NCBI GenBank assembly: GCA_020852965.1
Contig: JADYZV010000020.1
Coordinates: forward strand, 1 to 64,000
Reading direction: 5' to 3'
DNA: 64,000 bases
From: Pirellulaceae bacterium
GTDB taxonomy: Bacteria; Planctomycetota; Planctomycetia; Pirellulales; Pirellulaceae
Positions 1 through 64,000 of this stretch are shown here, in pieces. Under the pieces are notes generated by a model. That model had not been told where the DNA came from. It saw only the letters and a list, made by a program, of their open reading frames with translations, and made no database searches. The position numbers were made by a program, and so were the translations under genes. Within the stretch, counting starts at the first letter, position 1, and each line of letters opens with the position of its first letter.

Positions 1-10
1 CCGCGTACCC

Positions 11-25
11 GCGTCCACTACCCCC
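11..25 (-). repeat. PR-B repeat, edge copy
   Basis: Reverse-strand copy of a short dispersed motif (GTAGTGGACG then a G-rich run). It matches copies near 7.0 kb, 21.08-21.14 kb and 21.59 kb. As at 21.16 kb, the words GTTGAAGCAC follow about 20-30 bases further on. It may continue beyond the window edge. Confidence 0.5.
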
Positions 26-100
26 AATTCTTAGTGGGGTTGAAGCACTAGCTGCTTTGTGAATCGACCGTCTGGCGATGGTAGCTAAAGCGATGAACGC

Positions 101-319
101 TTAGCACCTTTTTTCCGGACGGCCTGGGGTTGCCCGACAGACTCGCTCGATTTCATCTGCACTCATGCCGCGGTCGACCATCGTTTGTTTTAGCTCAATC
201 TCGTTTCGGTGCTTCACGATATCGCGAACTCCAGTCACAATGGCTTGTATGGTCATCCACAAGAAGACGCTCAAAATAGCTACAATAGGAACGGTAAAAA
301 GCGTAACAAACGCGGACAT
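101..319 (-). CDS. Small membrane protein, unknown function
   Basis: A 72-residue protein if it starts at the internal Met (MSAFVTLF); an upstream Met at 349 would add ten residues. Residues 3-30 form one hydrophobic membrane segment. A charged tail follows, ending in a KQTMVDRGMSADEIERV motif. That motif, an amphipathic 'xMVDRGMSAxEIE' helix after a single membrane span, recurs in small planctomycete membrane proteins. I do not know its function. It stands alone upstream of, and divergent from, the dihydrouridine synthase gene. The hydrophobic N-terminus and charged tail make it a real gene more likely than a random ORF. Confidence 0.6.
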   Translation of the reverse strand: MSAFVTLFTVPIVAILSVFLWMTIQAIVTGVRDIVKHRNEIELKQTMVDRGMSADEIERVCRATPGRPEKRC

Positions 320-415
320 ATCAAATCTCCAAGCTGTGATTATCAGCAACCCTACTTTCGCAATGTCGCTGCATTCGTGGAGCGAAAATCGACTTTTTAG
401 ATAAACCTAACAGCT

Positions 416-1507
416 ATGGTACACCGCTCGACCCTCAGCATTTCGTCCGCCAGCGACGAAACTTGGCAAGAAAAAGTAGAATCTGTCGAAAAACCGCTGT
501 CCGTGAAACCGCTGCTCATCGGCTCGCTGGTGGTCGATCCCCCGCTCCTGCAAGCTCCGATGGCGGGATTTACCAACTATGCCTATCGCCAAATCGTTCG
601 TGACTACGGCGGAGTTGGGCTGCAAGCGACCGAGATGGTCAACGCGCGCGGCTTCGTCTGGCTTGATGAACACGAGAGCGAACACCCCGATCGGCTGTGG
701 GGAGTCCGAGACGAAGCTCGGCCTCTGGCAGTGCAAATCTGGGATAACGAGCCTGAGACGATGGCCAAAGTTGGTCGTCGACTGGTCGACGAATACCAAG
801 TCAGCGTGGTCGACATCAACTTCGGCTGCCCGGTGCGTCAGGTTACTCAAAAAGCCCATAGCGGCTCCTACCTTCTCAGCCAACCCGAGCGGATGCATGC
901 CATTATTTCACAGTTGGTTAGCGCTTGCGCTCCGACGCCTGTTACCGCCAAGATCCGCTTGGGGTGCACGCGCAAGACTGCCAATGCCAGCTTGGTAGCT
1001 CGCGTGGTCGAGGAGGCCGGGGCGGCTGCGCTGACCGTCCATGGTCGCACCGCAGAAGACTACTTCAAAGGCAACGCCGACTGGGAGCAGATCGCCCAGT
1101 TAAAAGACCACCTGCGAAACATTCCTTTGATAGGCAACGGCGACATCGACAGTCCGGAAAAAGTGGTGCACGCCTTTCGTCACTATCGCGTTGACGGCGT
1201 CATGATCGCCCGAGCCGCGTTGGGGCGCCCCTGGTTATTCGCGCAAGCTGCCGCCGCACTGCGCGGTGAGCCGATCCCTGCCGAACCATCGCTGGCCGAT
1301 CAGAAAAGTTGCATGTTACGACACTACGATTTGGTCGTCGAACGCTTTGGCGTGCAGAAAGGAACGCATCTCATGCGCAAGTTCGCTTGTTGCTACGCAC
1401 AGGGCAAACACGGTGCGCGACACTTTCGGACCCATGTCGCCCATGCCGAAGGCCCGGCTGAATTTCACCGCGTCGTCGAGGAACACTTCCCACGCGACGT
1501 CACTTAA
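416..1507 (+). CDS. dusB: tRNA-dihydrouridine synthase
   Basis: FMN-dependent reductase that makes dihydrouridine in tRNA. A TIM-barrel start is visible with the family's LQAPMAGFTN signature at residues 45-54. The NFGCPV motif follows, whose Cys138 is the expected catalytic acid, then a KAHSGSYLL stretch and the C-terminal MIARAALGRPWLF motif of the FMN phosphate-binding region. At 363 residues it is slightly longer than typical DusB (about 320), with an extra N-terminal segment of about 35 residues before the barrel. A later start is possible but no better Met is present. It is a single gene with no obvious operon partner. Assignment to Dus is firm; the DusB subclass is inferred. Confidence 0.88.
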   Translation: MVHRSTLSISSASDETWQEKVESVEKPLSVKPLLIGSLVVDPPLLQAPMAGFTNYAYRQIVRDYGGVGLQATEMVNARGFVWLDEHESEHPDRLWGVRDEARPLAVQIWDNEPETMAKVGRRLVDEYQVSVVDINFGCPVRQVTQKAHSGSYLLSQPERMHAIISQLVSACAPTPVTAKIRLGCTRKTANASLVARVVEEAGAAALTVHGRTAEDYFKGNADWEQIAQLKDHLRNIPLIGNGDIDSPEKVVHAFRHYRVDGVMIARAALGRPWLFAQAAAALRGEPIPAEPSLADQKSCMLRHYDLVVERFGVQKGTHLMRKFACCYAQGKHGARHFRTHVAHAEGPAEFHRVVEEHFPRDVT

Positions 1508-1562
1508 GTGGCCAAGTGATAAGGCTGGAGTGTTTTCTTCGTTCTCTCTCGATTTAAAAAAC

Positions 1563-1594
1563 TTGGCTCACGCCAGACAAGCTGGCATGGGGCC
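1563..1594 (-). repeat. PR-C repeat, single copy
   Basis: On the reverse strand this reads CCATGCCAGCTTGTCTGGCG followed by TGAGCCAAG. It matches the unit of the 82-bp tandem array at 31.67-31.89 kb. The core CCAGCTTGTCTGG is a near-palindrome. It sits in the 120-base spacer between two convergent genes, so it could act as a hairpin at transcript ends. Confidence 0.6.
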
Positions 1595-1628
1595 GATACA
1601 AAATCGCAGAAGTGTTTGGGGTTAACTC

Positions 1629-2942
1629 TTATGCAGCCATTCGACGCCTGCGCGCTGAGGACACAGGCGCGGCGGCTTTGCCCCATGCGGTTTGTTTGAG
1701 CAGCCCATGAAAGGCGGAGAATAGCTTCTGCATGTGCGGTTGCTTGTACGGAAATAGCTCGACGGGGTCCATCGAATGCACTACCGCACCGCTGTCGATC
1801 TCGAACACCAGTAGGCGACCGTCGGCCGTCTCGCCACAGTCGATCGAATAGTAGTCGAGGCCGATGCGCGCGTCGATGGCTGCCAGCGCCGCCGAGTGTC
1901 GCGCGCCAAACTCCCAATCGAACGTATCCATAAAGTGCGCCTCAGCCGCTCGATTGTCGGCATTTTCGACCATGTCCGCATTGAGATAATGCACCATCCA
2001 ACGCGGTGAAAGCGCCATGTGGGCCGGGTAGGCTTTTCCCGACACCGAGGCGACGCGGTACTTGCGATACAAACCATCCTGCTGGCTGCGATAATCGATG
2101 AAGGGTGCCATCGAGAATTCTTCTTCAGGTTGAACGGTGAGATAGTCTTCGAGCTCTGTGGCGGTTTCGATGCGTACCAACCCATGCCCGGCGTGGGAAT
2201 TGGCTGGACGCACGATCCAAGCGGGAGCCGACGATGGAGCGTCAAGCCACATTGCATGACCAGCGTGGGAAGTGGCTGGATGGTCGCTCAATGCGGAATC
2301 CGACGACGGAGCGTCGGGCCACATTCGGGCTTGTTCCCGTAATTCGTCGCGGGAGACACGGCGCGAAGTGACTACTTCGACACCGTCGATACCGCTCAAG
2401 TAGTCACACAAGCCATCGCGCGCTAGCTTGGCTATCTGCTGCGGGCGATTGATATGCGGATGAGGCCAGTAGCTCATCACTGCCTGTAGCTGCCGCAACA
2501 ACTGCTGGTTGCTATCCGATTCACAAACGGCCACAAAAGCGACATCGTGCTTGGGGATGTCATGGACTAATGGTAAACCCGCTCCTACGTAAAGCATCTC
2601 TAGCGCGATGTCGCAATTCTCGACCAAGAATTCGATGGGCGTATTGGCCATCACTTCCCCCGGACCCATGATCGCCAATACGCGCACGGCGGGGCGAAAC
2701 GGGTTCGATTTTATGCGATAGTGCTGTTGTTGTTGTAGGGCCTGCCATTGCAGATCAAGCGCCATTTCGCGCTGTCCGTTGAGCTGATGCACGATAGAAA
2801 GATCGAGCAGCGCGGCCGCGTCACTGCCCGATGCCGCCACTCGACCAACCAATTCGGAGGTCAACTCCGATAGGTTGTCACCAGTGAAGGCCAAACGCAT
2901 GATCTTGGCCATGCCGATAAGCGATTGAGGTTGTTGGGTCAT
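1629..2942 (-). CDS. ATP-grasp (RimK/glutathione-synthase-like) protein carrying a repeat insertion
   Basis: A 437-residue cytosolic protein. The first ~100 residues look TPR-like (LLDLSIVHQLNGQREMALDL). The rest resembles RimK-type ATP-grasp ligases: a VRPANSHAGHG nucleotide-binding loop, a mid-region KYRVASV strand, and a C-terminal DYYSIDCGETADGRLLVFEID metal-binding segment. Substrate unknown. The start ATG overlaps the stop of the upstream decarboxylase gene by four bases, so the two are translationally coupled. Residues around 206-240 contain two copies of the PR-A repeat (MWPDAPSS and MWLDAPSS). They belong to a 72-bp tandem duplication that also copies the SHAGHG loop, so the protein carries one degenerate and one intact loop. 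The reading frame survives. Confidence 0.7.
   Translation of the reverse strand: MTQQPQSLIGMAKIMRLAFTGDNLSELTSELVGRVAASGSDAAALLDLSIVHQLNGQREMALDLQWQALQQQQHYRIKSNPFRPAVRVLAIMGPGEVMANTPIEFLVENCDIALEMLYVGAGLPLVHDIPKHDVAFVAVCESDSNQQLLRQLQAVMSYWPHPHINRPQQIAKLARDGLCDYLSGIDGVEVVTSRRVSRDELREQARMWPDAPSSDSALSDHPATSHAGHAMWLDAPSSAPAWIVRPANSHAGHGLVRIETATELEDYLTVQPEEEFSMAPFIDYRSQQDGLYRKYRVASVSGKAYPAHMALSPRWMVHYLNADMVENADNRAAEAHFMDTFDWEFGARHSAALAAIDARIGLDYYSIDCGETADGRLLVFEIDSGAVVHSMDPVELFPYKQPHMQKLFSAFHGLLKQTAWGKAAAPVSSARRRRMAA
2228..2325 (+). repeat. PR-A repeat pair inside the ATP-grasp gene
   Basis: Two PR-A copies, at 2228-2253 and 2300-2325, exactly 72 bp apart. The 46 bases before each copy are also alike (2182-2227 versus 2254-2299, sharing GCGTGGGAAxTGGCTGGA). 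The unit is therefore repeat plus host sequence, duplicated in frame as 24 codons. Confidence 0.9.
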
Positions 2943-4501
2943 GGGCGAATTCCTAACAGCTTGATTTTACGTCCGAATTTTAAGGCCGCATCGCACAGCG
3001 CATCGACTTCGTGTTGCGTTGTGCGATGGTTGAACAGGGCCGCTCGTATGGCGATTTGCCCGTTGATCAGGGTGCTCGACGGAGCCGCTATACCCGACTC
3101 CTGAAGGGCGATCACCAGCTCGGAATTGAGTGGATTGAGCTCGGTGCTATTGAGCTCGGTACTTCTGAGCTCGGTACGACGCGGAGCGTCGTGCCACATT
3201 GAAGCAGCGGGATGGCCGCGATAGCGAAAGCAGACAATGTTGAGCGAGACCGGAGCTAGCAATTCCAATTCGGGCTCGGCGGCGATACGTCGCTCTAAGC
3301 AACGAGCCAGCTCGCACGTGCCTTCCATCATCTGCCCCAGCCGCTGTGTACCGTAGACTTGCAGCGTGAACCAGACTTTCAAGGCTTTGAAATTGCGCGA
3401 CAGATCGGGACCATAGTCGCAGGGCCATGGCGAACCTGCCGCCATGCCTCGCTCCGCTCGACTCAAGTATGCGGCCGGTGAGGCAAATGTCTCTTGATGC
3501 AATCGTCGATCACGCACCAACACAAACCCCGCATCGTAGGGTACTTGCGCCCATTTGTGGAAGTCGAGCGCCAGTGAGTCCGCTCGCTCAATTCCAGCGT
3601 AACGCGGCCTGAGTCGCTCGGACATCATCCCCAGCGCACCGCAGGCACCATCGACATGAAACCACAATCGTTCGCGCTGGCAGAGATCCGCGAGTGCGTT
3701 TAAATCATCGATCGCACCAGTGTCCACCGTCCCCGCATTGCCGACTACGCAGAATGGTCGCTTGCCAGCCGCTCGGTCGTCTGCGATCGCGGCTTGCAGC
3801 GCGTCGATATCTATACAAAATTGGTCGTTGACGCCAATCGCGTGGAGGCTCTCCGAGCCCAGACCGCTCATGTCTAGCGCCTTGGCCACGCAGCCATGCG
3901 TTCCCGTAGAAGCGTAAGCTACCAGCGATTTTTCTTGACCTCTCATGCCACTGCGTCGTGTCTCAGCACCCAGCGCACGCGTGCGTGCGACAAGCACAGC
4001 AATGAAGTTGGCCATGGAGGAACCGGTTACAAACAGACCGCTAGCATCGTGGGGAAAGCCAAATAGCTCAGCTATCCAGCGCACGACTTGCTGTTCGACC
4101 GCGATCGGTATGTGGTCGCGTCCGCCCAGATTGGAATTCAGACCAGCGGCTAACATTTCTGCCAACATGCCTACGACGTTCCCGCCGCCATGCACCCAGC
4201 CCATGAAACCAGGATGCGCATTGCCTACAGCAAAAGGGAGAATATGCTGTTGGAACGTGGCGTAGGCTTCGCCGAGCGAAGTCGCGTTTCGCGGCAGGCG
4301 CGTCTGGAAGCGGCCTTCGGTGGCTGCATCGGCCGGCTGCCATACCGGTCGCTGCCGGATCTCTGAGATATAGTCCAACATGTCGTCGAGCGCCTGATGG
4401 CTAAGTCGCCGGAAAGCATCCCAATCGGATGGATCTAGCGATTGAAGATGGTCGAACAAATTTGGCGTCCTATCCCGATGTCTGGCTCGTCGCACACACA
4501 T
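2939..4501 (-). CDS. Pyridoxal-phosphate-dependent (aromatic amino acid type) decarboxylase
   Basis: Group II PLP decarboxylase of 520 residues. Visible: the N-terminal HPGFMGWVHGGGN region, the SSMANF substrate-loop serines, the FHVDGACGA strand whose Asp binds the pyridine nitrogen, and DFHKW with the Schiff-base Lys near residue 316. The C-terminal SSTLINGQIAIRAALFNHRTT stretch is typical of the small domain. The substrate could be an aromatic amino acid or a related amine precursor. The C-terminal domain carries an in-frame insertion (MWHDAPRR, then TELRSTEL-type repeats). It is made of one PR-A copy plus a 15-bp tandem repeat, placed between two otherwise conserved strands. It is first in an operon with the ATP-grasp gene (4-base overlap). 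Confidence 0.85.
   Translation of the reverse strand: MCVRRARHRDRTPNLFDHLQSLDPSDWDAFRRLSHQALDDMLDYISEIRQRPVWQPADAATEGRFQTRLPRNATSLGEAYATFQQHILPFAVGNAHPGFMGWVHGGGNVVGMLAEMLAAGLNSNLGGRDHIPIAVEQQVVRWIAELFGFPHDASGLFVTGSSMANFIAVLVARTRALGAETRRSGMRGQEKSLVAYASTGTHGCVAKALDMSGLGSESLHAIGVNDQFCIDIDALQAAIADDRAAGKRPFCVVGNAGTVDTGAIDDLNALADLCQRERLWFHVDGACGALGMMSERLRPRYAGIERADSLALDFHKWAQVPYDAGFVLVRDRRLHQETFASPAAYLSRAERGMAAGSPWPCDYGPDLSRNFKALKVWFTLQVYGTQRLGQMMEGTCELARCLERRIAAEPELELLAPVSLNIVCFRYRGHPAASMWHDAPRRTELRSTELNSTELNPLNSELVIALQESGIAAPSSTLINGQIAIRAALFNHRTTQHEVDALCDAALKFGRKIKLLGIRP
3134..3200 (+). repeat. 15-bp tandem repeat plus PR-A copy inside the decarboxylase gene
   Basis: Three copies of a 15-bp unit (TGAGCTCGGTACTxT) are followed directly by one PR-A copy at 3177-3200. 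The insert encodes a TEL(R/N)S-rich loop without breaking the frame. Confidence 0.85.
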
Positions 4502-4729
4502 TTATCGGCACGCCCCCCGCTCTGTTCGAGCAAACCCGTCAAGAATTGAGAATCACTCTGTCCCAACCACAGTCCAGGCAAACTGCGTCGGTGAGGCAAC
4601 GTCCTCTGTGCTCTCTGGGCCACTATGTTTCAGTTTTTTGTTGAGTAGACCGAACTGCTGCTGTGTTCCGTCCGGTCGTTTTGAAGAATACTAATCTCCA
4701 CTAATTGTCACTAATAACACAGATGCCGT

Positions 4730-5092
4730 TCAGGTTGGCTCTGAAGGCAGCACTACCATCCGTCGCCCTACTGCTTCGGCGTACCGTTCGAGTGTCGCTA
4801 GTGTTGGATTGGCGTCCGCGTTGTTTTCCAAACGCGACAATGCGGCTCGATCGATTCCTGTCCGTTCGTTGATGTCGGCTAAGCTCAGCCCCTGGCGCTC
4901 ACGCTCGGCGCGAAGCGCTGCCAAAACTTGACGCAGTGGCATCCCTTCTTTCTTCAGCACCGCTAAGCGTTCTTTCGCTCGCTGCCGAATATCCGGCAAC
5001 TCTTCCGCGATCTGCTCTCTAACCATTGCAAGCTTTGCACGTTCTTCGTCTGTCGTCGTACGATAAATCCGCTTTCCTCGTTCTTTCGCCAT
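4730..5092 (-). CDS. XRE-family helix-turn-helix regulator (antitoxin-like)
   Basis: A 120-residue DNA-binding protein. The C-terminal half holds an XRE HTH (LRAERERQGLSLADINERTG, then IDRAALSRLENNADANPTLATLERYAEAVG). The N-terminal half is basic and helical. The chosen ATG at 5092 has a good ribosome site (GGAGGG) eight bases upstream. The frame stays open further upstream, because the beginning of another small gene is fused in frame (see 5093-5185). In planctomycetes this type of regulator usually lies just after a ~80-residue toxin-like protein, so an antitoxin or autorepressor role is inferred. Confidence 0.75.
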   Translation of the reverse strand: MAKERGKRIYRTTTDEERAKLAMVREQIAEELPDIRQRAKERLAVLKKEGMPLRQVLAALRAERERQGLSLADINERTGIDRAALSRLENNADANPTLATLERYAEAVGRRMVVLPSEPT

Positions 5093-5185
5093 CGCTATCC
5101 CTCCACTTGGCGTCAAATCATGTTCGGCGATGTGCTCTACATTGCCTCCAGGTTCCTCGTCCCAAATGATCTGGTAATACGCCAT
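5093..5185 (-). pseudogene. N-terminal remnant of a toxin-like small gene fused to the XRE gene
   Basis: Reads MAYYQIIWDEEPGGNVEH then IAEHDLTPSGGIA and runs in frame into the XRE gene. The IWDEEPGGNVEHIAEHxLT start is the beginning of a ~75-80-residue family, BrnT-like in style, that usually precedes such regulators. Only about 30 codons remain, so an internal deletion appears to have removed the rest and joined the start to the antitoxin gene. Confidence 0.5.
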
Positions 5186-5484
5186 TGCGAGCTTTCTTGC
5201 GTGTTGACTTACAATACAACATAAGGTGATTCTAGTGAATACTGCGTCCAGCCATGTGACGCTTCCGCAAGGCATCACCGACCTGCGCACGTTGGTAACG
5301 CTTACAGATTGCACCCGTGGAAACGGCGTGGAAACCACCGAGCTACATTGATCTGGACATGCCCCTCGTCTCCAAGCTATAGAGAGCCATGTTGAGCCAC
5401 CACATGGCAAGCAAGACAATAGCAAACCCAGCCGAGCAACCAATGTAGTGGCCTCTGGCGGAAGAAGTTGTGAGAGGTACGAAC

Positions 5485-5811
5485 ATGATCGAGATTGAAT
5501 CGAGCATCCAGCATAGCTTGGGACAAGAGCTGGCAGTCCAACGCATGCATCAATTGGTCGCGTCGCTGACCGAAAGATTCCCCAGCCAAGTGCATCAAGT
5601 CAGATTGCATCTGAAGGACCACTGGATTGATGTTAGCTTCGCTGCCTATGGCTACTTGGTGCATTGGAAGGCGGAAGTCTACGATGATCAAGTCGCTCTG
5701 CACGGTCGCATCCCTGATTCCGCGAGCAAATTCAAGCGCAAGATTGAAGAAGCCATCCTGTCGCGAGTTGAACCGGCGTTGGTGATGGGCGCAAGTCGCC
5801 GCGCGGCCTAA
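5485..5811 (+). CDS. Polyhydroxyalkanoic acid system (PHA_gran_rgn-like) family protein
   Basis: A 108-residue protein with the pattern IEIESSIQHSLGQELAVQRMHQLVASL, then W-containing strands (DHWIDVSFAAYGYLVHWKAEVYDDQVALHGRIP) and a basic helix (KFKRKIEEAI). That is the layout of the small family annotated as polyhydroxyalkanoic acid system proteins. The family is common in planctomycetes and its biochemical role is poorly defined. ATG 5485 was chosen over the in-frame GTG at 5470 because GAGAGG lies at the right distance before it. Confidence 0.65.
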   Translation: MIEIESSIQHSLGQELAVQRMHQLVASLTERFPSQVHQVRLHLKDHWIDVSFAAYGYLVHWKAEVYDDQVALHGRIPDSASKFKRKIEEAILSRVEPALVMGASRRAA

Positions 5812-5890
5812 CGGTCGGCGGGCGTTGTGGTCTCCACCTGTGCATGGCATTAGAGTAAACTGGCAATACGGTGAATCAAGCCGTTTAGCC

Positions 5891-6976
5891 ATGGAGAACT
5901 CTGACATTTCTGAACAAACTCTGTTACCCGATTCGGCCTACGAATTGTGCGATCGCTTGCGGGCTGGTGCCAGCGGGGTGGACCTTAGCCGCACTTGGCC
6001 GTCCGAACAGATACGCTCGTGCGCCGAACTGGGATTGTTTCGCTGGTTCATCCCCGAGGCTTACGGTGGCTGGCAGTGGAACGAGTCGCAGATCTTGGAG
6101 GGCTATTTGGAGCTCAGCCAAAGCTGCTTGACGACAGCCTTCGTAGTCACGCAATGGCATGCCGCTTGTCGGCGAATCTTGGCCAGTGAAAATCAGACGT
6201 TGAAGGAACGGCTCTTGCCACAGTTGGCGAGCGGCGAAAAATTCGTAACGGTCGGTATCAGCCATTTGACGACCAGCCGACAACACCTTGCCAAACCTGC
6301 CCTGGCTGCCGAACTTCTTGCCGACGGTCGCCTGTTGCTCGATGGCTACAGTCCGTGGGTAACTTCTGCGTGTGCAGCGGATACGATCGTCGTCGGCGCA
6401 ACGCTCGCCGACGGGCGGCAAGTTCTGGTGGCACTCCCGACCGATCGTGTAGGTGTCCAAGTCGGCCCGGGGCAGTCGCTGCTAGCGCTCACGGCCAGTT
6501 GCACTGACCAAGTTACATTGCAGCAAGTCGAAATACTGCCAGAGGAAATTCTGGCTGGCCCCATCGAGAACGTGATGGCACTCGGCACCGGGGGTGGAAC
6601 CGGAGGCCTGCAGACTTCGACGCTGGCGGTGGGACTGACTTTGGCCGCTGTCGATTTCATTTGCCAGCAGGCCGAGCAGCGCGACGAGCTGCTGCCGGTG
6701 GCAGAGAAACTAGCCTCGGATACTGAGGCATTGCGCATTGTGCTGCGCGACCTGACCGAGGGGCGCCAGTCGATCGCACCGGGCGAATTGCGGCAGCGCG
6801 CCAATTCGTTGGTTCTTCGAGCGACGCAAGCGGCGTTGAGTGCGGCCAAAGGTGCCGGCTTTGTATCGGGGCATGTGACCGGTCGTATGGCGCGCGAAGC
6901 ATTGTTCTTTTTAGTGTGGAGTTGCCCTCAGCCAGTAGTCAGCGCCAACCTTTGCGAACTGGCTCAATTGCAATAG
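5891..6976 (+). CDS. Acyl-CoA dehydrogenase-like flavoprotein
   Basis: A 361-residue protein with the acyl-CoA dehydrogenase order of domains. There is an N-terminal helical part (CAELGLFRWFIPEAYGGW, the family's GLFGxxIPExYGG motif), a central beta part (VGISHLTTSR; LLLDGYSPWVTSACAADTIVVGATL), and a C-terminal helical bundle ending AAKGAGFVSGHVTGRMAREALFFLVW. The C-terminal domain is shorter than in the ~380-residue enzymes and the usual catalytic Glu is not evident. The exact reaction cannot be named; flavin-dependent oxidation or monooxygenation is possible. The start at MENSDISEQ is preferred because the upstream in-frame codons lack family resemblance. Confidence 0.72.
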   Translation: MENSDISEQTLLPDSAYELCDRLRAGASGVDLSRTWPSEQIRSCAELGLFRWFIPEAYGGWQWNESQILEGYLELSQSCLTTAFVVTQWHAACRRILASENQTLKERLLPQLASGEKFVTVGISHLTTSRQHLAKPALAAELLADGRLLLDGYSPWVTSACAADTIVVGATLADGRQVLVALPTDRVGVQVGPGQSLLALTASCTDQVTLQQVEILPEEILAGPIENVMALGTGGGTGGLQTSTLAVGLTLAAVDFICQQAEQRDELLPVAEKLASDTEALRIVLRDLTEGRQSIAPGELRQRANSLVLRATQAALSAAKGAGFVSGHVTGRMAREALFFLVWSCPQPVVSANLCELAQLQ

Positions 6977-6997
6977 CTCGCCGCGCCACACGTCTCG

Positions 6998-7023
6998 TAG
7001 TGGACGAGGTTACGAGTCCCTCC
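6998..7023 (+). repeat. PR-B repeat
   Basis: Copy of the GTAGTGGACGAGGTTACG...AGTCCC motif, in the spacer between two convergent genes. It is nearly identical to the pair at 21076-21144. Confidence 0.6.
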
Positions 7024-7041
7024 CACAAGAATCGCAAACGC

Positions 7042-8064
7042 TCAGCGCGCCACTTGTCGGTTGTCGCTGGTCGCCGTAAAACGGTTCGGCTGCTCGTTGA
7101 TCGAGAACTCGGCCCAAATTGGTTGATGATCCGAAATGCGTAGGGTATCGCTCATCGACAACTGAAACATGTCCTGCATGTCGAACACGCCAGCCCGCCC
7201 GGTGAATTCTCTGACCGCTTGGTAATCGAAAACGAAATTATCATACAATTGGTTTCTTCGAGTGTTCGTTGTGATGTCTTGCAGGGCGGGAACGACGCCG
7301 GGGATTTTCCCTAGCTTTTGAAAGCGAGGCGGATCTGCGTTCAGATCTCCGAGCAGAATGATATCGTCTTGCGGGTATTCAAAGTGAGTTACATTGACGA
7401 ATACGTCCGCCAACACGTCCAATTCTGTCTTGATTTCGCCTGGGGAGGTGTGGATATTGATGAGGCTGAAGGAAAAGGGCTGGCCGTTGGTAATCGTCTC
7501 AAAACGACCGACGAACGGCTCCCGATTCAGCATATCCGCGTCGTCTTGCACCACATAGCAGAACCTTTCGCCACCGCGAATGCGGTTTGCATCAAACACG
7601 TAGGCATACTGTTCGTAGTAGCCATTGGACTCGCGTCCGATACGGGGGCTAATGGTGTAGTTGTAGTTCCCACCACTGGCGTTGACGACGTTCAGTAGCT
7701 GAGGCAGAGTGGTCTGATCTTGGCTGGTTATTTCTTGCAGCGCGATGATATCATAGTGGCGGATGATCGTAGCGAATTTATCCATCACCCAAGGGTCTGA
7801 TAGTTTGCTAGGGCCTAACCGCTGCATATTAAAGCTGCCCAGGAGGATGGTGCTCGCCTGCCGCTCGGGCATGGATGCCGCACCCGGCGCGCGGTTCGTG
7901 TTCACCGATGCCGACGTAGGATAACCACTCGGCGGAGCCCCCTGCTCAGCCCCTTCCCCAGTCATGTCGGGCGGTGCTTGCAGCGTGTTGGGGTCACAGC
8001 CCAGATAGCCGCCCAGACCAATTAAGAACAAGACCATCATCGGTGTTATTGGCAGGGACCGCAT
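7042..8064 (-). CDS. Lipoprotein of the endonuclease/exonuclease/phosphatase fold
   Basis: A 340-residue protein with a lipoprotein signal (MMVLFLIGLGGYLGC, lipid-attachment Cys near residue 23). A proline/alanine-rich linker leads into a DNase I-like domain. Motifs: LGSFNMQRLG, IIALQEI with the metal-binding Glu, NIHTSPG, LLGDLNADPP with the Asp-Asn pair, and the C-terminal SDHQPIWAEF Asp-His pair. All active-site elements of the fold are present, so it is probably catalytic, either as an extracytoplasmic nuclease or a phosphodiesterase. The next gene (HEAT repeat) lies about 120 bases downstream on the same strand order and is probably separate. Confidence 0.82.
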   Translation of the reverse strand: MRSLPITPMMVLFLIGLGGYLGCDPNTLQAPPDMTGEGAEQGAPPSGYPTSASVNTNRAPGAASMPERQASTILLGSFNMQRLGPSKLSDPWVMDKFATIIRHYDIIALQEITSQDQTTLPQLLNVVNASGGNYNYTISPRIGRESNGYYEQYAYVFDANRIRGGERFCYVVQDDADMLNREPFVGRFETITNGQPFSFSLINIHTSPGEIKTELDVLADVFVNVTHFEYPQDDIILLGDLNADPPRFQKLGKIPGVVPALQDITTNTRRNQLYDNFVFDYQAVREFTGRAGVFDMQDMFQLSMSDTLRISDHQPIWAEFSINEQPNRFTATSDNRQVAR

Positions 8065-8182
8065 CCCGTCGCCTCCTTGCGTGGGGAAACTATTTGTTTC
8101 CGTGGTGAATGGGTTCGTCCGGCATCATGCCGCTGGTGTAGGTGTAGATGTACGCGAGTTGTCGCGTGAAATAAACCCGTCG

Positions 8183-8647
8183 CTACGATTTGCCGCTGGC
8201 GAGCGCACTAGTCGCCAATCGTTTGAGGCGTGGATCGTCGCTGTCGGCGGCTTGGCGCAGTGCATCCAAAGCAGCCGAATCCAAATCCGGCACTGACGCT
8301 AGAGCCAGGGCAGCTTGTTGTCGTGTGGATATTGCGGGATGATCGTTGAGGCAAGCCACGATGGCCGATTGATATTTAGTCGCATCGCTGCCAAGCCTCG
8401 TCAGTAAAATGCAAGCCCAAGCTGCCACTGCTGCGTGAGGGGAACTGCACCTCTCTGCTACTTGGGCTGCCAACGCGAGCGGGAGCACTTCGAGTGTTTC
8501 CAATGCATCGCTAGCCCAGGCGCGCGACTCCTCGTCGCTGCTTTGCATCGCACCGAGCAAATCGATAACGTGCTCTGACACCGATTCGCTCCCGGAGGCG
8601 AGCCTCCGCAATTGTTCTAACGAGAGTGCGGTAGTGATTGAGTCCAT
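8183..8647 (-). CDS. HEAT-repeat protein
   Basis: A 154-residue all-helical protein built from HEAT-like units (SDEESRAWASDALETLEVLPLAL; SPHAAVAAWACILLTRLG; ISTRQQAALALASVPDLD; DDPRLKRLATSALAS). No enzymatic motif, signal peptide or membrane span. Such proteins act as scaffolds; the partner is unknown. ATG 8647 (MDSITTAL) has GAGGAG upstream, so it is preferred to the ATG at 8674. Confidence 0.72.
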   Translation of the reverse strand: MDSITTALSLEQLRRLASGSESVSEHVIDLLGAMQSSDEESRAWASDALETLEVLPLALAAQVAERCSSPHAAVAAWACILLTRLGSDATKYQSAIVACLNDHPAISTRQQAALALASVPDLDSAALDALRQAADSDDPRLKRLATSALASGKS

Positions 8648-8920
8648 CGACTTCTCCTCAAAGTTCCGTTTCAACCGGTCTCCAATAAAATAGGTCGGCT
8701 TTGGAAAACCGATGCGATGCGGTAGGCTCCGTTAGCCCACGACTCGATACTGAGTCAATTGGCAATAGACAAATCCAGCTTCGACAGCAAGGCCAACTCG
8801 CCCTATGCCAGCCAAAAGCCAAACGTAGGCCAGCGCGTTGCCATGAATCGGATAGATAGGAACGAGGCTTTAGCGAGCATTAGAGAATCAAACGCTGGCC
8901 CCAGGATGGTCTCGATTGGA

Positions 8921-10015
8921 CTACTCCGACGTGCGAGTGCTCATTTCCCTTTCAATTTCAAACACGTCGATTCGACCGAAGTCGGGGAATTTCCCATCGT
9001 GTTTTTCTTTCGGTTGACCTTGCAGACCGACTAAGACCACACGCTGATCATCAGGGGTAAATAGGGCCTGAGCAATGCGGCAATTGGTTTTCAGTTTGAC
9101 GAGCTGCTCACCTGAATTCAAATCAAAAAGTGCGGCATTCCAATCGCCTCCGCGCAAGCGGCCTCCCAAGGCGAATAGATCGCCGGCTGGATTGATGGCC
9201 ACGGTTTCCATCAATCCTTCGCCAGCTTGGCCATCGTGCATCTGATCGATGAGCTGCGGTTGCGAGTCACGCCAGGACCATTTCTGCCAAAGTTGTTTGC
9301 CATTGCCGGCCATGGGATCACGCATGGGGCCCATGCCCGCGAGCAATAGTCCATTGCCATCGGGAGTGAACTGCATAGAAAATATGCCACCCAAATAACA
9401 ATGGCTTTTGATGATGCCCCAGCTAGTGAATGCGGGAGTTGTCCAGTTGGATACCAAACTACCGCCGGCGGTATCAAATACACGCACTTCGCCCATCAAG
9501 TTTCCGGCGGCAACGAATTGACTGTCGGGGCTGAAGGCGACAGCCTGCACCGAGGGAACATGCGCGAGGCTGTGTAGCGCTTCGCCAGAGTGCGCGTCGA
9601 CGATTCGCAGTGAGGGTTCTCGCTCTGGTGCCGGCTCGTATTGGTAACCTCCCGCCAAATACTGTCCAGTGACCGACGCGAGCAGCCTTCGATCGGGAGA
9701 GAGGGCCATATCCCAAGACCAAAACTCGTGTAACTTGACGCGCCGGATCTCCTGCATCGCATCCAAGTCAAACCAGCAGGCCACGCCATCGTAGCCGGTC
9801 GAAACGATCACGTCATCGTTCAGCCAATCGACGGAGCTGACGTAGCTATCATGTGCGTATAGCCGTTGGGGTTCCAGCGATCGATCGAGTGAGGTTAGGT
9901 ATACGCCATCCATGCAGGCCGCGACCATCCGCTGGCCATCAGGCAACAAGGCCGCCGACAATATCCCCATCGGCAGCTTATGTTGGTGCAATTCTTTCAG
10001 CGTCAATTGACTCAT
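8921..10015 (-). CDS. WD40 beta-propeller protein
   Basis: A 364-residue protein with at least six WD-like blades (GILSAALLPDGQRMVAACMDG; DSYVSSVDWLNDDVIVSTGYDG; FWSWDMALSPDRRLLASVTG; PSVQAVAFSPDSQFVAAGNL; GGIFSMQFTPDGNGLLLAG; CRIAQALFTPDDQRVVLVG). No signal peptide or fused enzymatic domain, so it is probably a cytosolic interaction platform. WD40 proteins are strongly expanded in planctomycetes. It lies upstream of, but apart from, the DUF1501 operon. Confidence 0.8.
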   Translation of the reverse strand: MSQLTLKELHQHKLPMGILSAALLPDGQRMVAACMDGVYLTSLDRSLEPQRLYAHDSYVSSVDWLNDDVIVSTGYDGVACWFDLDAMQEIRRVKLHEFWSWDMALSPDRRLLASVTGQYLAGGYQYEPAPEREPSLRIVDAHSGEALHSLAHVPSVQAVAFSPDSQFVAAGNLMGEVRVFDTAGGSLVSNWTTPAFTSWGIIKSHCYLGGIFSMQFTPDGNGLLLAGMGPMRDPMAGNGKQLWQKWSWRDSQPQLIDQMHDGQAGEGLMETVAINPAGDLFALGGRLRGGDWNAALFDLNSGEQLVKLKTNCRIAQALFTPDDQRVVLVGLQGQPKEKHDGKFPDFGRIDVFEIEREMSTRTSE

Positions 10016-10106
10016 AGCGGTGCTTCAGTGTCCACAGGGAAATCGCATTAGGGCTCGTGAGCAAGGACCGAGAAACCTGTTGCTTTTTCAATATTCAGGC
10101 AACAAA

Positions 10107-11468
10107 TTAAACTTGGAGAAGTTCTGCAATCGGTGCAACATTGTCCTCAACTCGCGAAAAGGTCGGTAGGCCGGGCAGGTCGTATTCCTCGTGTGGATCG
10201 ATTCCCAAGGCACGAAAAATCGTGGCAAACAATTGGCGATTGTCGACCGCTTGCTCCGTCACTTCGTAGCCCAGTTCATCCGTCGCGCCATGGACCACGC
10301 CACCCCGAATGCCCGCTCCGGCCATCGCTAAGCTCCAGGCCTTGGAGTAGTGATCGCGACCACGCGAGTCGTTCAGCCAAGGAGTACGGCCAAATTCTCC
10401 CATGGCGATTACCAACGTATCTTGCAGCAGGCCACGCTGCTGGAGATCATCAATCAACTGGTACAAAATATTATCCAGCTCGGGAACCAGCATTTGATGC
10501 ATCTCGTGCTGGAATACGTGATTGTCCCAGGGCATTCCGTTGGCAACCATGACAAAGGTCGAGCCATTTTCGATCAAGTGTCGCGCTTGCAAAGCATGTT
10601 GCGCAAAGGCACCTGGACCATATCGCTGCCGATCGGCTTCGGGCAAAGCATTCAAGTCGAACAACGGTGCGCATTGCATCAATCCCTGGACACGCTCAAA
10701 GGCGGCATTGAGCGAACCGGCTGCCTGACTGCGCCGATCATTTTCATATTTGCGACTTAAGAACTGTCGCAGCGCTTCGCGGTCTGCGTGATCGATATCC
10801 GAGATCGACTCGAGCTGTTTTAGATTGGGGATCGAGTACTCGCCGCCCGCGCGCACCGGCCCGTATTCGGCTCCGAGCCAACCAGCCCAATTGCCTGCTT
10901 TGAACTGCTTGAACTCGTTTCCTTCGGGACAGGGGTCGAGCAGAATGAACTGCGGCACGGGGCTATCGAGTTGCCCCAATTGTTGGGCGACGACCGAACC
11001 GAGGATAGGGCGAATGAAGGGCTGGCGTGGCTTGTCGCCGCGCGTCAGCACATCGACTCCCTGGAAATGCTCATTGGGTTCCGTTTGCATACTGCGGACT
11101 ACCGCCAGCTTGTCCATGATCGTCGCGCACTTGGGCATCAGCGAGCTGATATGTACGCCGGGCAAGTTGGTCGGTATGGCACCGAAAGGGCCTCCCGAAG
11201 TGGTTCTCGGTTTGGGGTCCCATGTTTCAAATTGGCTCGGTGCCCCGCACAGCCAGAGCAAAATGCACTTCTTGCCGCGCGCCTGCGTTTCGGCAGCCAA
11301 TGCGGGTAGCGAAAACAGACCGCTAAAGCTGGCGACTGACGCCGCACCTACCGCCAAAGAGCCTTGGAGAAACAAGCGGCGGTGAAGTGTATGCTCAGGA
11401 CTACCACAATTACCCCGGTGGAGACTGCTCGGCGTGCGTCTACTGTATGTGGAATCGTTAGTTGGCAT
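10107..11468 (-). CDS. DUF1501 family exported protein
   Basis: A 453-residue member of the DUF1501 (alkaline-phosphatase-like superfamily) proteins typical of planctomycetes. Residues 27-58 form a Tat-like leader (HRRLFLQGSLAVGAASVASF). Family motifs seen: CILLWLCGAPSQFETWDPKP, a FQGVDVLTRGD segment, FVMVANGMPWDNH, and the C-terminal VIAMGEFGRTPWLNDSRGRDHYSKAWSLAMAGAGIRGG block. Function unproven. In these bacteria it is nearly always coupled to a DUF1549/DUF1553 gene, here 12 bases upstream, so the two are co-transcribed. Confidence 0.9.
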   Translation of the reverse strand: MPTNDSTYSRRTPSSLHRGNCGSPEHTLHRRLFLQGSLAVGAASVASFSGLFSLPALAAETQARGKKCILLWLCGAPSQFETWDPKPRTTSGGPFGAIPTNLPGVHISSLMPKCATIMDKLAVVRSMQTEPNEHFQGVDVLTRGDKPRQPFIRPILGSVVAQQLGQLDSPVPQFILLDPCPEGNEFKQFKAGNWAGWLGAEYGPVRAGGEYSIPNLKQLESISDIDHADREALRQFLSRKYENDRRSQAAGSLNAAFERVQGLMQCAPLFDLNALPEADRQRYGPGAFAQHALQARHLIENGSTFVMVANGMPWDNHVFQHEMHQMLVPELDNILYQLIDDLQQRGLLQDTLVIAMGEFGRTPWLNDSRGRDHYSKAWSLAMAGAGIRGGVVHGATDELGYEVTEQAVDNRQLFATIFRALGIDPHEEYDLPGLPTFSRVEDNVAPIAELLQV

Positions 11469-11480
11469 CGGCTCGAAGCG

Positions 11481-13100
11481 CTAGTGATTAAATTGGAATT
11501 CGGCGCTCGTGATCAGCGACCACAAGACATGCCGCACCGCCAAGACAGGATCGTCGGACCGCTGTTCTAAAAATGCTGTGGTCGCGTCCGTTTCATCGGC
11601 AGTCGCTTGGCGACCCAAAGCGACCCAAAACAATTGCTGACACTGCTCGGTAGGGCTGTTAAGTTTACTAACGCGTCCGATCAGATACTCGTCGGCCACA
11701 CTATCAGCTAAGAACTTATCCAAGCCACTGCCGTTGGAGAGAAACAGAGCGTCATCGACTTTGACAACCGTCTCATCGGGGAGCACATCGGTAAGCTGTT
11801 GCCGAAAGTCGCGAACCAGCTCGGCGTCGTTGCTGAAGCTACCGCGCGCAACGACTTGTATTGAGCGAGCCATCTGCTCGCCCGTCAGTCGTCTCTCCAA
11901 ATACCAAGCGAACGTAGCCGGGTCTTCCAGCTCAGGGGGACGCCTCGAACTGAGTTGATAGGCTTCGCTAAGGGCGAGACTGCGCAGTGTGCGTCGGATA
12001 TCAAAATGAGCGGCAAAATCGTTGGCCAGCCAATCGAGTAGTTCTGGGTGGCTGGCTTCATGCATGCTATCCAGTTCGTCGTACGGGTGAACGATGCCGC
12101 GGGCGAAGAGGAGTGCCCACAAACGATTGACCATTGCGCGGGCTAGCAGCGGGTGATGGCGAGTTACTCGATCGACAAAGTGCTGGCGTCGCGAGAACTT
12201 GGGGATGCGTGGCTTACCAGCCATGGCGGCTGCCACATAGAGTTCGTCGGAGTCGATCGGTTTTTCGTCGGCCGCCGGACGTGGCTCGTCAACGGTCACA
12301 GCTCCGAGGAATGACAACAAATTCGGACTGCTTGCCCCGCTTAGATTAGCGAACTCGGAAAAACCACCCACCGCCGACTCTGTGACCTGAGGGCCTAATT
12401 CGGTTTTGACGTTGCTGCTACGATTGAAAAAAGCGACCAGCCCCCAATAGTGAGCTTGCTTGATCTCGTCGACCGACATGTGATCGTGGCATTGAGCACA
12501 CTCAATGTGTATTCCAAAGAAAGCCGGTGCGATCGATTCTGCAATCGCCTGATGCTTGTCGTTGCGTTCGTACAAAAACCATACGGCGCCTTGCTTGGAA
12601 GGATCGTTGGGACGCGCGAGTAGGATTTCGGCGGCCACTTGATCCCAACGTCGGTTCTCTCGAAAAACAGACTCTAAGTAACTTCGCCAACCATACTCGA
12701 CGCGTTGACCATAAATAGCATCTGTGGTTCGCCCCATCAGCAAAGTATCGAACAGGTCGGTAAAGTGTTGTACGTAGTCCTCACCAGTAAGTAGCCCATC
12801 GACCAGCCGTTGTCGCTTGTCGGATCGCTCGTCCGCCAGAAAGGACTCTAGCTCGGGCAGCGTGGGAACACGTCCGGACAAATCGAGCATCAGCCGACGC
12901 ACAAACTCAGCATCCGAACAGCGCTCGGCAGGCTCGATCCCTTGCTTGCTCCATTGTTGGCGCATGAGTTGATCGATTTGTGCGACCGCATCAACTCGCA
13001 CCGGTCTAGGTGGCCTCTCGTCGGCATGGGCAGAATGATTCCAACAACCCAATAGGTTCAGGCATAAAGCGAGTGCACCGAGCGTCTTCACAAGTGGCAT
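11481..13100 (-). CDS. DUF1549/DUF1553 exported protein
   Basis: A 539-residue exported protein with signal peptide (LGALALCLNLLGCWNHSAHA). It has the DUF1549 block (FVRRLMLDLSGRVPTLPELESFL; HIECAQCHDH, a CxxCH haem-like motif) and the DUF1553 block (ARAMVNRLWALLFARGIVHPYDELD; SEAYQLSSRRP; LFWVALGRQATADE). It is shorter than the 700-1000-residue relatives that also carry an N-terminal cytochrome domain. It is first in the operon with the DUF1501 gene. A role in periplasmic redox or polysaccharide-linked metabolism is often proposed, but nothing here proves it. Confidence 0.87.
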   Translation of the reverse strand: MPLVKTLGALALCLNLLGCWNHSAHADERPPRPVRVDAVAQIDQLMRQQWSKQGIEPAERCSDAEFVRRLMLDLSGRVPTLPELESFLADERSDKRQRLVDGLLTGEDYVQHFTDLFDTLLMGRTTDAIYGQRVEYGWRSYLESVFRENRRWDQVAAEILLARPNDPSKQGAVWFLYERNDKHQAIAESIAPAFFGIHIECAQCHDHMSVDEIKQAHYWGLVAFFNRSSNVKTELGPQVTESAVGGFSEFANLSGASSPNLLSFLGAVTVDEPRPAADEKPIDSDELYVAAAMAGKPRIPKFSRRQHFVDRVTRHHPLLARAMVNRLWALLFARGIVHPYDELDSMHEASHPELLDWLANDFAAHFDIRRTLRSLALSEAYQLSSRRPPELEDPATFAWYLERRLTGEQMARSIQVVARGSFSNDAELVRDFRQQLTDVLPDETVVKVDDALFLSNGSGLDKFLADSVADEYLIGRVSKLNSPTEQCQQLFWVALGRQATADETDATTAFLEQRSDDPVLAVRHVLWSLITSAEFQFNH

Positions 13101-13510
13101 GGCCGCTCACTAGGAATTCAGGTTGGATGGAGTGCGTTTGCCAGAAAAACAAGGACGGGCAACGTGGCGGGGAAAGCTTCTTAGGCCACTAAGGTGAAGC
13201 GGTGATTCTGCCCAGTGGCACGACTATATCTATATCATAACTCAATTGGGAGCTCGAAACAATCAAGCTCGTACCGCGTGGCCGCCGAGTTCGATCGAGA
13301 GTTTCGCGTGAAGAATTGGTTGACGTTGCCATAGGTGCCCAAAACTTAGGACAGCCAATCTGCTAAGACAGATATACCAGAATCGTTCGATTGGTGGTCT
13401 GAGAACATTGAGGACGGACCTGTCAATGACGTTTTCATTTGACACAGGACTACCACGTAAGAGCGGGAACGCTGGCACGCTACTTGACAGGCAGCCACCG
13501 ACCATTATCA
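13101..13510. other. Spacer without recognised gene
   Basis: The stretch before the methyltransferase operator contains short open frames but nothing with family resemblance. By eye it is more AT-rich than its left neighbour, which is compatible with the boundary of an imported segment. Confidence 0.4.
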
Positions 13511-13530
13511 TTAACCCAAAACGGGTTAAG
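13511..13530 (+). promoter_or_regulatory. Probable C-protein operator upstream of the methyltransferase
   Basis: A perfect palindrome, TTAACCC-aaaac-GGGTTAA, ending 15 bases before the methyltransferase ATG and just ahead of its ribosome site (GGAG at 13532-13535). The same pattern, TTARCCCAAAA then YGGGYTAA, occurs twice upstream of the controller gene at 15284-15323. Shared operators between C and M promoters are known in controller-regulated restriction systems. Confidence 0.65.
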
Positions 13531-13545
13531 CGGAGTCTGGAAATT

Positions 13546-14427
13546 ATGTCGGTTCAAGGGGGAAAGCAAGTTAAGCTTGAGTTTTCGCACCAAGTGTTTG
13601 ATCCAACCCCGTACGTAGCGGCGTCAAGCCACAGGCCAACCTTGTGTACCGAGTTTGGAGCATTATGGTCGGGGGACTGTCTCGAACTTCTTCCTCAAAT
13701 CAAAAGCGATACGGTAGATACCGTTTTTGCAGACCCACCGTTCAATCTTGGTAAAGAATACGGCGCAAAATCGAATGACCGTCGCGACGACTACCTCGAT
13801 TGGTGCAAACGTTGGATTTCCGAATGCGTCCGCTTACTAAAGCCTGGCGGCAGCTTCTTCACCTATAATTTGCCCAAGTGGAATATCCCAATCGGCAACT
13901 ACCTCGAAGAGTGCGGCTTGACTTTCCGTCATTGGATTGCGGTTGAGATCAGCGCGTGTCTGCCGATTCCTGGGCGACTCCACCCTTCTCACTATAGTCT
14001 GCTTTATTACAGCAAAGGCAAGCCGAAGACTTTCCGCAGAATTCGGACGCCGATCGCCGTTTGTCGGCACTGCGGAAAAGAAGTGAAGGACTACGGCGGC
14101 CATCGCGGTGCAATGAATCCGAACGGGGTCAATCTCAAAGACGTGTGGACTGATATCCCGCCGGTTCGCCACAAGAAGTTTAAGTCGGACTCACGTAAGG
14201 CGAATGCACTGTCAACAAAACTGCTTGATCGAGTGGTGGAAATGTCGACTCACCCTTGCGACATGGTTTTTGATCCATTTGGTGGTAGCGGTACGACTTT
14301 CGCCGTGTGCGAGAGAAAAGGTCGTCACTGGATGGGAATTGAATTGGATTTCGCGGACGTGATTGTCGAGCGATTCGAATTCGACGACATCAAGAATCAC
14401 AAGAACGATGACTACATCGAAGGCTAG
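13546..14427 (+). CDS. DNA methyltransferase of a type II restriction-modification system
   Basis: A 293-residue amino-methyltransferase. The catalytic motif IV (ADPPFNLG, residues 62-69) comes before the AdoMet-binding motif I (DPFGGSGTTF, near residue 245). This is the beta-class order for N6-adenine or N4-cytosine enzymes. A CRHCG...GG stretch in the target-recognition region may bind metal. The ATG at 13546 is chosen because the operator palindrome lies right in front of it and longer starts would place the operator inside the gene. Convergent with the endonuclease gene, overlapping it by four bases. Since the partner resembles BamHI, protection of GGATCC is inferred but not readable from this protein. 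Confidence 0.83.
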   Translation: MSVQGGKQVKLEFSHQVFDPTPYVAASSHRPTLCTEFGALWSGDCLELLPQIKSDTVDTVFADPPFNLGKEYGAKSNDRRDDYLDWCKRWISECVRLLKPGGSFFTYNLPKWNIPIGNYLEECGLTFRHWIAVEISACLPIPGRLHPSHYSLLYYSKGKPKTFRRIRTPIAVCRHCGKEVKDYGGHRGAMNPNGVNLKDVWTDIPPVRHKKFKSDSRKANALSTKLLDRVVEMSTHPCDMVFDPFGGSGTTFAVCERKGRHWMGIELDFADVIVERFEFDDIKNHKNDDYIEG

Positions 14428-15032
14428 TTCGTTGATCGGCCATCTGTTCCTTTGGGGATGCGCGGGACAGACATACTCTCATTATCATGTTCAATAACGA
14501 CGATTTCGAGCACCCCATTGGTGCATGGAATAGATCGCCACAGATCCAAGTAGGGCTCCAATTCTGAGTAGTTGCCGATTCGGTCCGTCAAAAAGCGGTA
14601 AAGGCGTCTTGACGGGACTACCAGCGTTGCAGCAGCAAGCTGACCTCGCAAAAGACACAGTGCCATCTTGTTCAAAGCTCGGTGGCTTGACGAAACGTTG
14701 CCAGTCTCCCACTCCATCGCGATCATCCCATTCCGTGTGACCAAGGTGGCGTCAAGGCCGCCAAGCGTACTATGTTTTTCATCTGCAAATTGCGTTTCAG
14801 TTGTCCAACCCTGTGTTAGCAATTGCTTGATGCATTCATTCTTAATTGGCTTTACTCCATTACCTTCGCCACGCTTCTTGCCGCTCTGAGGGTAAATTGT
14901 GAACTTCTTCGAACCTGGTGGCCAATCGACTGCTTTTATCGCGCGATGAAGCTTTGCACGCACTGACTTCCATTGCCGTGACGCTGAAAATTTGCCAATC
15001 GAAATTAGAGTCTCCACATGAACTAGCTTCAT
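14424..15032 (-). CDS. BamHI-like type II restriction endonuclease
   Basis: A 202-residue protein strongly like BamHI (213 residues). Collinear stretches include FTIYPQSG...NGVKPIKNEC (BamHI FTIN...NGVVPIKELC), MEWETGNVSSSHRALNKM (BamHI MEFETGNISSAHRSMNKL), LYRFLTDRIGNYSELEPYLDLW, and the C-terminal VPRIPKGTDG. The metal-binding residues of BamHI (Asp94, Glu111, Glu113) correspond to Asp94, Glu107 and Glu109 here, so the active site looks intact. Recognition of GGATCC is likely but inferred. The gene starts inside the stop of the controller gene (ATGA overlap), a typical C-R operon, and meets the methyltransferase tail to tail. Confidence 0.88.
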   Translation of the reverse strand: MKLVHVETLISIGKFSASRQWKSVRAKLHRAIKAVDWPPGSKKFTIYPQSGKKRGEGNGVKPIKNECIKQLLTQGWTTETQFADEKHSTLGGLDATLVTRNGMIAMEWETGNVSSSHRALNKMALCLLRGQLAAATLVVPSRRLYRFLTDRIGNYSELEPYLDLWRSIPCTNGVLEIVVIEHDNESMSVPRIPKGTDGRSTN

Positions 15033-15274
15033 TCTTCGTTCGTGGCTTTCAATTTTCGGATGATTCTTACGATGTCCATATCAAGCACTTCCGCGACCTC
15101 GATAAACTCGATAACATCTAGCCTTCGTTCACCGCGCTCGTACTTGCTAACAAACGTCTGTACTCGGCCAAGCATTTCAGCAAGGTCGGCTTGAGAGAGC
15201 TTTTTCGCCTTCCGCGCTTCAATAAGTGCTTGCAGGAGAGTCCGATACCGCTTGGTGTGTACTGAGTTGACCAT
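15029..15274 (-). CDS. Restriction-modification controller (C) protein, XRE family
   Basis: An 81-residue HTH protein (LLQALIEARKAKKLSQADLAEMLGRVQTFVSKYERGERRLDVIEFIEVAEVLDMD) with the size and helix layout of C proteins such as those of AhdI-type systems. It would bind its own upstream operators as a dimer, delaying endonuclease expression while DNA becomes methylated. Two overlapping palindromes lie directly upstream. The stop overlaps the endonuclease start by four bases. Its role is inferred from context and size. Confidence 0.82.
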   Translation of the reverse strand: MVNSVHTKRYRTLLQALIEARKAKKLSQADLAEMLGRVQTFVSKYERGERRLDVIEFIEVAEVLDMDIVRIIRKLKATNEE

Positions 15275-15283
15275 GCCAAGAAT

Positions 15284-15323
15284 CTTAAGCCCAAAATGGG
15301 TTTAGCCCAAAACCGGCTAAACC
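15284..15323 (-). promoter_or_regulatory. Tandem operators of the controller gene
   Basis: Two palindromic sites overlap by a half-site. One is CTTAAGCCCAAAATGGGTTTAG (written in two parts: CTTAAGCCCAAAA, TGGGTTTAG) at 15284-15305. The other is GGTTTAGCC-caaaac-CGGCTAAACC at 15299-15323. Both match the single site in front of the methyltransferase. A left and right operator ahead of C, with a single site ahead of M, is the usual C-system architecture. Confidence 0.65.
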
Positions 15324-15536
15324 ATGGCTGAAAGCTGTGTAGTCATAGAAGCGATTGATTCTACTTGCTCCAAACCCAACTTGGGGCCGAAGCTGCGACG
15401 AGTGAGGCAAGGGATTGGGGGACAACGGAGGGACTGGTCGGCTATCGAAAAAACTTGCGTTCCAGCCCGGCAAGCGGGCAATGGGGACGACGCTAGAGAC
15501 GAGAGCAGTCGAGGGATTGGGGACGACGCTAGATGC
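15324..15536. repeat. Short direct repeats in spacer
   Basis: The words GATTGGGG(A)CGACGCTAGA recur two to three times (around 15411, 15479 and 15516), with a CCCGGCAAGCGGGC hairpin near 15467. No gene recognised. Confidence 0.4.
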
Positions 15537-17495
15537 CTAATCAAAGGCACCGTGTAGGAACCACTGGCCGGTGTTCATGTCGCGAAAGATCCACCACCAG
15601 CCGGCTTGATGGGTGGCTACGCGAAAGTAATCGCGGCGCACACTCGGGCCGCGCCACCAACCACTCTCTAATCGTTCGGGACCGGTGGCTTCGATAATCT
15701 CTAGCCACGTCCCTCGCCAAGTAAAACGAGTGGGGCAAGCGGATGCGCTGCTGGTCACTTGGATCGGTAAGGGAGGTGAAAAAAGTTGCGTGGGGCGGCG
15801 CTGCGGGTCGTCCCTAGCCGGTTCACCACGCGCTCGCGCGAGTCGTGAACTGAGTTTGCGAACGGTCTGCTGTGCATCCCCATCGGGCTTGCGACCGGTC
15901 ATCGGTTGCAGACGACAGGCCAGCTCCGGTTGCGACTCGCGCTGCAGGCTCGCGCTGAGCACCGCCTTGCGCCCCAGACGACTGCTGAGCGTATCGACCA
16001 AACGGGCGAGCTGCCCCCGGCTAGCGGTCTCCCCCGCTTCGAACAACTCTGTTTGTCGCCATACCAACGGCGCAGTCAGCGTGGCTTGGAGACTCAGCCG
16101 CCACAGCGGCGGTGCGCCGGCGGCCGCCCAGCGACTGGGTAATTGTTGATCCAACTGTCCGGTCAACAACATCTCCAAATGCTGTGCATCCGCGTTGGGA
16201 CGAAACAGTCCCAACTGCATTACCAGTGGCGGCGATTCGACCAGATCTAAGCGACAGACAATTCTTAAAGCACCTTGGCCACGCCGCCCAAGCCGCTCGG
16301 CCAACTGTCGCGCGAGCCGCCGGACCAGCTCGGCCATCGTCTCGCGATGCTGCGTCGGGAATTCGAGCGACTGCTCCAAATGCCAATCGGGCAAAGCGTG
16401 GCGGGTGATGATCGGTTCCGCCTGCTGCCCGGTGGCCTGATCCCAGCGCAGCAACAATTGCTCGCCCAACCGCGAGGCCATCCCTGCGCGCGGAAGTTGC
16501 GACAATTGCCCAATGCGGTGTAGCCCCAAACGTTGCAAGGCGACAAGCGTCTCGGGAGGCAGACGCAGGGCGGCCAGCGGTAGCTCCGCCAGCACACCGG
16601 GTTCGGCCGTGTATTGGACGAGGTCATGAGTCTCTGAAGCAACCGAATCCGACGCGGAGCGTCGGGCCACATTGCTTGCGGGCGCGGCGATGGCGATGCG
16701 GCAGGCAGGCAGGTCATCGGGCGAGCTCGAGTCTTGGCCATCGCGGGGCGTGGCGGGGGAGCGCGTGCGGTAGTTGGCCAATGCCCAAGCCGCTCCGACC
16801 GTGTCAGCTAACCCCAAGCAGCCAAACAGCCGTTGCTTGCCGAGCCAGCCAGCGACCGCGTCGAGCAACTGTGGCTCACCACCAAACAGTCCCGCGATAC
16901 CGGTCACATCGAGCAGTAGACATTCGGGTTGCAACAGCCAGCGGCCAGTCCATGGTTTTTTATCGAGCTGTTCGAGTCCTACCAGCGGGCTGAACTGTTG
17001 AGCTTGTTCGGCCAGTTCACACAGGGCTTCGATATCTTCGTGCGGATCGTGTTCGTGTAGGTCGACATCGATCAGCGCGGTGGCTTCACTCAGTCGCATA
17101 CCAGCACGAATGCCTGCGACGCGCGCCGCCAAGCTGGCCGCGACGACGATCTGTCCCCGTCGCGGATCACGCGTCGAGAGTACCAACGGAGCGCTAGCCG
17201 GCGGCTTTAATGTGCCTCGACGCTCCGCCGTCGGTCTTCCTGCCCTCTTTAATGTGGCCCGACGCTCCGCCGTCGGTTCCCCCCGCAAGCCGTGAGGTGG
17301 AATGTTTACCGAGTGCTGCTGCAATGTGGCCCGACGCTCCGCCGTCGGTTCCCCCCGTGGATTGTTGTGCAGGACGTTGGCCGAGCGCTGCTGGGCGATG
17401 CGCTGTATGGGCCAATTGGGAAGCCAAATACAGAGCACTCTGGGATGGTTGGGCGGTCGCGGCAGTGGTGGCGGTTCGTTCGGCGGTTCGTTCAT
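15537..17495 (-). CDS. imuB: ImuB-like Y-family DNA polymerase homologue with repeat insertions
   Basis: A 652-residue protein of the ImuB branch of Y-family polymerases, which acts with ImuA and DnaE2 in damage-induced mutagenesis and lacks the classical catalytic triad. Landmarks: N-terminal RVLCIWLPNWPIQR, RDPRRGQIVVAAS, SEATALIDVDLHEHDPHEDIEALCELA, LLLDVTGIAGLFGGE, LRLPPETLVALQRLGLHRIGQLSQLPR, and a C-terminal domain ending WWWIFRDMNTGQWFLHGAFD. Four PR-A copies interrupt it: three in frame after IAQQR (reading PTAERRATL or PTAERRGTL) and one in the middle (NVARRSASD). About 50 extra residues therefore split the first strand-helix unit. It overlaps imuA by 302 bases in another frame. No dnaE2 is present in the window. 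Confidence 0.82.
   Translation of the reverse strand: MNEPPNEPPPLPRPPNHPRVLCIWLPNWPIQRIAQQRSANVLHNNPRGEPTAERRATLQQHSVNIPPHGLRGEPTAERRATLKRAGRPTAERRGTLKPPASAPLVLSTRDPRRGQIVVAASLAARVAGIRAGMRLSEATALIDVDLHEHDPHEDIEALCELAEQAQQFSPLVGLEQLDKKPWTGRWLLQPECLLLDVTGIAGLFGGEPQLLDAVAGWLGKQRLFGCLGLADTVGAAWALANYRTRSPATPRDGQDSSSPDDLPACRIAIAAPASNVARRSASDSVASETHDLVQYTAEPGVLAELPLAALRLPPETLVALQRLGLHRIGQLSQLPRAGMASRLGEQLLLRWDQATGQQAEPIITRHALPDWHLEQSLEFPTQHRETMAELVRRLARQLAERLGRRGQGALRIVCRLDLVESPPLVMQLGLFRPNADAQHLEMLLTGQLDQQLPSRWAAAGAPPLWRLSLQATLTAPLVWRQTELFEAGETASRGQLARLVDTLSSRLGRKAVLSASLQRESQPELACRLQPMTGRKPDGDAQQTVRKLSSRLARARGEPARDDPQRRPTQLFSPPLPIQVTSSASACPTRFTWRGTWLEIIEATGPERLESGWWRGPSVRRDYFRVATHQAGWWWIFRDMNTGQWFLHGAFD
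16649..16673 (+). repeat. PR-A repeat in the imuB mid-region
   Basis: Perfect GACGC-GGA-GCGTC palindrome followed by GGGCCACATT. In imuB it is read as NVARRSASD and lies in a surface-type linker between two domains. Confidence 0.9.
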
Positions 17496-18471
17496 GGCTG
17501 GGGCTCTGGGTTGTCGGAAGAGGCTGAGCTGCTGGAGTGCAAGCCGAGTGGTTCAAGCTGTCGTATTGGGCGAGCCGCAGCTTGCCGGTCAGCGGCTCCA
17601 TCTCCAGCACAGCGCTGCGGCCAGCTTGTCCGCCGCGCACTCTGGCCAGTTGTAAGTGCCAGCGGCGACCACGCTGCATAAGGTCATGTTGGCTACGGTC
17701 TCTCTGCACAGGGTCGCGCTGACTTCGGACCAACCACTGCACTTCGGCCCAAGTGGGTTGTCGCCGCGCCTGCCAGCCGCGAAGTAGTAAGGCAAGGCTT
17801 TGACCGCTTTCAGCAGCCAATTGCAAACGCCGCGCAGAGCGGTCGTCGATCCGTTCGAGCTCCGCCACCACAGCGGCCACCGCCGAAGTTCGCAGAGCTT
17901 GGTCGACGGCCCATATCGCATCCCCTTGCGATTCAGGACGAACGAAGATGACCTTGGCCAAGTCGATCCCGTGGCTGGCCAACGGCGGTGGGTAGATGTT
18001 GTGCTGCGTGTCGACCACTACTAAAAAACCATCGGTGGCTTGCATGGCCGCAGCCGCAGCCGCCCAAGCCAATGTGCTGGCACCACAGGCGGGCGTCGCC
18101 CGCAGGTACTCCACGACACACCCCGCAGCATAGCCGCCGCGCGGTAATAAATCATCCAAAGCTGCACAGCCCGCACTGCTCCGCGCCGGTTCGCGACGCG
18201 CGCGACCAGACGATGTCTCCAATTGCGCGATCTCTCGCGTCAGTCGCTCCAGCACGGCCAACGGCTCTTCACCAAGCTTAGCAGGGTTTAAATTGCCTTC
18301 CGACGGCGGAGCGTCGGGCCACATTTTGGGATTGGAATTGCCTTCCGACGGCGGAGCGTCGGGCCACATTTTGGGATTGGAATCGCCTTCCGACGGCGGA
18401 GCGTCGGGCCACATTTTGAGTGGGACCATAGCAGCACCTTCCTGAGCTTGCAGAAAAATCCATTTTACCAA
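17194..18471 (-). CDS. imuA: ImuA-like protein (RecA/SulA-related) with repeats at both ends
   Basis: A 425-residue ImuA-family protein; ImuA is the RecA-like partner of ImuB. Core features: TSSGRARREPARSSAGCAALDDLLPRGGYAAGCVVEYL (the family's GxxxLDxLLPxGG start), TLAWAAAAAAM, FLVVVDTQHNIYPPPLASHGIDLAKVIFVRP, ALRTSAVAAVVAELERIDDRSARRLQLAAESG and ALLLRGW. The N-terminus holds three PR-A units (MWPDAPPSEG, 15 codons apart) and the C-terminus three more (TDGGASGHI). The tail from about residue 325 is low-complexity and runs 302 bases into imuB. The ancestral end was probably near the imuB start. The true start could also lie after the repeats, since the core begins only near residue 65. Confidence 0.75.
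   Translation of the reverse strand: MVKWIFLQAQEGAAMVPLKMWPDAPPSEGDSNPKMWPDAPPSEGNSNPKMWPDAPPSEGNLNPAKLGEEPLAVLERLTREIAQLETSSGRARREPARSSAGCAALDDLLPRGGYAAGCVVEYLRATPACGASTLAWAAAAAAMQATDGFLVVVDTQHNIYPPPLASHGIDLAKVIFVRPESQGDAIWAVDQALRTSAVAAVVAELERIDDRSARRLQLAAESGQSLALLLRGWQARRQPTWAEVQWLVRSQRDPVQRDRSQHDLMQRGRRWHLQLARVRGGQAGRSAVLEMEPLTGKLRLAQYDSLNHSACTPAAQPLPTTQSPSHERTAERTATTAATAQPSQSALYLASQLAHTAHRPAALGQRPAQQSTGGTDGGASGHIAAALGKHSTSRLAGGTDGGASGHIKEGRKTDGGASRHIKAAG
17209..17348 (+). repeat. Three PR-A copies in the imuA/imuB overlap
   Basis: Copies at 17209-17234, 17251-17276 and 17323-17348, spaced 42 and 72 bp, both multiples of three. Both genes are translated through them in different frames. 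Confidence 0.92.
18300..18415 (-). repeat. Three PR-A copies in a 45-bp tandem array at the start of imuA
   Basis: Copies at 18300-18325, 18345-18370 and 18390-18415, separated by an identical ~19-base spacer (TTGGGATTGGAATxGCCTT). The period is exactly 45 bp, or 15 codons. Confidence 0.93.
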
Positions 18472-18851
18472 TTGCTAGCATTAGCCGCTCGACGGTACCC
18501 CTCCTCTGTTGCTAGAGAGGGGCCGCGAGCTTGGCTTCCGTTGTGGCAGACCCCTGTGACACCTTCGGTCGCAGCCTAGGGGGAAATGTGGAAATTTTGT
18601 CAAAGAATGTCGATTGCCGGTGATCCTTAAACCTTGGAGACTGCGAGTTCTCGCAGCTTTGGTCTATAGACGGGTTGGCAGCAAGCGGAATGCGAGCAGG
18701 CGCGAAACACTAGCGCCGACGATGTCCCTACCGCTGAATGCTCGAGTGGTGCCAACTGTGGGGAAGACCAAAGCTGTGATAAATCCCCGCACTCCAGAAT
18801 GGGTTACAATTTCGAGCGTTGCTTTCATTCACGAAAATAAGGAGCTGTCGG
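18472..18851. other. Spacer between divergent imuA and S9 peptidase genes
   Basis: About 380 bases that must hold both promoters. A short hairpin (CCCCTC... GAGAGGGG, 18498-18522) is visible near imuA. I see no convincing LexA-type operator or other known site. Confidence 0.35.
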
Positions 18852-21038
18852 ATGCGTGGCGGGGCGAAGTTGCTAGTGTGGTTGGGGTGTGTGCTGCTGG
18901 TCAGACCTTGTCTAGCCGAACGGTTGACTCCGGAGCGATTGTGGGACTTGCAACGAATCGGCGATGTGGCCGTTTCGCCTGACGGAAAGCAACTCGCCTA
19001 CTTGGTTACCAAGTATTCGCTGGAAGAAAATCGAGGGACGACTAGCCTCTACGTGCAACCGCTCCCCGACAAGCTACCCACCGCGCCAACCGACTCAGGT
19101 GCGGGGCGCGCTATTGCCTTCGATACTCCGCTAGCGACTGCCGAGGCCAAGGAGCTGCTCAAGGATGTCCGCGGCCTGCAGTCGTTGAGCTGGATCAACC
19201 GCGCCGAGGGACCTCGCCTGTTGTATATCGCACCGGCGAAGGGGAAGGAAGATTCTGGAGACGACAAAGCTGACGACGATGGCGACCAAGCCGAAGTGGG
19301 CTCGGGCAAGCCGCAGGCGTGGATGCTAGCGACGGATGACGGTAGTCAGCCGCAGCAGTTAACTCGAGTGGCCAATGGTATTGCGAACTTGAAGGCTGCT
19401 CCCAGCGGCGGTGCGATCGCCTTTTCCGTAGATGTCAAAATGGATTTGGAAATCAGTGAAATCTATCAGGATCTCCCCAAGGCCGATGCACGAATCATCG
19501 ACTCATTGCTCTATCGGCACTGGGATGCTTGGCACGACTACGCCTACAGTCATATCCATGTGGCCAAGCTGGATGCCGAGGGAGTTGCCGGTGAACCACT
19601 CGATTTGATGAGCTCGCTCAAGGCGGATTGCCCGGTGCCTCCCTTCGGTGGAGCGGAGCAGTTTGAATTCTCGCCCGATGGCCAGCAATTGGCGCTGACT
19701 CTCAAGCTGGTCAACAACCCGGCTCAGAGCACCGATACCAGCGTCTACTTGGTGAACGCCAGCGGTGGGCCGCTACAAAATATCGCGCCGGGTATGCCGG
19801 GTTACGACATGGAGCCACGCTACTCCCCCGATGGAAAAACGATCGCTTTTCATTCGATGCAGCGCGCCGGTTTTGAAGCGGATCGCAATCGAATCATGCT
19901 CTACGACCGCACGCATGGAACGCTGCGCGAGTTGACCACGGGGCTCGATCAGACCACACACAACGCGACTTGGAGCAGCGATAGTCGCAAGCTATTTTTT
20001 CATAGCGAAACGCGTGGGACGACGCAGGTCTACGAAATCGAAGTCGCTTCGGCACTGGTGCGCCCGTTGACTTCTGGCTGGTTTGATTTCTCGGTAAAGG
20101 GGGCCGTGCCGAATTCGACACTGGTCGTAGTTGGACAGCAGAGCATGTTGCGTCCTACCGAATTGGCCCTAGCCGATAGTGCGGGGGGGCAGCAAGTCGT
20201 CACGCTGACCGACGTCAACGGTGCTTTGTATAAGCGGCTTGAGCTACCGCGCGTCGAGGAACGGTTCTTCACGGCGACCGATGGAGCGCAGATTCAGAAC
20301 TGGGTCATCGTGCCACCCGACTACGACGAACAGTCGGACAAGCAATGGCCCATGCTGACCTATTGCCAAGGTGGGCCACAGGGACAGATCGGCCAATGGT
20401 TTTCGTATCGTTGGAATTTCCATCTGATGGCGGCCAAAGGTTATGTCGTGCTAGCCGTCAATCGTCGCGGTTTACCAGGATTTGGACAACAGTGGAATGA
20501 TCAAATCAGTGGTGATTGGGGAGGCCAAGCGATGCAAGATATTTTGGTAGCGACCGACGGCATGATGGCCGATCCCAAGATTGATCGCAAACGCGTGGCT
20601 GCGGTGGGTGCTAGCTTCGGTGGCTATACCGTTTACTGGTTGATGGGGCACGCCGAGGATCGCTTTTGCAGCATGATCGCCCACGCTGGGGTATACAACT
20701 TGGAATCGATGTACGGATCGACCGAAGAGCTGTTCTTCGTGAACTGGGATTTGAAGGGGCCGTATTGGAAGAACGATGAAGTGGCAGCCGATTACGCCGA
20801 ATTCTCGCCACACCGCTTTGCCGGCAACTGGCGAACTCCGCTGCTGGTCATCCATGGCGAGCAGGACTTCCGAGTACCGGTAACGCAGGGCATGGAAGCC
20901 TTTACCGCAGCACAGGTACAAGGCGTCCCCAGTCGATTTTTGTACTTTCCCAACGAAGGGCACTGGGTACAGTCTCCGCAAAACGGAGTGCTGTGGGGCC
21001 GAGTCTTCTTCGACTGGCTCGATCGCTACTGTAAGTAA
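18852..21038 (+). CDS. Exported S9 family serine peptidase (acylaminoacyl/dipeptidyl peptidase type)
   Basis: A 728-residue protein with a signal peptide (LLVWLGCVLLVRPCLAE). A beta-propeller of PD40/DPP-IV-like repeats follows (RIGDVAVSPDGKQLAYLVT; FEFSPDGQQLALTLK; EPRYSPDGKTIAFHS; ATWSSDSRKLFFHS). The C-terminal alpha/beta-hydrolase domain has the nucleophile in VGASFGGYTVYW, the acid in VIHGEQDFRVP and the His in NEGHW, so the triad is complete. It probably degrades peptides in the periplasm. ATG 18852 is chosen because AAGGAG stands nine bases upstream and the signal peptide begins there. A PR-B inverted pair after the stop may serve as terminator. Confidence 0.9.
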   Translation: MRGGAKLLVWLGCVLLVRPCLAERLTPERLWDLQRIGDVAVSPDGKQLAYLVTKYSLEENRGTTSLYVQPLPDKLPTAPTDSGAGRAIAFDTPLATAEAKELLKDVRGLQSLSWINRAEGPRLLYIAPAKGKEDSGDDKADDDGDQAEVGSGKPQAWMLATDDGSQPQQLTRVANGIANLKAAPSGGAIAFSVDVKMDLEISEIYQDLPKADARIIDSLLYRHWDAWHDYAYSHIHVAKLDAEGVAGEPLDLMSSLKADCPVPPFGGAEQFEFSPDGQQLALTLKLVNNPAQSTDTSVYLVNASGGPLQNIAPGMPGYDMEPRYSPDGKTIAFHSMQRAGFEADRNRIMLYDRTHGTLRELTTGLDQTTHNATWSSDSRKLFFHSETRGTTQVYEIEVASALVRPLTSGWFDFSVKGAVPNSTLVVVGQQSMLRPTELALADSAGGQQVVTLTDVNGALYKRLELPRVEERFFTATDGAQIQNWVIVPPDYDEQSDKQWPMLTYCQGGPQGQIGQWFSYRWNFHLMAAKGYVVLAVNRRGLPGFGQQWNDQISGDWGGQAMQDILVATDGMMADPKIDRKRVAAVGASFGGYTVYWLMGHAEDRFCSMIAHAGVYNLESMYGSTEELFFVNWDLKGPYWKNDEVAADYAEFSPHRFAGNWRTPLLVIHGEQDFRVPVTQGMEAFTAAQVQGVPSRFLYFPNEGHWVQSPQNGVLWGRVFFDWLDRYCK

Positions 21039-21075
21039 AATTAGTAGATCTCAAAGTTAAGATTGAGAGTTGGCC

Positions 21076-21144
21076 GTAGTGGACGAGGCCCGCGAGTCCC
21101 TTTGATCTGCTAGTTGTCTGGGACTCGTAACCTCGTCCACTACC
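21076..21144. terminator. Inverted pair of PR-B repeats, possible terminator
   Basis: GTAGTGGACGAGG...GAGTCCC at 21076-21100 and its reverse complement at 21120-21144 form a 25-base imperfect stem with a ~19-base loop, 38 bases after the S9 peptidase stop. No T-run follows, so a Rho-independent role is uncertain; a transcript-end stabilising hairpin fits better. Confidence 0.45.
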
Positions 21145-21221
21145 CCAATCCTAAAATCAAAAATGGTTGAAGCACGAGGTTCAAGCCTCAACTATACAAA
21201 ACAGATACGAGGATAGAGTTG

Positions 21222-21575
21222 ATGACTCGAGAGAGACCGAGCAAATCGAAACGCATTCAGGACTACATCCGCGATAACCCCGGCGTACGCAATCGCGATG
21301 TGATGAGCGCACTGTCGGAGTACGGTGTTACTGCGGCAGACGTTTCCAATGCCAAGGCGCAAATGAAGAAGAAACTGCTTGGGCGGCGGCGTTCGCGCAC
21401 CAGCGGCGCGACCGTGGATGACTCGGGCATTGGAGGAGAGGCTACGGCAACCGATCCTCGCAATTCAATCACACTGGTCGAATTGGAAGCTGCGGTGGAA
21501 TATGTGCAGTCGGTCGGCGGTGTGCTCCGCGCTCAACAGCTACTGGCGCTGTTGCAACAAATACAATCACTCTAA
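21222..21575 (+). CDS. Small helical protein, unknown function
   Basis: A 117-residue protein. The first half (SKSKRIQDYIRDNPGVRNRDVMSALSEYGVTAADVSNAKAQMKKKL) looks like a winged-helix or HTH unit rich in basic residues. The second half has a conserved-looking helix pair (ITLVELEAAVEYVQSVGGVLRAQQLLALLQQIQSL). The regular helix pattern and good ATG (GAGGATA upstream) support a real gene. Nucleic-acid binding is plausible but unproven. Starts at the ATG, not at the TTG one codon earlier. Confidence 0.6.
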   Translation: MTRERPSKSKRIQDYIRDNPGVRNRDVMSALSEYGVTAADVSNAKAQMKKKLLGRRRSRTSGATVDDSGIGGEATATDPRNSITLVELEAAVEYVQSVGGVLRAQQLLALLQQIQSL

Positions 21576-21589
21576 CCCATGCACACCGT

Positions 21590-21604
21590 GTAGTGGACGA
21601 GGGG
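21590..21604 (+). repeat. PR-B repeat, short copy
   Basis: GTAGTGGACGAGGGG directly downstream of the small helical gene. It is truncated relative to the 21.08 kb copies. Confidence 0.5.
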
Positions 21605-21617
21605 CGTGTTTAAGGAG

Positions 21618-21641
21618 CACCAACTGTTGCAATGGTTGGTG
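21618..21641. terminator. Hairpin between convergent genes
   Basis: CACCAAC-tgttgcaatg-GTTGGTG, in the spacer between the small helical gene and secDF. Placed where a bidirectional terminator would be, but it lacks a clear T-run. Confidence 0.4.
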
Positions 21642-21726
21642 TAGCCGTTAGGCCTTTGAAAGGTACGAAGATCGGCGAAAGCTAGACTCCAGCGCCTGCG
21701 CACTACTCCTCCACTCCCAACTCCCA

Positions 21727-24700
21727 CTAGCCGATCGAGCCGGGACGTGGCTGATTGCTGGCTTCGCGATTCGACAGCCACAGTAGTACGGGGGACGCGA
21801 TGAAGACCGAACTGTAGGTACCTACGATGATACCGACCAGTAGCGCAAAGGCGAAGGCGTGAATTCCTTCACCGCCAAAGATGTACAACACGACCAGCGT
21901 CAACAGCGTAGTACCGCTGGTGAGCAGCGTCCGGCTGAGCGTTTGATTGACACTGGTGTTAACCATCTCCGAAGTCAATCTAGGGTTGCGCCCCCGAACT
22001 TCACGGATGCGGTCAAAGACCACGATGGTATCGTTGAGCGAATAGCCGATGATGGTCAAGAAGGCGGCTACTTCGGTTAGCCCGATCTTAAAATCTTCCA
22101 CCAATAGAAAGCCCAAGTAGGGAGCTAACCAATGGCAAACGGCCAAGATACCGAGCGTGATGATCACGTCGTGAACTAGGGCGATCACAGCCGCCAAACC
22201 GTAGGCGACCTTTTGAAAGCGGAACCAGATATAGCCTACGATGAAGACTAGGCTCAACAAGATCGCACCGATGGCACGCTGTTGCATTTCACCTGCGACA
22301 CGGGTACCGATTTGGCTGAGTGAAAGCCACATGGGTTGTTTCTGAATTTGGCTCGTCAACTTGGCGACCACCGCGTCTGCTGCATCTTGGCTCACGGGAA
22401 GTTTCACCAACCAAGTGGAAAAGCCTGCCACATCGTCGCTGCGCCATCCCGTCGGCAGCGGCTCGGGAGTGACTTCGATCAAAGTTTGATTGAGTTCAAC
22501 TCCCGCCGCCTTGGCTGCATCGATCAATTGCTGCTGGAGCGTGGGGCCATCGATCTTGGCCCCTTTGTCGGCTGCGGCAACGCCCGGAGCATCGTCATTG
22601 CTCCCGCTGAACTCCAACACCATCTCGGTCATCTCGCCGGTTGGCACGCCAACCGCTTCTTGGGGAGGATGGGGTGCTTGGTTGTTGGTGCTTGGTTCTT
22701 GGGTAGCAGGCGGTGCTGGTTCTACTTGAACAGCCGAGGCGGCGGGGCTTTCGGGGGCAGCAGCGGGTTCGTCCTGATAGGCGACGAAACGCACACTGCG
22801 CGTGGCGGAGTGCTGATTGAAGCTGCTCGATGCAGTCGACTTATCTTTGAGCACCTTCACGCGATAGGTGACCAGATTGGCTGAATTCTTTTTGGCGAAA
22901 CCGTCCACCAGCATTTGCGACAGGTAATCGACGTCACTGATCGACGTGATCAGTGAGTAGACAGTATCCTTGGGCTCTTTCTCGATGCGGACCAGCGTCG
23001 ACTGCACCGGTTGACCGTCTTGGTCCACCGCCAGAATCTCTTTGGTGATATCTCGCAACGTATCAACGGCCACCGGCTGTTGCAATTGAAAAATGACCCC
23101 CGTGCCACCGGTAAAGTCGATGTTGAGTAGCTCCTTGCCACGCAATGAAACAGCCGCTATGCCACCCACGATCAACAGCCCCGAAAGGACTGTGCAGGCG
23201 GTACGCATCCCCATGAAATTGATGTCGGCCGCCCCCAAGAACGTTCGCTTCATGAATCCGACTCCGTCGGACATCGACAGGTTGATCCGTTTGAGCTTTT
23301 CGAAGATCTCGAACACGATCCGCGAACAGAAGGTTGCGGTAAACATACTGGTAGCAATACCAATGATCAGCGCCACGGCAAAGCCCCGCACTTGATCAGT
23401 ACCGATCCAATACAGCACGATGGCGGCGATCAGCGTGGTTAAGTTCGAGTCCATAATGGTGGTGAAGGCGCGATCAAAACCGTTTCGAATCGCCATGCGC
23501 GGGGCGGAGCCCTTTTGCTTTTCTTCGCGAATTCGCTCGAAGATCAATACGTTGGCATCGACCGACATACCGACGGTGAGCACCAAACCCGCCAAGCCAG
23601 GCAGGGTGAGCGGTTGTTGAATGAAGATCATGATGCCGAAGATCAACAGGCCGTTGATCAGCAGCGCCATCGACGCAATCATTCCGGCATAACGGTAGTA
23701 GACCAAAATGGTGACAAAGGTCGCAGCCACCGCCCAAAATGAGGCAGTGACCCCGTGGCGAACCGAAGTGGCCCCCAAGCCCGCACCGACGCGGTTCTCA
23801 CTGGCAGGCTCTTCACCGAGCGTAGCGGGCAAGCGACCGGAACGCAGGATGGTGACCAGAAAGTCGACCTCTTCCTTTGTAAAGTTGCCGGTGATCATTC
23901 CGCTATCGCTGATCGTCGAATTGAGGTTCGGAGCGGAGAGCACCTTCTTATCCATGATGATCGCCATCCGGCGATGGAATTTTCCATCCGGGATATTGCG
24001 CGAGGTCATGGCCAACATCTTGCTAGCACCGGCCGTGTTGAGGCGGAATTCAACGATCGGCTGCCCTGTCTTCTCGAAGCCGGTTTGCGCGCGGGCCAAG
24101 TCGTCGCCGCTGACGACAGCATAGGGCTGGCCCAACATTTCCGTAGCCATCAACACATCGACGTCTCTCACGCCAGTGCGCTTCATCCAATGCTCGAGCG
24201 CGTTATCCTCCTTCATATTCAAGGCTGGATTCTCAATCATCTTGCCGGTATAGGTGTCGCGCAAGGTGTCTCCCAGTACTGGGGTTTGCAATGGATAGAC
24301 ACCATCCACCATTTCGGCTTGACGTGCGACGGTGTACCAGATGCCGACCACCTTACCATCGGCGTCGACGACCGTTGGCTTGGGGATCGTGTTCGTTTCG
24401 GCTTGCTGCCGGGCCAGCGCAATGATGTCTTGGTGGTCGCGGCTGTTGGCGACAATTCGAAATTCGAGCTGCCCCGAGTTCTTGAGCAAGTCCTTTATTT
24501 TCTTCAGTTCAAATTCATCGACGTTGGGGACCGTGAGCTCGATCTGCGATTCACCCCGCGGGCGAATGGTGATTTCTTTAGTTCCCGACGGATTGATCCG
24601 ATCGCTCAGCGCGCTTGCCAGCGAACCTGCGTCAATGATGTCACCGTTCTCGTCCGGCACGATATCGTAGACTAAGTTCGTTCCGCCCGAGAAATCGGGA

Positions 24701-24999
24701 CCGAGCGGGATTTGAAAATTGTTTCCCCAGGCGAACAGCAAGCCGCCGAAAATCGAAGCCAGCATCACCCCCAGACGGAACGAATGTGCGGGCATCCGCA
24801 AGTAGCGGGTGATCAGGCTGCTGAGAATAAAGGGAATTACAAAAATCCCTAACACAAACAACACGCCATAGGCATAAGTACCCCAGGCCTCGCCACTTTG
24901 CTGAGCCGTTGCAGAAGCCTCGGGGCCTTGCTCGATCGCGGCAGCTTGAGCCAACAACAGGGGGAGTGAAATCAGGTGCGATAGGGAAGAGTCGTCCAT
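21727..24999 (-). CDS. secDF: Fused protein-export membrane protein SecDF
   Basis: A 1090-residue fusion of SecD and SecF, the proton-driven accessory of the Sec translocon in the inner membrane. The SecD half has a first membrane segment, a large periplasmic domain ([11 protein letters not shown]; EIRRP-like [15 protein letters not shown]) and the conserved TM block ([26 protein letters not shown]). The SecF half repeats this ([31 protein letters not shown]). The D-N pair of each transport motif is intact. The central linker around residues 745-790 is Pro/Ala/Gln-rich and probably disordered. Upstream by ~95 bases is yajC, forming the standard yajC-secDF operon. Confidence 0.95.
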   Translation of the reverse strand: [1090 protein letters not shown]

Positions 25000-25019
25000 T
25001 GATTGTCCTTGCGGAGTGT

Positions 25020-25083
25020 GAGTCCGTACTGTTGAGCCCGTACCATGTGGTCGAGTCCGTACTGTGTGTGGTCCAGTCGGTAC
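25020..25083 (-). repeat. Short imperfect direct repeats between yajC and secDF
   Basis: The words GAGTCCGTACTGT, GAGCCCGTACCATGTGGTC, GAGTCCGTACTGTGTGTGGTC and CAGTCGGTACAG follow each other. This imperfect ~13-21-base repeat fills most of the intergenic gap in the operon. Confidence 0.55.
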
Positions 25084-25094
25084 AGGCGAATTGT

Positions 25095-25517
25095 CTACTC
25101 TTTTGAGTCGGATGGGGTAATGCTGGCGATTGCGTCTCGGTTAACGGTCATGCGCGCTCCGGAGTTCTCGTCGATGCGCAGCGTGACCAAGCCATCTTGC
25201 GTTTGCACGACAACTCCATGGATACCGCTATGAGTGACGACGCGATCATTCTTTTTCAATTCGGCTTGCGCTTTTTCCTGCTCCTGACGTTTCTTCTGTT
25301 GGGGGCGAGCCACCAAGAACATAAACAAAATCGCGCTGATCAATATCAAATTTAGGGGGCTGGCCAAGAATTCCAATAACGATCCTGGTCCCTGGGCTGC
25401 GGGATCGGCCTCCGCCGCGCCCTGTGCTAATGCTGCGTCTTGTGCTAATAGCGGCACAATCCAACCACTAAGCCGGTCAGCCGCTTCGGTCAACATTCTT
25501 AGGTGGACAAATGTCAT
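25095..25517 (-). CDS. yajC: Preprotein translocase subunit YajC
   Basis: Small SecDF partner, about 140 residues. One membrane span (PLNLILISAILFMFLVARPQQKKRQEQ) has the typical PQQKK basic edge, followed by the conserved cytoplasmic strand set (LKKNDRVVTHSGIHGVVVQTQDGLVTLRIDENSGARMTVNRDAIASI). Start is either ATG 25517 or ATG 25496; neither has a strong ribosome site. The Ala/Gln-rich segment before the membrane span is longer than in most YajC. Confidence 0.92.
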   Translation of the reverse strand: MTFVHLRMLTEAADRLSGWIVPLLAQDAALAQGAAEADPAAQGPGSLLEFLASPLNLILISAILFMFLVARPQQKKRQEQEKAQAELKKNDRVVTHSGIHGVVVQTQDGLVTLRIDENSGARMTVNRDAIASITPSDSKE

Positions 25518-25720
25518 GGAACAGCAATCAATCAGTTCAGTAGTTCTAAGGGCAAGCCAACGGACCCCAATTGTGGAGCACACCGCCTGAGCCAGAATGC
25601 CACCTAAAGTGGGAATCGGGCCCGTTATGCGAGGCAGCCTGCCTGGTGGGTCGCGCGGGAAACAATCCGAAATGATAAGAGTCCCCCCAAAAAGCCACAA
25701 GGCCTATGCCGAGAACTTAG

Positions 25721-25745
25721 CGTAGCTCGGTGGTCCCCCACCGAG
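25721..25745. repeat. PR-D palindrome, intergenic copy
   Basis: CGTAG then stem CTCGGTGG, loop tccc, stem CCACCGAG. A second copy at 29717-29740 has the same layout with a T-A to C-G pair change in the stem. Confidence 0.6.
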
Positions 25746-26102
25746 AGTTCCATGGGACTCAAGCAATGGAAACGGACAAAGCGGAGCAAGGCAAGTTCAT
25801 GGGTGGTATCGAGCACGACGGCTATCTACGTTTCAGCAACATACCATTTGATCAAGTTGCGAGTTGTCACCGTGAGCGTCGCCAGTGCCGGTGCGGGTGG
25901 CCAAATCGAACTGCATCAAGGTGCCGTGGACGGACCCTTGCTGGGAAAGACGGCCGTAGGAGTGAACGGAGATTGGCTCGGGTTTTACGAAAAGTCTATC
26001 GAACTGCAGCCTACCGATACTCGTGCCGACCTATTCCTAGTGTTCAAGAATGCCGAGCATCGCTCTGGGCTGATGAACATCGACTGGATCGAATTCAAGT
26101 AG
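25740..26102 (+). pseudogene. Frameshifted CBM6-like domain remnant
   Basis: One frame reads HDGYLRFSNIPFDQV and the next frame continues RVVTVSVASAGAGGQIELHQGAVDGPLLGKTAVGVNGDW, ending LFLVFKNAEHRSGLMNIDWIEFK. Together these form the second half of a carbohydrate-binding-module family 6 type domain, interrupted by a one-base frameshift near 25860. The first part of the domain and any catalytic or cytochrome part are missing. In planctomycetes such domains usually end large exported cytochrome c or glycoside-processing proteins, so this is most likely the decayed 3' end of one. Confidence 0.7.
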
Positions 26103-26202
26103 CCTATTGAAACAAAGGACTTCATGTTTCGGCGGACCGTGGGTAAATCGCAGAAGTTTGACGCGTAAGGGTAGCGACACTATCCGGCTCCTGCGTTTCC
26201 AA

Positions 26203-26275
26203 CCGTGCTAGCGAACGACACCAATTCTCGCACGGATGGCAAGGCCGAGGCACGGATGTCAGGGCACAAGATGAT
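26203..26275 (+). repeat. PR-E repeat after lpxD
   Basis: Shares GCTAGCGAAxGACACxAATTCTCG, the arm CGGATGGCAAGGCCG(A)GGCACGG and a trailing AAGATGATC with the copy at 54391-54484. It directly abuts the lpxD stop. Confidence 0.7.
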
Positions 26276-27393
26276 CAAGCGGAACGGCGTAGCGTTGTGG
26301 TTTCGGTTTCGCTGGGCGCCGCTGCGGCACCAGAGAGCTGCTGCAACTGTGCCTGCAAGGCTTTTAGCTCGCGGCGCATCTCGGGTAGGCGACCGATCAG
26401 AGCCCATTCCATCATGCGTTGGCGACCTGGCCCAGCGGGACTCCCCATCACCACTTGGCCCGCCTCCACATTGTTCATGATCCCACTCTGTGCACCCACC
26501 GTCACATTGTCGGCCAATTGCAGGTGGTCCGCGATACCGACCTGTCCGGCTAGCACGACGTTGTCTCCCGTCGAAGAAGAGCCGGCAATGCCAACCTGAG
26601 CGCAGATCAAATTGTGCCTGCCGATGTGACAATTGTGGCCAATTTGCACCTGGTTGTCGATTTTGGTTCCTTGGCCGATACGAGTCGCCCCGTAGGTCCC
26701 ACGATCGATGGTAGTCGCAGCACCAATTTCGACATCATCAGCTACTTCGACCCAGCCCATTTGCGCCGAACGAACGTGATGGCCATCTTGCATTCGATAG
26801 CCGAAGCCGTAAGCCCCCAAAACGGCACCGGCATGGATTAGCACGCGATTGCCAAGTCGGGTATCGGGGTAGAGAGTTACGTGTGGGAACAATTCGCAGT
26901 CATCGCCGATGATGCAGTCGTCCATCAACTGCACTCCGCTATGCAAGACACAGCGCTCGCCGACTTGGCAGTTTTCACCGATTACCACTCCACTCGCAAG
27001 GCTCGTGTGCCCGCCGACATGCGCGGACGAGGCCACGCAGGCGCTGGGGTGAATGACTGAGTCGCGGTCGGCCCTGGCGCGTGCGGGGCGAAATGCCGCG
27101 ATGGCCTGCGCGAACGCAACGTGTAGGTTGCCAACTACGATCATTGGCAAGCGGCAGTTGGGCAGCGCTTCGCGGACCATGACAGCCGAAGCGGCTGAGT
27201 TATTGACGCGATTCAAGTGCTTGGGATGGTCGGCCAGTGTCAGACAACCCGGCCCAGCGTCTTGCAGCGGCAGGGCGTTGGTGATTTTCATGGCCTGGCC
27301 GGTAGCGCACTGGGCTGGGTCGTTAAAGACCAGGCTGCCTCCGACAAGGTTGGCGAGTTCGTTGAGCGGTATGGCTCGCATCGACACGTCCAT
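26275..27393 (-). CDS. lpxD: UDP-3-O-acylglucosamine N-acyltransferase LpxD
   Basis: Third enzyme of lipid A synthesis; adds the N-linked hydroxyacyl chain. The 372-residue protein has the N-terminal uridine-binding domain (ANLVGGSLVFNDPAQ...; LTLADHPKHL). A long left-handed beta-helix of hexapeptide repeats follows (VIGENCQVGERCVLHSGVQLMDDCIIGDDCELFPHVTLYPDTRLGNRVLIHAGAVLGAYGFGY), with the HNCHIGRHNLICAQVGIAGSS catalytic-His region. The C-terminal helix (RRELKALQAQLQQL) is a coiled trimerisation segment. ATG 27393 (MDVSMRAIPL) is chosen over the upstream ATG. Its presence supports a Gram-negative, lipid A-bearing cell plan. Confidence 0.93.
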   Translation of the reverse strand: MDVSMRAIPLNELANLVGGSLVFNDPAQCATGQAMKITNALPLQDAGPGCLTLADHPKHLNRVNNSAASAVMVREALPNCRLPMIVVGNLHVAFAQAIAAFRPARARADRDSVIHPSACVASSAHVGGHTSLASGVVIGENCQVGERCVLHSGVQLMDDCIIGDDCELFPHVTLYPDTRLGNRVLIHAGAVLGAYGFGYRMQDGHHVRSAQMGWVEVADDVEIGAATTIDRGTYGATRIGQGTKIDNQVQIGHNCHIGRHNLICAQVGIAGSSSTGDNVVLAGQVGIADHLQLADNVTVGAQSGIMNNVEAGQVVMGSPAGPGRQRMMEWALIGRLPEMRRELKALQAQLQQLSGAAAAPSETETTTLRRSA

Positions 27394-27712
27394 GTGTGAC
27401 ACTTCTATGTGAGTTGGAGTTTGGGCAATAGCAGCCGAGGGTAGCATTTCCGCACTAGCTCGACAACAGGAAAAACAGTGTTTCCGCAGGGGTGCTGAGG
27501 CAGAGCAGTCAATCACGGCATATATCGAGAGCTTATTTGGGAGATTCGGCGTCCCCCTACGACGCGTCCGCTGCCAAACACTTGTAGCTCGCTACAATAG
27601 GGCAGCGTGCGACGCGCACGCCTTTTAGCCTGGGTTATTCATGAATAGTTCGAGTTAAGAAATAAAAAATTAGTACCTTCGCAGAAATTCCATCGTCCCC
27701 TCGAGAGCTCCG
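27394..27712. other. Spacer upstream of trpE with two hairpins
   Basis: Holds TTGTAGC-tc-GCTACAA (27582-27597) and GCGTGCG-acg-CGCACGC followed by CTTTT (27605-27626). The second resembles a weak Rho-independent terminator pointing toward trpE. I see no Trp-rich leader peptide, so classical attenuation is not supported. Confidence 0.4.
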
Positions 27713-29272
27713 ATGACTTGCAGCCCCAGCTTGGAACGCTTTGCCGATTTGGCGCGCAACCACGAATTGGTCCCCGTCTTCCGCCGCTTGCTCAGCGATT
27801 CCTACACCCCCGTCTCGGCCTTTCGCCAGCTCGACGATGGTCGCTCGGCAGCTTGCCTGTTCGAGAGTGTCATTGGGGGGGAGAAAGTAGGGCGTTACAG
27901 TTTCATAGCCGTCGGTCCACGCTGCCGCTTGTCCGCTTTCGGTACGCAGTTAGAGATTCACCACGCGCCTACCGAGTCGTCCGCAAATCCATCGACTGGT
28001 TCATCCGATTCGTCGCCCAGCACGGCAGCCGAGCGACCGCAGACCAGCCATGTTGACGACCCACTCGAGGCGCTATGGCAGTCGGTCGCTGGAAGACGCG
28101 TGGCGGTGCTCCCCGAGCTGCCACCGCTGACGGGAGGAGCGATTGGCTATGCCAGCTACGACGTCGTCCGCTACGTCGAGGATTTGCCCAATGCCCCAAC
28201 CGACGACCGCCAGCTACCCGACCTAGACTTCTCCCTGTTTGACGATTTGGTCATCTTCGATCACGTTACCAAGTCGATGTTTCTGGTGGCTCATGTCCAT
28301 TGCGACGAGTTTAAGACGGCCGAACTGGCCTATCGCAACGGCCAGCAGCGGCTTGAGCGTTTGACGACTAAGTTGCAGCAGCCAACCCACGCGTTATCCG
28401 CCGCCGATTTCGATAGCCTCCCCACTGGGCCGCTCGATCCACACAGCAACTTCACTCAGGAAGAATTCGAAGCGGCGGTGCGCAAATGCGTCGAGTACAT
28501 TCGCGCGGGAGACATTTTCCAAGTCGTCATCAGCCAGCGTTGGGAACTCCCTCGAGTGTGCGACCCCTTCGAGGTCTATCGCACGTTGCGCGTCATCAAC
28601 CCGAGTCCCTTTATGTTCTTCGTCCGCACGCCTGCCGTCACGCTGGTGGGCTCCTCTCCTGAAGTCATGTGTCGCGTAATGGATGGTGTCACTACGGTTC
28701 GCCCGCTGGCGGGAACTCGGCCTCGCGGCAAAACGCCCAAAGAGGATCAAGAGTTGGCTGCGGAATTGTTGGCCGATCCCAAGGAGCGCGCCGAGCACGT
28801 GATGCTCGTCGACTTGGGACGCAATGACGTGGGGCGAGTGGCTAAGTACGGATCTATCGAACTGAGCGACGTGATGGTCGTCGAACGCTACAGCCACGTA
28901 ATGCACCTCAGCTCGAATGTCCAAGGCGATTTGCGAGATGGGCTTCACGCCATGGACGCACTCAAGGCCTGCTTACCCGCCGGCACCGTCAGCGGAGCAC
29001 CCAAAGTGCGCGCGATGGAGATTATTGACGAGATTGAGCCGCATCGGCGTGGGCCCTACGCTGGTGCCGTCGGCTACATCGATTACTCCGGAAACATGGA
29101 TACGTGCATCGCACTGCGGACCATCGTCTTCAGCGACGACAAAATCTACATCCAGAGCGGAGCGGGCATCGTGGCCGACAGCCAGCCTACCGCCGAATAC
29201 CAAGAAACGCTCAATAAAGCTGGGGCCATGCTCAAGGCCATCGCCGCCACGATGGCTCGCACCTCAGTCTAA
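27713..29272 (+). CDS. trpE: Anthranilate synthase component I
   Basis: Chorismate-using enzyme of tryptophan synthesis, 519 residues. N-terminal TrpE domain with the tryptophan-feedback region (VPVFRRLLSDSYTPVSAF; ...FLFESVIGGEKVGRYSFIA-like). The C-terminal chorismate-binding domain has FQVVISQRWELP, PSPFMFFVRTP, LVGSSPEVMCRV, TRPRGKTPKEDQELAAELLADPKERAEHVMLVDLGRNDVGRV, LPAGTVSGAPKVRAMEIIDEIEP and the terminal SGAGIVADSQPTAEYQET. All active-site motifs are intact. A Ser/Thr-rich stretch near residue 90-115 looks like an inserted loop. TrpG is not adjacent. PabB is the main alternative, but the motifs fit TrpE better. Confidence 0.93.
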   Translation: MTCSPSLERFADLARNHELVPVFRRLLSDSYTPVSAFRQLDDGRSAACLFESVIGGEKVGRYSFIAVGPRCRLSAFGTQLEIHHAPTESSANPSTGSSDSSPSTAAERPQTSHVDDPLEALWQSVAGRRVAVLPELPPLTGGAIGYASYDVVRYVEDLPNAPTDDRQLPDLDFSLFDDLVIFDHVTKSMFLVAHVHCDEFKTAELAYRNGQQRLERLTTKLQQPTHALSAADFDSLPTGPLDPHSNFTQEEFEAAVRKCVEYIRAGDIFQVVISQRWELPRVCDPFEVYRTLRVINPSPFMFFVRTPAVTLVGSSPEVMCRVMDGVTTVRPLAGTRPRGKTPKEDQELAAELLADPKERAEHVMLVDLGRNDVGRVAKYGSIELSDVMVVERYSHVMHLSSNVQGDLRDGLHAMDALKACLPAGTVSGAPKVRAMEIIDEIEPHRRGPYAGAVGYIDYSGNMDTCIALRTIVFSDDKIYIQSGAGIVADSQPTAEYQETLNKAGAMLKAIAATMARTSV

Positions 29273-29773
29273 CCGCTTCGGCTGGCGCATCACGCGGTCG
29301 AGCAAAATGTAATTGCGTCCTTGAAATTCCGTGATCTGACCGTTGACCACCCACCGCTCGTCCCCCGCATCGTCCAGGGTCGCTTTAAGAATTCGCTGCG
29401 CCGCCAAGTTCTCCAATGCACTTATGGGAACAGCCGACTCGCCCAATACGATTTGCAGACGATCTCCCGAACTGTGGCAGACCGCCGGTTGATCGACGAT
29501 CTTCGTTCCTTCCCGCAATAATTCACTGGCGGATAGACCGCCCAACGGCGACGAAGCTGCCGTTGAATTGGGGAAAGTTGAACCGCTTGGACTAGTCGGC
29601 CTTGTCGACGTCAACTTGCCACGCTCTTCTTGAGCTTGGGCTTGTCGAAGTTGGCCCGTGGTTATGCTGGTAACGCCTCCCACGCCCAACAACAATCCGC
29701 CAACCCATGCCGCCAACGTAGCTCGGCGGTCCCCCGCCGAATTCCGTACCTTGGTAATCACTTCGAAATTCAC
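29264..29773 (-). CDS. Exported/membrane-anchored protein of unknown function
   Basis: A 169-residue protein. Residues 20-45 form a membrane anchor or signal (LAAWVGGLLLGVGGVTSI), then a Ser/Thr/Pro linker. The C-terminal domain (LQIVLGESAVPISALENLAAQRILKATLDDAGDERWVVNGQITEFQGRNYILLDRVMRQPK) looks like an OB-fold-type nucleic-acid or ligand strand set. It overlaps the 3' end of trpE by nine bases on the opposite strand. Its N-terminus runs through a PR-D repeat copy (SAGDRRATL). Confidence 0.65.
   Translation of the reverse strand: MNFEVITKVRNSAGDRRATLAAWVGGLLLGVGGVTSITTGQLRQAQAQEERGKLTSTRPTSPSGSTFPNSTAASSPLGGLSASELLREGTKIVDQPAVCHSSGDRLQIVLGESAVPISALENLAAQRILKATLDDAGDERWVVNGQITEFQGRNYILLDRVMRQPKRLD
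29717..29740. repeat. PR-D palindrome inside a coding N-terminus
   Basis: CGTAG then CTCGGCGG-tccc-CCGCCGA. Compared with the copy at 25721 the stem pair T-A is C-G here, so pairing is kept. Confidence 0.6.
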
Positions 29774-29800
29774 AATGGTCCATTCACGGTTGACTGAAAA

Positions 29801-29963
29801 TGTAGAACAATTGTCCCCAATTGTTTGGGATTATGACGGGGTTAAGCTGGGATTATTCATAACCCGCAGCGTCAGCAAGGACGTTTGAGTCAGAGTCGAA
29901 AATTAAAAGCATGAATAATCCGGGTTAAGCAATCCGAAGCGGTGAACCATTGGGACAATGGTT
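29801..29963. repeat. Two PR-F hairpins and an inverted repeat in the trpE-downstream spacer
   Basis: Hairpins AACAATTG-tccc-CAATTGTT (29806-29825) and AACCATTG-gga-CAATGGTT (29945-29963) share flanking TGTAGA. The stems differ by a compensated C-G to A-T pair. Between them GGGATTATTCATAACCC (near 29849) and ATGAATAATCCGGGTTAAGC (near 29911) form a further inverted pair. No gene in this stretch. Confidence 0.6.
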
Positions 29964-29999
29964 CTACAATGTCTCATTTTCCGCGTTTCCCGCGAGTGC

Positions 30000-30293
30000 C
30001 TACGCTTTTCGTTTGGGGAGCACCAGTGAATGCAAGCAGATTACGCCGCCGCTGGTGAGTAGCGCCCAGCCGAGCCAATGCGGTGGTTTTACCTTCTTCT
30101 TAGGCGATGGATGGGCGTTGAGGTAAAGCGTCGTGCCAAAGTCTTGTGTGGCTAGTTGCGAATCCTTGACGACTTTCGCCAAGGCTCGCGTGCTCGTTTC
30201 ATTCAATACAAACGATTCGACCATGCGGAATTGAATACCCAGCAGAAGCAGCAATACGCCAATCATGAAGTAACGATTGCGATCAAACTCCAC
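30000..30293 (-). CDS. Small two-span membrane protein, unknown function
   Basis: A 97-residue protein with a membrane segment at residues 9-24 (FMIGVLLLLLGIQFRMV), a ~45-residue soluble loop, and a second segment near the C-terminus (HWLGWALLTSGGVICLHSLVL) closed by PKRKA. The layout suggests an inner-membrane protein with the loop outside. I do not recognise a named family. Confidence 0.6.
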   Translation of the reverse strand: MEFDRNRYFMIGVLLLLLGIQFRMVESFVLNETSTRALAKVVKDSQLATQDFGTTLYLNAHPSPKKKVKPPHWLGWALLTSGGVICLHSLVLPKRKA

Positions 30294-30499
30294 GATCCCA
30301 TCCTCCGCTCGAACTGTGCTTTACGACCCAAGTGAACACGCACGACCTCCGCGCCAATATCAACAGAACAGTAGTTCAGTCTATCGATCAGCGGTTGGCT
30401 AGCAGTTGAGTCGAATCGGCGTCGCGCGGGCTCGAGCGGCTTTAGCGGGCGGGGAGGAATGGATTGTAAGGAACGGTCAGCTTGGGCCAGCTCGCAGTT

Positions 30500-31567
30500 C
30501 TATTGGCGTTTGACCTCAAACTGATAGTTGGGCTTCGTTCCTTTAGAGACGCTCAAAGCGGATCGCTGAGCGAATTGCTGAAAGACCTGCTCGGCCGCCA
30601 CCGCCTGGTACTCCCCGGTATGTGCATAGAGTAGATAGCGGAGCGTCAGTGGTTGTTCGCGCGTTATCGAAATACCTTCTTGCAAACCAAACGCGGCGCC
30701 CATCCAGCCGTCTTGGCGCACATGCCAGTGAGTCGGATAGTGCAGATTCTGAGGGTGATCGAAATAGGTGATGCCTTCCGTCATGCTCGTTCGCTCGCCG
30801 CCTTGCCCTACGGCCACAGGTCCGCTGTAGTCCATCCATTTTGCCGGCTTGGCAAAACACTCGTTTTCACCAACCGCGCCTTCACTGTTGGAGAGTTGCC
30901 CACCGCCAAAACTGGCCGAGATACTCTTGGCCACTCGGACAGCCAAAAAACCAAAGTTGGTCTGTTCGATCTCGACGGCATCGAGCTCAGTGGCTGGGCG
31001 CAGGGTAAACTGCAATTCCAAGGCATGCTCCTCTACCCCGCCCTCTTTGGCGGCTGGGATCGGCAGTAGGGAAGCAATCAACTCTTGTTCCATGATTTCG
31101 GTATCACTAGGGTCGTACCAACCGATGAGGACCGCCATGCTCGCTTCGCTTGGACCATCCTGGTAGCACAGCCACTGCTTCTGACGAATTTGCGTTTGCT
31201 CTGTGTTAGCCCAGAAATTGAGTCCATTGATTTTATTGTGCGCGAACCAGATCGATTGATGATGGTCATGATCGGGCGCGCCCGGATGTCCCATACGCGT
31301 TAGCATTTCATCCGACGATGGGCCCTTGAAGGGAAAGAAGAATGGGCGCGGGTATTGGAGGCCGTAATTCCAACGCACTTTCTCGACACCGTCGATAGTA
31401 AATGCGACTTGGTGATCGGCCAGCGGGACCACTTGGCAGCGTGCGATAACCGCAGGCTCAACTGTTTCCTCTGCACCAAGCTCACCGAGCCAGCCGCAGA
31501 CCATTAGTCCGCAAGCGAATAACGCGGTACGGCTCCATCGCTGGAGGTGATTTTTGGATGCGGACAT
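30500..31567 (-). CDS. Exported PmoA-like (DUF6807) family protein
   Basis: A 355-residue protein with a signal peptide (TALFACGLMVCGWLGELGAEE). The family core shows WNYGLQYPRPFFFPFKGPSSDEMLTRMGHPGAPDHDHHQSIWFAHNKINGLNFW, with its His-rich HPGxxxDHDHHQS motif, and a later VAVRVAKSISASFGGG...NSEGAVGENECFAKPAKWMDYSG section. It is annotated in databases as 'PmoA-like' or DUF6807. It is common in planctomycetes and often linked to sugar catabolism; the methane-oxidation name is misleading. The His cluster suggests metal binding. It stands alone in the window. Confidence 0.82.
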   Translation of the reverse strand: MSASKNHLQRWSRTALFACGLMVCGWLGELGAEETVEPAVIARCQVVPLADHQVAFTIDGVEKVRWNYGLQYPRPFFFPFKGPSSDEMLTRMGHPGAPDHDHHQSIWFAHNKINGLNFWANTEQTQIRQKQWLCYQDGPSEASMAVLIGWYDPSDTEIMEQELIASLLPIPAAKEGGVEEHALELQFTLRPATELDAVEIEQTNFGFLAVRVAKSISASFGGGQLSNSEGAVGENECFAKPAKWMDYSGPVAVGQGGERTSMTEGITYFDHPQNLHYPTHWHVRQDGWMGAAFGLQEGISITREQPLTLRYLLYAHTGEYQAVAAEQVFQQFAQRSALSVSKGTKPNYQFEVKRQ

Positions 31568-31671
31568 ATTGCAACTCGCGCAAAGTGCTATTGAAAGAAG
31601 TGAACCTATCCCCTGCCGGACGAGTCCATTGTAGACTCGCCTACCCTGTTTTTTAAGCAGTGCCTCTTAAC

Positions 31672-31890
31672 CCGGCCCATTGTCCCGGCCCCCTGCCAGC
31701 TTGTCTGGTAGGAGCCAAAGTTTTGTAGCTAGAACCGCTCTCGTACGCGTTCCGCTTCCAACCGTCCCGGCCACCTGCCAGCTTGTCTGGTAGGAGCCAA
31801 AGTTTTGTTGGTAGAACCGCTCTCGTACGCGTTCCGCTTCCAACCGTCCCGGCCCCCTTGCCAGCTTGTCTGGCAGGAGCCAAGGTTTTG
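31672..31890 (+). repeat. PR-C 82-bp tandem array
   Basis: Nearly three units with period 82-83 bp (GCCAGCTTGTCTGG at 31695, 31777 and 31860), each continuing TAGGAGCCAAAGTTTTGT, then GAACCGCTCTCGTACGCG and TTCCGCTTCCAACCGTCCCGG. The last unit is cut short. The period is not a multiple of three, and I see no gene. Confidence 0.9.
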
Positions 31891-31922
31891 TAGCTAGATG
31901 TGACTCTGCATGCGATCAATCT

Positions 31923-31988
31923 CCCCGTCCTTCCCGCGACATTGCCGCCCGCAGGCGGCAATGTCGCGGGAAGGACGGGGGGGGGGGG
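31923..31988. repeat. 27-bp perfect inverted repeat followed by a G12 tract
   Basis: Arms 31923-31949 and 31954-31980 are perfect complements (CCCCGTCCTTCCCGCGAC... and its mirror) around a 4-base loop CGCA. The right arm runs into twelve G in a row (31977-31988). It would form an extremely stable hairpin. Confidence 0.93.
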
Positions 31989-31997
31989 CGACGAGCG

Positions 31998-32260
31998 ACC
32001 AATCTAGCAGCAAAACTGATTCACCGGCGAGGCGAGCTCGCCGGGGTCTACACGATTCATGCGGCAGGCGGACTAGCGACAAAACTGATTCACCGGCGAG
32101 GCGAGCTCGCCGGGGTCTACACGATTCATGCGGCAGGCGGACTAGCCACAAAACTGATTCACCAGCGAGGCGAGCTCGCCGGGGTCTACACGATTCATGC
32201 GGCAGGCGGACTAGCCACAAAACTGATTCACCGGCGAGGCGAGCTCGCCGGGGGCTGGAG
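31998..32260 (+). repeat. 69-bp tandem array (four units)
   Basis: GATTCACCGGCGAGGCGAGC and the rest of the unit recur at 32018, 32087, 32156 and 32225, an exact 69-bp period. Each unit contains an inner palindrome CCGGCGAGGCGAGCTCGCCGG. It is open in several frames (23-residue repeat), but nothing indicates a translated gene. Confidence 0.92.
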
Positions 32261-32339
32261 TAGAACAACCAGAAAGCTAGGTGGGTCTCTATCATGCCAC
32301 GTTGGCATTTTCCAAGCGATTTGGTTTAATGAATCCTAA

Positions 32340-32413
32340 GCCCTCGTAACTCAGTTGGATAGAGTAGTTGATTTCTAATCAACCTGTCGCAGGTTCGAGT
32401 CCTGCCGGGGGTG
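32340..32413 (+). tRNA. tRNA-Arg (anticodon UCU)
   Basis: A cloverleaf can be drawn: acceptor GCCCTCG / CGGGGGT (with G-T and T-G pairs), D-arm ACTC...GAGT, anticodon stem GTTGA/TCAAC with loop TTTCTAA (anticodon TCT), a 5-base variable loop and T-arm GCAGG-TTCGAGT-CCTGC. No encoded CCA; the discriminator is G. Confidence 0.93.
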
Positions 32414-32422
32414 CTGGAATGC

Positions 32423-32470
32423 AAATCCCTGGGAATCTATTGCCCTCAATAGTCAAATTCTCAGGGATTT
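32423..32470 (+). terminator. Hairpin after tRNA-Arg
   Basis: AAATCCCTGGGAAT and ATTCTCAGGGATTT form a stem with one mismatch around a ~20-base loop, followed by CTTCATTT. Likely the tRNA transcript terminator. The rest of the spacer up to 32763 shows no recognised gene. Confidence 0.5.
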
Positions 32471-32763
32471 CTTCATTTGGTGGGCTTCCTGATTTGTATT
32501 GCGTTGGATGGATTGAGCGACAGCGGTGCGAATCTGCCCTGAGCGCTACATCAGCACGAGCTCTAATTGCTGGCTGGCCGCTTCATCGAGTGGAGACAGC
32601 GAGGAAAGTAAGACGAGCAAATGCCCGGTGTTGGGTGCAGGTTTGTTTTCCTGAGGATTGCTAAACGACTATATTGTTAACCGAGTTAACGAAAAAGGCC
32701 CCGCCGACTTGTACTCTAAGCTCAGCGGCAGCCCCCAACCCATACTTTGAGATGGAACCAACG

Positions 32764-34272
32764 ATGAAACGAACATCTCGCAGAGATCTCTTGAAGGCTT
32801 CGCTGGCCGGCGGTCTGGCAATTGGGACGGCGAGTCACGGCCCTTTCGCTGCACGGCACTGTCGAGCAGCAGGACCCAACGACGAGGTTCGTCTGGCGGT
32901 CGTCGGACTGGGAGGTATCAACATTGCCGGCGGAGTTGGCGGGCGGGGGCGGCAACTTATCAAAGAGTTCGGCCAGGTGCCGGGCGTGCGCATCGCGGCG
33001 CTGTGCGACGTGGACGAAGTGACTCTCGACAAAGAGGCTCGCAATCTCAAAGAGAAGAATCAAACGGTTGCCGCCTATAGCGACTTGCGCAGAGTGTTCG
33101 ACGACGATCAGATCGATGCAGTCGTTATCGCAACTCCAAATCACTGGCACGCCTTGGCGACCATCTGGGCTTGCCAGGCCGGCAAGGACGTCTACGTGGA
33201 GAAGCCGTTCGCCCACAGCATTTGGGAGGGGCGGCAAGCGGTGGCCGCAGCGCGAAAATACGGGCGCGTGGTCCAGGTTGGCACTCAGCGGCGCTCGAGT
33301 CCAGTCGTGCGGCAGTTTGTGGAGTACGCCCAGGGGGGCGAACTTGGCCCGCTGCTCCGCTCTCGGGCGATCGTTTACCGCGCACGCGAGGGCATTGGAA
33401 ACGTTCAACAGGCGACGCCAGTGCCGCCTAGCGTTGATTACGACCTGTGGTGTGGCCCCACGGAAGTGCAACCGCTAATGCGAAAGCAATTGCACTATGA
33501 ATGGCACTGGTTCTGGTCGACTGGAAACGGTGAAGTGGGAAACAATGGAGCGCATCACATCGACGTTGCTCGTTGGGCGCTGGGGCAAGAGAAATCCCCT
33601 CCTCGAGTCATCAGCATTGGGGGGCGTTTCGGTTTTGATGACTGTGGAGAGACGGCCAATACGCAAATTGCGTTCTTCGATTATCAGCCCGCACCGCTGA
33701 TTTGTGAGATCCGCAACTATCGGGCCAAGAAAGGAGTCGATTCGACCGGCAACTTTCGCGGAGTTAAAATTGGTACGGTGGTCGAATTCGAAGGGGGCTA
33801 CCTGTCGATCGATGGCCTGACCGGTGCAGCGTTTGACGAGCAAGGCAAGAAGATCAAGGACTTCGCCAGGGATCAACAGGCAGAAAGCGAAGGAGTACTT
33901 CACGCGGCCAATTTCATTGAAGCCGTTCGCAACAAGAATTCCGACAGCCTCAGCGCCGAGGCGCAGGTGGGACAGGCCAGCGCCAACTGTTGCCATATGG
34001 CGAACATCTCACATCGTCTTGGCAAACAATTGTCTCCCGAAGTCATCGCCCAGTCGCTTCGATCCAACACAGAATTAACCGACGCCTTCGAGCGCTGCCA
34101 AGCTTACCTTGACGAGAATGGTATTGATTTGGCCAGCACCCCCGCAACGCTCGGGCCGTCGTTGAATCTCGATCAAGAGCGTGAGGAGTTTGTAGGCCCG
34201 TTCGCTGACGAGGCGAACCAGCTTTCGCGACGCACGGGCCGACAGCCCTTTGTGGTCCCTCAAATCGCTTAG
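32764..34272 (+). CDS. Tat-exported Gfo/Idh/MocA family oxidoreductase
   Basis: A 502-residue NAD(P)-dependent dehydrogenase-like protein. A twin-arginine leader (MKRTSRRDLLKASLAGGLAIG) precedes the Rossmann domain (VRLAVVGLGGINIAGGVGGRG; ALCDVDEVTLDKEA; DAVVIATPNHWHALATIWACQAGKDVYVEKPFAHSIWEGRQ with the conserved EKP Lys). The C-terminal alpha/beta domain has WHWFWSTGNGEVGNNGAHHIDVARWALG. Exported members of this family carry their cofactor through the Tat route and act on sugars or sugar acids; the substrate is unknown. ATG 32764 marks the Tat signal; the 30 codons before it are not part of the family. Confidence 0.9.
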   Translation: MKRTSRRDLLKASLAGGLAIGTASHGPFAARHCRAAGPNDEVRLAVVGLGGINIAGGVGGRGRQLIKEFGQVPGVRIAALCDVDEVTLDKEARNLKEKNQTVAAYSDLRRVFDDDQIDAVVIATPNHWHALATIWACQAGKDVYVEKPFAHSIWEGRQAVAAARKYGRVVQVGTQRRSSPVVRQFVEYAQGGELGPLLRSRAIVYRAREGIGNVQQATPVPPSVDYDLWCGPTEVQPLMRKQLHYEWHWFWSTGNGEVGNNGAHHIDVARWALGQEKSPPRVISIGGRFGFDDCGETANTQIAFFDYQPAPLICEIRNYRAKKGVDSTGNFRGVKIGTVVEFEGGYLSIDGLTGAAFDEQGKKIKDFARDQQAESEGVLHAANFIEAVRNKNSDSLSAEAQVGQASANCCHMANISHRLGKQLSPEVIAQSLRSNTELTDAFERCQAYLDENGIDLASTPATLGPSLNLDQEREEFVGPFADEANQLSRRTGRQPFVVPQIA

Positions 34273-34287
34273 CACTTCGGATTGTAG

Positions 34288-34380
34288 AACCATTGCCCCC
34301 AATGGTTTGAGACGTTGGAGAATCTCGCAATCGCTCGTGCCATTCGCTAGCACGGACAGCCAGGCCGGAGCACGGATCGT
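34288..34380. repeat. PR-F hairpin and partial PR-E copy
   Basis: AACCATTG-cccc-CAATGGTT (34288-34307), right after the oxidoreductase stop, is the third PR-F hairpin. Next, GCCATTCGCTAGCACGGA...CAGGCCGGAGCACGGAT (34339-34380) is a diverged PR-E copy. The remaining spacer to 34572 shows no gene. Confidence 0.6.
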
Positions 34381-34572
34381 GACAACACTCCATGGCACCT
34401 CACACTTGTACGATACCAACCGATTCATCTGACAAGCCAGCTTAAGAATGTTCGTTTAAGCATGAAGCTCGTGAACGGTCACCAATTGCTTGCATGTAAT
34501 GTAGTACAATAATAATGCTGCGGTTGCCGAAAATTAGATGCGCGCAATGTCAACACAAAAGAGGGTGTCAGT

Positions 34573-35334
34573 ATGATTGAGCAAAAGGTGTGGCTTCGCC
34601 ATTGGACGGTTGTTGCCATGGCATTGCTTGGCGCGCTGGTTGATAGCAGGCTGGCCTTTCCGCAGTCGCCCGTTCCGCAACGCTCTTCGGTTGTCGAGAC
34701 AAACGCTAGTGCATTGCGCGCGGCAGTCGATCAGCAAGCGGGGGAAACCGGCGACGACCAAGCTGCCGAGTTGTACTTCCGAGAAGACTGGAAGGAGAGC
34801 CCGGCGGAGACCCCAGTGACGCAAGAGCATGTGGCGAGCGGCAACCTGCTTCTCGCGCGGCACGGCCCAGCAGGCGACTCGATCAAGAAGTCGCATCACG
34901 ATGAGATTGCGAACGATCCGTGGTATGTCTGGTCGGGCACCTGCACCAGCGGGCGCTGGGCAATCTCCCTGCGAAAGAACGAGTCGCTGGTGGACCTGTC
35001 CCGTTCTGGTCGAGTGCGGTGGCGAACAAAACAGTCGGGACCAAACGTGCTGCGGATTATCCTAGAACTTGACGACGGAAGTTGGTTGGTTAGCGATCGA
35101 GGATTCGGCGAGACACCCGCTTGGCACGAATTCGAGGTCGATTTGGCGACGCTCCCTTGGCGGGAACTGAATATTCATACGGTCGAGGCGGGAGGAATCG
35201 CGAAGGAACCGAAGTTGGATCGAGTAAGGTCGATAGGTTGGACCGATCTGATGACAGGGAAAATAAGCAAGGGCTGCACGCGCGTCGATTGGATCGAGGT
35301 CTATGGCCGCGCCGTCGAGCCGTTGTCGCCTTAG
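34573..35334 (+). CDS. Exported protein, unknown; beta-sandwich-like
   Basis: A 253-residue protein with signal peptide (TVVAMALLGALVDSRLAFP) and a disordered N-terminal part. The domain contains LYFREDWKESPAETPVTQEHVASGNLLLARHGPAGDSIKKSHHDEIANDPWYVWSGTCTSGRWAISLRK, followed by beta strands ending LDRVRSIGWTDLMTGKISKGCTRVDWIEVYG. The last strand pattern resembles the carbohydrate-binding jelly rolls of exported planctomycete proteins. It lies just upstream of the lyase-like gene (about 55 bases) and is probably co-transcribed. Polysaccharide binding is inferred only. Confidence 0.65.
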   Translation: MIEQKVWLRHWTVVAMALLGALVDSRLAFPQSPVPQRSSVVETNASALRAAVDQQAGETGDDQAAELYFREDWKESPAETPVTQEHVASGNLLLARHGPAGDSIKKSHHDEIANDPWYVWSGTCTSGRWAISLRKNESLVDLSRSGRVRWRTKQSGPNVLRIILELDDGSWLVSDRGFGETPAWHEFEVDLATLPWRELNIHTVEAGGIAKEPKLDRVRSIGWTDLMTGKISKGCTRVDWIEVYGRAVEPLSP

Positions 35335-35390
35335 CATCTACAGAACATCTTTAATTCTACAATGGGCCGACAAGTGGTGTGTTACTTAAA

Positions 35391-37127
35391 ATGATAAACT
35401 CACTAAAGCTTGCTAAGGTTTGCTTGACGGCTCTGACGGTAGCAGTAGCACTGGGAACGCCCGACGCTGTGTCGGGCGAGCTCGGGCAACGTCGGCAGGT
35501 CTTGCTGGAGATGCTCAGCGATCCCGGGATTTTCCCTGTGCGGCATGACCACGGTACCAGCAAGATCCGCTCACGCGAGTGGCAGTTCTATCACGCCAGC
35601 CTGGCCCAAGGCATTCGCGTCGAGGAAGCCAATGAGTTCTTCGCGTCACTGCCCGTCCAACGCGACGAATGGCTCAGTTTGATGCTGCTCAACACATTCT
35701 GCGAATTTGAGCACGTGCTCGCGCCACCAGCCAAGTGCAGGATGCGCGAAATCATCCTGAGTTACGCGAACGGGTTGGCGCAAAATGACCTCAGCGCGAT
35801 TACAGCAGTCAGCAATGAAAACCATCTGATCAATTGGAAAGCTGTCTATCTCTTGGCGCAACAGAAGTTTGGCGTGCAAGATCCCTCGCGGTGCGACGAA
35901 GCCAATGAATCGTTCAAGCGCTGGATTCAATATCGGATCCAACGCGGCTTAGAGGAGTTCAACTCGCCACACTATGTCGCGCGCAGTCTGCATCCGTTGT
36001 TGCTAGTTTTTGACTACAGCGACGATGCCTCGCTTAGGCAATGGGCTCAGATAGGTATCGACAGCATCCTGGGCAATTATGCGTTGCTTACGCTAAACAA
36101 TGTTCGAGGCGGACCGTATTTCCGCACGATCTTCACCGACAAGTTTGGGGACATTGCCCCGTTAGACGAAAACCGCAACGGCTTCGACGACCACCTTTAT
36201 GAAGTCGGCTATATGCTGTTCGGAAACTGCGCACCGCCCCGTTACCGCAAGAATGACTACCACTACCTCGTACCCTGCATCGTCACAACCTCATACCGTC
36301 TACCGACAACACTGTTCGAGCTCGCTACCAACAAGCTGGCTCGTGGGCGATACGAAGTCAAAGCGCGGCGTCGCGATCGGTTTGGGCAATTCTACAATCA
36401 GTACTACGCCATTACGCCAGCCTATAGCTTGGGGAGCTTGCAAAACCGTGTGCCGCTTGATAACTACCACAGCGGAGAGTCGACGCCCATCGATCATTGG
36501 AACAATCAAGTCTGGGAGCTGACGTTCGCCGACCCCTTAAAGATTCTCGGTCCCAAACGAAACCTGCTTTCGCTCAGCGCCGAAAGGCAGAATCCCAGTA
36601 CGGCGAACATGCAGTTTAAGAATGTCTTGTTCTATAAAGGGAAGTTCCTCGATTACAACGGCAATTTGTCCGACGGTGGCGGCTCCTATTCGACGGAGGA
36701 CGCGGGGGAAAAAACGCTGCACTTTTGGTCCGTCTCCACGGCAGATGCAGGCAAGGTGTATGTTGGAATTATCGATTACGCGCGCCAGGGGGGCGGCATT
36801 CTCGAAGTTGGGATGGAGGCCGACTATCCCAGCTTCGCTACTTTTCAAGAACAGCTTCGACGTGCCAAGAGCCAGTGCATCGATACTGGTTTGGTGACTC
36901 GATACGTCAGCACCCACGGGGATGCAATTGCGTACGACCATGGTCAAGCCACGGTCAACGGCGAGCCATTCGCCTTGGCGCAATACGCGACCTACGAAGG
37001 GCCTTGGGCCAAGTCGGGCTGGGACGAAGGCGTGATGGAGTTTTCGATCAATAACAGCACGCTGCGGCTCGACGCCCGAGACTTGGATCATCCGCGACGT
37101 GCGGTTTCAGCCTGCGGTCAGGATTAA
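35391..37127 (+). CDS. Exported protein, possibly polysaccharide lyase-like
   Basis: A 578-residue protein with a signal peptide (KVCLTALTVAVALGTPDAVSGE). The first ~300 residues are helical with a repeating Trp/Tyr pattern like an alpha/alpha toroid (NENHLINWKAVYLLAQQKFG; LEEFNSPHYVARSLHPLLLVFDYSDDASLRQWAQIGIDSIL; NVRGGPYFRT). The second half is beta-rich (NVLFYKGKFLDYNGNLSDGGGSYSTEDAGEKTLHFWSV). This toroid-plus-beta layout and the ENHxxxNW-type motif are seen in alginate/heparin-lyase-like families, but I cannot name a family with certainty. ATG 35391 is preferred to the GTG at 35379. Confidence 0.6.
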   Translation: MINSLKLAKVCLTALTVAVALGTPDAVSGELGQRRQVLLEMLSDPGIFPVRHDHGTSKIRSREWQFYHASLAQGIRVEEANEFFASLPVQRDEWLSLMLLNTFCEFEHVLAPPAKCRMREIILSYANGLAQNDLSAITAVSNENHLINWKAVYLLAQQKFGVQDPSRCDEANESFKRWIQYRIQRGLEEFNSPHYVARSLHPLLLVFDYSDDASLRQWAQIGIDSILGNYALLTLNNVRGGPYFRTIFTDKFGDIAPLDENRNGFDDHLYEVGYMLFGNCAPPRYRKNDYHYLVPCIVTTSYRLPTTLFELATNKLARGRYEVKARRRDRFGQFYNQYYAITPAYSLGSLQNRVPLDNYHSGESTPIDHWNNQVWELTFADPLKILGPKRNLLSLSAERQNPSTANMQFKNVLFYKGKFLDYNGNLSDGGGSYSTEDAGEKTLHFWSVSTADAGKVYVGIIDYARQGGGILEVGMEADYPSFATFQEQLRRAKSQCIDTGLVTRYVSTHGDAIAYDHGQATVNGEPFALAQYATYEGPWAKSGWDEGVMEFSINNSTLRLDARDLDHPRRAVSACGQD

Positions 37128-37141
37128 TGCAATTGATCGAG

Positions 37142-40087
37142 CTATCGCTCGTTCGGATTGGGAGCTGACTGCCAGGCAAGTGGCTCGATTTCGGCCTGCT
37201 GCTGTAAGCGATGGCCGGCGAGCGATATACTGAGCCGCTGTGAATTCAAGGTATCGGATAGAGCGGCGACCCACATTCCCGCAGCGCGACGAGTATCCTC
37301 TTGCGACGACAGAATTTCGCCTAGAAAATAATTAATATCATCTCTTTCAATTTGGCCCAGCTCATCGAAACGATCCAATATGGATTGAACCGTTTTGTCG
37401 TCGACCGGTTGATTGTCCAATCGTTGGGCAACGGCTGCCGCAACCATTCGCATGACAGAGGGAGAGTTACCATCAACGGGTTCCGTCTGAGTAAGGTGTT
37501 GTTGTAATTCGGTCGCAATGGAATCTCGCAGCTCGCGATCTTGCAATGAAAGGGCCATCAATCCCAACTGCGTGTAATGCCAAGAGTCGTGGCTTTTTTC
37601 GATTTCCCTTTGCAGCAGCTTGAGCGCCTCGGGGAGCGCCCCCTCCAACATTTCCACAATGGCAAAAGCGGTATCGAGATCACTGGGCCCCTGGGCAAGA
37701 ACTTCATCCATCGTTTGTCGGGCCAATTCTAAGGCCGCTTCGACATTTCCGGTGCCCGTGCGGCGGCAAAACAGGTACCAGTCCAATCGCGATCGACCTC
37801 CATAGGCTTCGCTTGATCTTTGCCACCAGATTTCCGCTTGGTCGTATTCTTTACGTGCTTCGAAACAGAGTGCAGCGATTTGAAGTCCCGAATACGAATA
37901 GGTCTCCGCAGCTTGTAGCGCGTAGGGGAGTGCATCGTCGAGCTGATCGCGGAACATTAGTCCTCGTGCCAATTGCTCCTGTGCCGCCGCGTGCTCCAGA
38001 TTATAGGAGGGCGCCGTATCGAGGAACGTTACCCAGACTGTCTGCCATTGCGCATACTCCTTCTGCTGCCAATAGATACTTGCCAGTGCGTGGGCGGCGT
38101 GGAGCGATTGACGGAGGGTCAGCGATCGCTCGAGGCAGCGCACCGCATCGGTGGTCATTTGCAAGCGACTATAGTGACGAGAAATCTCGAGCAGCGCCAG
38201 GCTATCCTCGGCGGCTGCCGTTTCCCATTCCTTGATTTTTTCAATGTCCGCGTCGGGAGTACTGGAGATTGCGAAACGCAACACGTAGGGTGAAAACGGC
38301 GAAACATGCCGCAATTCACGAGCGAGCATCTTTTGGAAATCGGGAGATTCTCGGTATATGGAAAATGCCAACTCTAAGTCCTGTGCCGTAAACTCACGCG
38401 TAAGCAGCTTTCCGAATTGCTCCCAGACCTCTGGACTGGCATCATACGATATTGCGCTGTAGAGATCCCGCATGTGCCAGCGAAGGACTTGGGGGGTAAT
38501 GCGATCCAGGGCCGCTCGACGGGCCTGAGACTCGGTGATCCGATTGAAGGCATGCGCGGCGACGTATGCTTCCAATGGATGCCCCTCCACCAGTGGCTGG
38601 TATTCGGCTACTAGGTCGCCCAAATCGGACTCGACTGCATTGGTTGCGTTGTGCAACTGGTCAACTGCCAGCAAGAACAGTTCTTCTTCAATCAAACGCG
38701 CCAAAATACTCCAGGAAATTCCCGCTGAAGAAGCATTCGTATCGGCCTGACGAAGTAGTTCAGCGATTTTTCGAATGTCGCGCAACCGAGTCGACTGGCG
38801 GCCATTGCCGAATAGTAACTTGGCCAAGCCTGGTCGTGGGGCGGGACGTTTGGCCGAAGAAACCACTTCCTCGGGGAGTTCAGTTTTTTCTGCGCATAGC
38901 GCTAGCAACGTGTTGGAGACCGCTGAGGGGGCGGTGGCAGCGGCCCAGCGTTCGAACCCCAACGTGTGCCCCGCTGCGATACGATGATAGATGTCGAATG
39001 CGCCTGGAGTCTGCTGGAGGGTTTCTTGTCCTACCTCCATGATCAGTTCATCATCCTGCGTGGTCGTAACCGCTAGAAAGCGGAGAATCATGGCGACTTG
39101 CTCGATGGATGAATCTTCGTTGGCTAGAACTTCCAACCGACGAAAATCATATTTGCAAACCGGCTCAATCAGACGACACCAGCTCGCCGGATAAAACGTG
39201 TCTGGGTCCTGGCGCTGACCTTCGAGCCATTCTAGATCTTCCAACGCGTATAGATGTAAACCCGATAGTGCAGAAGAATAAGCCCGATACCAACGAGCGA
39301 GTGCCTGTTCGGGAGCTCGCGCCACCAGACGTTGAGCGTAGAGTAGCGAGCGGCAAGAAAACACGTCGCTTGAGAGAAACCAATTCTGTCGCGTCAGGAG
39401 GCTCAGGTGCGCGTATCCTCGGACCAACACGCCCAACAACTCCGGTGACTCTCCCTGCTCACGCATAAGTCGATGCGCTTCACGCACAGCGAGACTCTGC
39501 GAGATCAAATCCATGTGCTCCAGATTGGTGACGATTGTATCGGGCAACTGACTCGTCTCGACCCAGCGGTTCGAGGATCCTGCGCGATTCCATTTCTCTG
39601 CAATCTCCAACATCTGTTGCCGCGACGCCAATTCGAGTTGCGGAATGAGAGAGGGGAAAGTAATCTTCGAACCGACCTTGTAGGGAAACTCGAAAGACCA
39701 GAGCGCGTTTGTTTTATCAACCGCATTTGGAGCTTCGGCAGATTGATGAAGTAGATGCATCGAGAACGTCCCCTCCATGGATGCTTTCACCTCCAAGACA
39801 TAAGCTTCCGGAGCAGATGGTTCGTTTGGCCGATCAAGAAAAATACCATCCTCGATGTCCAATTGAAGTTGCTCGCGCATCGCCAAGAGAACCGCCTGTT
39901 GCGCCATGATGGCGGGAAGATGGCCGGCAATACCTCCTTCCATATTCGTACGGTAATGCAATGCGATGGGCGTTGAGTTGGTCGCATTTGCCGAGGGCTG
40001 AGGCTGAGCCATACTAGGGCGAGCGAAGGCCGCAGAGACAAGGATGCTTAAAACAACGATCCAGCGGTAGCTCGCCATTATATTCAT
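37142..40087 (-). CDS. Large exported TPR-like protein
   Basis: A 981-residue protein with signal peptide (WIVVLSILVSAAFARPSMAQ). The first ~150 residues hold beta-like segments. The rest is a long array of TPR-like helix pairs (LARWYRAYSSALSGLHLYALEDLEWL; DAVRCLERSLTLRQSLHAAHALASIYWQQKEYAQWQTVW; DALPYALQAAETYSYSGLQIAALCFEARKEYDQAEIWWQRSSE; ALELARQTMDEVLAQ). It probably acts as an extracytoplasmic scaffold. No catalytic motif. Possibly convergent with the lyase-like gene, sharing only a 14-base spacer. Confidence 0.7.
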   Translation of the reverse strand: MNIMASYRWIVVLSILVSAAFARPSMAQPQPSANATNSTPIALHYRTNMEGGIAGHLPAIMAQQAVLLAMREQLQLDIEDGIFLDRPNEPSAPEAYVLEVKASMEGTFSMHLLHQSAEAPNAVDKTNALWSFEFPYKVGSKITFPSLIPQLELASRQQMLEIAEKWNRAGSSNRWVETSQLPDTIVTNLEHMDLISQSLAVREAHRLMREQGESPELLGVLVRGYAHLSLLTRQNWFLSSDVFSCRSLLYAQRLVARAPEQALARWYRAYSSALSGLHLYALEDLEWLEGQRQDPDTFYPASWCRLIEPVCKYDFRRLEVLANEDSSIEQVAMILRFLAVTTTQDDELIMEVGQETLQQTPGAFDIYHRIAAGHTLGFERWAAATAPSAVSNTLLALCAEKTELPEEVVSSAKRPAPRPGLAKLLFGNGRQSTRLRDIRKIAELLRQADTNASSAGISWSILARLIEEELFLLAVDQLHNATNAVESDLGDLVAEYQPLVEGHPLEAYVAAHAFNRITESQARRAALDRITPQVLRWHMRDLYSAISYDASPEVWEQFGKLLTREFTAQDLELAFSIYRESPDFQKMLARELRHVSPFSPYVLRFAISSTPDADIEKIKEWETAAAEDSLALLEISRHYSRLQMTTDAVRCLERSLTLRQSLHAAHALASIYWQQKEYAQWQTVWVTFLDTAPSYNLEHAAAQEQLARGLMFRDQLDDALPYALQAAETYSYSGLQIAALCFEARKEYDQAEIWWQRSSEAYGGRSRLDWYLFCRRTGTGNVEAALELARQTMDEVLAQGPSDLDTAFAIVEMLEGALPEALKLLQREIEKSHDSWHYTQLGLMALSLQDRELRDSIATELQQHLTQTEPVDGNSPSVMRMVAAAVAQRLDNQPVDDKTVQSILDRFDELGQIERDDINYFLGEILSSQEDTRRAAGMWVAALSDTLNSQRLSISLAGHRLQQQAEIEPLAWQSAPNPNER

Positions 40088-40344
40088 TTCGTTTTATGAG
40101 AGATATTTGATGAGCAGCGTCGTGTTCCGCGTCGTCCAATTCTTTTTCGAGAAAAAATGTAGCAACGTCGGCAACGATGCTTCAACTTGATTTGAATTCT
40201 AGTATTGCGAATCTTTGAATGCAACAATTGACACGACTTAAGCACTCAAGTTTAGGTTGCCTCTTCAGTTGCCAAGCATCCCGAGTACCATGGACACTCT
40301 TGGGTTTTTGCACTTCAAGGCGCGGATTCGCGAACGGTAACCGT

Positions 40345-40629
40345 ATGTCCAACGTAAACCCATACAAACCGCCGCACTCTGCAAATCGGACGCACATGGC
40401 GGTGTGGAAAGCATATTTGCTCCTAAACCTCGTGCTGGTTATGATTCCGATTGTCGCTGCCACTGGGATCTACGCCTGGATTGTCCTCGAAGCATGGCAA
40501 GCGACGCGCGACAACCATGGCGATCCGGTGACCTACCAACACTTCTTTTGGATTGCTCCTTCAAGCTATTTATTAATTGTGTTTTACTTCTTGGTGCCGA
40601 ACTGGATACTGTTCCTGGTTCGCCGCTAG
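40345..40629 (+). CDS. Small two-span membrane protein
   Basis: A 94-residue protein starting MSNVNPYKPP (a start typical of small planctomycete membrane proteins). It has membrane spans at about 24-46 (YLLLNLVLVMIPIVAATGIYAWIVL) and 70-90 (SSYLLIVFYFLVPNWILFLV). Function unknown. Confidence 0.55.
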   Translation: MSNVNPYKPPHSANRTHMAVWKAYLLLNLVLVMIPIVAATGIYAWIVLEAWQATRDNHGDPVTYQHFFWIAPSSYLLIVFYFLVPNWILFLVRR

Positions 40630-40842
40630 CCACTTTTTCCTTTGATTTGAAATGCTTACACAATATCGCTCGGCTTCTCCGACGACATGTCGTTCACTGC
40701 TTGCGCAATTGCAAGAAACAGTTTCTTTACAAGATTTGGTTATGCGAACGTAAAGGTGGGGAAACTACATGCCGAATCGTGGCAAGACTAAACTTATGAA
40801 ACCAACTACGGCGTGAATGGCGTGAAATCCGCTTGCTCTAAC

Positions 40843-41175
40843 CTACCGAATGTCGCTTTTCCGCTCATGCGTTACAGACTTTCGAAAGTGCCCGCGGAGG
40901 GAACAAACGACGCTTGCAACAACAAGCAAGACGCTGAGTACAAATAAGTAAATCATTGCAACAATCAATGCGGTGACAATGCCCATTCTAATCGTTGGAT
41001 TTAAAGGGACTTTCGAAAACCAAATCAAGAACACTGCAACGGGAACTATGACTCCGGGCAATGCAAGGGATTTTCACTTCCCCTTGAACAGCAGGAACGG
41101 CAAGAGCAGCGATATTAAATACGCGCTGATTAAAAAGCCAGAAGCCACCAGTACTGTTGCGAACTCCGCCTCCAT
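40843..41175 (-). pseudogene. Membrane protein gene split by an in-frame TGA
   Basis: From ATG 41175 a 33-codon hydrophobic reading (MEAEFATVLVASGFLISAYL then ISLLLPFLLFKGK) ends at TGA (41074-41076). The same frame then continues through a TTG at 41061 into a further 72 codons with two more membrane spans. Without the TGA it would be a single three-span protein of about 110 residues. Either a recent nonsense mutation or two tiny genes. Confidence 0.45.
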
Positions 41176-41419
41176 TATAGGTCGTTGCGCAACAAGCATT
41201 TTACACCTCGAGTGCTTATCTATGGAAAGTCAAACTCCGCAATCAATTGGGCAGCCGATGTAGTTTACTTGAATTTGTGGTTCAAGTTGACCGCGTCGGT
41301 TGCCACATCGCAACCAGCGATCTGTTCAAGCACGGTCATCCACATTTCGCTCAGTTCATAAATCCTTAACCTCGTGCCATTCACTCCTGCCCCCTTTACC
41401 CCTCACTTGAAAGCTGATC

Positions 41420-42832
41420 ATGCTCCCTATTCGCCTGTTCTTCGCATTGACTTTAACTTGTGGTGTGCACATTGCTGCTGCGGCTGAGCGCCCCAATATC
41501 ATCCTGGTCATGGCTGACGATATGGGCTGGGGGCAAACCGGCTACTACGATCATCCGATTCTTAAGACCCCAAATTTGGACGCGATGGCCGCCGGCGGTT
41601 TGCGATTGGATCGGTTCTATGCCGGTGCGCCAGTTTGCTCGCCGACTCGAGCTACCGTGCTGACAGGTCGCACCAACGATCGCTGTGGTGTCGAGTCGCA
41701 CGGATTCGCTTTGCGTCGGCAGGAACCGACTCTCCCGCAAGCCCTTCACAAGGCTGGCTACGTCACGGGCCACTTTGGCAAATGGCATCTCAATGGAATG
41801 CGAGGTCCCGGAGCGCCCATCTTTGCCTCGGATGATCACAATCCAGGTGAATTCGGCTTTGACATGTGGCTGTCGACGACGAATTTCTTCGATCGCAATC
41901 CAATCCTCAGTCGCAGAGGAAAGTTCGAAGAGTTCGCAGGCGATTCATCTGAGGTCATCGTCGACGAAACCTTAGAGTTCATAACTCAGCAAAGCCAAGC
42001 CAAGCAGCCTTTCTTTGCAGTCGTGTGGTATGGAACGCCGCACAGTCCGTGGATGGCCTCCGCCGCAGACCGGCAAGCGTTCGCGCACCTGGAGCAAAAT
42101 CACCAAAATCATTATGGCGAGTTGGTAGCGATGGACCGTAGCCTGGGAACGCTGCGCCAGGGACTGCGGAATTTGGAGATTGCCGACAACACGTTGGTGT
42201 GGTTCTGTAGCGACAATGGCGGCCTGGCCCAATTCGGCCCCGAGACCTTCGCTGGACTGCGCGGACATAAAGGAAATGTATACGAAGGTGGCTTACGCGT
42301 GCCTGCGATCATCGAGTGGCCGGCGCAGATCGAGCCGCGCGTTTCGAAGTTTCCCGCCTGCACGATGGATATCTTCCCGACGATCAGCCAGATCGTCCAC
42401 TTGGATCCAACGGAGATGTTGTCGCCGCAAGACGGAGTTAGCTTGCTGGACACGATCGATAACGAAACCATTTCTCGTTCCAAGCCGATTGGATTCCACT
42501 ATCAGAAGCAGTTGGCCTTCATCGATGGAGACTGGAAAATTCTTACCACCGATGCACCCGCAGGCCAGTTCGAACTGTACAACTTGGCCAATGACCCGAA
42601 CGAAACGCAGGACTTGTCCGAGTCCCAACCGGAACAATTCCAACGCATGCGGCAGTTGTTAGCCGAATGGAACCGCAGCGTGGAAGCGAGTGTGGTTGGA
42701 CTGGATTATCCCGAGCAGAAGGTCAGCGAGTCGGAACCGAAGTCCGCAGCGTGGTATGAGCTCGAACAATACAGACCGTTCCTGGAGGAATGGGAAAATC
42801 GCCCCGAGTACAAGCGATACCTCACCAGGTAA
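41420..42832 (+). CDS. Exported sulfatase
   Basis: A 470-residue type I sulfatase with a signal peptide (LFFALTLTCGVHIAAAA). Metal-binding NIILVMADDMGWGQTGYYD start. Modification motif CSPTRATVLTGR, whose Cys would be converted to formylglycine, then HFGKWHLNG and the later FCSDNGG metal site. All active-site elements are intact. The C-terminal subdomain (FELYNLANDPNETQDLSE) is complete. Probably desulfates algal or host polysaccharides in the periplasm, in line with the many sulfatases of planctomycetes. Confidence 0.94.
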   Translation: MLPIRLFFALTLTCGVHIAAAAERPNIILVMADDMGWGQTGYYDHPILKTPNLDAMAAGGLRLDRFYAGAPVCSPTRATVLTGRTNDRCGVESHGFALRRQEPTLPQALHKAGYVTGHFGKWHLNGMRGPGAPIFASDDHNPGEFGFDMWLSTTNFFDRNPILSRRGKFEEFAGDSSEVIVDETLEFITQQSQAKQPFFAVVWYGTPHSPWMASAADRQAFAHLEQNHQNHYGELVAMDRSLGTLRQGLRNLEIADNTLVWFCSDNGGLAQFGPETFAGLRGHKGNVYEGGLRVPAIIEWPAQIEPRVSKFPACTMDIFPTISQIVHLDPTEMLSPQDGVSLLDTIDNETISRSKPIGFHYQKQLAFIDGDWKILTTDAPAGQFELYNLANDPNETQDLSESQPEQFQRMRQLLAEWNRSVEASVVGLDYPEQKVSESEPKSAAWYELEQYRPFLEEWENRPEYKRYLTR

Positions 42833-42859
42833 GAAAGTGGCATAGGCTTCCAACGATGC

Positions 42860-45712
42860 TCATTGCGCGACGACGTTCAACCATATCGGACGACTGGTGG
42901 GGTTGCCCGCCGTACCGCTGCGCAGGTGGAATTGCCGTCGTCCAGGAGCTACCTTGGGGGCTGCGGTGATGAAGAACTCGCGCTGCGTCTGGCCTTCGGG
43001 GATGAGCAGGCCACTGAGCCCGATGTTGTCGACAAACGCCCCGTGCGGCAGATTGCGTCCGGAGTCTTCCTTACCCAACTCGATGCGACTCTCGGTTCCA
43101 TTCCGCTCGACGACTACACGAGCTGTGATGGTTTGCCCCGGCGCGATGGACAGTTCCTCCAGATCGACTATCGGATCTACGGCGGTAACCAAACGCAGTT
43201 GCACTTCCGTCATGTCTTCGATGGTGACTTTCAGTTTTTCTGTCAGCGCCCTGGTGATCGTCTGTTCGCCTGTTTGGGCCGTGGCGGTGAGGTTGACTTC
43301 AAACGTCTTTTGCTCTCCAAGCTTTTCGATGGCGGCGGCCGTCACGTACAGACAGCCCAACGCATTATTCTGTCCAGCTTCGATGATCAGCGGATTGGTA
43401 GCCATGACACCTTCTGGTAAGCCACTGAGCTCGATTGAAATCTCACCTTCGAGACCATCGATGCGCTGCGCAGCGACCGTCCATTCGCGTCCACTCTGGA
43501 CTGGCAGCTTGAGCTCGGTTCCAGTCAGGCTCAGTTGAAAATCGGGCTGCGGTGGACGAAGAGTTAATTGATACTTGTAATCGTCACCACCGAAGCCGCG
43601 CGCGTCACGAATGCGCAGGAAATAGTCCCCGGCTACGGGTGCGACAAAGGTCAACCTCGAGTCCTTGCCCAAACGCGCCAGCCCGTCGTCGTCATTCTGG
43701 TAAAAGATGGGGAACACAGGCAATCCGTTGGGCAATGGGACTTCATCCGTTGCCAGTTCGCGGACGATATAGGTCGTTTGCCCCAGCGCATGTGCCAGGG
43801 GGGTCGTGTCATAGTAGGCGTAGCGGTGTCCTGCACCTGGGTAGACTTTAAAGCCCGAGTCGGGGCCTCGCGGATAGAGCCACAGTCGGTTGACTTCACC
43901 GTTGGTGTATAGATACTCGTCCAACTCCATGTCTTCCCATTTGTGTAGACGGAAGTCATCACTGGTCGTGCTATCTTTGCCGCGAAAGGTAAAGTACGAA
44001 GCTCGCGTCGCTTGCAAACGAGTGCGCAGCACTGGCTCTCCCTGAGTGTCGAGGATATCGATACGGCTATCGAGTGGCGATTGCGTGCGGGCCGCATTGA
44101 CTTCAATGATCCACGTTTGGTCGGGGGTGGCGTGAAAGCGGAGCAAGTCTTGATCGGCAACGCCATCGGTCGCGGCGGCTATTGTGCCCGATACGACCGC
44201 AGCCGGCGAAATCGCCAGCGCATGCTCGGGTGAATTGTTCGGTTCACATTCGTCGTACTGCGTTGCTAAGCTGGAAGTCGTTTGATCAGCAACGGCTGGC
44301 GAGGGGGGCCGCTGGGTAGCTAATTCGGCAATCGTGGCTGTGTCCGTTTCTGTTGCTGGCGTTTCTGTTGCTGGCGCAGTGGCTGCTGCGGTCGAGCGCG
44401 ATGGCTGAGGACTGGTTAGTTTGAGCGGCAGGCGCAAGGCGTCAATCTGTACGACGGAGGCTCCGTCGAGCGATGCGCCGGGCAAACACAAACCGACCGG
44501 CACATCGCTTAGGTTGGCGACAGTCTCCAGTCCACTGATTTGTTTGAAATCCCAGAGTTTGACCGTTTTGTCCGTAGAGCTCGACAGCAAGCGCTGCTGG
44601 TCCACGAAAGCGAGCTGCACAATCTCTGCTTCATGTGCGTAGCGTGCGACTAGCAGCGGATTGATGGCGGGTTGATCGTGTGAAACGATTTGCCATTTGC
44701 GAATCTGTTTGTCGGTACCCGCGGCACAGACGAACTGACCGTCGGGACTGAAACGCACCGCTCGCTGCTCTCCTTCAGGTTGCCCGAGCGTATCGAGCCG
44801 CTCCCCATTTTCGACTCGCCAAATCTTTACCGTCTGATCGGCGCTAGCAGTAGCCAATAGTTGGCCACTCGGGTCGAAGTCGAGATCGTAGATGGCACCA
44901 TTATGTCCCGTCAGAGTGCGCACGATTTGACCGCTGGCAATATCCCACAAATGAATGCGGCGGTCGTAGCTGCCGGTCGCTAGCCAGCGCCCATCGGGGC
45001 TGGTAGCCGCACAGTAGATCGTATCGTCGTGACCAACAAACCGCTGCACGACAGTTCCTTGTTTGGCGTCGAGCAACAGAGCTTCGCCTCCCACGCCGGC
45101 GATCCCGCCACCGACGACGAGCCAATTCCCCGAAGGGCTCGGGCGGAGCGAATTGACTTTTCCAGCCAATCCGTCCGCAGTCCAGACCGGCGTCGCTTTG
45201 CCGCCGGCCATCAAGCGGACTTGCCCCAGCCCGCCGATCGCGAAAGCCGACTCGGTGACTTGGCAAGCGGCACCGACAAAATGGAATTTGGCAGGAGCTG
45301 GGCTCAGATTCGGTACGTCGAGGTGCAGTTGACTGGTTGGATCGGCTGACTCACCCAGGGCACCTTGTTCGATCCATTGCCGCAACAGCGCCAATTCCTC
45401 TGCAGTCGGCTGCGGTTCTTCGACGGGTGGCATGGCAGGTTCGGATTGGCCATTGAGCAATTGCCAGAGTCGGCTTTGTTCTAACTTTCCAGCGACTAAG
45501 ACTGGGCCGTCGGGCGTTCCTGCCATCAGCGTGGACCAGGACTTGGTCGAAAAATCTCCCTCGGGCTCCGCTCCGTCGTGGCAGCCCGAGCAGTATTGCT
45601 TCAGTACAGGAGCAACCTGCAAATAGGAAACCGGCGTTTGCTGGCCGCAGGCAGCCTTGGAAATCGCCAGCAAGATGACCAGGGAAACAGGAATTCGCTC
45701 GGCGAAAGTCAT
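42860..45712 (-). CDS. Exported cytochrome c / WD40 / PPC-domain protein
   Basis: A 950-residue planctomycete-type fusion. After a signal peptide (VSLVILLAISKAACGQ) comes a cytochrome c-like domain (VLKQYCSGCHDGAEPEGDFS, with the haem CxxCH). A WD40 propeller of six or more blades follows (GRWLATGSYDRRIHLWDIASGQ; GQLLATASADQTVKIWRVENGE; QFVCAAGTDKQIRKWQI; QQRLLSSSTDKTVKLWDF). Then a Thr/Ala-rich linker and PPC/DVUA-like beta domains (DEYLYTNGEVNRLWLYPRGPDSGFKVYPG; GDYFLRIRDARGFGGDDYKYQLTLRP). The exact role is unknown; a periplasmic electron-transfer scaffold is often assumed. ATG 45712 directly precedes the signal; an upstream ATG at 45811 would add an unusual second hydrophobic stretch. Confidence 0.87.
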   Translation of the reverse strand: MTFAERIPVSLVILLAISKAACGQQTPVSYLQVAPVLKQYCSGCHDGAEPEGDFSTKSWSTLMAGTPDGPVLVAGKLEQSRLWQLLNGQSEPAMPPVEEPQPTAEELALLRQWIEQGALGESADPTSQLHLDVPNLSPAPAKFHFVGAACQVTESAFAIGGLGQVRLMAGGKATPVWTADGLAGKVNSLRPSPSGNWLVVGGGIAGVGGEALLLDAKQGTVVQRFVGHDDTIYCAATSPDGRWLATGSYDRRIHLWDIASGQIVRTLTGHNGAIYDLDFDPSGQLLATASADQTVKIWRVENGERLDTLGQPEGEQRAVRFSPDGQFVCAAGTDKQIRKWQIVSHDQPAINPLLVARYAHEAEIVQLAFVDQQRLLSSSTDKTVKLWDFKQISGLETVANLSDVPVGLCLPGASLDGASVVQIDALRLPLKLTSPQPSRSTAAATAPATETPATETDTATIAELATQRPPSPAVADQTTSSLATQYDECEPNNSPEHALAISPAAVVSGTIAAATDGVADQDLLRFHATPDQTWIIEVNAARTQSPLDSRIDILDTQGEPVLRTRLQATRASYFTFRGKDSTTSDDFRLHKWEDMELDEYLYTNGEVNRLWLYPRGPDSGFKVYPGAGHRYAYYDTTPLAHALGQTTYIVRELATDEVPLPNGLPVFPIFYQNDDDGLARLGKDSRLTFVAPVAGDYFLRIRDARGFGGDDYKYQLTLRPPQPDFQLSLTGTELKLPVQSGREWTVAAQRIDGLEGEISIELSGLPEGVMATNPLIIEAGQNNALGCLYVTAAAIEKLGEQKTFEVNLTATAQTGEQTITRALTEKLKVTIEDMTEVQLRLVTAVDPIVDLEELSIAPGQTITARVVVERNGTESRIELGKEDSGRNLPHGAFVDNIGLSGLLIPEGQTQREFFITAAPKVAPGRRQFHLRSGTAGNPTSRPIWLNVVAQ

Positions 45713-46077
45713 GGCGAAACAGGCTTCATGTGCATAGTAGAAAAAAATGAAGGCGGCCATTGCCAGCGCTCGCCGCCGAGAAGTGCTTTTTATTCTAATA
45801 ACAATTTGCACCGAATTGTTTGTAAGAGCGGGAGATTATTGCACTAGTGGCGTGTAGTATTTATGGTTTGGAACGAGCGTTTGGGCGTTGGCCACAGTGG
45901 GGCTCTTGCCTCAGAGCCTGCAAGACAGGCGGACCTGACTTCGCTCGTAATCCGAAGCTACTTTTCCTAAGCACGCTGCCAAGCTCGTTTTTTTTGCTAT
46001 ACTTTTTACCCTATCGGCAGCCATCGAGTTGCTCTGGTTCGTCCCCCACGTCAATGCACTTGCGAGCTTTCCATCGA
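45713..46077. other. Spacer without recognised gene
   Basis: Lies between divergent genes and must hold both promoters. I see no repeat of the families listed here and no convincing ORF. Confidence 0.35.
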
Positions 46078-47004
46078 ATGACCAATCGTACTTTTCACGG
46101 CATTGTCCCCCCCATGGTCACCCCCCTCAGCGACCGCGATGCGCTCGATGTGGAAGGATTGCAGCGATTGGTCGAGCACTTGATCGTTGGCGGCGTGCAT
46201 GGCATTTTCATTCTTGGGACCACGGGCGAGGCACCCAGCCTGAGCTATCGCTTGCGACGCGAGCTCATTAATCGCGTCTGCCAACAGGTCGGAGCACGAG
46301 TGCCGGTGCTGGTGGGCATTACCGATACCTCGTTCGTCGAATCGGTCCACTTGGCCAACCATGCTGCCGAGTCGGGGGCGGCCGCGGTTGTGCTTTCGAC
46401 CCCCTACTATTTCCCCGCCGGGCAAACCGAGCTGGCGCGATATGTCGGCAACTTGACTCCACAATTGCCCCTGCCACTGATGCTGTACAACATGCCCAGC
46501 CTGACCAAGGTCTGGTTCGAGTTGGAGACCCTAAAGGAACTGGCCGAGCTCGAGCAGATTGTCGGTATCAAGGACAGCAGCGGCGATATGGAGTACTTTG
46601 GGAAGCTAATGAGTCTGCGCGATATTCGCCCCGATTGGTCGATCATGCTCGGGCCCGAAGCGCTAATCCCTGAAGCGATGGCATTGGGTGGCGATGGTGC
46701 GGTTACTGGCGGTGCGAATGTGTTCCCCACCCTGTTCGTCCAGTGCTACCTGGCGTCTGTCGAAGGTGACAGTCAGCGAGTGCGCGAACTGCGCCAAACG
46801 ATCAATGATTTCCAGGGCATCTACGAAATCGGCAAGTACGCATCGCGTTACATCAAAGCCACCAAGTGCGCCATGTCGCTGCAAGGGATTTGCGATGACT
46901 TCTTGGCTGAACCCTTCGATCGCTTCCACGCCCCCGAACGCGCTCGGGTGCAAGCTATTCTGGAAACGATCGAACAGCGCGTTCCCCAGATGAAGCTTGC
47001 GTAA
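46078..47004 (+). CDS. Dihydrodipicolinate synthase / N-acetylneuraminate lyase family aldolase
   Basis: A 308-residue class I aldolase of the DapA family. Motifs: [42 protein letters not shown] (substrate carboxylate site), [27 protein letters not shown] with the catalytic Tyr, and [13 protein letters not shown] with the Schiff-base Lys. The neighbours (MFS transporter, sugar isomerase) suggest a catabolic aldolase rather than lysine synthesis, but this is inference. ATG 46078 (MTNRTFHG) is the natural start; the upstream frame has no family match. Three PR-A copies follow the stop. Confidence 0.88.
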
Positions 47005-47025
47005 CGCACGCATTGCAATGCACAG

Positions 47026-47132
47026 CCGACGCGGGGCGTCGGACCATATTGGTTGGCGAAGTAAAACCGACGCGGAGCGTCGGGCCACATTGGTTGGCGA
47101 AGTAAAACCGATGCGGAGCGTCGGGCCACATT
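47026..47132 (-). repeat. Three PR-A copies, 41-bp intergenic array
   Basis: Copies at 47026-47050, 47067-47091 and 47108-47132, with the spacer TGGTTGGCGAAGTAAAA between them. The 41-bp period is not a multiple of three, unlike the arrays inside genes. Confidence 0.93.
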
Positions 47133-47269
47133 GGGCAGCGTGCCACTTTACTATCCCGATTCGCTGTAACCATTCACGAGCTGGCTGGTTTGTTGATCAC
47201 GAAGAACACGAAAAGCTGGTCCTGCTCTTCTTGAATTGTGTAATACACCTGCGGTTTCATCTTCGAAAT

Positions 47270-47450
47270 CTGTTAGTGGGCGATTCGTTTGTATTGCTCT
47301 TTGTAAACCTCGAATATCGCTTCCATGATTTTGTAGCTTTCGTCTGTGAACAATATTTCAGTATGGCCCTTTCCCGCGTTGCTGGACCAGCAAGAACACT
47401 GGGAAAGATTTTCTCGTGTACTTCGTGTACTTCGTGTGTTTCGTGGTTAA
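47270..47450 (-). pseudogene. GxxExxY-family gene remnant
   Basis: On the reverse strand NHETHEVHEVHE is read near 47450-47411. In a shifted frame, TEILFTDESYKIMEAIFEV then YKEQYKRIAH follows and stops (47362-47281). That is the N-terminus of the GxxExxY protein family, which often begins with NHExHExHE-like repeats. The GxxExxY motif itself and the rest are missing, and a frameshift separates the two parts. Confidence 0.55.
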
Positions 47451-47496
47451 TACATCTCGCAATCCTCTAAGTTCGAGAACGGTTTCGATTCGCACT

Positions 47497-48684
47497 ATGT
47501 CGCTTTCCAGCAAGATTTTGACCGCTGGTGCCTTTCTTGCTTTTTTTGCGTTCGGCTTTGTCGACAATCTCAAAGGCCCACTGCTGCCGGAGATCCTACG
47601 AGTCGAAAAGATGAGTTACGCACAGGGCGGCACATTTTTCCTTGCCGCCTACATCGGCTTTATCGTCGCTACGCTCGCCTCGGGGGTATTGGCGGATGTG
47701 CTAAGCAATCGGCGCGTATTGCTGCTGTCAGCCATCTGTCTGCTGGCTGGCGCAGGTGGGCTCAACGCAACCGATTCACTCCTGCTGCTGAATTTGTTTA
47801 TGGCAATTATCGGTATCGGCTTGGGTGGAATCGAAGTCGGTGCGAATGGTTTGATGGTCGAACTGCATAGCGCACAGCGAGCGCGCTATCTCAATCTGCT
47901 GGCAACCTTTCACGGGGTCGGCTCCCTACTGGTTCCGCTGGTGGCCGCGTGGTTGATCGCCGTACCGCTCGCATGGCCACAGATATATCTCTGCACAGCG
48001 GTCTTGGCGATTCCGTTGATCGGCATCTTCACATTGACCAGCCAGGCGGTTGCCGGCAAGCCGCCGGATGGTGCGACGGGCTGGAGTTGGCGTGAACTGA
48101 TGCAAGTCGGCTTTACATGGCGTATGTGCTGGTTCTACGTCTTGATCTGCGCCTACGTCGCGATTGAATTGGGAGTGGCCGCCTGGTTGGTTGAGTACCT
48201 GCAATCGGAGCTTCAGTTGGGAGTTTCGCAGAGCTCATTCTATCTATCGGGCTACTTTGCGATGATCATGCTCGGGCGTTTTTTTGGGAGCTGGTGGGTC
48301 GAGCGCGTGGGCTACTTGCGCATGATTGCGATGGCGCTCGTTGGCGCACTGGCATGTCTGGCTGCGGGGCTATTCGGGCCCGCCGAGTGGAGGCTACTGC
48401 TGCCGATCTCGGGGCTATTCATGTCGATTATATTTCCTACCGTGGCGGCCGCAGTGGCTGCCGCCCACCCATCGAACGTCGGCTCGATATTTGGAATTCT
48501 GTTTACCTTCGGTGGCGTCGGTGGAGCGCTCGGCCCCTGGGTCATTGGACTCGTCAGCCAAGTCTACGGGCTGCGTTGGGGACTCGCTTCGACACTTGCA
48601 TTCGGGATTATCGCGCTCATCGCAGTGGTGATTCTCTGGCGTCCCCAGCCTCGCAACATGGCGACGGCAACTGGCCACAACTAG
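47497..48684 (+). CDS. Major facilitator superfamily transporter
   Basis: A 395-residue inner-membrane transporter with twelve hydrophobic segments, beginning SSKILTAGAFLAFFAFGFVDNLKGPLLPEIL. The MFS loop is near LASGVLADVLSNRRVLL. The first half includes GIGLGGIEVGANGLMVEL and the second half YLSGYFAMIMLGRFFGSWWVERVGYLRM. The pattern resembles fucose/glucose-type sugar permeases (FucP/GlcP-like). With an aldolase upstream and a sugar isomerase convergent downstream, sugar or sugar-acid uptake is plausible; the substrate is unknown. Confidence 0.82.
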   Translation: MSLSSKILTAGAFLAFFAFGFVDNLKGPLLPEILRVEKMSYAQGGTFFLAAYIGFIVATLASGVLADVLSNRRVLLLSAICLLAGAGGLNATDSLLLLNLFMAIIGIGLGGIEVGANGLMVELHSAQRARYLNLLATFHGVGSLLVPLVAAWLIAVPLAWPQIYLCTAVLAIPLIGIFTLTSQAVAGKPPDGATGWSWRELMQVGFTWRMCWFYVLICAYVAIELGVAAWLVEYLQSELQLGVSQSSFYLSGYFAMIMLGRFFGSWWVERVGYLRMIAMALVGALACLAAGLFGPAEWRLLLPISGLFMSIIFPTVAAAVAAAHPSNVGSIFGILFTFGGVGGALGPWVIGLVSQVYGLRWGLASTLAFGIIALIAVVILWRPQPRNMATATGHN

Positions 48685-48685
48685 C

Positions 48686-49597
48686 TCACGACCGCCCAGA
48701 CAAATATTCTCGCGCGAGGTTGACTTCCGCAGTCACTTCCTGAGCGGTTTCTAAAATCGGTATCCCACGAGGGAAAGGGTGCATGAAAATCTCAGTCCAA
48801 CCACGATAGTCCACTTCCGCGAGCGCTTTGAGCAGCGCGGAAAAATCGAGAGTCCCGCGACCGGGCATTTGCAGTAGCTCTTGCTCCTTGGGCTGCCGCG
48901 TCGTGCTGCCCACTCCATGCTGCCAAGCATAAAAAACCTCTAGCGCTGGTGCGCAATCGCGTATCAAGCTCGCGAGCAATTCCGCATCTTGTGGCAAGTG
49001 ATAGGGGGCGAGAGCAATCTTCAGGCGTGGGGAAACAGCGAACTCGGCGAACCATTTCAACGAATCAGGCGTGTCGATCAAACTCTTGGCGTGGTTCTCG
49101 ATAGCGATCGTCACTGCCGCCTCCTCGGCTACTTCCAAATGCGGTTTCATCTTTTCCACGAAGTCGCGCACCGCCGTTTTGAGTTCTGCTGCTTCGAGTT
49201 GGTAGGGGCCGGCAGCACCAGTCACCAAAGTATGACATCCCAGTCGTTGAGCCAGTCGCATTTCGTCACGTAGTCCGAAAGGTCCCAGCGGGTATTGCGT
49301 GATGCAACCCAGTTGCACATGGTGCGCGGACAGCATCGACGCAAATTGGTCTTCTCCCAGTTCTTCCAACTGTTCCCGTTGATTGCCATGAATCTTGGGC
49401 CAAATATCGATCGCCGTGGCTCCCGTCTTGCGCACTTCGGGCAAGATCTCTGCGAGCGGCATATAGCCATACAAGCTCGACGCTAGCAGGTAATTGGGCT
49501 TGAAGGGTATAACTTCGGAAGCCGCATTGGCTGAGTCCGCAAACGCCAGGCTGGTCATCGCAGCCGCCGATAACTTATGGAATTGTCTTCTATGCAT
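48686..49597 (-). CDS. Exported sugar phosphate isomerase/epimerase-like TIM barrel protein
   Basis: A 303-residue protein of the xylose-isomerase-like TIM-barrel family. It has a leader (MHRRQFHKLSAAAMTSLAFADSANA) with a weak Tat-like RRQF start. Barrel strands: ATAIDIWPKIHG, HHVQLGCITQYPLG, CHTLVTGAAGP, VTIAIENHAKSLIDTPDSLKWF (substrate/metal site Glu), LKIALAPYHLPQDAELL, LEVFYAWQHG and GWTEIFMHPFPRG. Exported members are frequent in planctomycetes. It ends two bases after the MFS gene's stop on the other strand and abuts a sulfatase pseudogene upstream. Confidence 0.82.
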   Translation of the reverse strand: MHRRQFHKLSAAAMTSLAFADSANAASEVIPFKPNYLLASSLYGYMPLAEILPEVRKTGATAIDIWPKIHGNQREQLEELGEDQFASMLSAHHVQLGCITQYPLGPFGLRDEMRLAQRLGCHTLVTGAAGPYQLEAAELKTAVRDFVEKMKPHLEVAEEAAVTIAIENHAKSLIDTPDSLKWFAEFAVSPRLKIALAPYHLPQDAELLASLIRDCAPALEVFYAWQHGVGSTTRQPKEQELLQMPGRGTLDFSALLKALAEVDYRGWTEIFMHPFPRGIPILETAQEVTAEVNLAREYLSGRS

Positions 49598-50200
49598 CAG
49601 TTTGGCTTGGAGGAGATGTGAAGCAGGGGGTCGTCCATGGAACGCATGATCGTCCGCATGTCAGCTTTCAATTCGTTGAGTGTTCGAGCAAGTTCGGTAA
49701 CTTGGCTCAAGTCATGCAACTCGAGCGGATCGTGCTTGAGATTGTACATTTCATATTTGCCCGCGGCGGGGTAGTGGATGAGCTTCATGTCGCCGCGGCG
49801 AACCATCCGCTGTTTGCCTTGTTCGTACGCGCCGTAGATGAGCTCATATTGTTGCGTGCTCTCGCCTCGGATGAGTGGCAGTAGACTTTTGAATTCGACG
49901 TGCTCGGACTGTGGTACCTGGGCTCACTCGAGCGCTGTGGCGACGAAGTCTTGAACGTAGACAGGCGTGTCGATCCGCTTTCCAGCGGGGATATCGGGGC
50001 CGACTACGATCAGCGGTGCTTTGAGGCTGTGCTCGTACATGTTCTGCTTACCCAATCGTATCGAAACTCTGATCGTCGGCCAACAGTAGCAGAATGTTAG
50101 GGTGTGGCTGCGATGCTTCTTGCGACCAACCGGGGGCGAGCGAGTGAATCGAAAGCAGGGTTAACCATACCATCACGTGCGTATAGCGCAATGACTTCAC
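49597..50200 (-). pseudogene. Sulfatase pseudogene with internal deletion and nonsense codon
   Basis: Start: a GTG at 50200, then signal-like MVWLTLLSIHSLAPGWSQ, then the sulfatase N-terminus HPNILLLLADDQSFDTIG, stop. One frame over, GKQNMYEHSLKAPLIVVGPD and IPAGKRIDTPVYVQDFVATALE continue the downstream half of the family, then TGA, then in the same frame VPQSEHVEFKSLLPLIRGE through to GDMKLIHYPAAGKYEMYNLKHDPLELHDLSQ and the C-terminus. The middle with the catalytic Cys is deleted, and a stop splits the rest. Confidence 0.88.
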
Positions 50201-50320
50201 TAGTTGGCTTCCTTGTATTTACCTAGTTGTTCGAAGGGTCCGCGGCGATTCGCCGCCCGGCTTGTAAAATTCGCAGTTCCACCGTTTTGGAGATTGGAAG
50301 TTGGGAGGCTATCTAAGCAT

Positions 50321-51637
50321 CTAGGGTTTGGCGGGTGGCATCAGGTCGGTGGCGGCGCTGATCATCGAGAGCAGACCCGTCGCCAATGCTTCGCGAGCGT
50401 CGGGATAGAAAGTTGACGTGTGCAGCGAGGGAGGTTGTTGCCCAAGTTCCGCAAAACGCTGCATACGCTCCGGAGAAGTAACGCCGAGGCGGTACATCAC
50501 AATGGGCACACCAGCCAAGCCGAATTGGCTGAAGTCCTCGCTGGCCATCAACGGCAGCGCGGGGAGGACGTTCTCGGAGCCTAGAGCCAATCGCAGGCTG
50601 TCGGTGACCAGGGGTGTAAGTTCGGCGTCGTTCTCAAGCGCTGGAGTGCCTTCGATAGTGGTGATGTCAGGTTCGGGGGCTCCGTAGGCCTGGGCAACTG
50701 CAAGGGTTTTTCGCTTGATAGCAGCGAGGAGTTGCTTGCGAACTTCGGGCGCATAGCTGCGCACCGTCAACTGCAACTGGCACGAGTCGCCGATGATATT
50801 GTGTTTGGTGCCGCCGTGGATCGAGCCGATCGTCACCACGGCTGGCTGGCTGGGTTTGACTTCGCGCGAAACGATCGTTTGCAGCGACAGGACCAGCTCA
50901 GCGGCTTGGACGATCGGATCGATCGTGGTTTCGGGTGCCGAGCCGTGCCCCCCTTTGCCCTTGACGGTAATGTCGATGGAATCGACGTTGGCCAATGAAT
51001 AGCCAGGACTAAGAGCGACCTTTCCCGTTGGCGTTTCACTGTCGCAGTGCAGCGCAAGTGCGTATTCGGGTTTGCCAAAACGAGCGAACAGTCCGTCTTC
51101 GAGCATCGCGGTGGCACCCGCAACCCGCTCCTCGGCGGGCTGACCGATCAACATCAGCGTTCCCTGCCACAACGATCGATGCTCGGCAAAGTAGCGGGCG
51201 ACGCCGATCAGATTGGTCATGTGGATGTCGTGGCCACAGGCGTGCATGACGCCGGAGGTGGCGCCTGATGCGGTAACGACGGTTTGCTTCGACGCGTAGG
51301 GGAGCTCGGTCGCTTCGGTCACGGGCAAAGCGTCGAGGTCGGTACGCAGCATGACCGTCGGGCCACTGCCGTTGTTGAGCATAGCGACGACACCTGTGCC
51401 ACCCACGTTTTCCGTTACCGTATAGCCCGCATCCCGCCACGCTTGGCCGACGAACTTCGCAGTGGCCGTTTCATGAAATGACAGCTCGGGGTGCTGGTGT
51501 AAATGGGCATAAGTGTTCAGAAGATCGGGCAACTGCGATTCGATCCACTCGCGCGTCTGTGTCGTTTGTTGTGCGTGTATGGCTGCGCTGGACAGGATGA
51601 GCAGGATGAGGCAACTAGCAAGTGCCATTGATTTCAT
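50321..51637 (-). CDS. Exported M20 family amidohydrolase/peptidase
   Basis: A 438-residue M20D-type metallohydrolase with a signal peptide (LASCLILLILSSAAIHAQ). Metal-site and active-site motifs: HQHPELSFHE, VMLRTDLDALPVTE, MHACGHDIHMTNLIG, LIGQPAEE, and the C-terminal MASEDFSQFGLAGVPIVMYRLG. The lid domain (ITVKGKGGHGSAPETTIDPIVQAAELVLSLQTI) is complete. Such enzymes hydrolyse N-acyl or N-aryl amino acids (amidohydrolase/IAA-hydrolase type). Substrate unknown. The upstream part of the long frame is not family-like, so MKSMALAS at 51637 is the start. Confidence 0.9.
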   Translation of the reverse strand: MKSMALASCLILLILSSAAIHAQQTTQTREWIESQLPDLLNTYAHLHQHPELSFHETATAKFVGQAWRDAGYTVTENVGGTGVVAMLNNGSGPTVMLRTDLDALPVTEATELPYASKQTVVTASGATSGVMHACGHDIHMTNLIGVARYFAEHRSLWQGTLMLIGQPAEERVAGATAMLEDGLFARFGKPEYALALHCDSETPTGKVALSPGYSLANVDSIDITVKGKGGHGSAPETTIDPIVQAAELVLSLQTIVSREVKPSQPAVVTIGSIHGGTKHNIIGDSCQLQLTVRSYAPEVRKQLLAAIKRKTLAVAQAYGAPEPDITTIEGTPALENDAELTPLVTDSLRLALGSENVLPALPLMASEDFSQFGLAGVPIVMYRLGVTSPERMQRFAELGQQPPSLHTSTFYPDAREALATGLLSMISAATDLMPPAKP

Positions 51638-51720
51638 GGTTGATGTCGCTTTCGAAAAGAAACCGCGTTTCAAGGGAGGTCGATAAGCACCCGCACAAAG
51701 TTCATGGGATTTTTCGCTGG

Positions 51721-52953
51721 CTACCAAGGGAGTCGGGCATTGTCGACGATCGTGGGGGCAAGTGGTAGTGCCTGCCAGTCGAGTCGCCCGATCAGGTCGA
51801 CGGCCTGAAGTGGTTCTGGGGCGGCCTGCAGACCGAGCGTCCACGCAAGATAGCCGACGATGCGCTCAGGGGAAACACCGCTTTGACGAAAGGTACTCAA
51901 GCGAGTGTCGCCATGACGCTTGGCCAATCGGCGACCGTCGGGACCAATCATCAGTGGAACATGAATGTACCGCGGTGGCCGCCAGCCGAGATGTCCGAGT
52001 ATAGCCAATTGTCGAAAGGTGCTGAAAATCAGATCGTCGCCACGCACCACTTCGGTGACTTGCATGTCATGATCGTCGACGACAACAGCCAATTGATAGG
52101 CGGGTGTGCAATTCCAGTGGGCGATGGGAAAGTCAGCGCGTTGTTCAGATAAATGCGAATCGGATAAATGCAAATCCGACGGCCGAGCGTCGGGCCACAT
52201 TCTAAAATCCGACGGCGGAGCGTCGGGCCACATTCCAAAATCGGACGGCGGAGCGTCGGGCCACATTCCAAAATCGGACGGCGGAGCGTCGGGCCACATT
52301 CCGCGGGCAATGACGAAGTCTCCGAGTTGCTCGGCGGGGATGGCACGCATGATGCCGCGAAGTTGGTCATTCCATGACGCTTCGCCATCTGCAAATCGCC
52401 ACCGCCATACGAACTTGTCCGTAGACAGCGAGCGCGGGGCGTCGGACTTCTTCGAAGGGCGGCAAGTGCCTGGGTAGACCGGACCCTCGAGCGTTGCGAG
52501 TGAACTTTCGTGCGGAGCGCTGGCCGCTAGCGCAACTTCGGAACGACTACATGTACACCTATAGACGCTTCCATCAGCGATCAACTGTTCGAGAACTTGT
52601 TGATATCTCGCTAGTCGCCGAGTCTGAATGTAGTCGATGCCATGGATCGGAGGTGTCGAATCGCGGACCGATACGGTGTTGTTCATCGCAGCCTCAGGAC
52701 CTGCGTCCCAGTCCAGCCCCAACCAACGCAAGTCATCGATGGTGGACTGCATCCCCCATGGCTTGACTCGCGGCGAATCGATGTCTTCGATCCGTAGTAT
52801 TAGCCTGCCATGCTGTTGCCGAACCGAGAGCCAAGCCAGCAAGAACGAGCGGGCATTGCCCAGATGTAGGGCACCTGTCGGCGATGGCGCCAGCCGCCCG
52901 ACTACCGGCTGAGTCTGCTGGTGGGTAATCGGCTTGGCCACCGAACCACTCAT
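51721..52953 (-). CDS. gluQ: Glutamyl-Q tRNA(Asp) synthetase with repeat insertion
   Basis: A 410-residue truncated glutamyl-tRNA synthetase homologue that attaches glutamate to queuosine of tRNA-Asp. Motifs: VVGRLAPSPTGALHLGNARSFLLAW (HIGH-type), RIEDIDSPRVKP, zinc ligands CTCSRSE...YPGTCR, HWNCTPAYQLAVVVDDHDMQVTEVVRGDDL and KRHGDT (KMSKS region). Compared with the usual ~300 residues it carries an insertion of about 60 residues (repeated MWPDAPPSDFG units from four PR-A copies), between IARG and the catalytic HWN segment. A fifth, degenerate copy lies near 52426. Start overlaps the stop of folA by four bases. Confidence 0.9.
   Translation of the reverse strand: MSGSVAKPITHQQTQPVVGRLAPSPTGALHLGNARSFLLAWLSVRQQHGRLILRIEDIDSPRVKPWGMQSTIDDLRWLGLDWDAGPEAAMNNTVSVRDSTPPIHGIDYIQTRRLARYQQVLEQLIADGSVYRCTCSRSEVALAASAPHESSLATLEGPVYPGTCRPSKKSDAPRSLSTDKFVWRWRFADGEASWNDQLRGIMRAIPAEQLGDFVIARGMWPDAPPSDFGMWPDAPPSDFGMWPDAPPSDFRMWPDARPSDLHLSDSHLSEQRADFPIAHWNCTPAYQLAVVVDDHDMQVTEVVRGDDLIFSTFRQLAILGHLGWRPPRYIHVPLMIGPDGRRLAKRHGDTRLSTFRQSGVSPERIVGYLAWTLGLQAAPEPLQAVDLIGRLDWQALPLAPTIVDNARLPW
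52176..52300 (-). repeat. Four PR-A copies, 33-bp array inside gluQ
   Basis: Copies at 52176-52201, 52209-52234, 52242-52267 and 52275-52300. Period exactly 33 bp, or eleven codons. A decayed further copy (GCGGGGCGTCGGAC) sits near 52426-52446. Confidence 0.94.
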
Positions 52954-53510
52954 GTCGCTTCCCTCCGGCGCATCCAGATTTGGAATTCGGTGGGCCAGTC
53001 GTCTCCATCAACAAACGGGCAGGCTTCACTCGATTTCAACTGCCACTGGTCCCAATCCACATCTGGAAAGTAGGTGTCGCCGGGCACATCCGCCAATACT
53101 CGCGTCAACCAGATGGTCGAGCACCGCGGCGAGGGTTCCGCAAGTGTTTGCCGGTAGACTTCAGCGCCGCCGACCACCATGACTTGACGACCAGGCTCGA
53201 CCAGCTCCGACACTTGGGACAAGTTCTCGGCCACAAAGCACCCCGTAGCGGGCACCGTGGAGCGTGAGCGGGAGAGGACTATGGTCTGCCGGCCTGGCAG
53301 CGGGCGACCAATCGAATCATACGTTTTGCGTCCCATTAGAAGACAGTGCCCCATCGTCATGCGTTTGAAGCGCTGCAAATCGCTACGCAGTTTCCAAGGT
53401 AGCGCATCACCGCGACCGATCACCCCATTGCGACTGACGGCCGCGACCAAGATCCAATTCTGATTCGCAGTAGTAGCTTCGTGGCTATGGTCGTTGGCCG
53501 GCATTTTCAA
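52950..53510 (-). CDS. folA: Dihydrofolate reductase
   Basis: A 186-residue enzyme that regenerates tetrahydrofolate. Motifs: WILVAAVSRNGVIGRGDALPWKLRSDLQRFKRMTMGHCLLMGRKTYDSIGRPLPGRQTIVLSR, VMVVGGAEVYRQTL and DTYFPDVDWDQWQL. The active-site Asp of the LPW-xxxxD segment is present. About 25 extra N-terminal residues, so a slightly later start is possible (MPANDHS, two codons on). Second gene of the thyA-folA-gluQ operon. Confidence 0.94.
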   Translation of the reverse strand: MKMPANDHSHEATTANQNWILVAAVSRNGVIGRGDALPWKLRSDLQRFKRMTMGHCLLMGRKTYDSIGRPLPGRQTIVLSRSRSTVPATGCFVAENLSQVSELVEPGRQVMVVGGAEVYRQTLAEPSPRCSTIWLTRVLADVPGDTYFPDVDWDQWQLKSSEACPFVDGDDWPTEFQIWMRRREAT

Positions 53511-53564
53511 TATTTCCCGTCGGTCGCATTTTTCGAGTGCGGAAGTTGCTCAGGGTACGCGCCG

Positions 53565-54359
53565 CTAGACAGCGACGGGTGCGGAGATGTGCGGATGCGG
53601 GTTGTAGTTGAGCAGTTCGAAATCTTCATACTCAAAATCGATGATCGACGAGCGCGGGCGTAGGATCTTGAGTTGCGGGAGCTCGCGCGGAGTGCGGGTG
53701 AGTTGTAGTTTGGCTTGTTCGAGATGGTTGTTGTACAGATGGACGTCGCCGAACGTATGTACAAAATCGCCGGGCTGCAAGCCGGTGCTGGCGGCCATCA
53801 TCATCGTCAGCAGTGCGTACGAGGCGATGTTGAAAGGAACGCCCAGGAACAGATCGGCGCTGCGCTGATAGAGTTGGCAACTGAGGCGACCATCGGCCAC
53901 GTAGAACTGAAAAAGCAGGTGGCAGGGGGGAAGCGCCATCTGTTCAATATCGGCTACGTTCCATGCATTGACGATCAAGCGACGCGAATCGGGCGTGTCA
54001 CGGATCTGCTGCTGGACTTGTAGGATTTGATCGATGGTCCCACCGTCGGGCTTGCTCCAGCTGCGCCACTGCTTGCCGTAGACAGGGCCTAGCTCTCCGT
54101 CCGCATCGGCCCACTCGTCCCAAATACTGACTCCGTGTCGGTGCAAAAAATCGATGTTGGTATCTCCGCGGAGGAACCACAGCAATTCGACCAAGATGCT
54201 TTTGAGATGGCATTTTTTGGTCGTCAGCATGGGAAAGCCCAACGACAAATCGAATCGCATTTGATGGCCGAACAGGCTGCGCGTGCCGGTCCCTGTGCGG
54301 TCGGTCTTGTCCGTCCCCGCAGCGAGAACTTTATGCATCAGGTCGAGGTAGGATTGCAT
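53565..54359 (-). CDS. thyA: Thymidylate synthase
   Basis: A 264-residue enzyme, the same length as E. coli ThyA. Motifs: [101 protein letters not shown] with the catalytic Cys in PPCH, and [17 protein letters not shown]. Makes dTMP using methylene-tetrahydrofolate; FolA next door recycles the product. ATG 54359 (MQSYLDLM) is the family start. A PR-E palindrome lies just upstream, in the spacer shared with the divergent AIM24 gene. Confidence 0.97.
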
Positions 54360-54390
54360 GCCGATAGTGATGTAAGGGTGTTGATAATAT

Positions 54391-54484
54391 CCGTGCCCCG
54401 GCCTTGCCATCCGCGCTAGCGAATGACACGAATTCTCGCACGGATGGCAAGGCCGGAGCACGGATGACAGGACGGAAGATGATC
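54391..54484. repeat. PR-E palindromic repeat upstream of thyA
   Basis: Arms CCGTGCCCCGGCCTTGCCAT.. (54391-54413) and its complement (54441-54463) form a 23-bp stem with one mismatch, around a ~27-base loop (GCTAGCGAATGACACGAATT). A tail GGAAGATGATC is shared with the 26.2 kb copy. The rest of the 350-base spacer shows no gene. Confidence 0.75.
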
Positions 54485-54711
54485 TTACTCGCTTCCATGC
54501 ATTCTTACCATCGTCAGGCCAATGGCACAAGCGATTGCAGAATTCGTGAACGACGACGTCAAACTTATGCGTAGCTGCTTATTGCAATTCGGTAGGAGCT
54601 GCGCCCAGAATGAAGCGCAGCCAGGCCAGGACTCCTACTGGCGTGCTACCATATCTTCGCTACGCAGTTATCGCACTCTGTCATCGCCACTCTGTTACTA
54701 AGGAAACAACG

Positions 54712-55614
54712 ATGGGACGCTACACGATCGAAGAGTTCATTCGTCAAACGGCTCAGGATGAGTCGGCCAGGGATTATTTCCAATTGGAAAACGACCGCAT
54801 GCTCGAAGTCAATCTCGATTCGATGGTGTGGATGAAAGCTGGGGCTATGGTGGCTTATGTGGGACAGATCAAATTCACGCGCGAAGGCCTGCTCGAACAA
54901 GGGATCGGTTCGCTGCTAAAACGTAGCGTCACCGGCGAGGGGGCTAAGCTAACCAAAGCCGAGGGGCGTGGACGATTGTATTTGGCCGATAGCGGTAAGA
55001 CGATCAAAATCTTACGTCTGGAGCAGGAGTCGATCTTCGTCAATGGCAGCGATCTGCTCGCCCTAGAGCCGACGGTCAAGTGGGAGATCAAGATGATGCG
55101 CAAACTGGCTGCGGTCGTCTCGGGAGGCTTCTTCAATGTCAAACTCAACGGTTCGGGGTTGGTTGCGATCACCACCCACTTCGAACCGATCACGCTGCTC
55201 GTAAAGCCCGGAGTGCCGGTAAGAACCGACCCCAACGCGACAATCGCTTGGTCGGGCAACTTGACTCCGGCCTTCAAGACGGATGTAAGTCTGAAAAGCT
55301 TTTTCGGACGCGGCAGTGGCGAATCGATTCAAATGGAATTCGATGGCGACGGATTTGTGGTGGTGCAGCCCTATGAAGAGATTAGCCTGCAACATGCCGT
55401 GGGGGGGGAGCGTGCAGAGGGTCCAGTGGCGATCGCTGGTGACTTGAGCGGCTTCTGGCAGGATGCCCAGCGGTCGAGCCATTTGACGAACCTCGTCGAG
55501 TGTCAGCGCGGCGTGGAGCGACTGTCGGAACAGTTGTCGGTTGCTCGGAGTTTCGTTGGCCGCATGCGTGCCTACCAATCGTTCCACCTCGGATTCGTCG
55601 TCGGGACGCAGTAG
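54712..55614 (+). CDS. AIM24 family protein with run-on C-terminus
   Basis: A 300-residue reading frame. The first ~225 residues match the AIM24/TIGR00266-like beta fold (MVWMKAGAMVAYVGQIKF; GRLYLADSGKTIKILRL; GGFFNVKLNGSGLVAITTHFEPITL; TPAFKTDVSLKSFFGRGSGESIQMEFDGDGFVVVQPYEE). The natural family end is close to QPYEE, near 55380. From about 55390 the frame runs on antisense to the methyltransferase gene through a G8 tract (55405-55412 region) and looks non-native. ATG 54712 has a GGAAAC upstream and is the family start. Function unclear; bacterial AIM24-like proteins are poorly characterised. Confidence 0.75.
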   Translation: MGRYTIEEFIRQTAQDESARDYFQLENDRMLEVNLDSMVWMKAGAMVAYVGQIKFTREGLLEQGIGSLLKRSVTGEGAKLTKAEGRGRLYLADSGKTIKILRLEQESIFVNGSDLLALEPTVKWEIKMMRKLAAVVSGGFFNVKLNGSGLVAITTHFEPITLLVKPGVPVRTDPNATIAWSGNLTPAFKTDVSLKSFFGRGSGESIQMEFDGDGFVVVQPYEEISLQHAVGGERAEGPVAIAGDLSGFWQDAQRSSHLTNLVECQRGVERLSEQLSVARSFVGRMRAYQSFHLGFVVGTQ

Positions 55615-56088
55615 ATCGCGGCAGAACAGCCAGCCGCCAGGTTTGCAAACACGCCACATCTGCACCAGCCCCAGAGCGGGTTCAGGAAGATGATGGAGCC
55701 AGCTATTGGACATCACGCCATCGAACAGGTCGTCGGAGAATTCCAACTGTTTCGCGTCGCCGTGATGCAGTTGGATGCGGTGTTCGCATTGGTTGATGGC
55801 GATATTTAACTTGGCCAATTCGAGCATGCTAGTAGCTGCATCGATTGCCACGACGCGACAAAGTCGGAAACGTCGGCAGAGCTCGATGGGAATGAGCGCG
55901 GTTCCCGTGCCGACGTCAAGCACGACACTGTCGTCGGCCGACGGATCGACTGGACCGCGGGAAAGCACATCGGAGGCCAGCAAATCTTCTACAAACGCTG
56001 CATTGACGGCAGCGTGTTCCATCTGGTCATACTCCCGCGCTTCAGCCGGGTCGTTCATGTACTCGGGTTCGAGCGTTCTAGGAAGCAC
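55063..56088 (-). CDS. Class I SAM-dependent methyltransferase with run-on C-terminus
   Basis: A 341-residue frame. Residues 1-235 are a methyltransferase: VVLDVGTGTALIPIELCRRF (motif I), VVAIDAATSMLELAKLN (motif II), GVMSNSWLHHLPEPALGLVQMWRVCKPGGWLFCRDLLRP (motif IV-V), then SDRHWTLCTLPP, the usual end of this family. About 100 further residues antisense to AIM24 follow and show no family pattern. One-base slippage in the C8 run at the junction would stop translation within 10-15 codons in either direction. Substrate unknown. Confidence 0.78.
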   Translation of the reverse strand: MLPRTLEPEYMNDPAEAREYDQMEHAAVNAAFVEDLLASDVLSRGPVDPSADDSVVLDVGTGTALIPIELCRRFRLCRVVAIDAATSMLELAKLNIAINQCEHRIQLHHGDAKQLEFSDDLFDGVMSNSWLHHLPEPALGLVQMWRVCKPGGWLFCRDLLRPDDESEVERLVGTHAANETPSNRQLFRQSLHAALTLDEVRQMARPLGILPEAAQVTSDRHWTLCTLPPHGMLQANLFIGLHHHKSVAIEFHLNRFATAASEKAFQTYIRLEGRSQVARPSDCRVGVGSYRHSGLYEQRDRFEVGGDRNQPRTVEFDIEEASRDDRSQFAHHLDLPLDRRL

Positions 56089-56093
56089 GAGCT

Positions 56094-57110
56094 CTAGCCG
56101 TTGGAGTCCGACGCGGCGGGTGTGCCCAAACGGCTGCTCTCGACCGAAACGGGTGTCTCGTATCCGGGTGAGTCGTATCCGGGTGAGTCGTATCCGGGTG
56201 AGTCGTATCCGGGCGAACTCGATGACTCGCTCGACTGACTTTGCTCGTACTCGCGACTGATGATCGTTGCGAGCTGGAAAGCGTTTCGCAATTCCATCGG
56301 ATTGAAGAACCGTATGTTTCCCGTGTACTGCGATTCGAAGCGATTCTTAAACATTAGCTCGTTCCACGATAGTCCGTTGGCCATGTGCCAGGCAGCGGCT
56401 TGAGCTGTGTTTTGCGGAACTTGTCCAGTTCCGAGCAAACCGCACAGTTGAGCTACACGGGGATCGTTGTTGATGCGTTCGATGGGGACGATCTTGTATT
56501 TCATGCGAGGGTTGGGATCTGTTTTACCGTGCTCCAAGCAGACGCACGGAACGGTCATGGTGCGCTTCTTGTCAGGCTCGATGCGCATCATGCCGCCCAT
56601 CATGCCTCCCATACCTCCCATGCCGCCCATTCCTCCGCCCATACCTCCCATGCCACCCATCATTCCTCCGCCCATGCCTCCCATGCCGCCACCCATGCCT
56701 TGTCCGCCACCCATGCCGCCCATGCCTCCCATGCCTCCTCCCATACCTCCCATGCCACCCATCATGCCGCCTCCCATGCCACCCATGCCTCCCATGCCAC
56801 CCATACCTCCCATGCCGAACTGTCCTAGCACATGAACGGCGCCGAACGCACTAGGAACTGCCACGTTGACCGGCTTGTCTCCTAGGTTCTTGATGACGAT
56901 GGTGGCTTGGGACGCATCCTTGGGGTAGAAATTGACTTCAATTTGGCCTTCATTCATGGCCTGGAACATCTCGACGTCCTGTGCCTCAACGACTTTGTCT
57001 TTGTCTGATTTCTTGTGTCTGGCGGAGGTCTCGGGCTCGGCCGCCCAAACCGATGAAGCGACAACGATAGCCGAAAACAGACTCAGGAATGACCAGGTTT
57101 TGCGATACAT
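56094..57110 (-). CDS. Exported Gly/Met-rich repeat protein
   Basis: A 338-residue protein with signal peptide (SFLSLFSAIVVASSVWAAE). An N-terminal beta-like domain (EGQIEVNFYPKDASQATIVIKNLGDKPVNVAVPSAFGAV) comes first, then about 85 residues of MGG/GGMGGM repeats. The conserved C-terminal part (TMTVPCVCLEHGKTDPNPRMKYKIVPIERINNDPRVAQLCGLLGTGQVPQNTAQAAAWHMANGLSWNEL) looks helical. The tail carries four in-frame 15-bp repeats (SPGYDSPGYDSPGYDSPGYE). The Gly-Met region may bind metal (Met-rich copper sites are known elsewhere) or act as a flexible tether; this is speculative. ATG 57110 marks the signal peptide. Confidence 0.8.
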   Translation of the reverse strand: MYRKTWSFLSLFSAIVVASSVWAAEPETSARHKKSDKDKVVEAQDVEMFQAMNEGQIEVNFYPKDASQATIVIKNLGDKPVNVAVPSAFGAVHVLGQFGMGGMGGMGGMGGMGGGMMGGMGGMGGGMGGMGGMGGGQGMGGGMGGMGGGMMGGMGGMGGGMGGMGGMGGMMGGMMRIEPDKKRTMTVPCVCLEHGKTDPNPRMKYKIVPIERINNDPRVAQLCGLLGTGQVPQNTAQAAAWHMANGLSWNELMFKNRFESQYTGNIRFFNPMELRNAFQLATIISREYEQSQSSESSSSPGYDSPGYDSPGYDSPGYETPVSVESSRLGTPAASDSNG

Positions 57111-57473
57111 AGTTTTCTCTGCTTTTTCTACCAATTCAGGTGTGCACGGCGGCGTGGCAAAGTGAATGGGGTGGCTGGTGAACGAGGTTCCAGCGCGCGC
57201 GATTTCGGGACGAGAACGATTCTATGGTAATCCACGATGGAGCGGCTGTCCAAGGTTTTTTGCGGTACGGGAAAGCCTTCCAGGCCGATTTTTCCATTCC
57301 TGAGGGGAGAATGTGACCGGTTTCACGCTCCTGATGCCGCTCTCCACCCCTCCCCGCTTGCAAACGTGGGTCGGTTTGCTAACCTCTGCCTACGTTTCCC
57401 ATGTTTGGAAGCGGTTTCGACCACTGGTCGGTAGTCGACTATTCTCACCCCACAACTTTTTGAGGAAATCCCC
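57111..57473. other. Spacer between divergent genes
   Basis: Carries the promoters of the Gly/Met-rich gene and fae. No repeat family copy and no gene recognised. Confidence 0.35.
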
Positions 57474-57977
57474 ATGTCGCTATTCGTAGGCGAAGCTCTG
57501 GTAGGCGATGGCAATGAAGTAGCTCACATCGACCTGATGATCGGCAGCAAGACCGGTCCTGTTGGTTCGGCATTTGCCAACGCTCTATGCAATCAGAGCG
57601 AAGGGCACACCAATTTGCTGGCGGTTCTTGAACCCAATCTGCCGGTCAAGCCATCGACCGTGATGATCACCAAGGTCACGATCAAGGGGATGAAGCAAGT
57701 CGTCCAAATGTTCGGCCCAGCTCAGTTCGCAGTGGCCAAAGCGGTTGCCGACCAAGTTGCCGCTGGTGTGATCCCTGCCGATCAGGGCGAAGAGTTGGTG
57801 ATCGTGTGCGGTGTGTTCATTCACCCAGCCGCAGAGGACAACGCCAAGATCTATCAATACAACTACGAAGCGACCAAAGCGGCCATTGCCAATGCAATGC
57901 AGGGCAAGCCGACCGCTCAAGACATGATTGCCAAAAAAGACTCGGCGGCTCACCCCTTCAAGGGTTTCGACGCATAG
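57474..57977 (+). CDS. fae: Formaldehyde-activating enzyme
   Basis: A 167-residue enzyme that couples formaldehyde to tetrahydromethanopterin. Motifs: LFVGEALVGDGNEVAHIDLMIGSKTGPVGSAFANAL (the active-site His is in the HIDLMIG segment), NQSEGHTNLLAVLEPNLPVKPSTVMITKVTIKGMKQ, FGPAQFAVAKAVADQV, VFIHPAAEDNAKIYQYNYEATKAAI. All family features intact, length typical. Strong ribosome site (TGAGGAAA). mtdB follows about 115 bases later, forming a small C1 operon for formaldehyde oxidation or detoxification. Confidence 0.95.
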   Translation: MSLFVGEALVGDGNEVAHIDLMIGSKTGPVGSAFANALCNQSEGHTNLLAVLEPNLPVKPSTVMITKVTIKGMKQVVQMFGPAQFAVAKAVADQVAAGVIPADQGEELVIVCGVFIHPAAEDNAKIYQYNYEATKAAIANAMQGKPTAQDMIAKKDSAAHPFKGFDA

Positions 57978-58092
57978 TGCGTCGATGGCATGCGATCATG
58001 CTCACCGGCTATCACCGTTGCTCTGAGGGCAGGTCACTCCGAGGGCGGTTGAGGGCAAGCAAAATGTTAGACTCGAGCTTGGAGAACGACTA

Positions 58093-58980
58093 GTGGCAAG
58101 TCCTCAAATCTTGATTCAGCTCGATTCCGATCCGCATCCGAGCGTGTTTGATGCAGTGGTCGCAATCGATTCGGGCATCGATCATCTCTTGCAGTACGGG
58201 CAGGTGGAACCGACGAACGTGCGCGCGCTAGTGCATGGGGCCATGTTTACGCGCGGCCCAGCACAATTGGCGTCCACGGCCATCTTTATCGGTGGATCGA
58301 ATGTGACGCTTGGCGAAGCGATCGCTGCGGAGGTCGCGCAGGCTTTCTTTGGTCCGGTTCGCGTCTCCGTGATGCTCGACGGGAATGGCTCCAGTACAAC
58401 GGCGGCTGCGGCCGTGCTATGCGCTGCGCGGCATGTCGAGCTCTCGACCCTCGATGCATTAGTCCTAGGCGGCACAGGGCCAGTGGGGCAGCGCGTGGCG
58501 CGACTGTTGGTCAAGGCTGGTGCCAAGGTACGTTTGGCATCGCGCGATGCGGCCCGAGCCGAACTGGCATGCCAACAACTCAGCGGGCAGGTTGACGTGG
58601 GAGCCAATCAACTCTTGGCCGTAGGGACCTCCGATGCGGGCGTGCTTCAACAGCAGTTGTCGCAAGCGAGCGCTGTATTTGGCTGTGGCGCGGCCGGTGC
58701 TCAACTACTCAGCCAACAGCAGCTCAGCCAAGCTAGCGAATTGAAAGTAGCCATCGACCTCAATGCGGTTCCGCCAGAGGGGCTTGAAGGCATCGCTGCC
58801 ACCGACAAAGCCGTAGCGCGCGGCGGTCGACTCGACTATGGGGCGATCGGTGTAGGTGGGTTGAAAATGAAAATTCATCGCGAGTCGATTCGCACACTGT
58901 TTTCGCGAAACGATTTGGTGCTGGACGCCGAACAGATCTTCGAAATCGGTCGTCAGCTCGAATCGGCTACCACCGTGTAA
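58093..58980 (+). CDS. mtdB: Methylene-tetrahydromethanopterin dehydrogenase
   Basis: A 295-residue NAD(P)-dependent enzyme that oxidises methylene-H4MPT, the step after Fae. Features: ILIQLDSDPHPSVFDAVVAIDSGIDHLLQYG (family N-terminus), ALVHGAMFTRGP, FFGPVRVSVMLDGNGSSTTAAAAV, the Rossmann loop ALVLGGTGPVGQRVARLLVKAGAKVRLASRD, and AIDLNAVPPEGLEGI. Starts with GTG (58093), with GGAG eight bases upstream; no ATG fits. Supports an H4MPT-linked C1 pathway in this organism. The other genes (mch, fhc) are not in the window. Confidence 0.93.
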   Translation: MASPQILIQLDSDPHPSVFDAVVAIDSGIDHLLQYGQVEPTNVRALVHGAMFTRGPAQLASTAIFIGGSNVTLGEAIAAEVAQAFFGPVRVSVMLDGNGSSTTAAAAVLCAARHVELSTLDALVLGGTGPVGQRVARLLVKAGAKVRLASRDAARAELACQQLSGQVDVGANQLLAVGTSDAGVLQQQLSQASAVFGCGAAGAQLLSQQQLSQASELKVAIDLNAVPPEGLEGIAATDKAVARGGRLDYGAIGVGGLKMKIHRESIRTLFSRNDLVLDAEQIFEIGRQLESATTV

Positions 58981-59102
58981 ACTGTTCTCGGCTCGAAGCC
59001 AATCTGGGTTTAACCGCGTAGCGCGCTGCACGGATAAACAATCGATCGCTTCGACAAGCATTCCACGCTGCCGAAGAGCTCAGTCGTCGCGGATCGGTTG
59101 GT

Positions 59103-59570
59103 CTAATCGAATAGCTTGACCCAATCGCTTTGTTGTTTCAGATGAGCGATTGGTGCACCACTGCGCGTGTGCGCTACGTGTGGCAACCATAGCGATTTCT
59201 CCACCAACTCTATTAGTGCGTAGGGATCGACCGGCTTGAGTAGGCAAAACACTCCACCGTGCGCCGATAGTTTTGGCTGCCAAGAGCTTGAGAGCTCGGG
59301 GACGAGAAAAATGATCGGCACATCGCGCGCGATCTCGGGACCACGCAACTTGGCAGCAAACGCGCAGCCGCTGCCCAGTTGCTCGATGGACAACACAATC
59401 ACGTCGAATTGGCCTTCGGCGATGGAACGCATGGCCATCTCTTCATTGCGCGCAAGCACTGCCCGATGCCCTTGCATGTCCAGCACCGAGCCCATCGCGG
59501 TGAGCATCAAGGGATCGTTGTCGATCAGCAATACCGAAGAGGTGACCGTATCCGTGCGCAGAAAAGTCAT
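59103..59570 (-). CDS. Atypical receiver-domain protein
   Basis: A 155-residue response-regulator receiver-like protein (SVLLIDNDPLMLTAMGSVLDMQGHRAVLARN; FDVIVLSIEQLGSG; PIIFLVPEL; VFCLLKPVDPYALIELV). The acidic pair (DND) and the conserved Lys (LKP) are present. The phosphoacceptor Asp of the usual D-x-xMPxxxG motif is replaced by Ser (VLSIEQLGSG), so normal phosphorylation is not expected. No output domain, only a ~25-residue tail. Could be a phosphorylation-independent interaction module. Confidence 0.75.
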   Translation of the reverse strand: MTFLRTDTVTSSVLLIDNDPLMLTAMGSVLDMQGHRAVLARNEEMAMRSIAEGQFDVIVLSIEQLGSGCAFAAKLRGPEIARDVPIIFLVPELSSSWQPKLSAHGGVFCLLKPVDPYALIELVEKSLWLPHVAHTRSGAPIAHLKQQSDWVKLFD

Positions 59571-59585
59571 CGTGTAATTCCTCTC

Positions 59586-59653
59586 AAAGTGGCACGACGC
59601 TCCGCGTCGCTTGCTGTGTTGTTCTTATTCGACGCGGAGCGCCGAGCCACATT
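59586..59653. repeat. Inverted pair of PR-A copies between two genes
   Basis: A forward copy (59586-59610) faces a reverse copy (59629-59653), with about 18 bases between. The pair can form a long stem and lies just past the end of cysE, where it could act as a transcript-end hairpin. Confidence 0.85.
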
Positions 59654-59667
59654 AAAGTCGAGCCACG

Positions 59668-60636
59668 TTAGATTTGATAATTTGCTTCGGGCTTCATGTC
59701 GTCGGGTACACTGCCACGCAAACGCAAGTTGGGCTTTTCCAGCACGACCGTTGTGTGTGGCGCAACGCTGGTCGTAATCCACACGCTTGAGCCGATCGTG
59801 CTATCGTGTCCGATGACGGTCCGTCCGCCCAAGATGGTAGCATTGGCATAGATCACGACGCGGTCTTCGATCGTTGGATGTCGCTTGGTTCCGCGGATCA
59901 ATTGCCCATCGCTGTCGGTTGGAAAACTAAGCGCACCAAGCGTTACCCCTTGATATATTTTGACGTGCGAACCGATTTCGCATGTTTCACCAATCACAAC
60001 GCCCGTACCGTGGTCGATGAAGAAGTAGTCGCCGATGGCCGCACCGGGGTGTATGTCGATGCCGGTTTCTTTGTGAGCCCACTCGGTCATCATGCGTGGA
60101 ATGAAGGGGACTCCCAAGCGACGCATTTCGCTGGCGATGCGATAGACGGTAATGGCTTCCAATCCCGGATAGCAGAAGATCACTTCATCGCGACTGCTGA
60201 CGGCTGGATCGCCATCAAAGGCAGCTTCCACATCGGTGGCCAGCACACGCCGTAGCCGCGGGAGTTGCTCCAAAAAGCGAATGGCGATCGCTTGCCCCTT
60301 GGCTTCGTAGTCACCTTGGTTTTCGCAGTCACTCGAACGATTGTGGACGCGATCATCGTGTTGCAGCGCACGACCGACTTGCGAGGTCAATTTGTCATGC
60401 AAGCCATCGACCAAGTCCCCGACGTGGTACATGACATTGCCGGCATGCAAGCCCTCGCGGCGGCGAAAGCCAGGGTAGATGATGTCTTTCAAGTCATCCA
60501 GGATGGATACGACGACTTGATATTTTGGAAGCGGACAATGCCCCAAATGATTGATGCGATCGTGGTCAGAGTACGAAGCCAGAATTTTGGCCGTGACCGA
60601 AGGCAGTTGCTCTTTGAGTCGAAAATCGGATGCCAT
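59668..60636 (-). CDS. cysE: Serine O-acetyltransferase
   Basis: A 322-residue first enzyme of cysteine synthesis. The N-terminal helical domain ([22 protein letters not shown]) is of the longer EpsC/SATase type. The C-terminal hexapeptide barrel has the catalytic His region ([43 protein letters not shown]), [23 protein letters not shown] and [22 protein letters not shown] 60636 ([10 protein letters not shown]) is supported by AGAGGA upstream; the ATG at 60726 would add residues without family match. Confidence 0.93.
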
Positions 60637-60807
60637 TTGTTCCTCTGCTTGCCTGTCGGCTACACCGGAGCACCCATGCATTGGTTTCTCCGCATAAGCA
60701 TAAATAGCCGTGTTGGCGTTAGCCATGGCTGCTGAAGACCACTGTAAACGTGTGCGTGGGTGCTTAGAATGCCGAGCCTCTTAAAATTACTTATTCTACT
60801 CAGGTTT

Positions 60808-61311
60808 TCAATTCGCGTGGACTGGTTGGCTGAGCACATAGGCATCCTCCGAACTAATCGATAGCTTGACGTTCGAGCTGCTGGGGTTCATGGCCCCTGC
60901 GTGTGGGCCGAGGGGGGACTCATCGCGCGCCCGCGAGGCGAGCGAAGTCAGCCGCTGGAGCCAGCTATTGTCGTCGCCGTAGAGCAAATCGGCAATTTTC
61001 TCCGAATCCGTCCCGACCACATTGGCGATCGGGTCACCGTTTTTAGCCAAATGGAACTGTAGCTCATAGGGGCTGTCGACTCCCTGTTGGCCGAGCCAGT
61101 TGCGAAACTGCTTGGAGAAGCTCGCCAATTCAGATGGCAGCGTCTGGGCCTCAGGCACTGCTCGGGCCGCGTCGGCCGTTTGTTCGCCGAGCTGCGCAAA
61201 AGTTTTCAGAAAGCTTTGGCCAGTTTGGTGGGCCGCATGCGCTACAACTTGGACCGCTTTCGAAGCCACAGGGGCCGCGATCGAGGCTAAGAAGGGACTG
61301 AGCTGCAACAT
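60808..61311 (-). CDS. Protein of unknown function upstream of cysE
   Basis: A 167-residue protein, mostly helical and Ala/Ser-rich (LQLSPFLASIAAPVASKAVQVVAHAAHQTGQSFLKTFAQLGEQTADAARAV). A conserved-looking middle (FSKQFRNWLGQQGVDSPYELQFHLAKNGDPIANVVGTDSEKIADLLYGD) resembles no named domain I know. Position next to fliD on the same strand suggests a flagellar role, but this is only context. Confidence 0.55.
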   Translation of the reverse strand: MLQLSPFLASIAAPVASKAVQVVAHAAHQTGQSFLKTFAQLGEQTADAARAVPEAQTLPSELASFSKQFRNWLGQQGVDSPYELQFHLAKNGDPIANVVGTDSEKIADLLYGDDNSWLQRLTSLASRARDESPLGPHAGAMNPSSSNVKLSISSEDAYVLSQPVHAN

Positions 61312-61465
61312 CGCACACCTGGGGAAAAGGACAAACTACCCCGTAGGTTATCGGCAAAGTCTCACTAGATTATCCACTGTTAGCTGCGAGAAGGGTCCGT
61401 TTTTAAGCGGTTAGCGTCTTTGGGTCTGCCAACAAACGATTTTAGGGAGGGTAGTGGACAAAGCA

Positions 61466-64000
61466 CTAGGTACTACCGAGCGGCGGGATGATTTGCAATT
61501 GGCTTAAGGCGTTTGAATTCTGCTGCAATTTGGAAATGGCGGCTTCCATGCTGTAAAACTGCTTGAGCAGTCGCTCGCGTTGTTTGTCCAGTCGGGTGTT
61601 CATCGAATCGACCCGTTTGCTACTCTGTTCGATTTGAGATTGGAGCGAGTTCGAGCTGGTCAGTAGTGCTCCCCCCTCAATACCCGCCAGGCTGTCCGCC
61701 AGCGCCTTGGCTTTGGCAGAGAAACCGGTATCTTCCTTGGTGAAGAACTCTTCCACGGCGCCTGGGTCGGCCTCGAGCGCTGCAGTGAATTTCGTCTGAT
61801 CGAATTCCAACTTCCCTTTGTCGTTGAGGCTGATACCGAGTTGACCGAGCGATTGGATCGAGCCGGCTCCCACGACACGGCCCGACAGGAAACGTCCATA
61901 GGCCATATCAACTCGTAGCGCCGATGTTTTACCGAACAGCACGCCGACCGAATTTTTGGAACTATCAAAGGCGGTCGCATCGTCGAACTTCGTCCGCAAA
62001 TTGTTGTACTGGTCGACGAATGCGGAGACTTGTTTGGCGATGTTGTCTCTGTTTTCATTTACGGTGACTGTGATAGGCGTCGTCGAAGGAGTCGCGATCG
62101 TGAACTCGACGTCTTCGACAACGCCACGGAACGTATTGGACGATGAGGAGACCAGAACACCACCATTGGTTTCATTCGCACCGAAAGCTAACAACGCATC
62201 TCGGGCTTGTGCGGTTTCCGAGAAACTGAGTCCGCTGTTGCCGCTAAGAGCGACACGCCCCTGCTGTCCCGAGTGACTGCTATTGAGTTGCAAACGCACA
62301 CCCGCTCCGCCACTGACGTTCAGCAGGCTTGCATTGACCGGTCCGCCGGACAAGGCGTTGATCTGTTCCGCCAATTCGGAGACGGTGGTGTCGTTGGTGG
62401 TTGCGATGCGGATGGTGCGAGAGCCATCGATACCCGTGACCGGGACATTGCCAACGGTGAGGCTCGCTCCGCTGCCAGCGATTCCGAGCTGCTGAGCGGT
62501 TTGCCCGTTCCCCACGTCGGCCACAGCCAACGTTCCCGTCCCACCGGCTGTATCGACGAGCAGCAGACCGTCCCCTGCTTCGTTGATTCGGGCTTCGATG
62601 CCGAGGCCAATCTTGTTGATGGCGTCGATGACGTCACCGACACTTTGGGGTTGGACGGAATTGAGGTTGAGCGTCGAGCTCTTTCCGCTGGAGTCGGTCA
62701 GTTTGATCGAACCCAGAGTCAAGCCGGTTCCCTGATTCCAACTTTTTAGCGATGTGTTGCGCGCGACGAACTGTCTCGATAGTGAGCCGCTGTCGATGCT
62801 GCTGGTATCGACGGAGCCTTCAATCTTCAGCTTGCTAGCCGAGTTCGTTGCGTCGGCATTGGCGATCACGAGCTGGTTGGCCGTCGAGCCGGTGTTGTCG
62901 ATCAGCTCGATACCCGTCTTGGTGCGATTCAGTTGAGCTTTGACTCCCACCGGTGCTGCATTGATCGATTGAATGACTTCGTCGAGCGTTTTGGCTGTCG
63001 ATAGGTCAAGGCTGGCGTTGTTGCCGCTGCGGTCGGTGATCGAAATTTGTCCTAAAGCACCCAAGCCGCTGCCACCATTGAGGCTCGATAATAGCGTATC
63101 GCTCAGACCCGATACCAGGAGCTGGCTGCTGATGACGCCACCGCTCGAGGGTGTGTCCAGTCCCAGTTGAGTGGCCAATGTCCCTGCCGGGCTGCTGACG
63201 GCAAAAGTGCTGCTGCCGCTGGTCAAATCTTTAAATTCAAGCGACTTGCCATCGGCGGCGATCTTGGCAGATAACTTGCCCGCTCCTGCCGTATTGATCT
63301 CGTCGATCAATTTGCCCAGGCTGTCAGTGTCGGCGTTGAGTTGCGTGCTGAAGTCGACTGATGTGCCGTCCTGCAAATCGAACTTGAGAGCCGTGCCCGT
63401 TTTAGGAAGGTCCATTCCACGACCGTCCAGCAGTGTGCGCAGCGCGCTGGAGGGACTCAGCGCAACGACTCCATTACCGCTGGCTGAACTCGAGTTGGAG
63501 GAAATGCCGGCCAGGCCCAAATCCAAAGCGGTCGTGCCGCCACTGAGGTCGCTGACGGTAAGATTTCCAGTCGAGCTTCCCGAAACATCTTTCAATACGA
63601 AATGGTCCCCTTCCAAACTCGCGACCACATTGAGCTTGTCGTTCGAGTTGATCGCATCGACCACGTCGCTTGCCGTTTGGGCGAAACGCAAATCGATTGA
63701 CTGGCTAACGCCACTGCGATCGCTGATGCGGATCGAGCCGCGCGCGACTCCCTTACCACCATTGAATTGGTCGAGCGAGAGTGACTGGTCGAGAAAGCCG
63801 CCGGTGTGGATGACTACTTCGCCTTGGCTCAATTTCTGATCGCCCGACGCGAGCAATGAGCTGGTTTGCTGCTGGCTTTGTGCCAAGCGGACGGGTACGA
63901 ATGTGTAGCTGCCCGGCTTGGGATTTCCTGAGCTGCGCGCCGTGAGGGCTTGAGTATTGCCGCTGCTGACACTGGTCGAGGAGAACAGCGAAGATTGCCC
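61466..64000 (-). CDS. fliD: Flagellar filament capping protein FliD, expanded (5' end beyond window)
   Basis: At least 844 residues are visible, and the frame is still open at the window edge, so the N-terminus is missing. The C-terminal third is FliD-like (VSAFVDQYNNLRTKFDDATAF; LGQLGISLNDKGKLEFDQTKF; SSKRVDSMNTRLDKQRERLLKQFYSMEAAISKLQQNSNAL, a coiled coil). Before it lie at least three ~110-residue units of the flagellin hook IN type (SWNQGTGLTLGSIKLTDSSGKSSTLNL; NGGSGLGALGQISITDRSGNNASLDL; FNGGKGVARGSIRISDRSGVSQSIDL). Ordinary FliD is about 450-650 residues, so this is an enlarged version. Caps the flagellum and helps flagellin assembly. Confidence 0.85.
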   Translation of the reverse strand, partial: GQSSLFSSTSVSSGNTQALTARSSGNPKPGSYTFVPVRLAQSQQQTSSLLASGDQKLSQGEVVIHTGGFLDQSLSLDQFNGGKGVARGSIRISDRSGVSQSIDLRFAQTASDVVDAINSNDKLNVVASLEGDHFVLKDVSGSSTGNLTVSDLSGGTTALDLGLAGISSNSSSASGNGVVALSPSSALRTLLDGRGMDLPKTGTALKFDLQDGTSVDFSTQLNADTDSLGKLIDEINTAGAGKLSAKIAADGKSLEFKDLTSGSSTFAVSSPAGTLATQLGLDTPSSGGVISSQLLVSGLSDTLLSSLNGGSGLGALGQISITDRSGNNASLDLSTAKTLDEVIQSINAAPVGVKAQLNRTKTGIELIDNTGSTANQLVIANADATNSASKLKIEGSVDTSSIDSGSLSRQFVARNTSLKSWNQGTGLTLGSIKLTDSSGKSSTLNLNSVQPQSVGDVIDAINKIGLGIEARINEAGDGLLLVDTAGGTGTLAVADVGNGQTAQQLGIAGSGASLTVGNVPVTGIDGSRTIRIATTNDTTVSELAEQINALSGGPVNASLLNVSGGAGVRLQLNSSHSGQQGRVALSGNSGLSFSETAQARDALLAFGANETNGGVLVSSSSNTFRGVVEDVEFTIATPSTTPITVTVNENRDNIAKQVSAFVDQYNNLRTKFDDATAFDSSKNSVGVLFGKTSALRVDMAYGRFLSGRVVGAGSIQSLGQLGISLNDKGKLEFDQTKFTAALEADPGAVEEFFTKEDTGFSAKAKALADSLAGIEGGALLTSSNSLQSQIEQSSKRVDSMNTRLDKQRERLLKQFYSMEAAISKLQQNSNALSQLQIIPPLGST

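Follow-up and report, generated by a model that had tools for sequence, protein, structure and literature searches.

PR-A, the dispersed palindromic repeat of this Pirellulaceae genome, is best read, with a probability of roughly 0.85, as a REP of the GT[AG]G class from a RAYT-linked lineage that has undergone a burst in one genome. It is a striking example of a described kind of REP and not a new kind of element; its amplification, its tandem arrays and its intragenic placement are unusual for a REP. The window, the whole 64,000-nucleotide stretch of DNA that was analysed, contains 19 matches to GGAGCGTCGGGCCACATT at ≤3 mismatches, where 100 dinucleotide shuffles predict 0.08, and all 19 copies of the original prediction were found where it had placed them. 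Throughout the genome (8.37 Mb, 199 contigs) the 20-base core occurs at ≤3 mismatches in 307 forward and 313 reverse copies, 620 altogether, and the reversed control in none, which agrees with the predicted genome-wide excess and with the description of PR-A as a small, non-autonomous, amplified repeat. High copy number was found in this genome only of the 396 in the order, and the 14 same-genus genomes that were searched contain no more than five matches. A non-autonomous repeat has here clearly burst to ~600 copies within a single genome.

Repeat unit and class

PR-A is 25-26 bp long, with ends that are sharp in a logo of 130 loci and with no longer terminal repeats of the MITE type in that logo. 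It is composed of AATGTGG, one nucleotide and a hairpin. The short form, CCGACGCGG (44 of 224 sampled copies), has a 7-bp stem and a 3-nt TCC loop, positioned one nucleotide from GTGG, and folds at -8.2 kcal/mol (z -3.7). The long form is commoner and has a 6-bp stem and a 6-nt loop, also one nucleotide from GTGG; it folds modestly better than its shuffles (z -1.3 to -1.4), which counts against the RAYT-REP reading. This form, CGACGGCGG, is the commonest and accounts for 110 of the 224 copies, the exact 20-base core is present in 124, and the tag is GTGG in 196 and GTAG in 11.

As set out in Table 1 of PMC3733652, a GT[AG]G REP carries an unpaired GTAG or GTGG beside a small hairpin with a stem of 5-13 bp and a loop of 2-20, a rule to which both the short and the long form of PR-A conform. 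A stricter rule, that of PMC6006769, calls for 7 or more fully paired nt in the basal stem and a 2-5 nt loop, or for a bulged long hairpin; the short CCGACGCGG form fits, and the commonest CGACGGCGG form as folded falls outside, which likewise counts against the RAYT-REP reading. PR-A also has the high dispersed copy number and the mostly extragenic placement of the class. A predominance of inverted dimers, typical of REPs and not defining, is absent, with 81 direct and 7 inverted among 88 adjacent pairs in the sample. All seven inverted pairs have their tags outward and so resemble REPINs, which are inverted REP pairs, with the difference that in PR-A they are a minority of adjacent pairs. 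The direct pairs also count against the RAYT-REP reading, since most published families have few or no head-to-tail dimers according to PMC3733652. The paper describes, too, families that are largely clustered and whose units are tandemly reiterated together with flanking DNA.

The closest behaviour on record is that of the GTAG-20 units of Opitutus terrae, which according to PMC3733652 are mostly GTGG-tagged; in the survey of that paper O. terrae is the richest in intragenic GTAG repeats. Like GT[AG]G REPs and GTAG-20 as characterised there, PR-A combines an unpaired tag with a GC-rich short hairpin, is high in copy number, has RAYT-flanking kin and is mostly extragenic with some copies in frame within genes. 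It differs in being one third genic in our sample, in having arrays that are nearly all head-to-tail and in being accompanied by RAYT remnants only. The original prediction had drawn a parallel to Rickettsia palindromic elements, which holds for behaviour and fails for class. These elements, ~150 bp long as described in PMC10969869, likewise insert in frame into many unrelated protein genes, whereas PR-A is 25-26 bp, GT[AG]G-tagged and has RAYT-linked kin. RPE-4 and RPE-6 of R. conorii are classed as CGTC repeats, with no linked transposase found, in PMC3733652. That class, defined by an unpaired CGTC at the end, a stem of 8-9 bp and the lack of a linked transposase, was rejected for PR-A, whose CGTC lies within the paired stem by folding and whose unpaired tag is GTGG.

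The RAYT lineage and amplification

In two sister-genus genomes, G024 and G102, GTAG/GTGG repeats with nearly the PR-A hairpin lie on either side of a RAYT gene. This RAYT matches NCBIfam REP_Tyr_transpos at 3.8e-13, below the model cut-off, and Pfam Y1_Tnp just above cut-off. Strict GT[AG]G hairpins lie within 1.5 kb of nine of the 15 RAYT-homologue loci fetched in the family (0.54 per kb; G024 and G102 are two of the nine), compared with 2 of 33 control loci (0.017 per kb); their absence from the other six counts against the link. The PR-A genome itself retains two N-terminal RAYT remnants that share 60-62% identity with the G024 protein; REPs precede these remnants and lie in between, and the RAYT-flanking arrangement of G024 and G102 is found here around these remnants only. 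No intact cognate RAYT was found in this assembly, which again counts against. The original prediction had proposed a test for a gene of the REP-associated transposase type elsewhere in the genome; a lineage of such enzymes is tied to PR-A, and in this genome it has come down to the two remnants. Since its RAYT is reduced to N-terminal fragments, the family has probably ceased to spread by its own enzyme.

Seven other Y1 transposase matches are present in the genome, and no strict REP hairpin surrounds any of them, so that another Y1 enzyme was rejected as the REP partner. One PR-A copy is positioned ~1.2 kb from one of the seven.

Alternatively, the amplification of PR-A could be the work of the host's own replication or recombination, through template switching or slippage, or of an unrelated transposase acting in trans, and not of a RAYT. 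The lack of an intact cognate RAYT, the slippage-like local arrays and the seven other Y1 matches speak for this explanation, but dispersal must be invoked for the single copies at 74 of 124 sampled loci, the REPs have RAYT remnants in their midst, and the classic RAYT-REP arrangement is retained in sister genomes; we consider it unlikely. In the preferred RAYT-REP reading, PR-A as single-stranded DNA would present a GTGG guide, separated by one nucleotide from a short hairpin, to a RAYT, a single-strand Y1 transposase whose lineage is intact in sister genomes. Such an enzyme would have recognised and, we infer, mobilised the element, scattering copies across one genome in a recent burst. Many copies would then have grown locally, head to tail and with some flanking DNA, most simply by replication slippage. 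Between genes any spacing would survive, and within genes only frame-keeping copies or arrays, the survivors often being in loops, linkers and ends. The spacings support this: 31/31 within genes are multiples of three, and those of 44 intergenic pairs split 17/13/14. PR-A offers a system for testing how intragenic REPs respond to the loss of the RAYT, to changes in the guide and to filtering by frame.

Window copies and their host genes

The 19 window copies and their hosts are as follows.

1629-2942, minus strand: ORF named ATP-grasp by the original prediction, without a family match
2228-2253 and 2300-2325, plus strand: two REP copies, tail orientation, reading MWLDAPSS and MWPDAPSS in the 1629-2942 ORF
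2939-4501, minus strand: PLP-dependent decarboxylase, host
3177-3200, plus strand: REP copy in the decarboxylase ORF, towards the C terminus, reading MWHDAPRR
15537-17495, minus strand: imuB (Y-family polymerase-like, DUF6504), host
16649-16673, plus strand: REP copy in a variable linker of imuB, reading NVARRSAS
17194-18471, minus strand: imuA, host
17209-17234, 17251-17276 and 17323-17348, minus strand: three REP copies in the imuA/imuB overlap
18300-18415, plus strand: three tandem REP copies, 45-bp period, at the imuA 5' end, reading MWPDAPPS, coding status ambiguous
47026-47132, plus strand: three tandem REP copies, 41-bp period, intergenic by gene calls
51721-52953, minus strand: gluQ (tRNA glutamyl-Q synthetase), 410 aa, host
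52176-52300, plus strand: four tandem REP copies, 33-bp period, within gluQ, reading MWPDAPPS or MWPDARPS
59586-59609, minus strand, and 59629-59653, plus strand: inverted REP pair, tags outward, intergenic by gene calls

The original prediction placed 14 of the 19 copies in five conserved genes. Fourteen do lie in ORFs, and two of the assignments need revision. The 1629-2942 ORF has no Pfam or NCBIfam match and gave a weak partial match in one of seven same-genus genomes, and the conserved hosts therefore number four. The true imuA start could lie beyond the three copies at 18300-18415, as TTG/GTG codons occur between these and the conserved part of the protein.

The decarboxylase ORF aligned with PDB 4obu shows 18 gap residues (11 + 7) at its REP copy. 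Comparison with orthologues, as proposed originally, revealed that the inserts are absent from the orthologues of both hosts with aligned sets; the 1629-2942 ORF yielded no orthologue set. The gluQ insert is missing from 8/8 aligned orthologues (ten genomes were compared; G011 and G096 were excluded as weak matches, probably to another glutamyl-tRNA synthetase), and the REP-coded imuB insert from 9/9 (nine loci aligned, the G096 locus excluded). Judged from the aligned sequences, these comparisons show insertion of REPs into gluQ and imuB. Disorder is predicted for the gluQ insert, residues 223-279 having a pLDDT <50. Conserved enzymes tolerate REP-made inserts of ~60 residues. Where imuA and imuB overlap, the copies read as TDGGASGHI, at the C terminus of the imuA product, and in the imuB frame as PTAERRATL, one repeat cluster lengthening two overlapping genes in two frames. 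The encoded peptide varies with frame and strand, and annotators should be wary of false peptide motifs such as MWPDAPPS.

Placement, reading frame and arrays

Placement was counted in a 2.28-Mb genome sample containing 124 PR-A loci. At ≤4 mismatches the sample gave 224 copies, 81 of them genic, a tally that included apparent chance matches; the 12 copies with four mismatches were for this reason omitted from the 212-copy counts, the genuine window copy at 2228 (four mismatches to the 20-base core) being among those omitted. Of the 212 copies, 132 are intergenic, 71 lie within predicted genes and 9 at edges, a clear depletion from genes given a genic share of 82% expected at random. Outside the window, 58 of 194 sampled copies are within predicted genes, and the window is atypical of the genome in its genic share. 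The idea that the elements supply gene starts was rejected, as none of the predicted starts falls within one. A cross-genome contig scan gave at least one locus, in a Renibacterium MAG, which is uninformative.

The original prediction proposed that PR-A is stop-free in all six frames and under selection to remain so. The consensus is indeed open in every frame; among the 212 copies, 16 have a stop in at least one. Selection for this openness is not supported, as ~42-44% of letter shuffles are equally open, copies with a stop show no clear shortage in genes (4/71 genic, 12/132 intergenic) and four of the six frames account for 38/39 in-gene loci. The related reading, that PR-A is a coding palindrome family kept because the host benefits from its peptides or its six-frame openness, could draw on the in-gene spacings, 31/31 of which are multiples of three, and on the near absence of two of the six frames, with 0 and 1 of the 39 in-gene loci. 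We regard this reading as very improbable in light of the shuffles, the stop-bearing copies, the depletion from genes, the inconstant peptide and the very low predicted confidence of the gluQ insert, which is like that of disordered segments.

A further idea, which we hold to be improbable, is that drift from GTAG to GTGG removed the one-frame stop of the tag, letting the repeat survive in more frames and make length-variable in-frame inserts. GTAG is found in 4 of 81 copies within genes and 7 of 133 between them (≤4 mismatches), showing no difference by placement. If the idea were true, an extragenic palindrome would have become a generator of in-frame inserts in conserved proteins, one array would lengthen two overlapping DNA-repair genes simultaneously, and arrays within genes would behave like slow minisatellites that alter protein length.

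The spacers resemble the flanks of their own array more than the control (0.66 vs 0.42), which favours growth with flanking DNA. Tandem duplication of flanks exceeds the 95% control in only 18 of 44 arrays, which counts against it. Fairly regularly spaced hairpin repeats might also suggest a CRISPR-like array, an integron attC site or a transcription terminator family, and of the 74 intergenic loci scored, 51 have co-directional genes on their two sides, a share only slightly greater than the 57% of intergenic bases so placed. Such an identity is extremely improbable, since copies occur within genes and in both orientations, and since consecutive spacers of equal length are near-copies (mean 90% identity, 26 pairs; lengths differ in 8 pairs), unlike captured spacers.

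Structure and abundance of the PR-A repeat

All 19 copies of PR-A noted in the window are present at their positions (19 matches against 0.08 expected), and the proposed genome-wide excess is borne out by 596 copies (≤2 mismatches) in the source genome, compared with 5 in the next richest of 396 genomes of the order. The 20-base core (≤3 mismatches) occurs 620 times in this assembly (8.37 Mb, 199 contigs, completeness 99.5%, contamination 3.6%) and its reversed control not at all, and 14 same-genus genomes hold 0 to 5 core matches, close to what the reversed control gives in them (0 to 2). Among the genomes searched, the source genome is therefore the only one in which the repeat is abundant. 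In one same-genus genome (G011), two direct-repeat core copies with 1 mismatch each lie on a single contig (C559:39-107), the only matches in that genome.

A logo of one copy from each of 130 loci has sharp ends and reads CCGACG(G)C GGA GCGTCG[G/A]GCCACATT, the opposite strand being AATGTGG followed by one nucleotide and the hairpin. The short form CCGACGCGG (44/224 copies) folds into a 7-bp stem with a TCC loop (−8.2 kcal/mol, z −3.7), while the more frequent long form CGACGGCGG (110/224) has a 6-bp stem and a 6-nt loop (z −1.3). Of the 224 copies, 196 bear the tag GTGG and 11 bear GTAG. Surplus short copies, either of the tail GCCACATT or of AGCGTCGRGCCACATT lacking the full stem, sit beside complete copies at L110:2364, L102:6880, L095:5709 and in a C44 array.

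Both forms fall inside the GTAG REP ranges of PMC3733652, and only the short form satisfies the strict hairpin rule of PMC6006769. PMC3733652 has previously described REP families in Rhodopirellula baltica, repeats in Opitutus terrae that for the most part bear GTGG tags, REPs inside genes (among them genes for DNA repair and tRNA synthetases) and REP clusters repeated in tandem with flanking DNA. We therefore regard PR-A as a further family of this kind. Our literature search on intragenic REP sequences with RAYT (REP-associated transposase) found nothing besides this paper, and a phrase search for repetitive extragenic palindromic repeats under the Rhodopirellula name found none.

Adjacent PR-A pairs are direct in 81 cases and inverted in 7, all of the latter with tags outward. 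In the 26 pairs of consecutive spacers that match in length, mean identity is 90%; 8 further pairs are unequal in length. Spacers score 0.66 against the flanks of their own array and 0.42 in the control, with 18 of 44 arrays exceeding the 95% control. Judged from sequence, this likeness is as expected if the element was duplicated in tandem with its flank in many arrays.

RAYT genes and their hairpins

A transposase gene elsewhere in the genome, which the original prediction had raised, is represented by two N-terminal pieces, 60–62% identical to a sister-genus protein; a search of the source genome (G000) with that protein gave nothing further:

G000:C101:26376-26915 (matches at 26376-26912; L149:1379-2046): two RAYT remnants, N-terminal, in tandem, with REPs before and between them

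The remnants are 88% identical to each other over 56 residues, and the transposase-matching region is missing from both. The sister-genus protein (222 residues, in G024 and G102) is enclosed by near-identical hairpins tagged GTAG or GTGG; it matches the NCBIfam REP-associated tyrosine transposase at 3.8e-13, under that model's curated cut-off, and Pfam Y1_Tnp marginally above cut-off. The RAYT gene of the source genome was apparently broken up along with its own repeats.

Of 149 genomes in the family, 41 (the source genome among them) contain homologues of the RAYT N-terminus. Among 15 loci examined from the 52 listed matches in other genomes, nine (G024 and G102 included) carry strict GT[AG]G hairpins, compared with 2/33 control loci. 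These hairpins mostly have a TCC-type loop, and their stems vary with lineage; we infer that a constant tag and loop with changing stems is the pattern to be expected of REP/RAYT pairs.

Repeat-coded inserts in conserved genes

Of the five conserved genes proposed as hosts, gluQ and imuB carry inserts absent from aligned orthologues, while the ATP-grasp identity of the ORF at 1629-2942 is unconfirmed. In gluQ, four copies make up an insert of ~60 residues that separates GDFVIARG from the segment TPAYQLAVVVDD. It has no counterpart in any of 8 aligned orthologues, 6 from the same genus and 2 from the sister genus, all of which join the two segments directly or within a few residues. The AlphaFold model of GluQ (nine sequences; mean pLDDT 69.7) has block means of ~77–95 flanking the insert and ~30 within 223–279, and certain other loops are likewise below 50.

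Three copies in imuB lie between conserved blocks LCIWLPNWPIQR and PLVLSTRDPRRG, and the insert they encode is missing from all 9 aligned orthologues. The gene caller starts imuB downstream of these copies, which we assign to imuB because the block upstream of them is conserved. Sister-genus orthologues L188 and L190 carry unrelated inserts at this site, which, from these alignments, seems generally tolerant of insertion. The same copies fall in the overlap with imuA and lengthen it just ahead of its last residues, where several relatives finish in similar residues. In the decarboxylase, alignment with a solved relative places 18 gap residues at the REP copy.

Placement and reading frame

Placement was scored in 2.28 Mb (27% of the source genome, window included), ~1.31 Mb from known copy-bearing contigs and the remainder from contigs 47–89, chosen blind to copies; genes were called by a simple hexamer caller (83% coding). 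The sample holds 212 copies (≤3 mismatches; 124 loci), of which 132 lie between genes, 71 within them and 9 at edges; 82% would fall in genes if placement were random. At 28 of 39 in-gene loci the repeat is ≥30 codons from both gene ends. Twenty host proteins from such loci outside the window were scanned for Pfam families, which were found in 14. Judged by coordinates, four of these have the repeat inside a single domain match (MFS transporter, sugar-binding N domain, QueG, FAD-binding oxidoreductase) and one (AcrB-like) has it where a matched stretch borders; in the remaining nine it falls between the listed matches or beyond them. Some host genes contain the planctomycete domains PSCyt1, PSD1 and DUF1501, from which we take the source to be a planctomycete.

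The consensus is stop-free in all six frames as predicted, but so are ~42% (short form) and 44% (long form) of letter shuffles, and stops in some frame occur in 4/71 copies in genes and 12/132 between genes. These figures give no sign of the postulated selection to stay open in every frame. The GTGG tag lacks the one-frame stop of GTAG, which, on the boldest reading, may help survival in genes.

Adjacent direct copies within one gene are spaced by a multiple of three in 31/31 cases (24/24 outside the window), a count that depends on an open gene being called and so would filter out frame-breaking arrays, perhaps to be sought among the 10 mixed or edge loci; the 44 intergenic direct pairs divide 17, 13 and 14 over the three spacing classes. 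Four frames, reading DGGASGHI, PTAERRATL, NVARRSAV or MWPDAPPS (long form), account for 38/39 in-gene loci. Although all six frames are equally open, the other two are nearly unused (RRRSVGPH 0/39, CGPTLRRR 1/39), which could be explained by selection against these peptides or by codon phasing of insertion sites.
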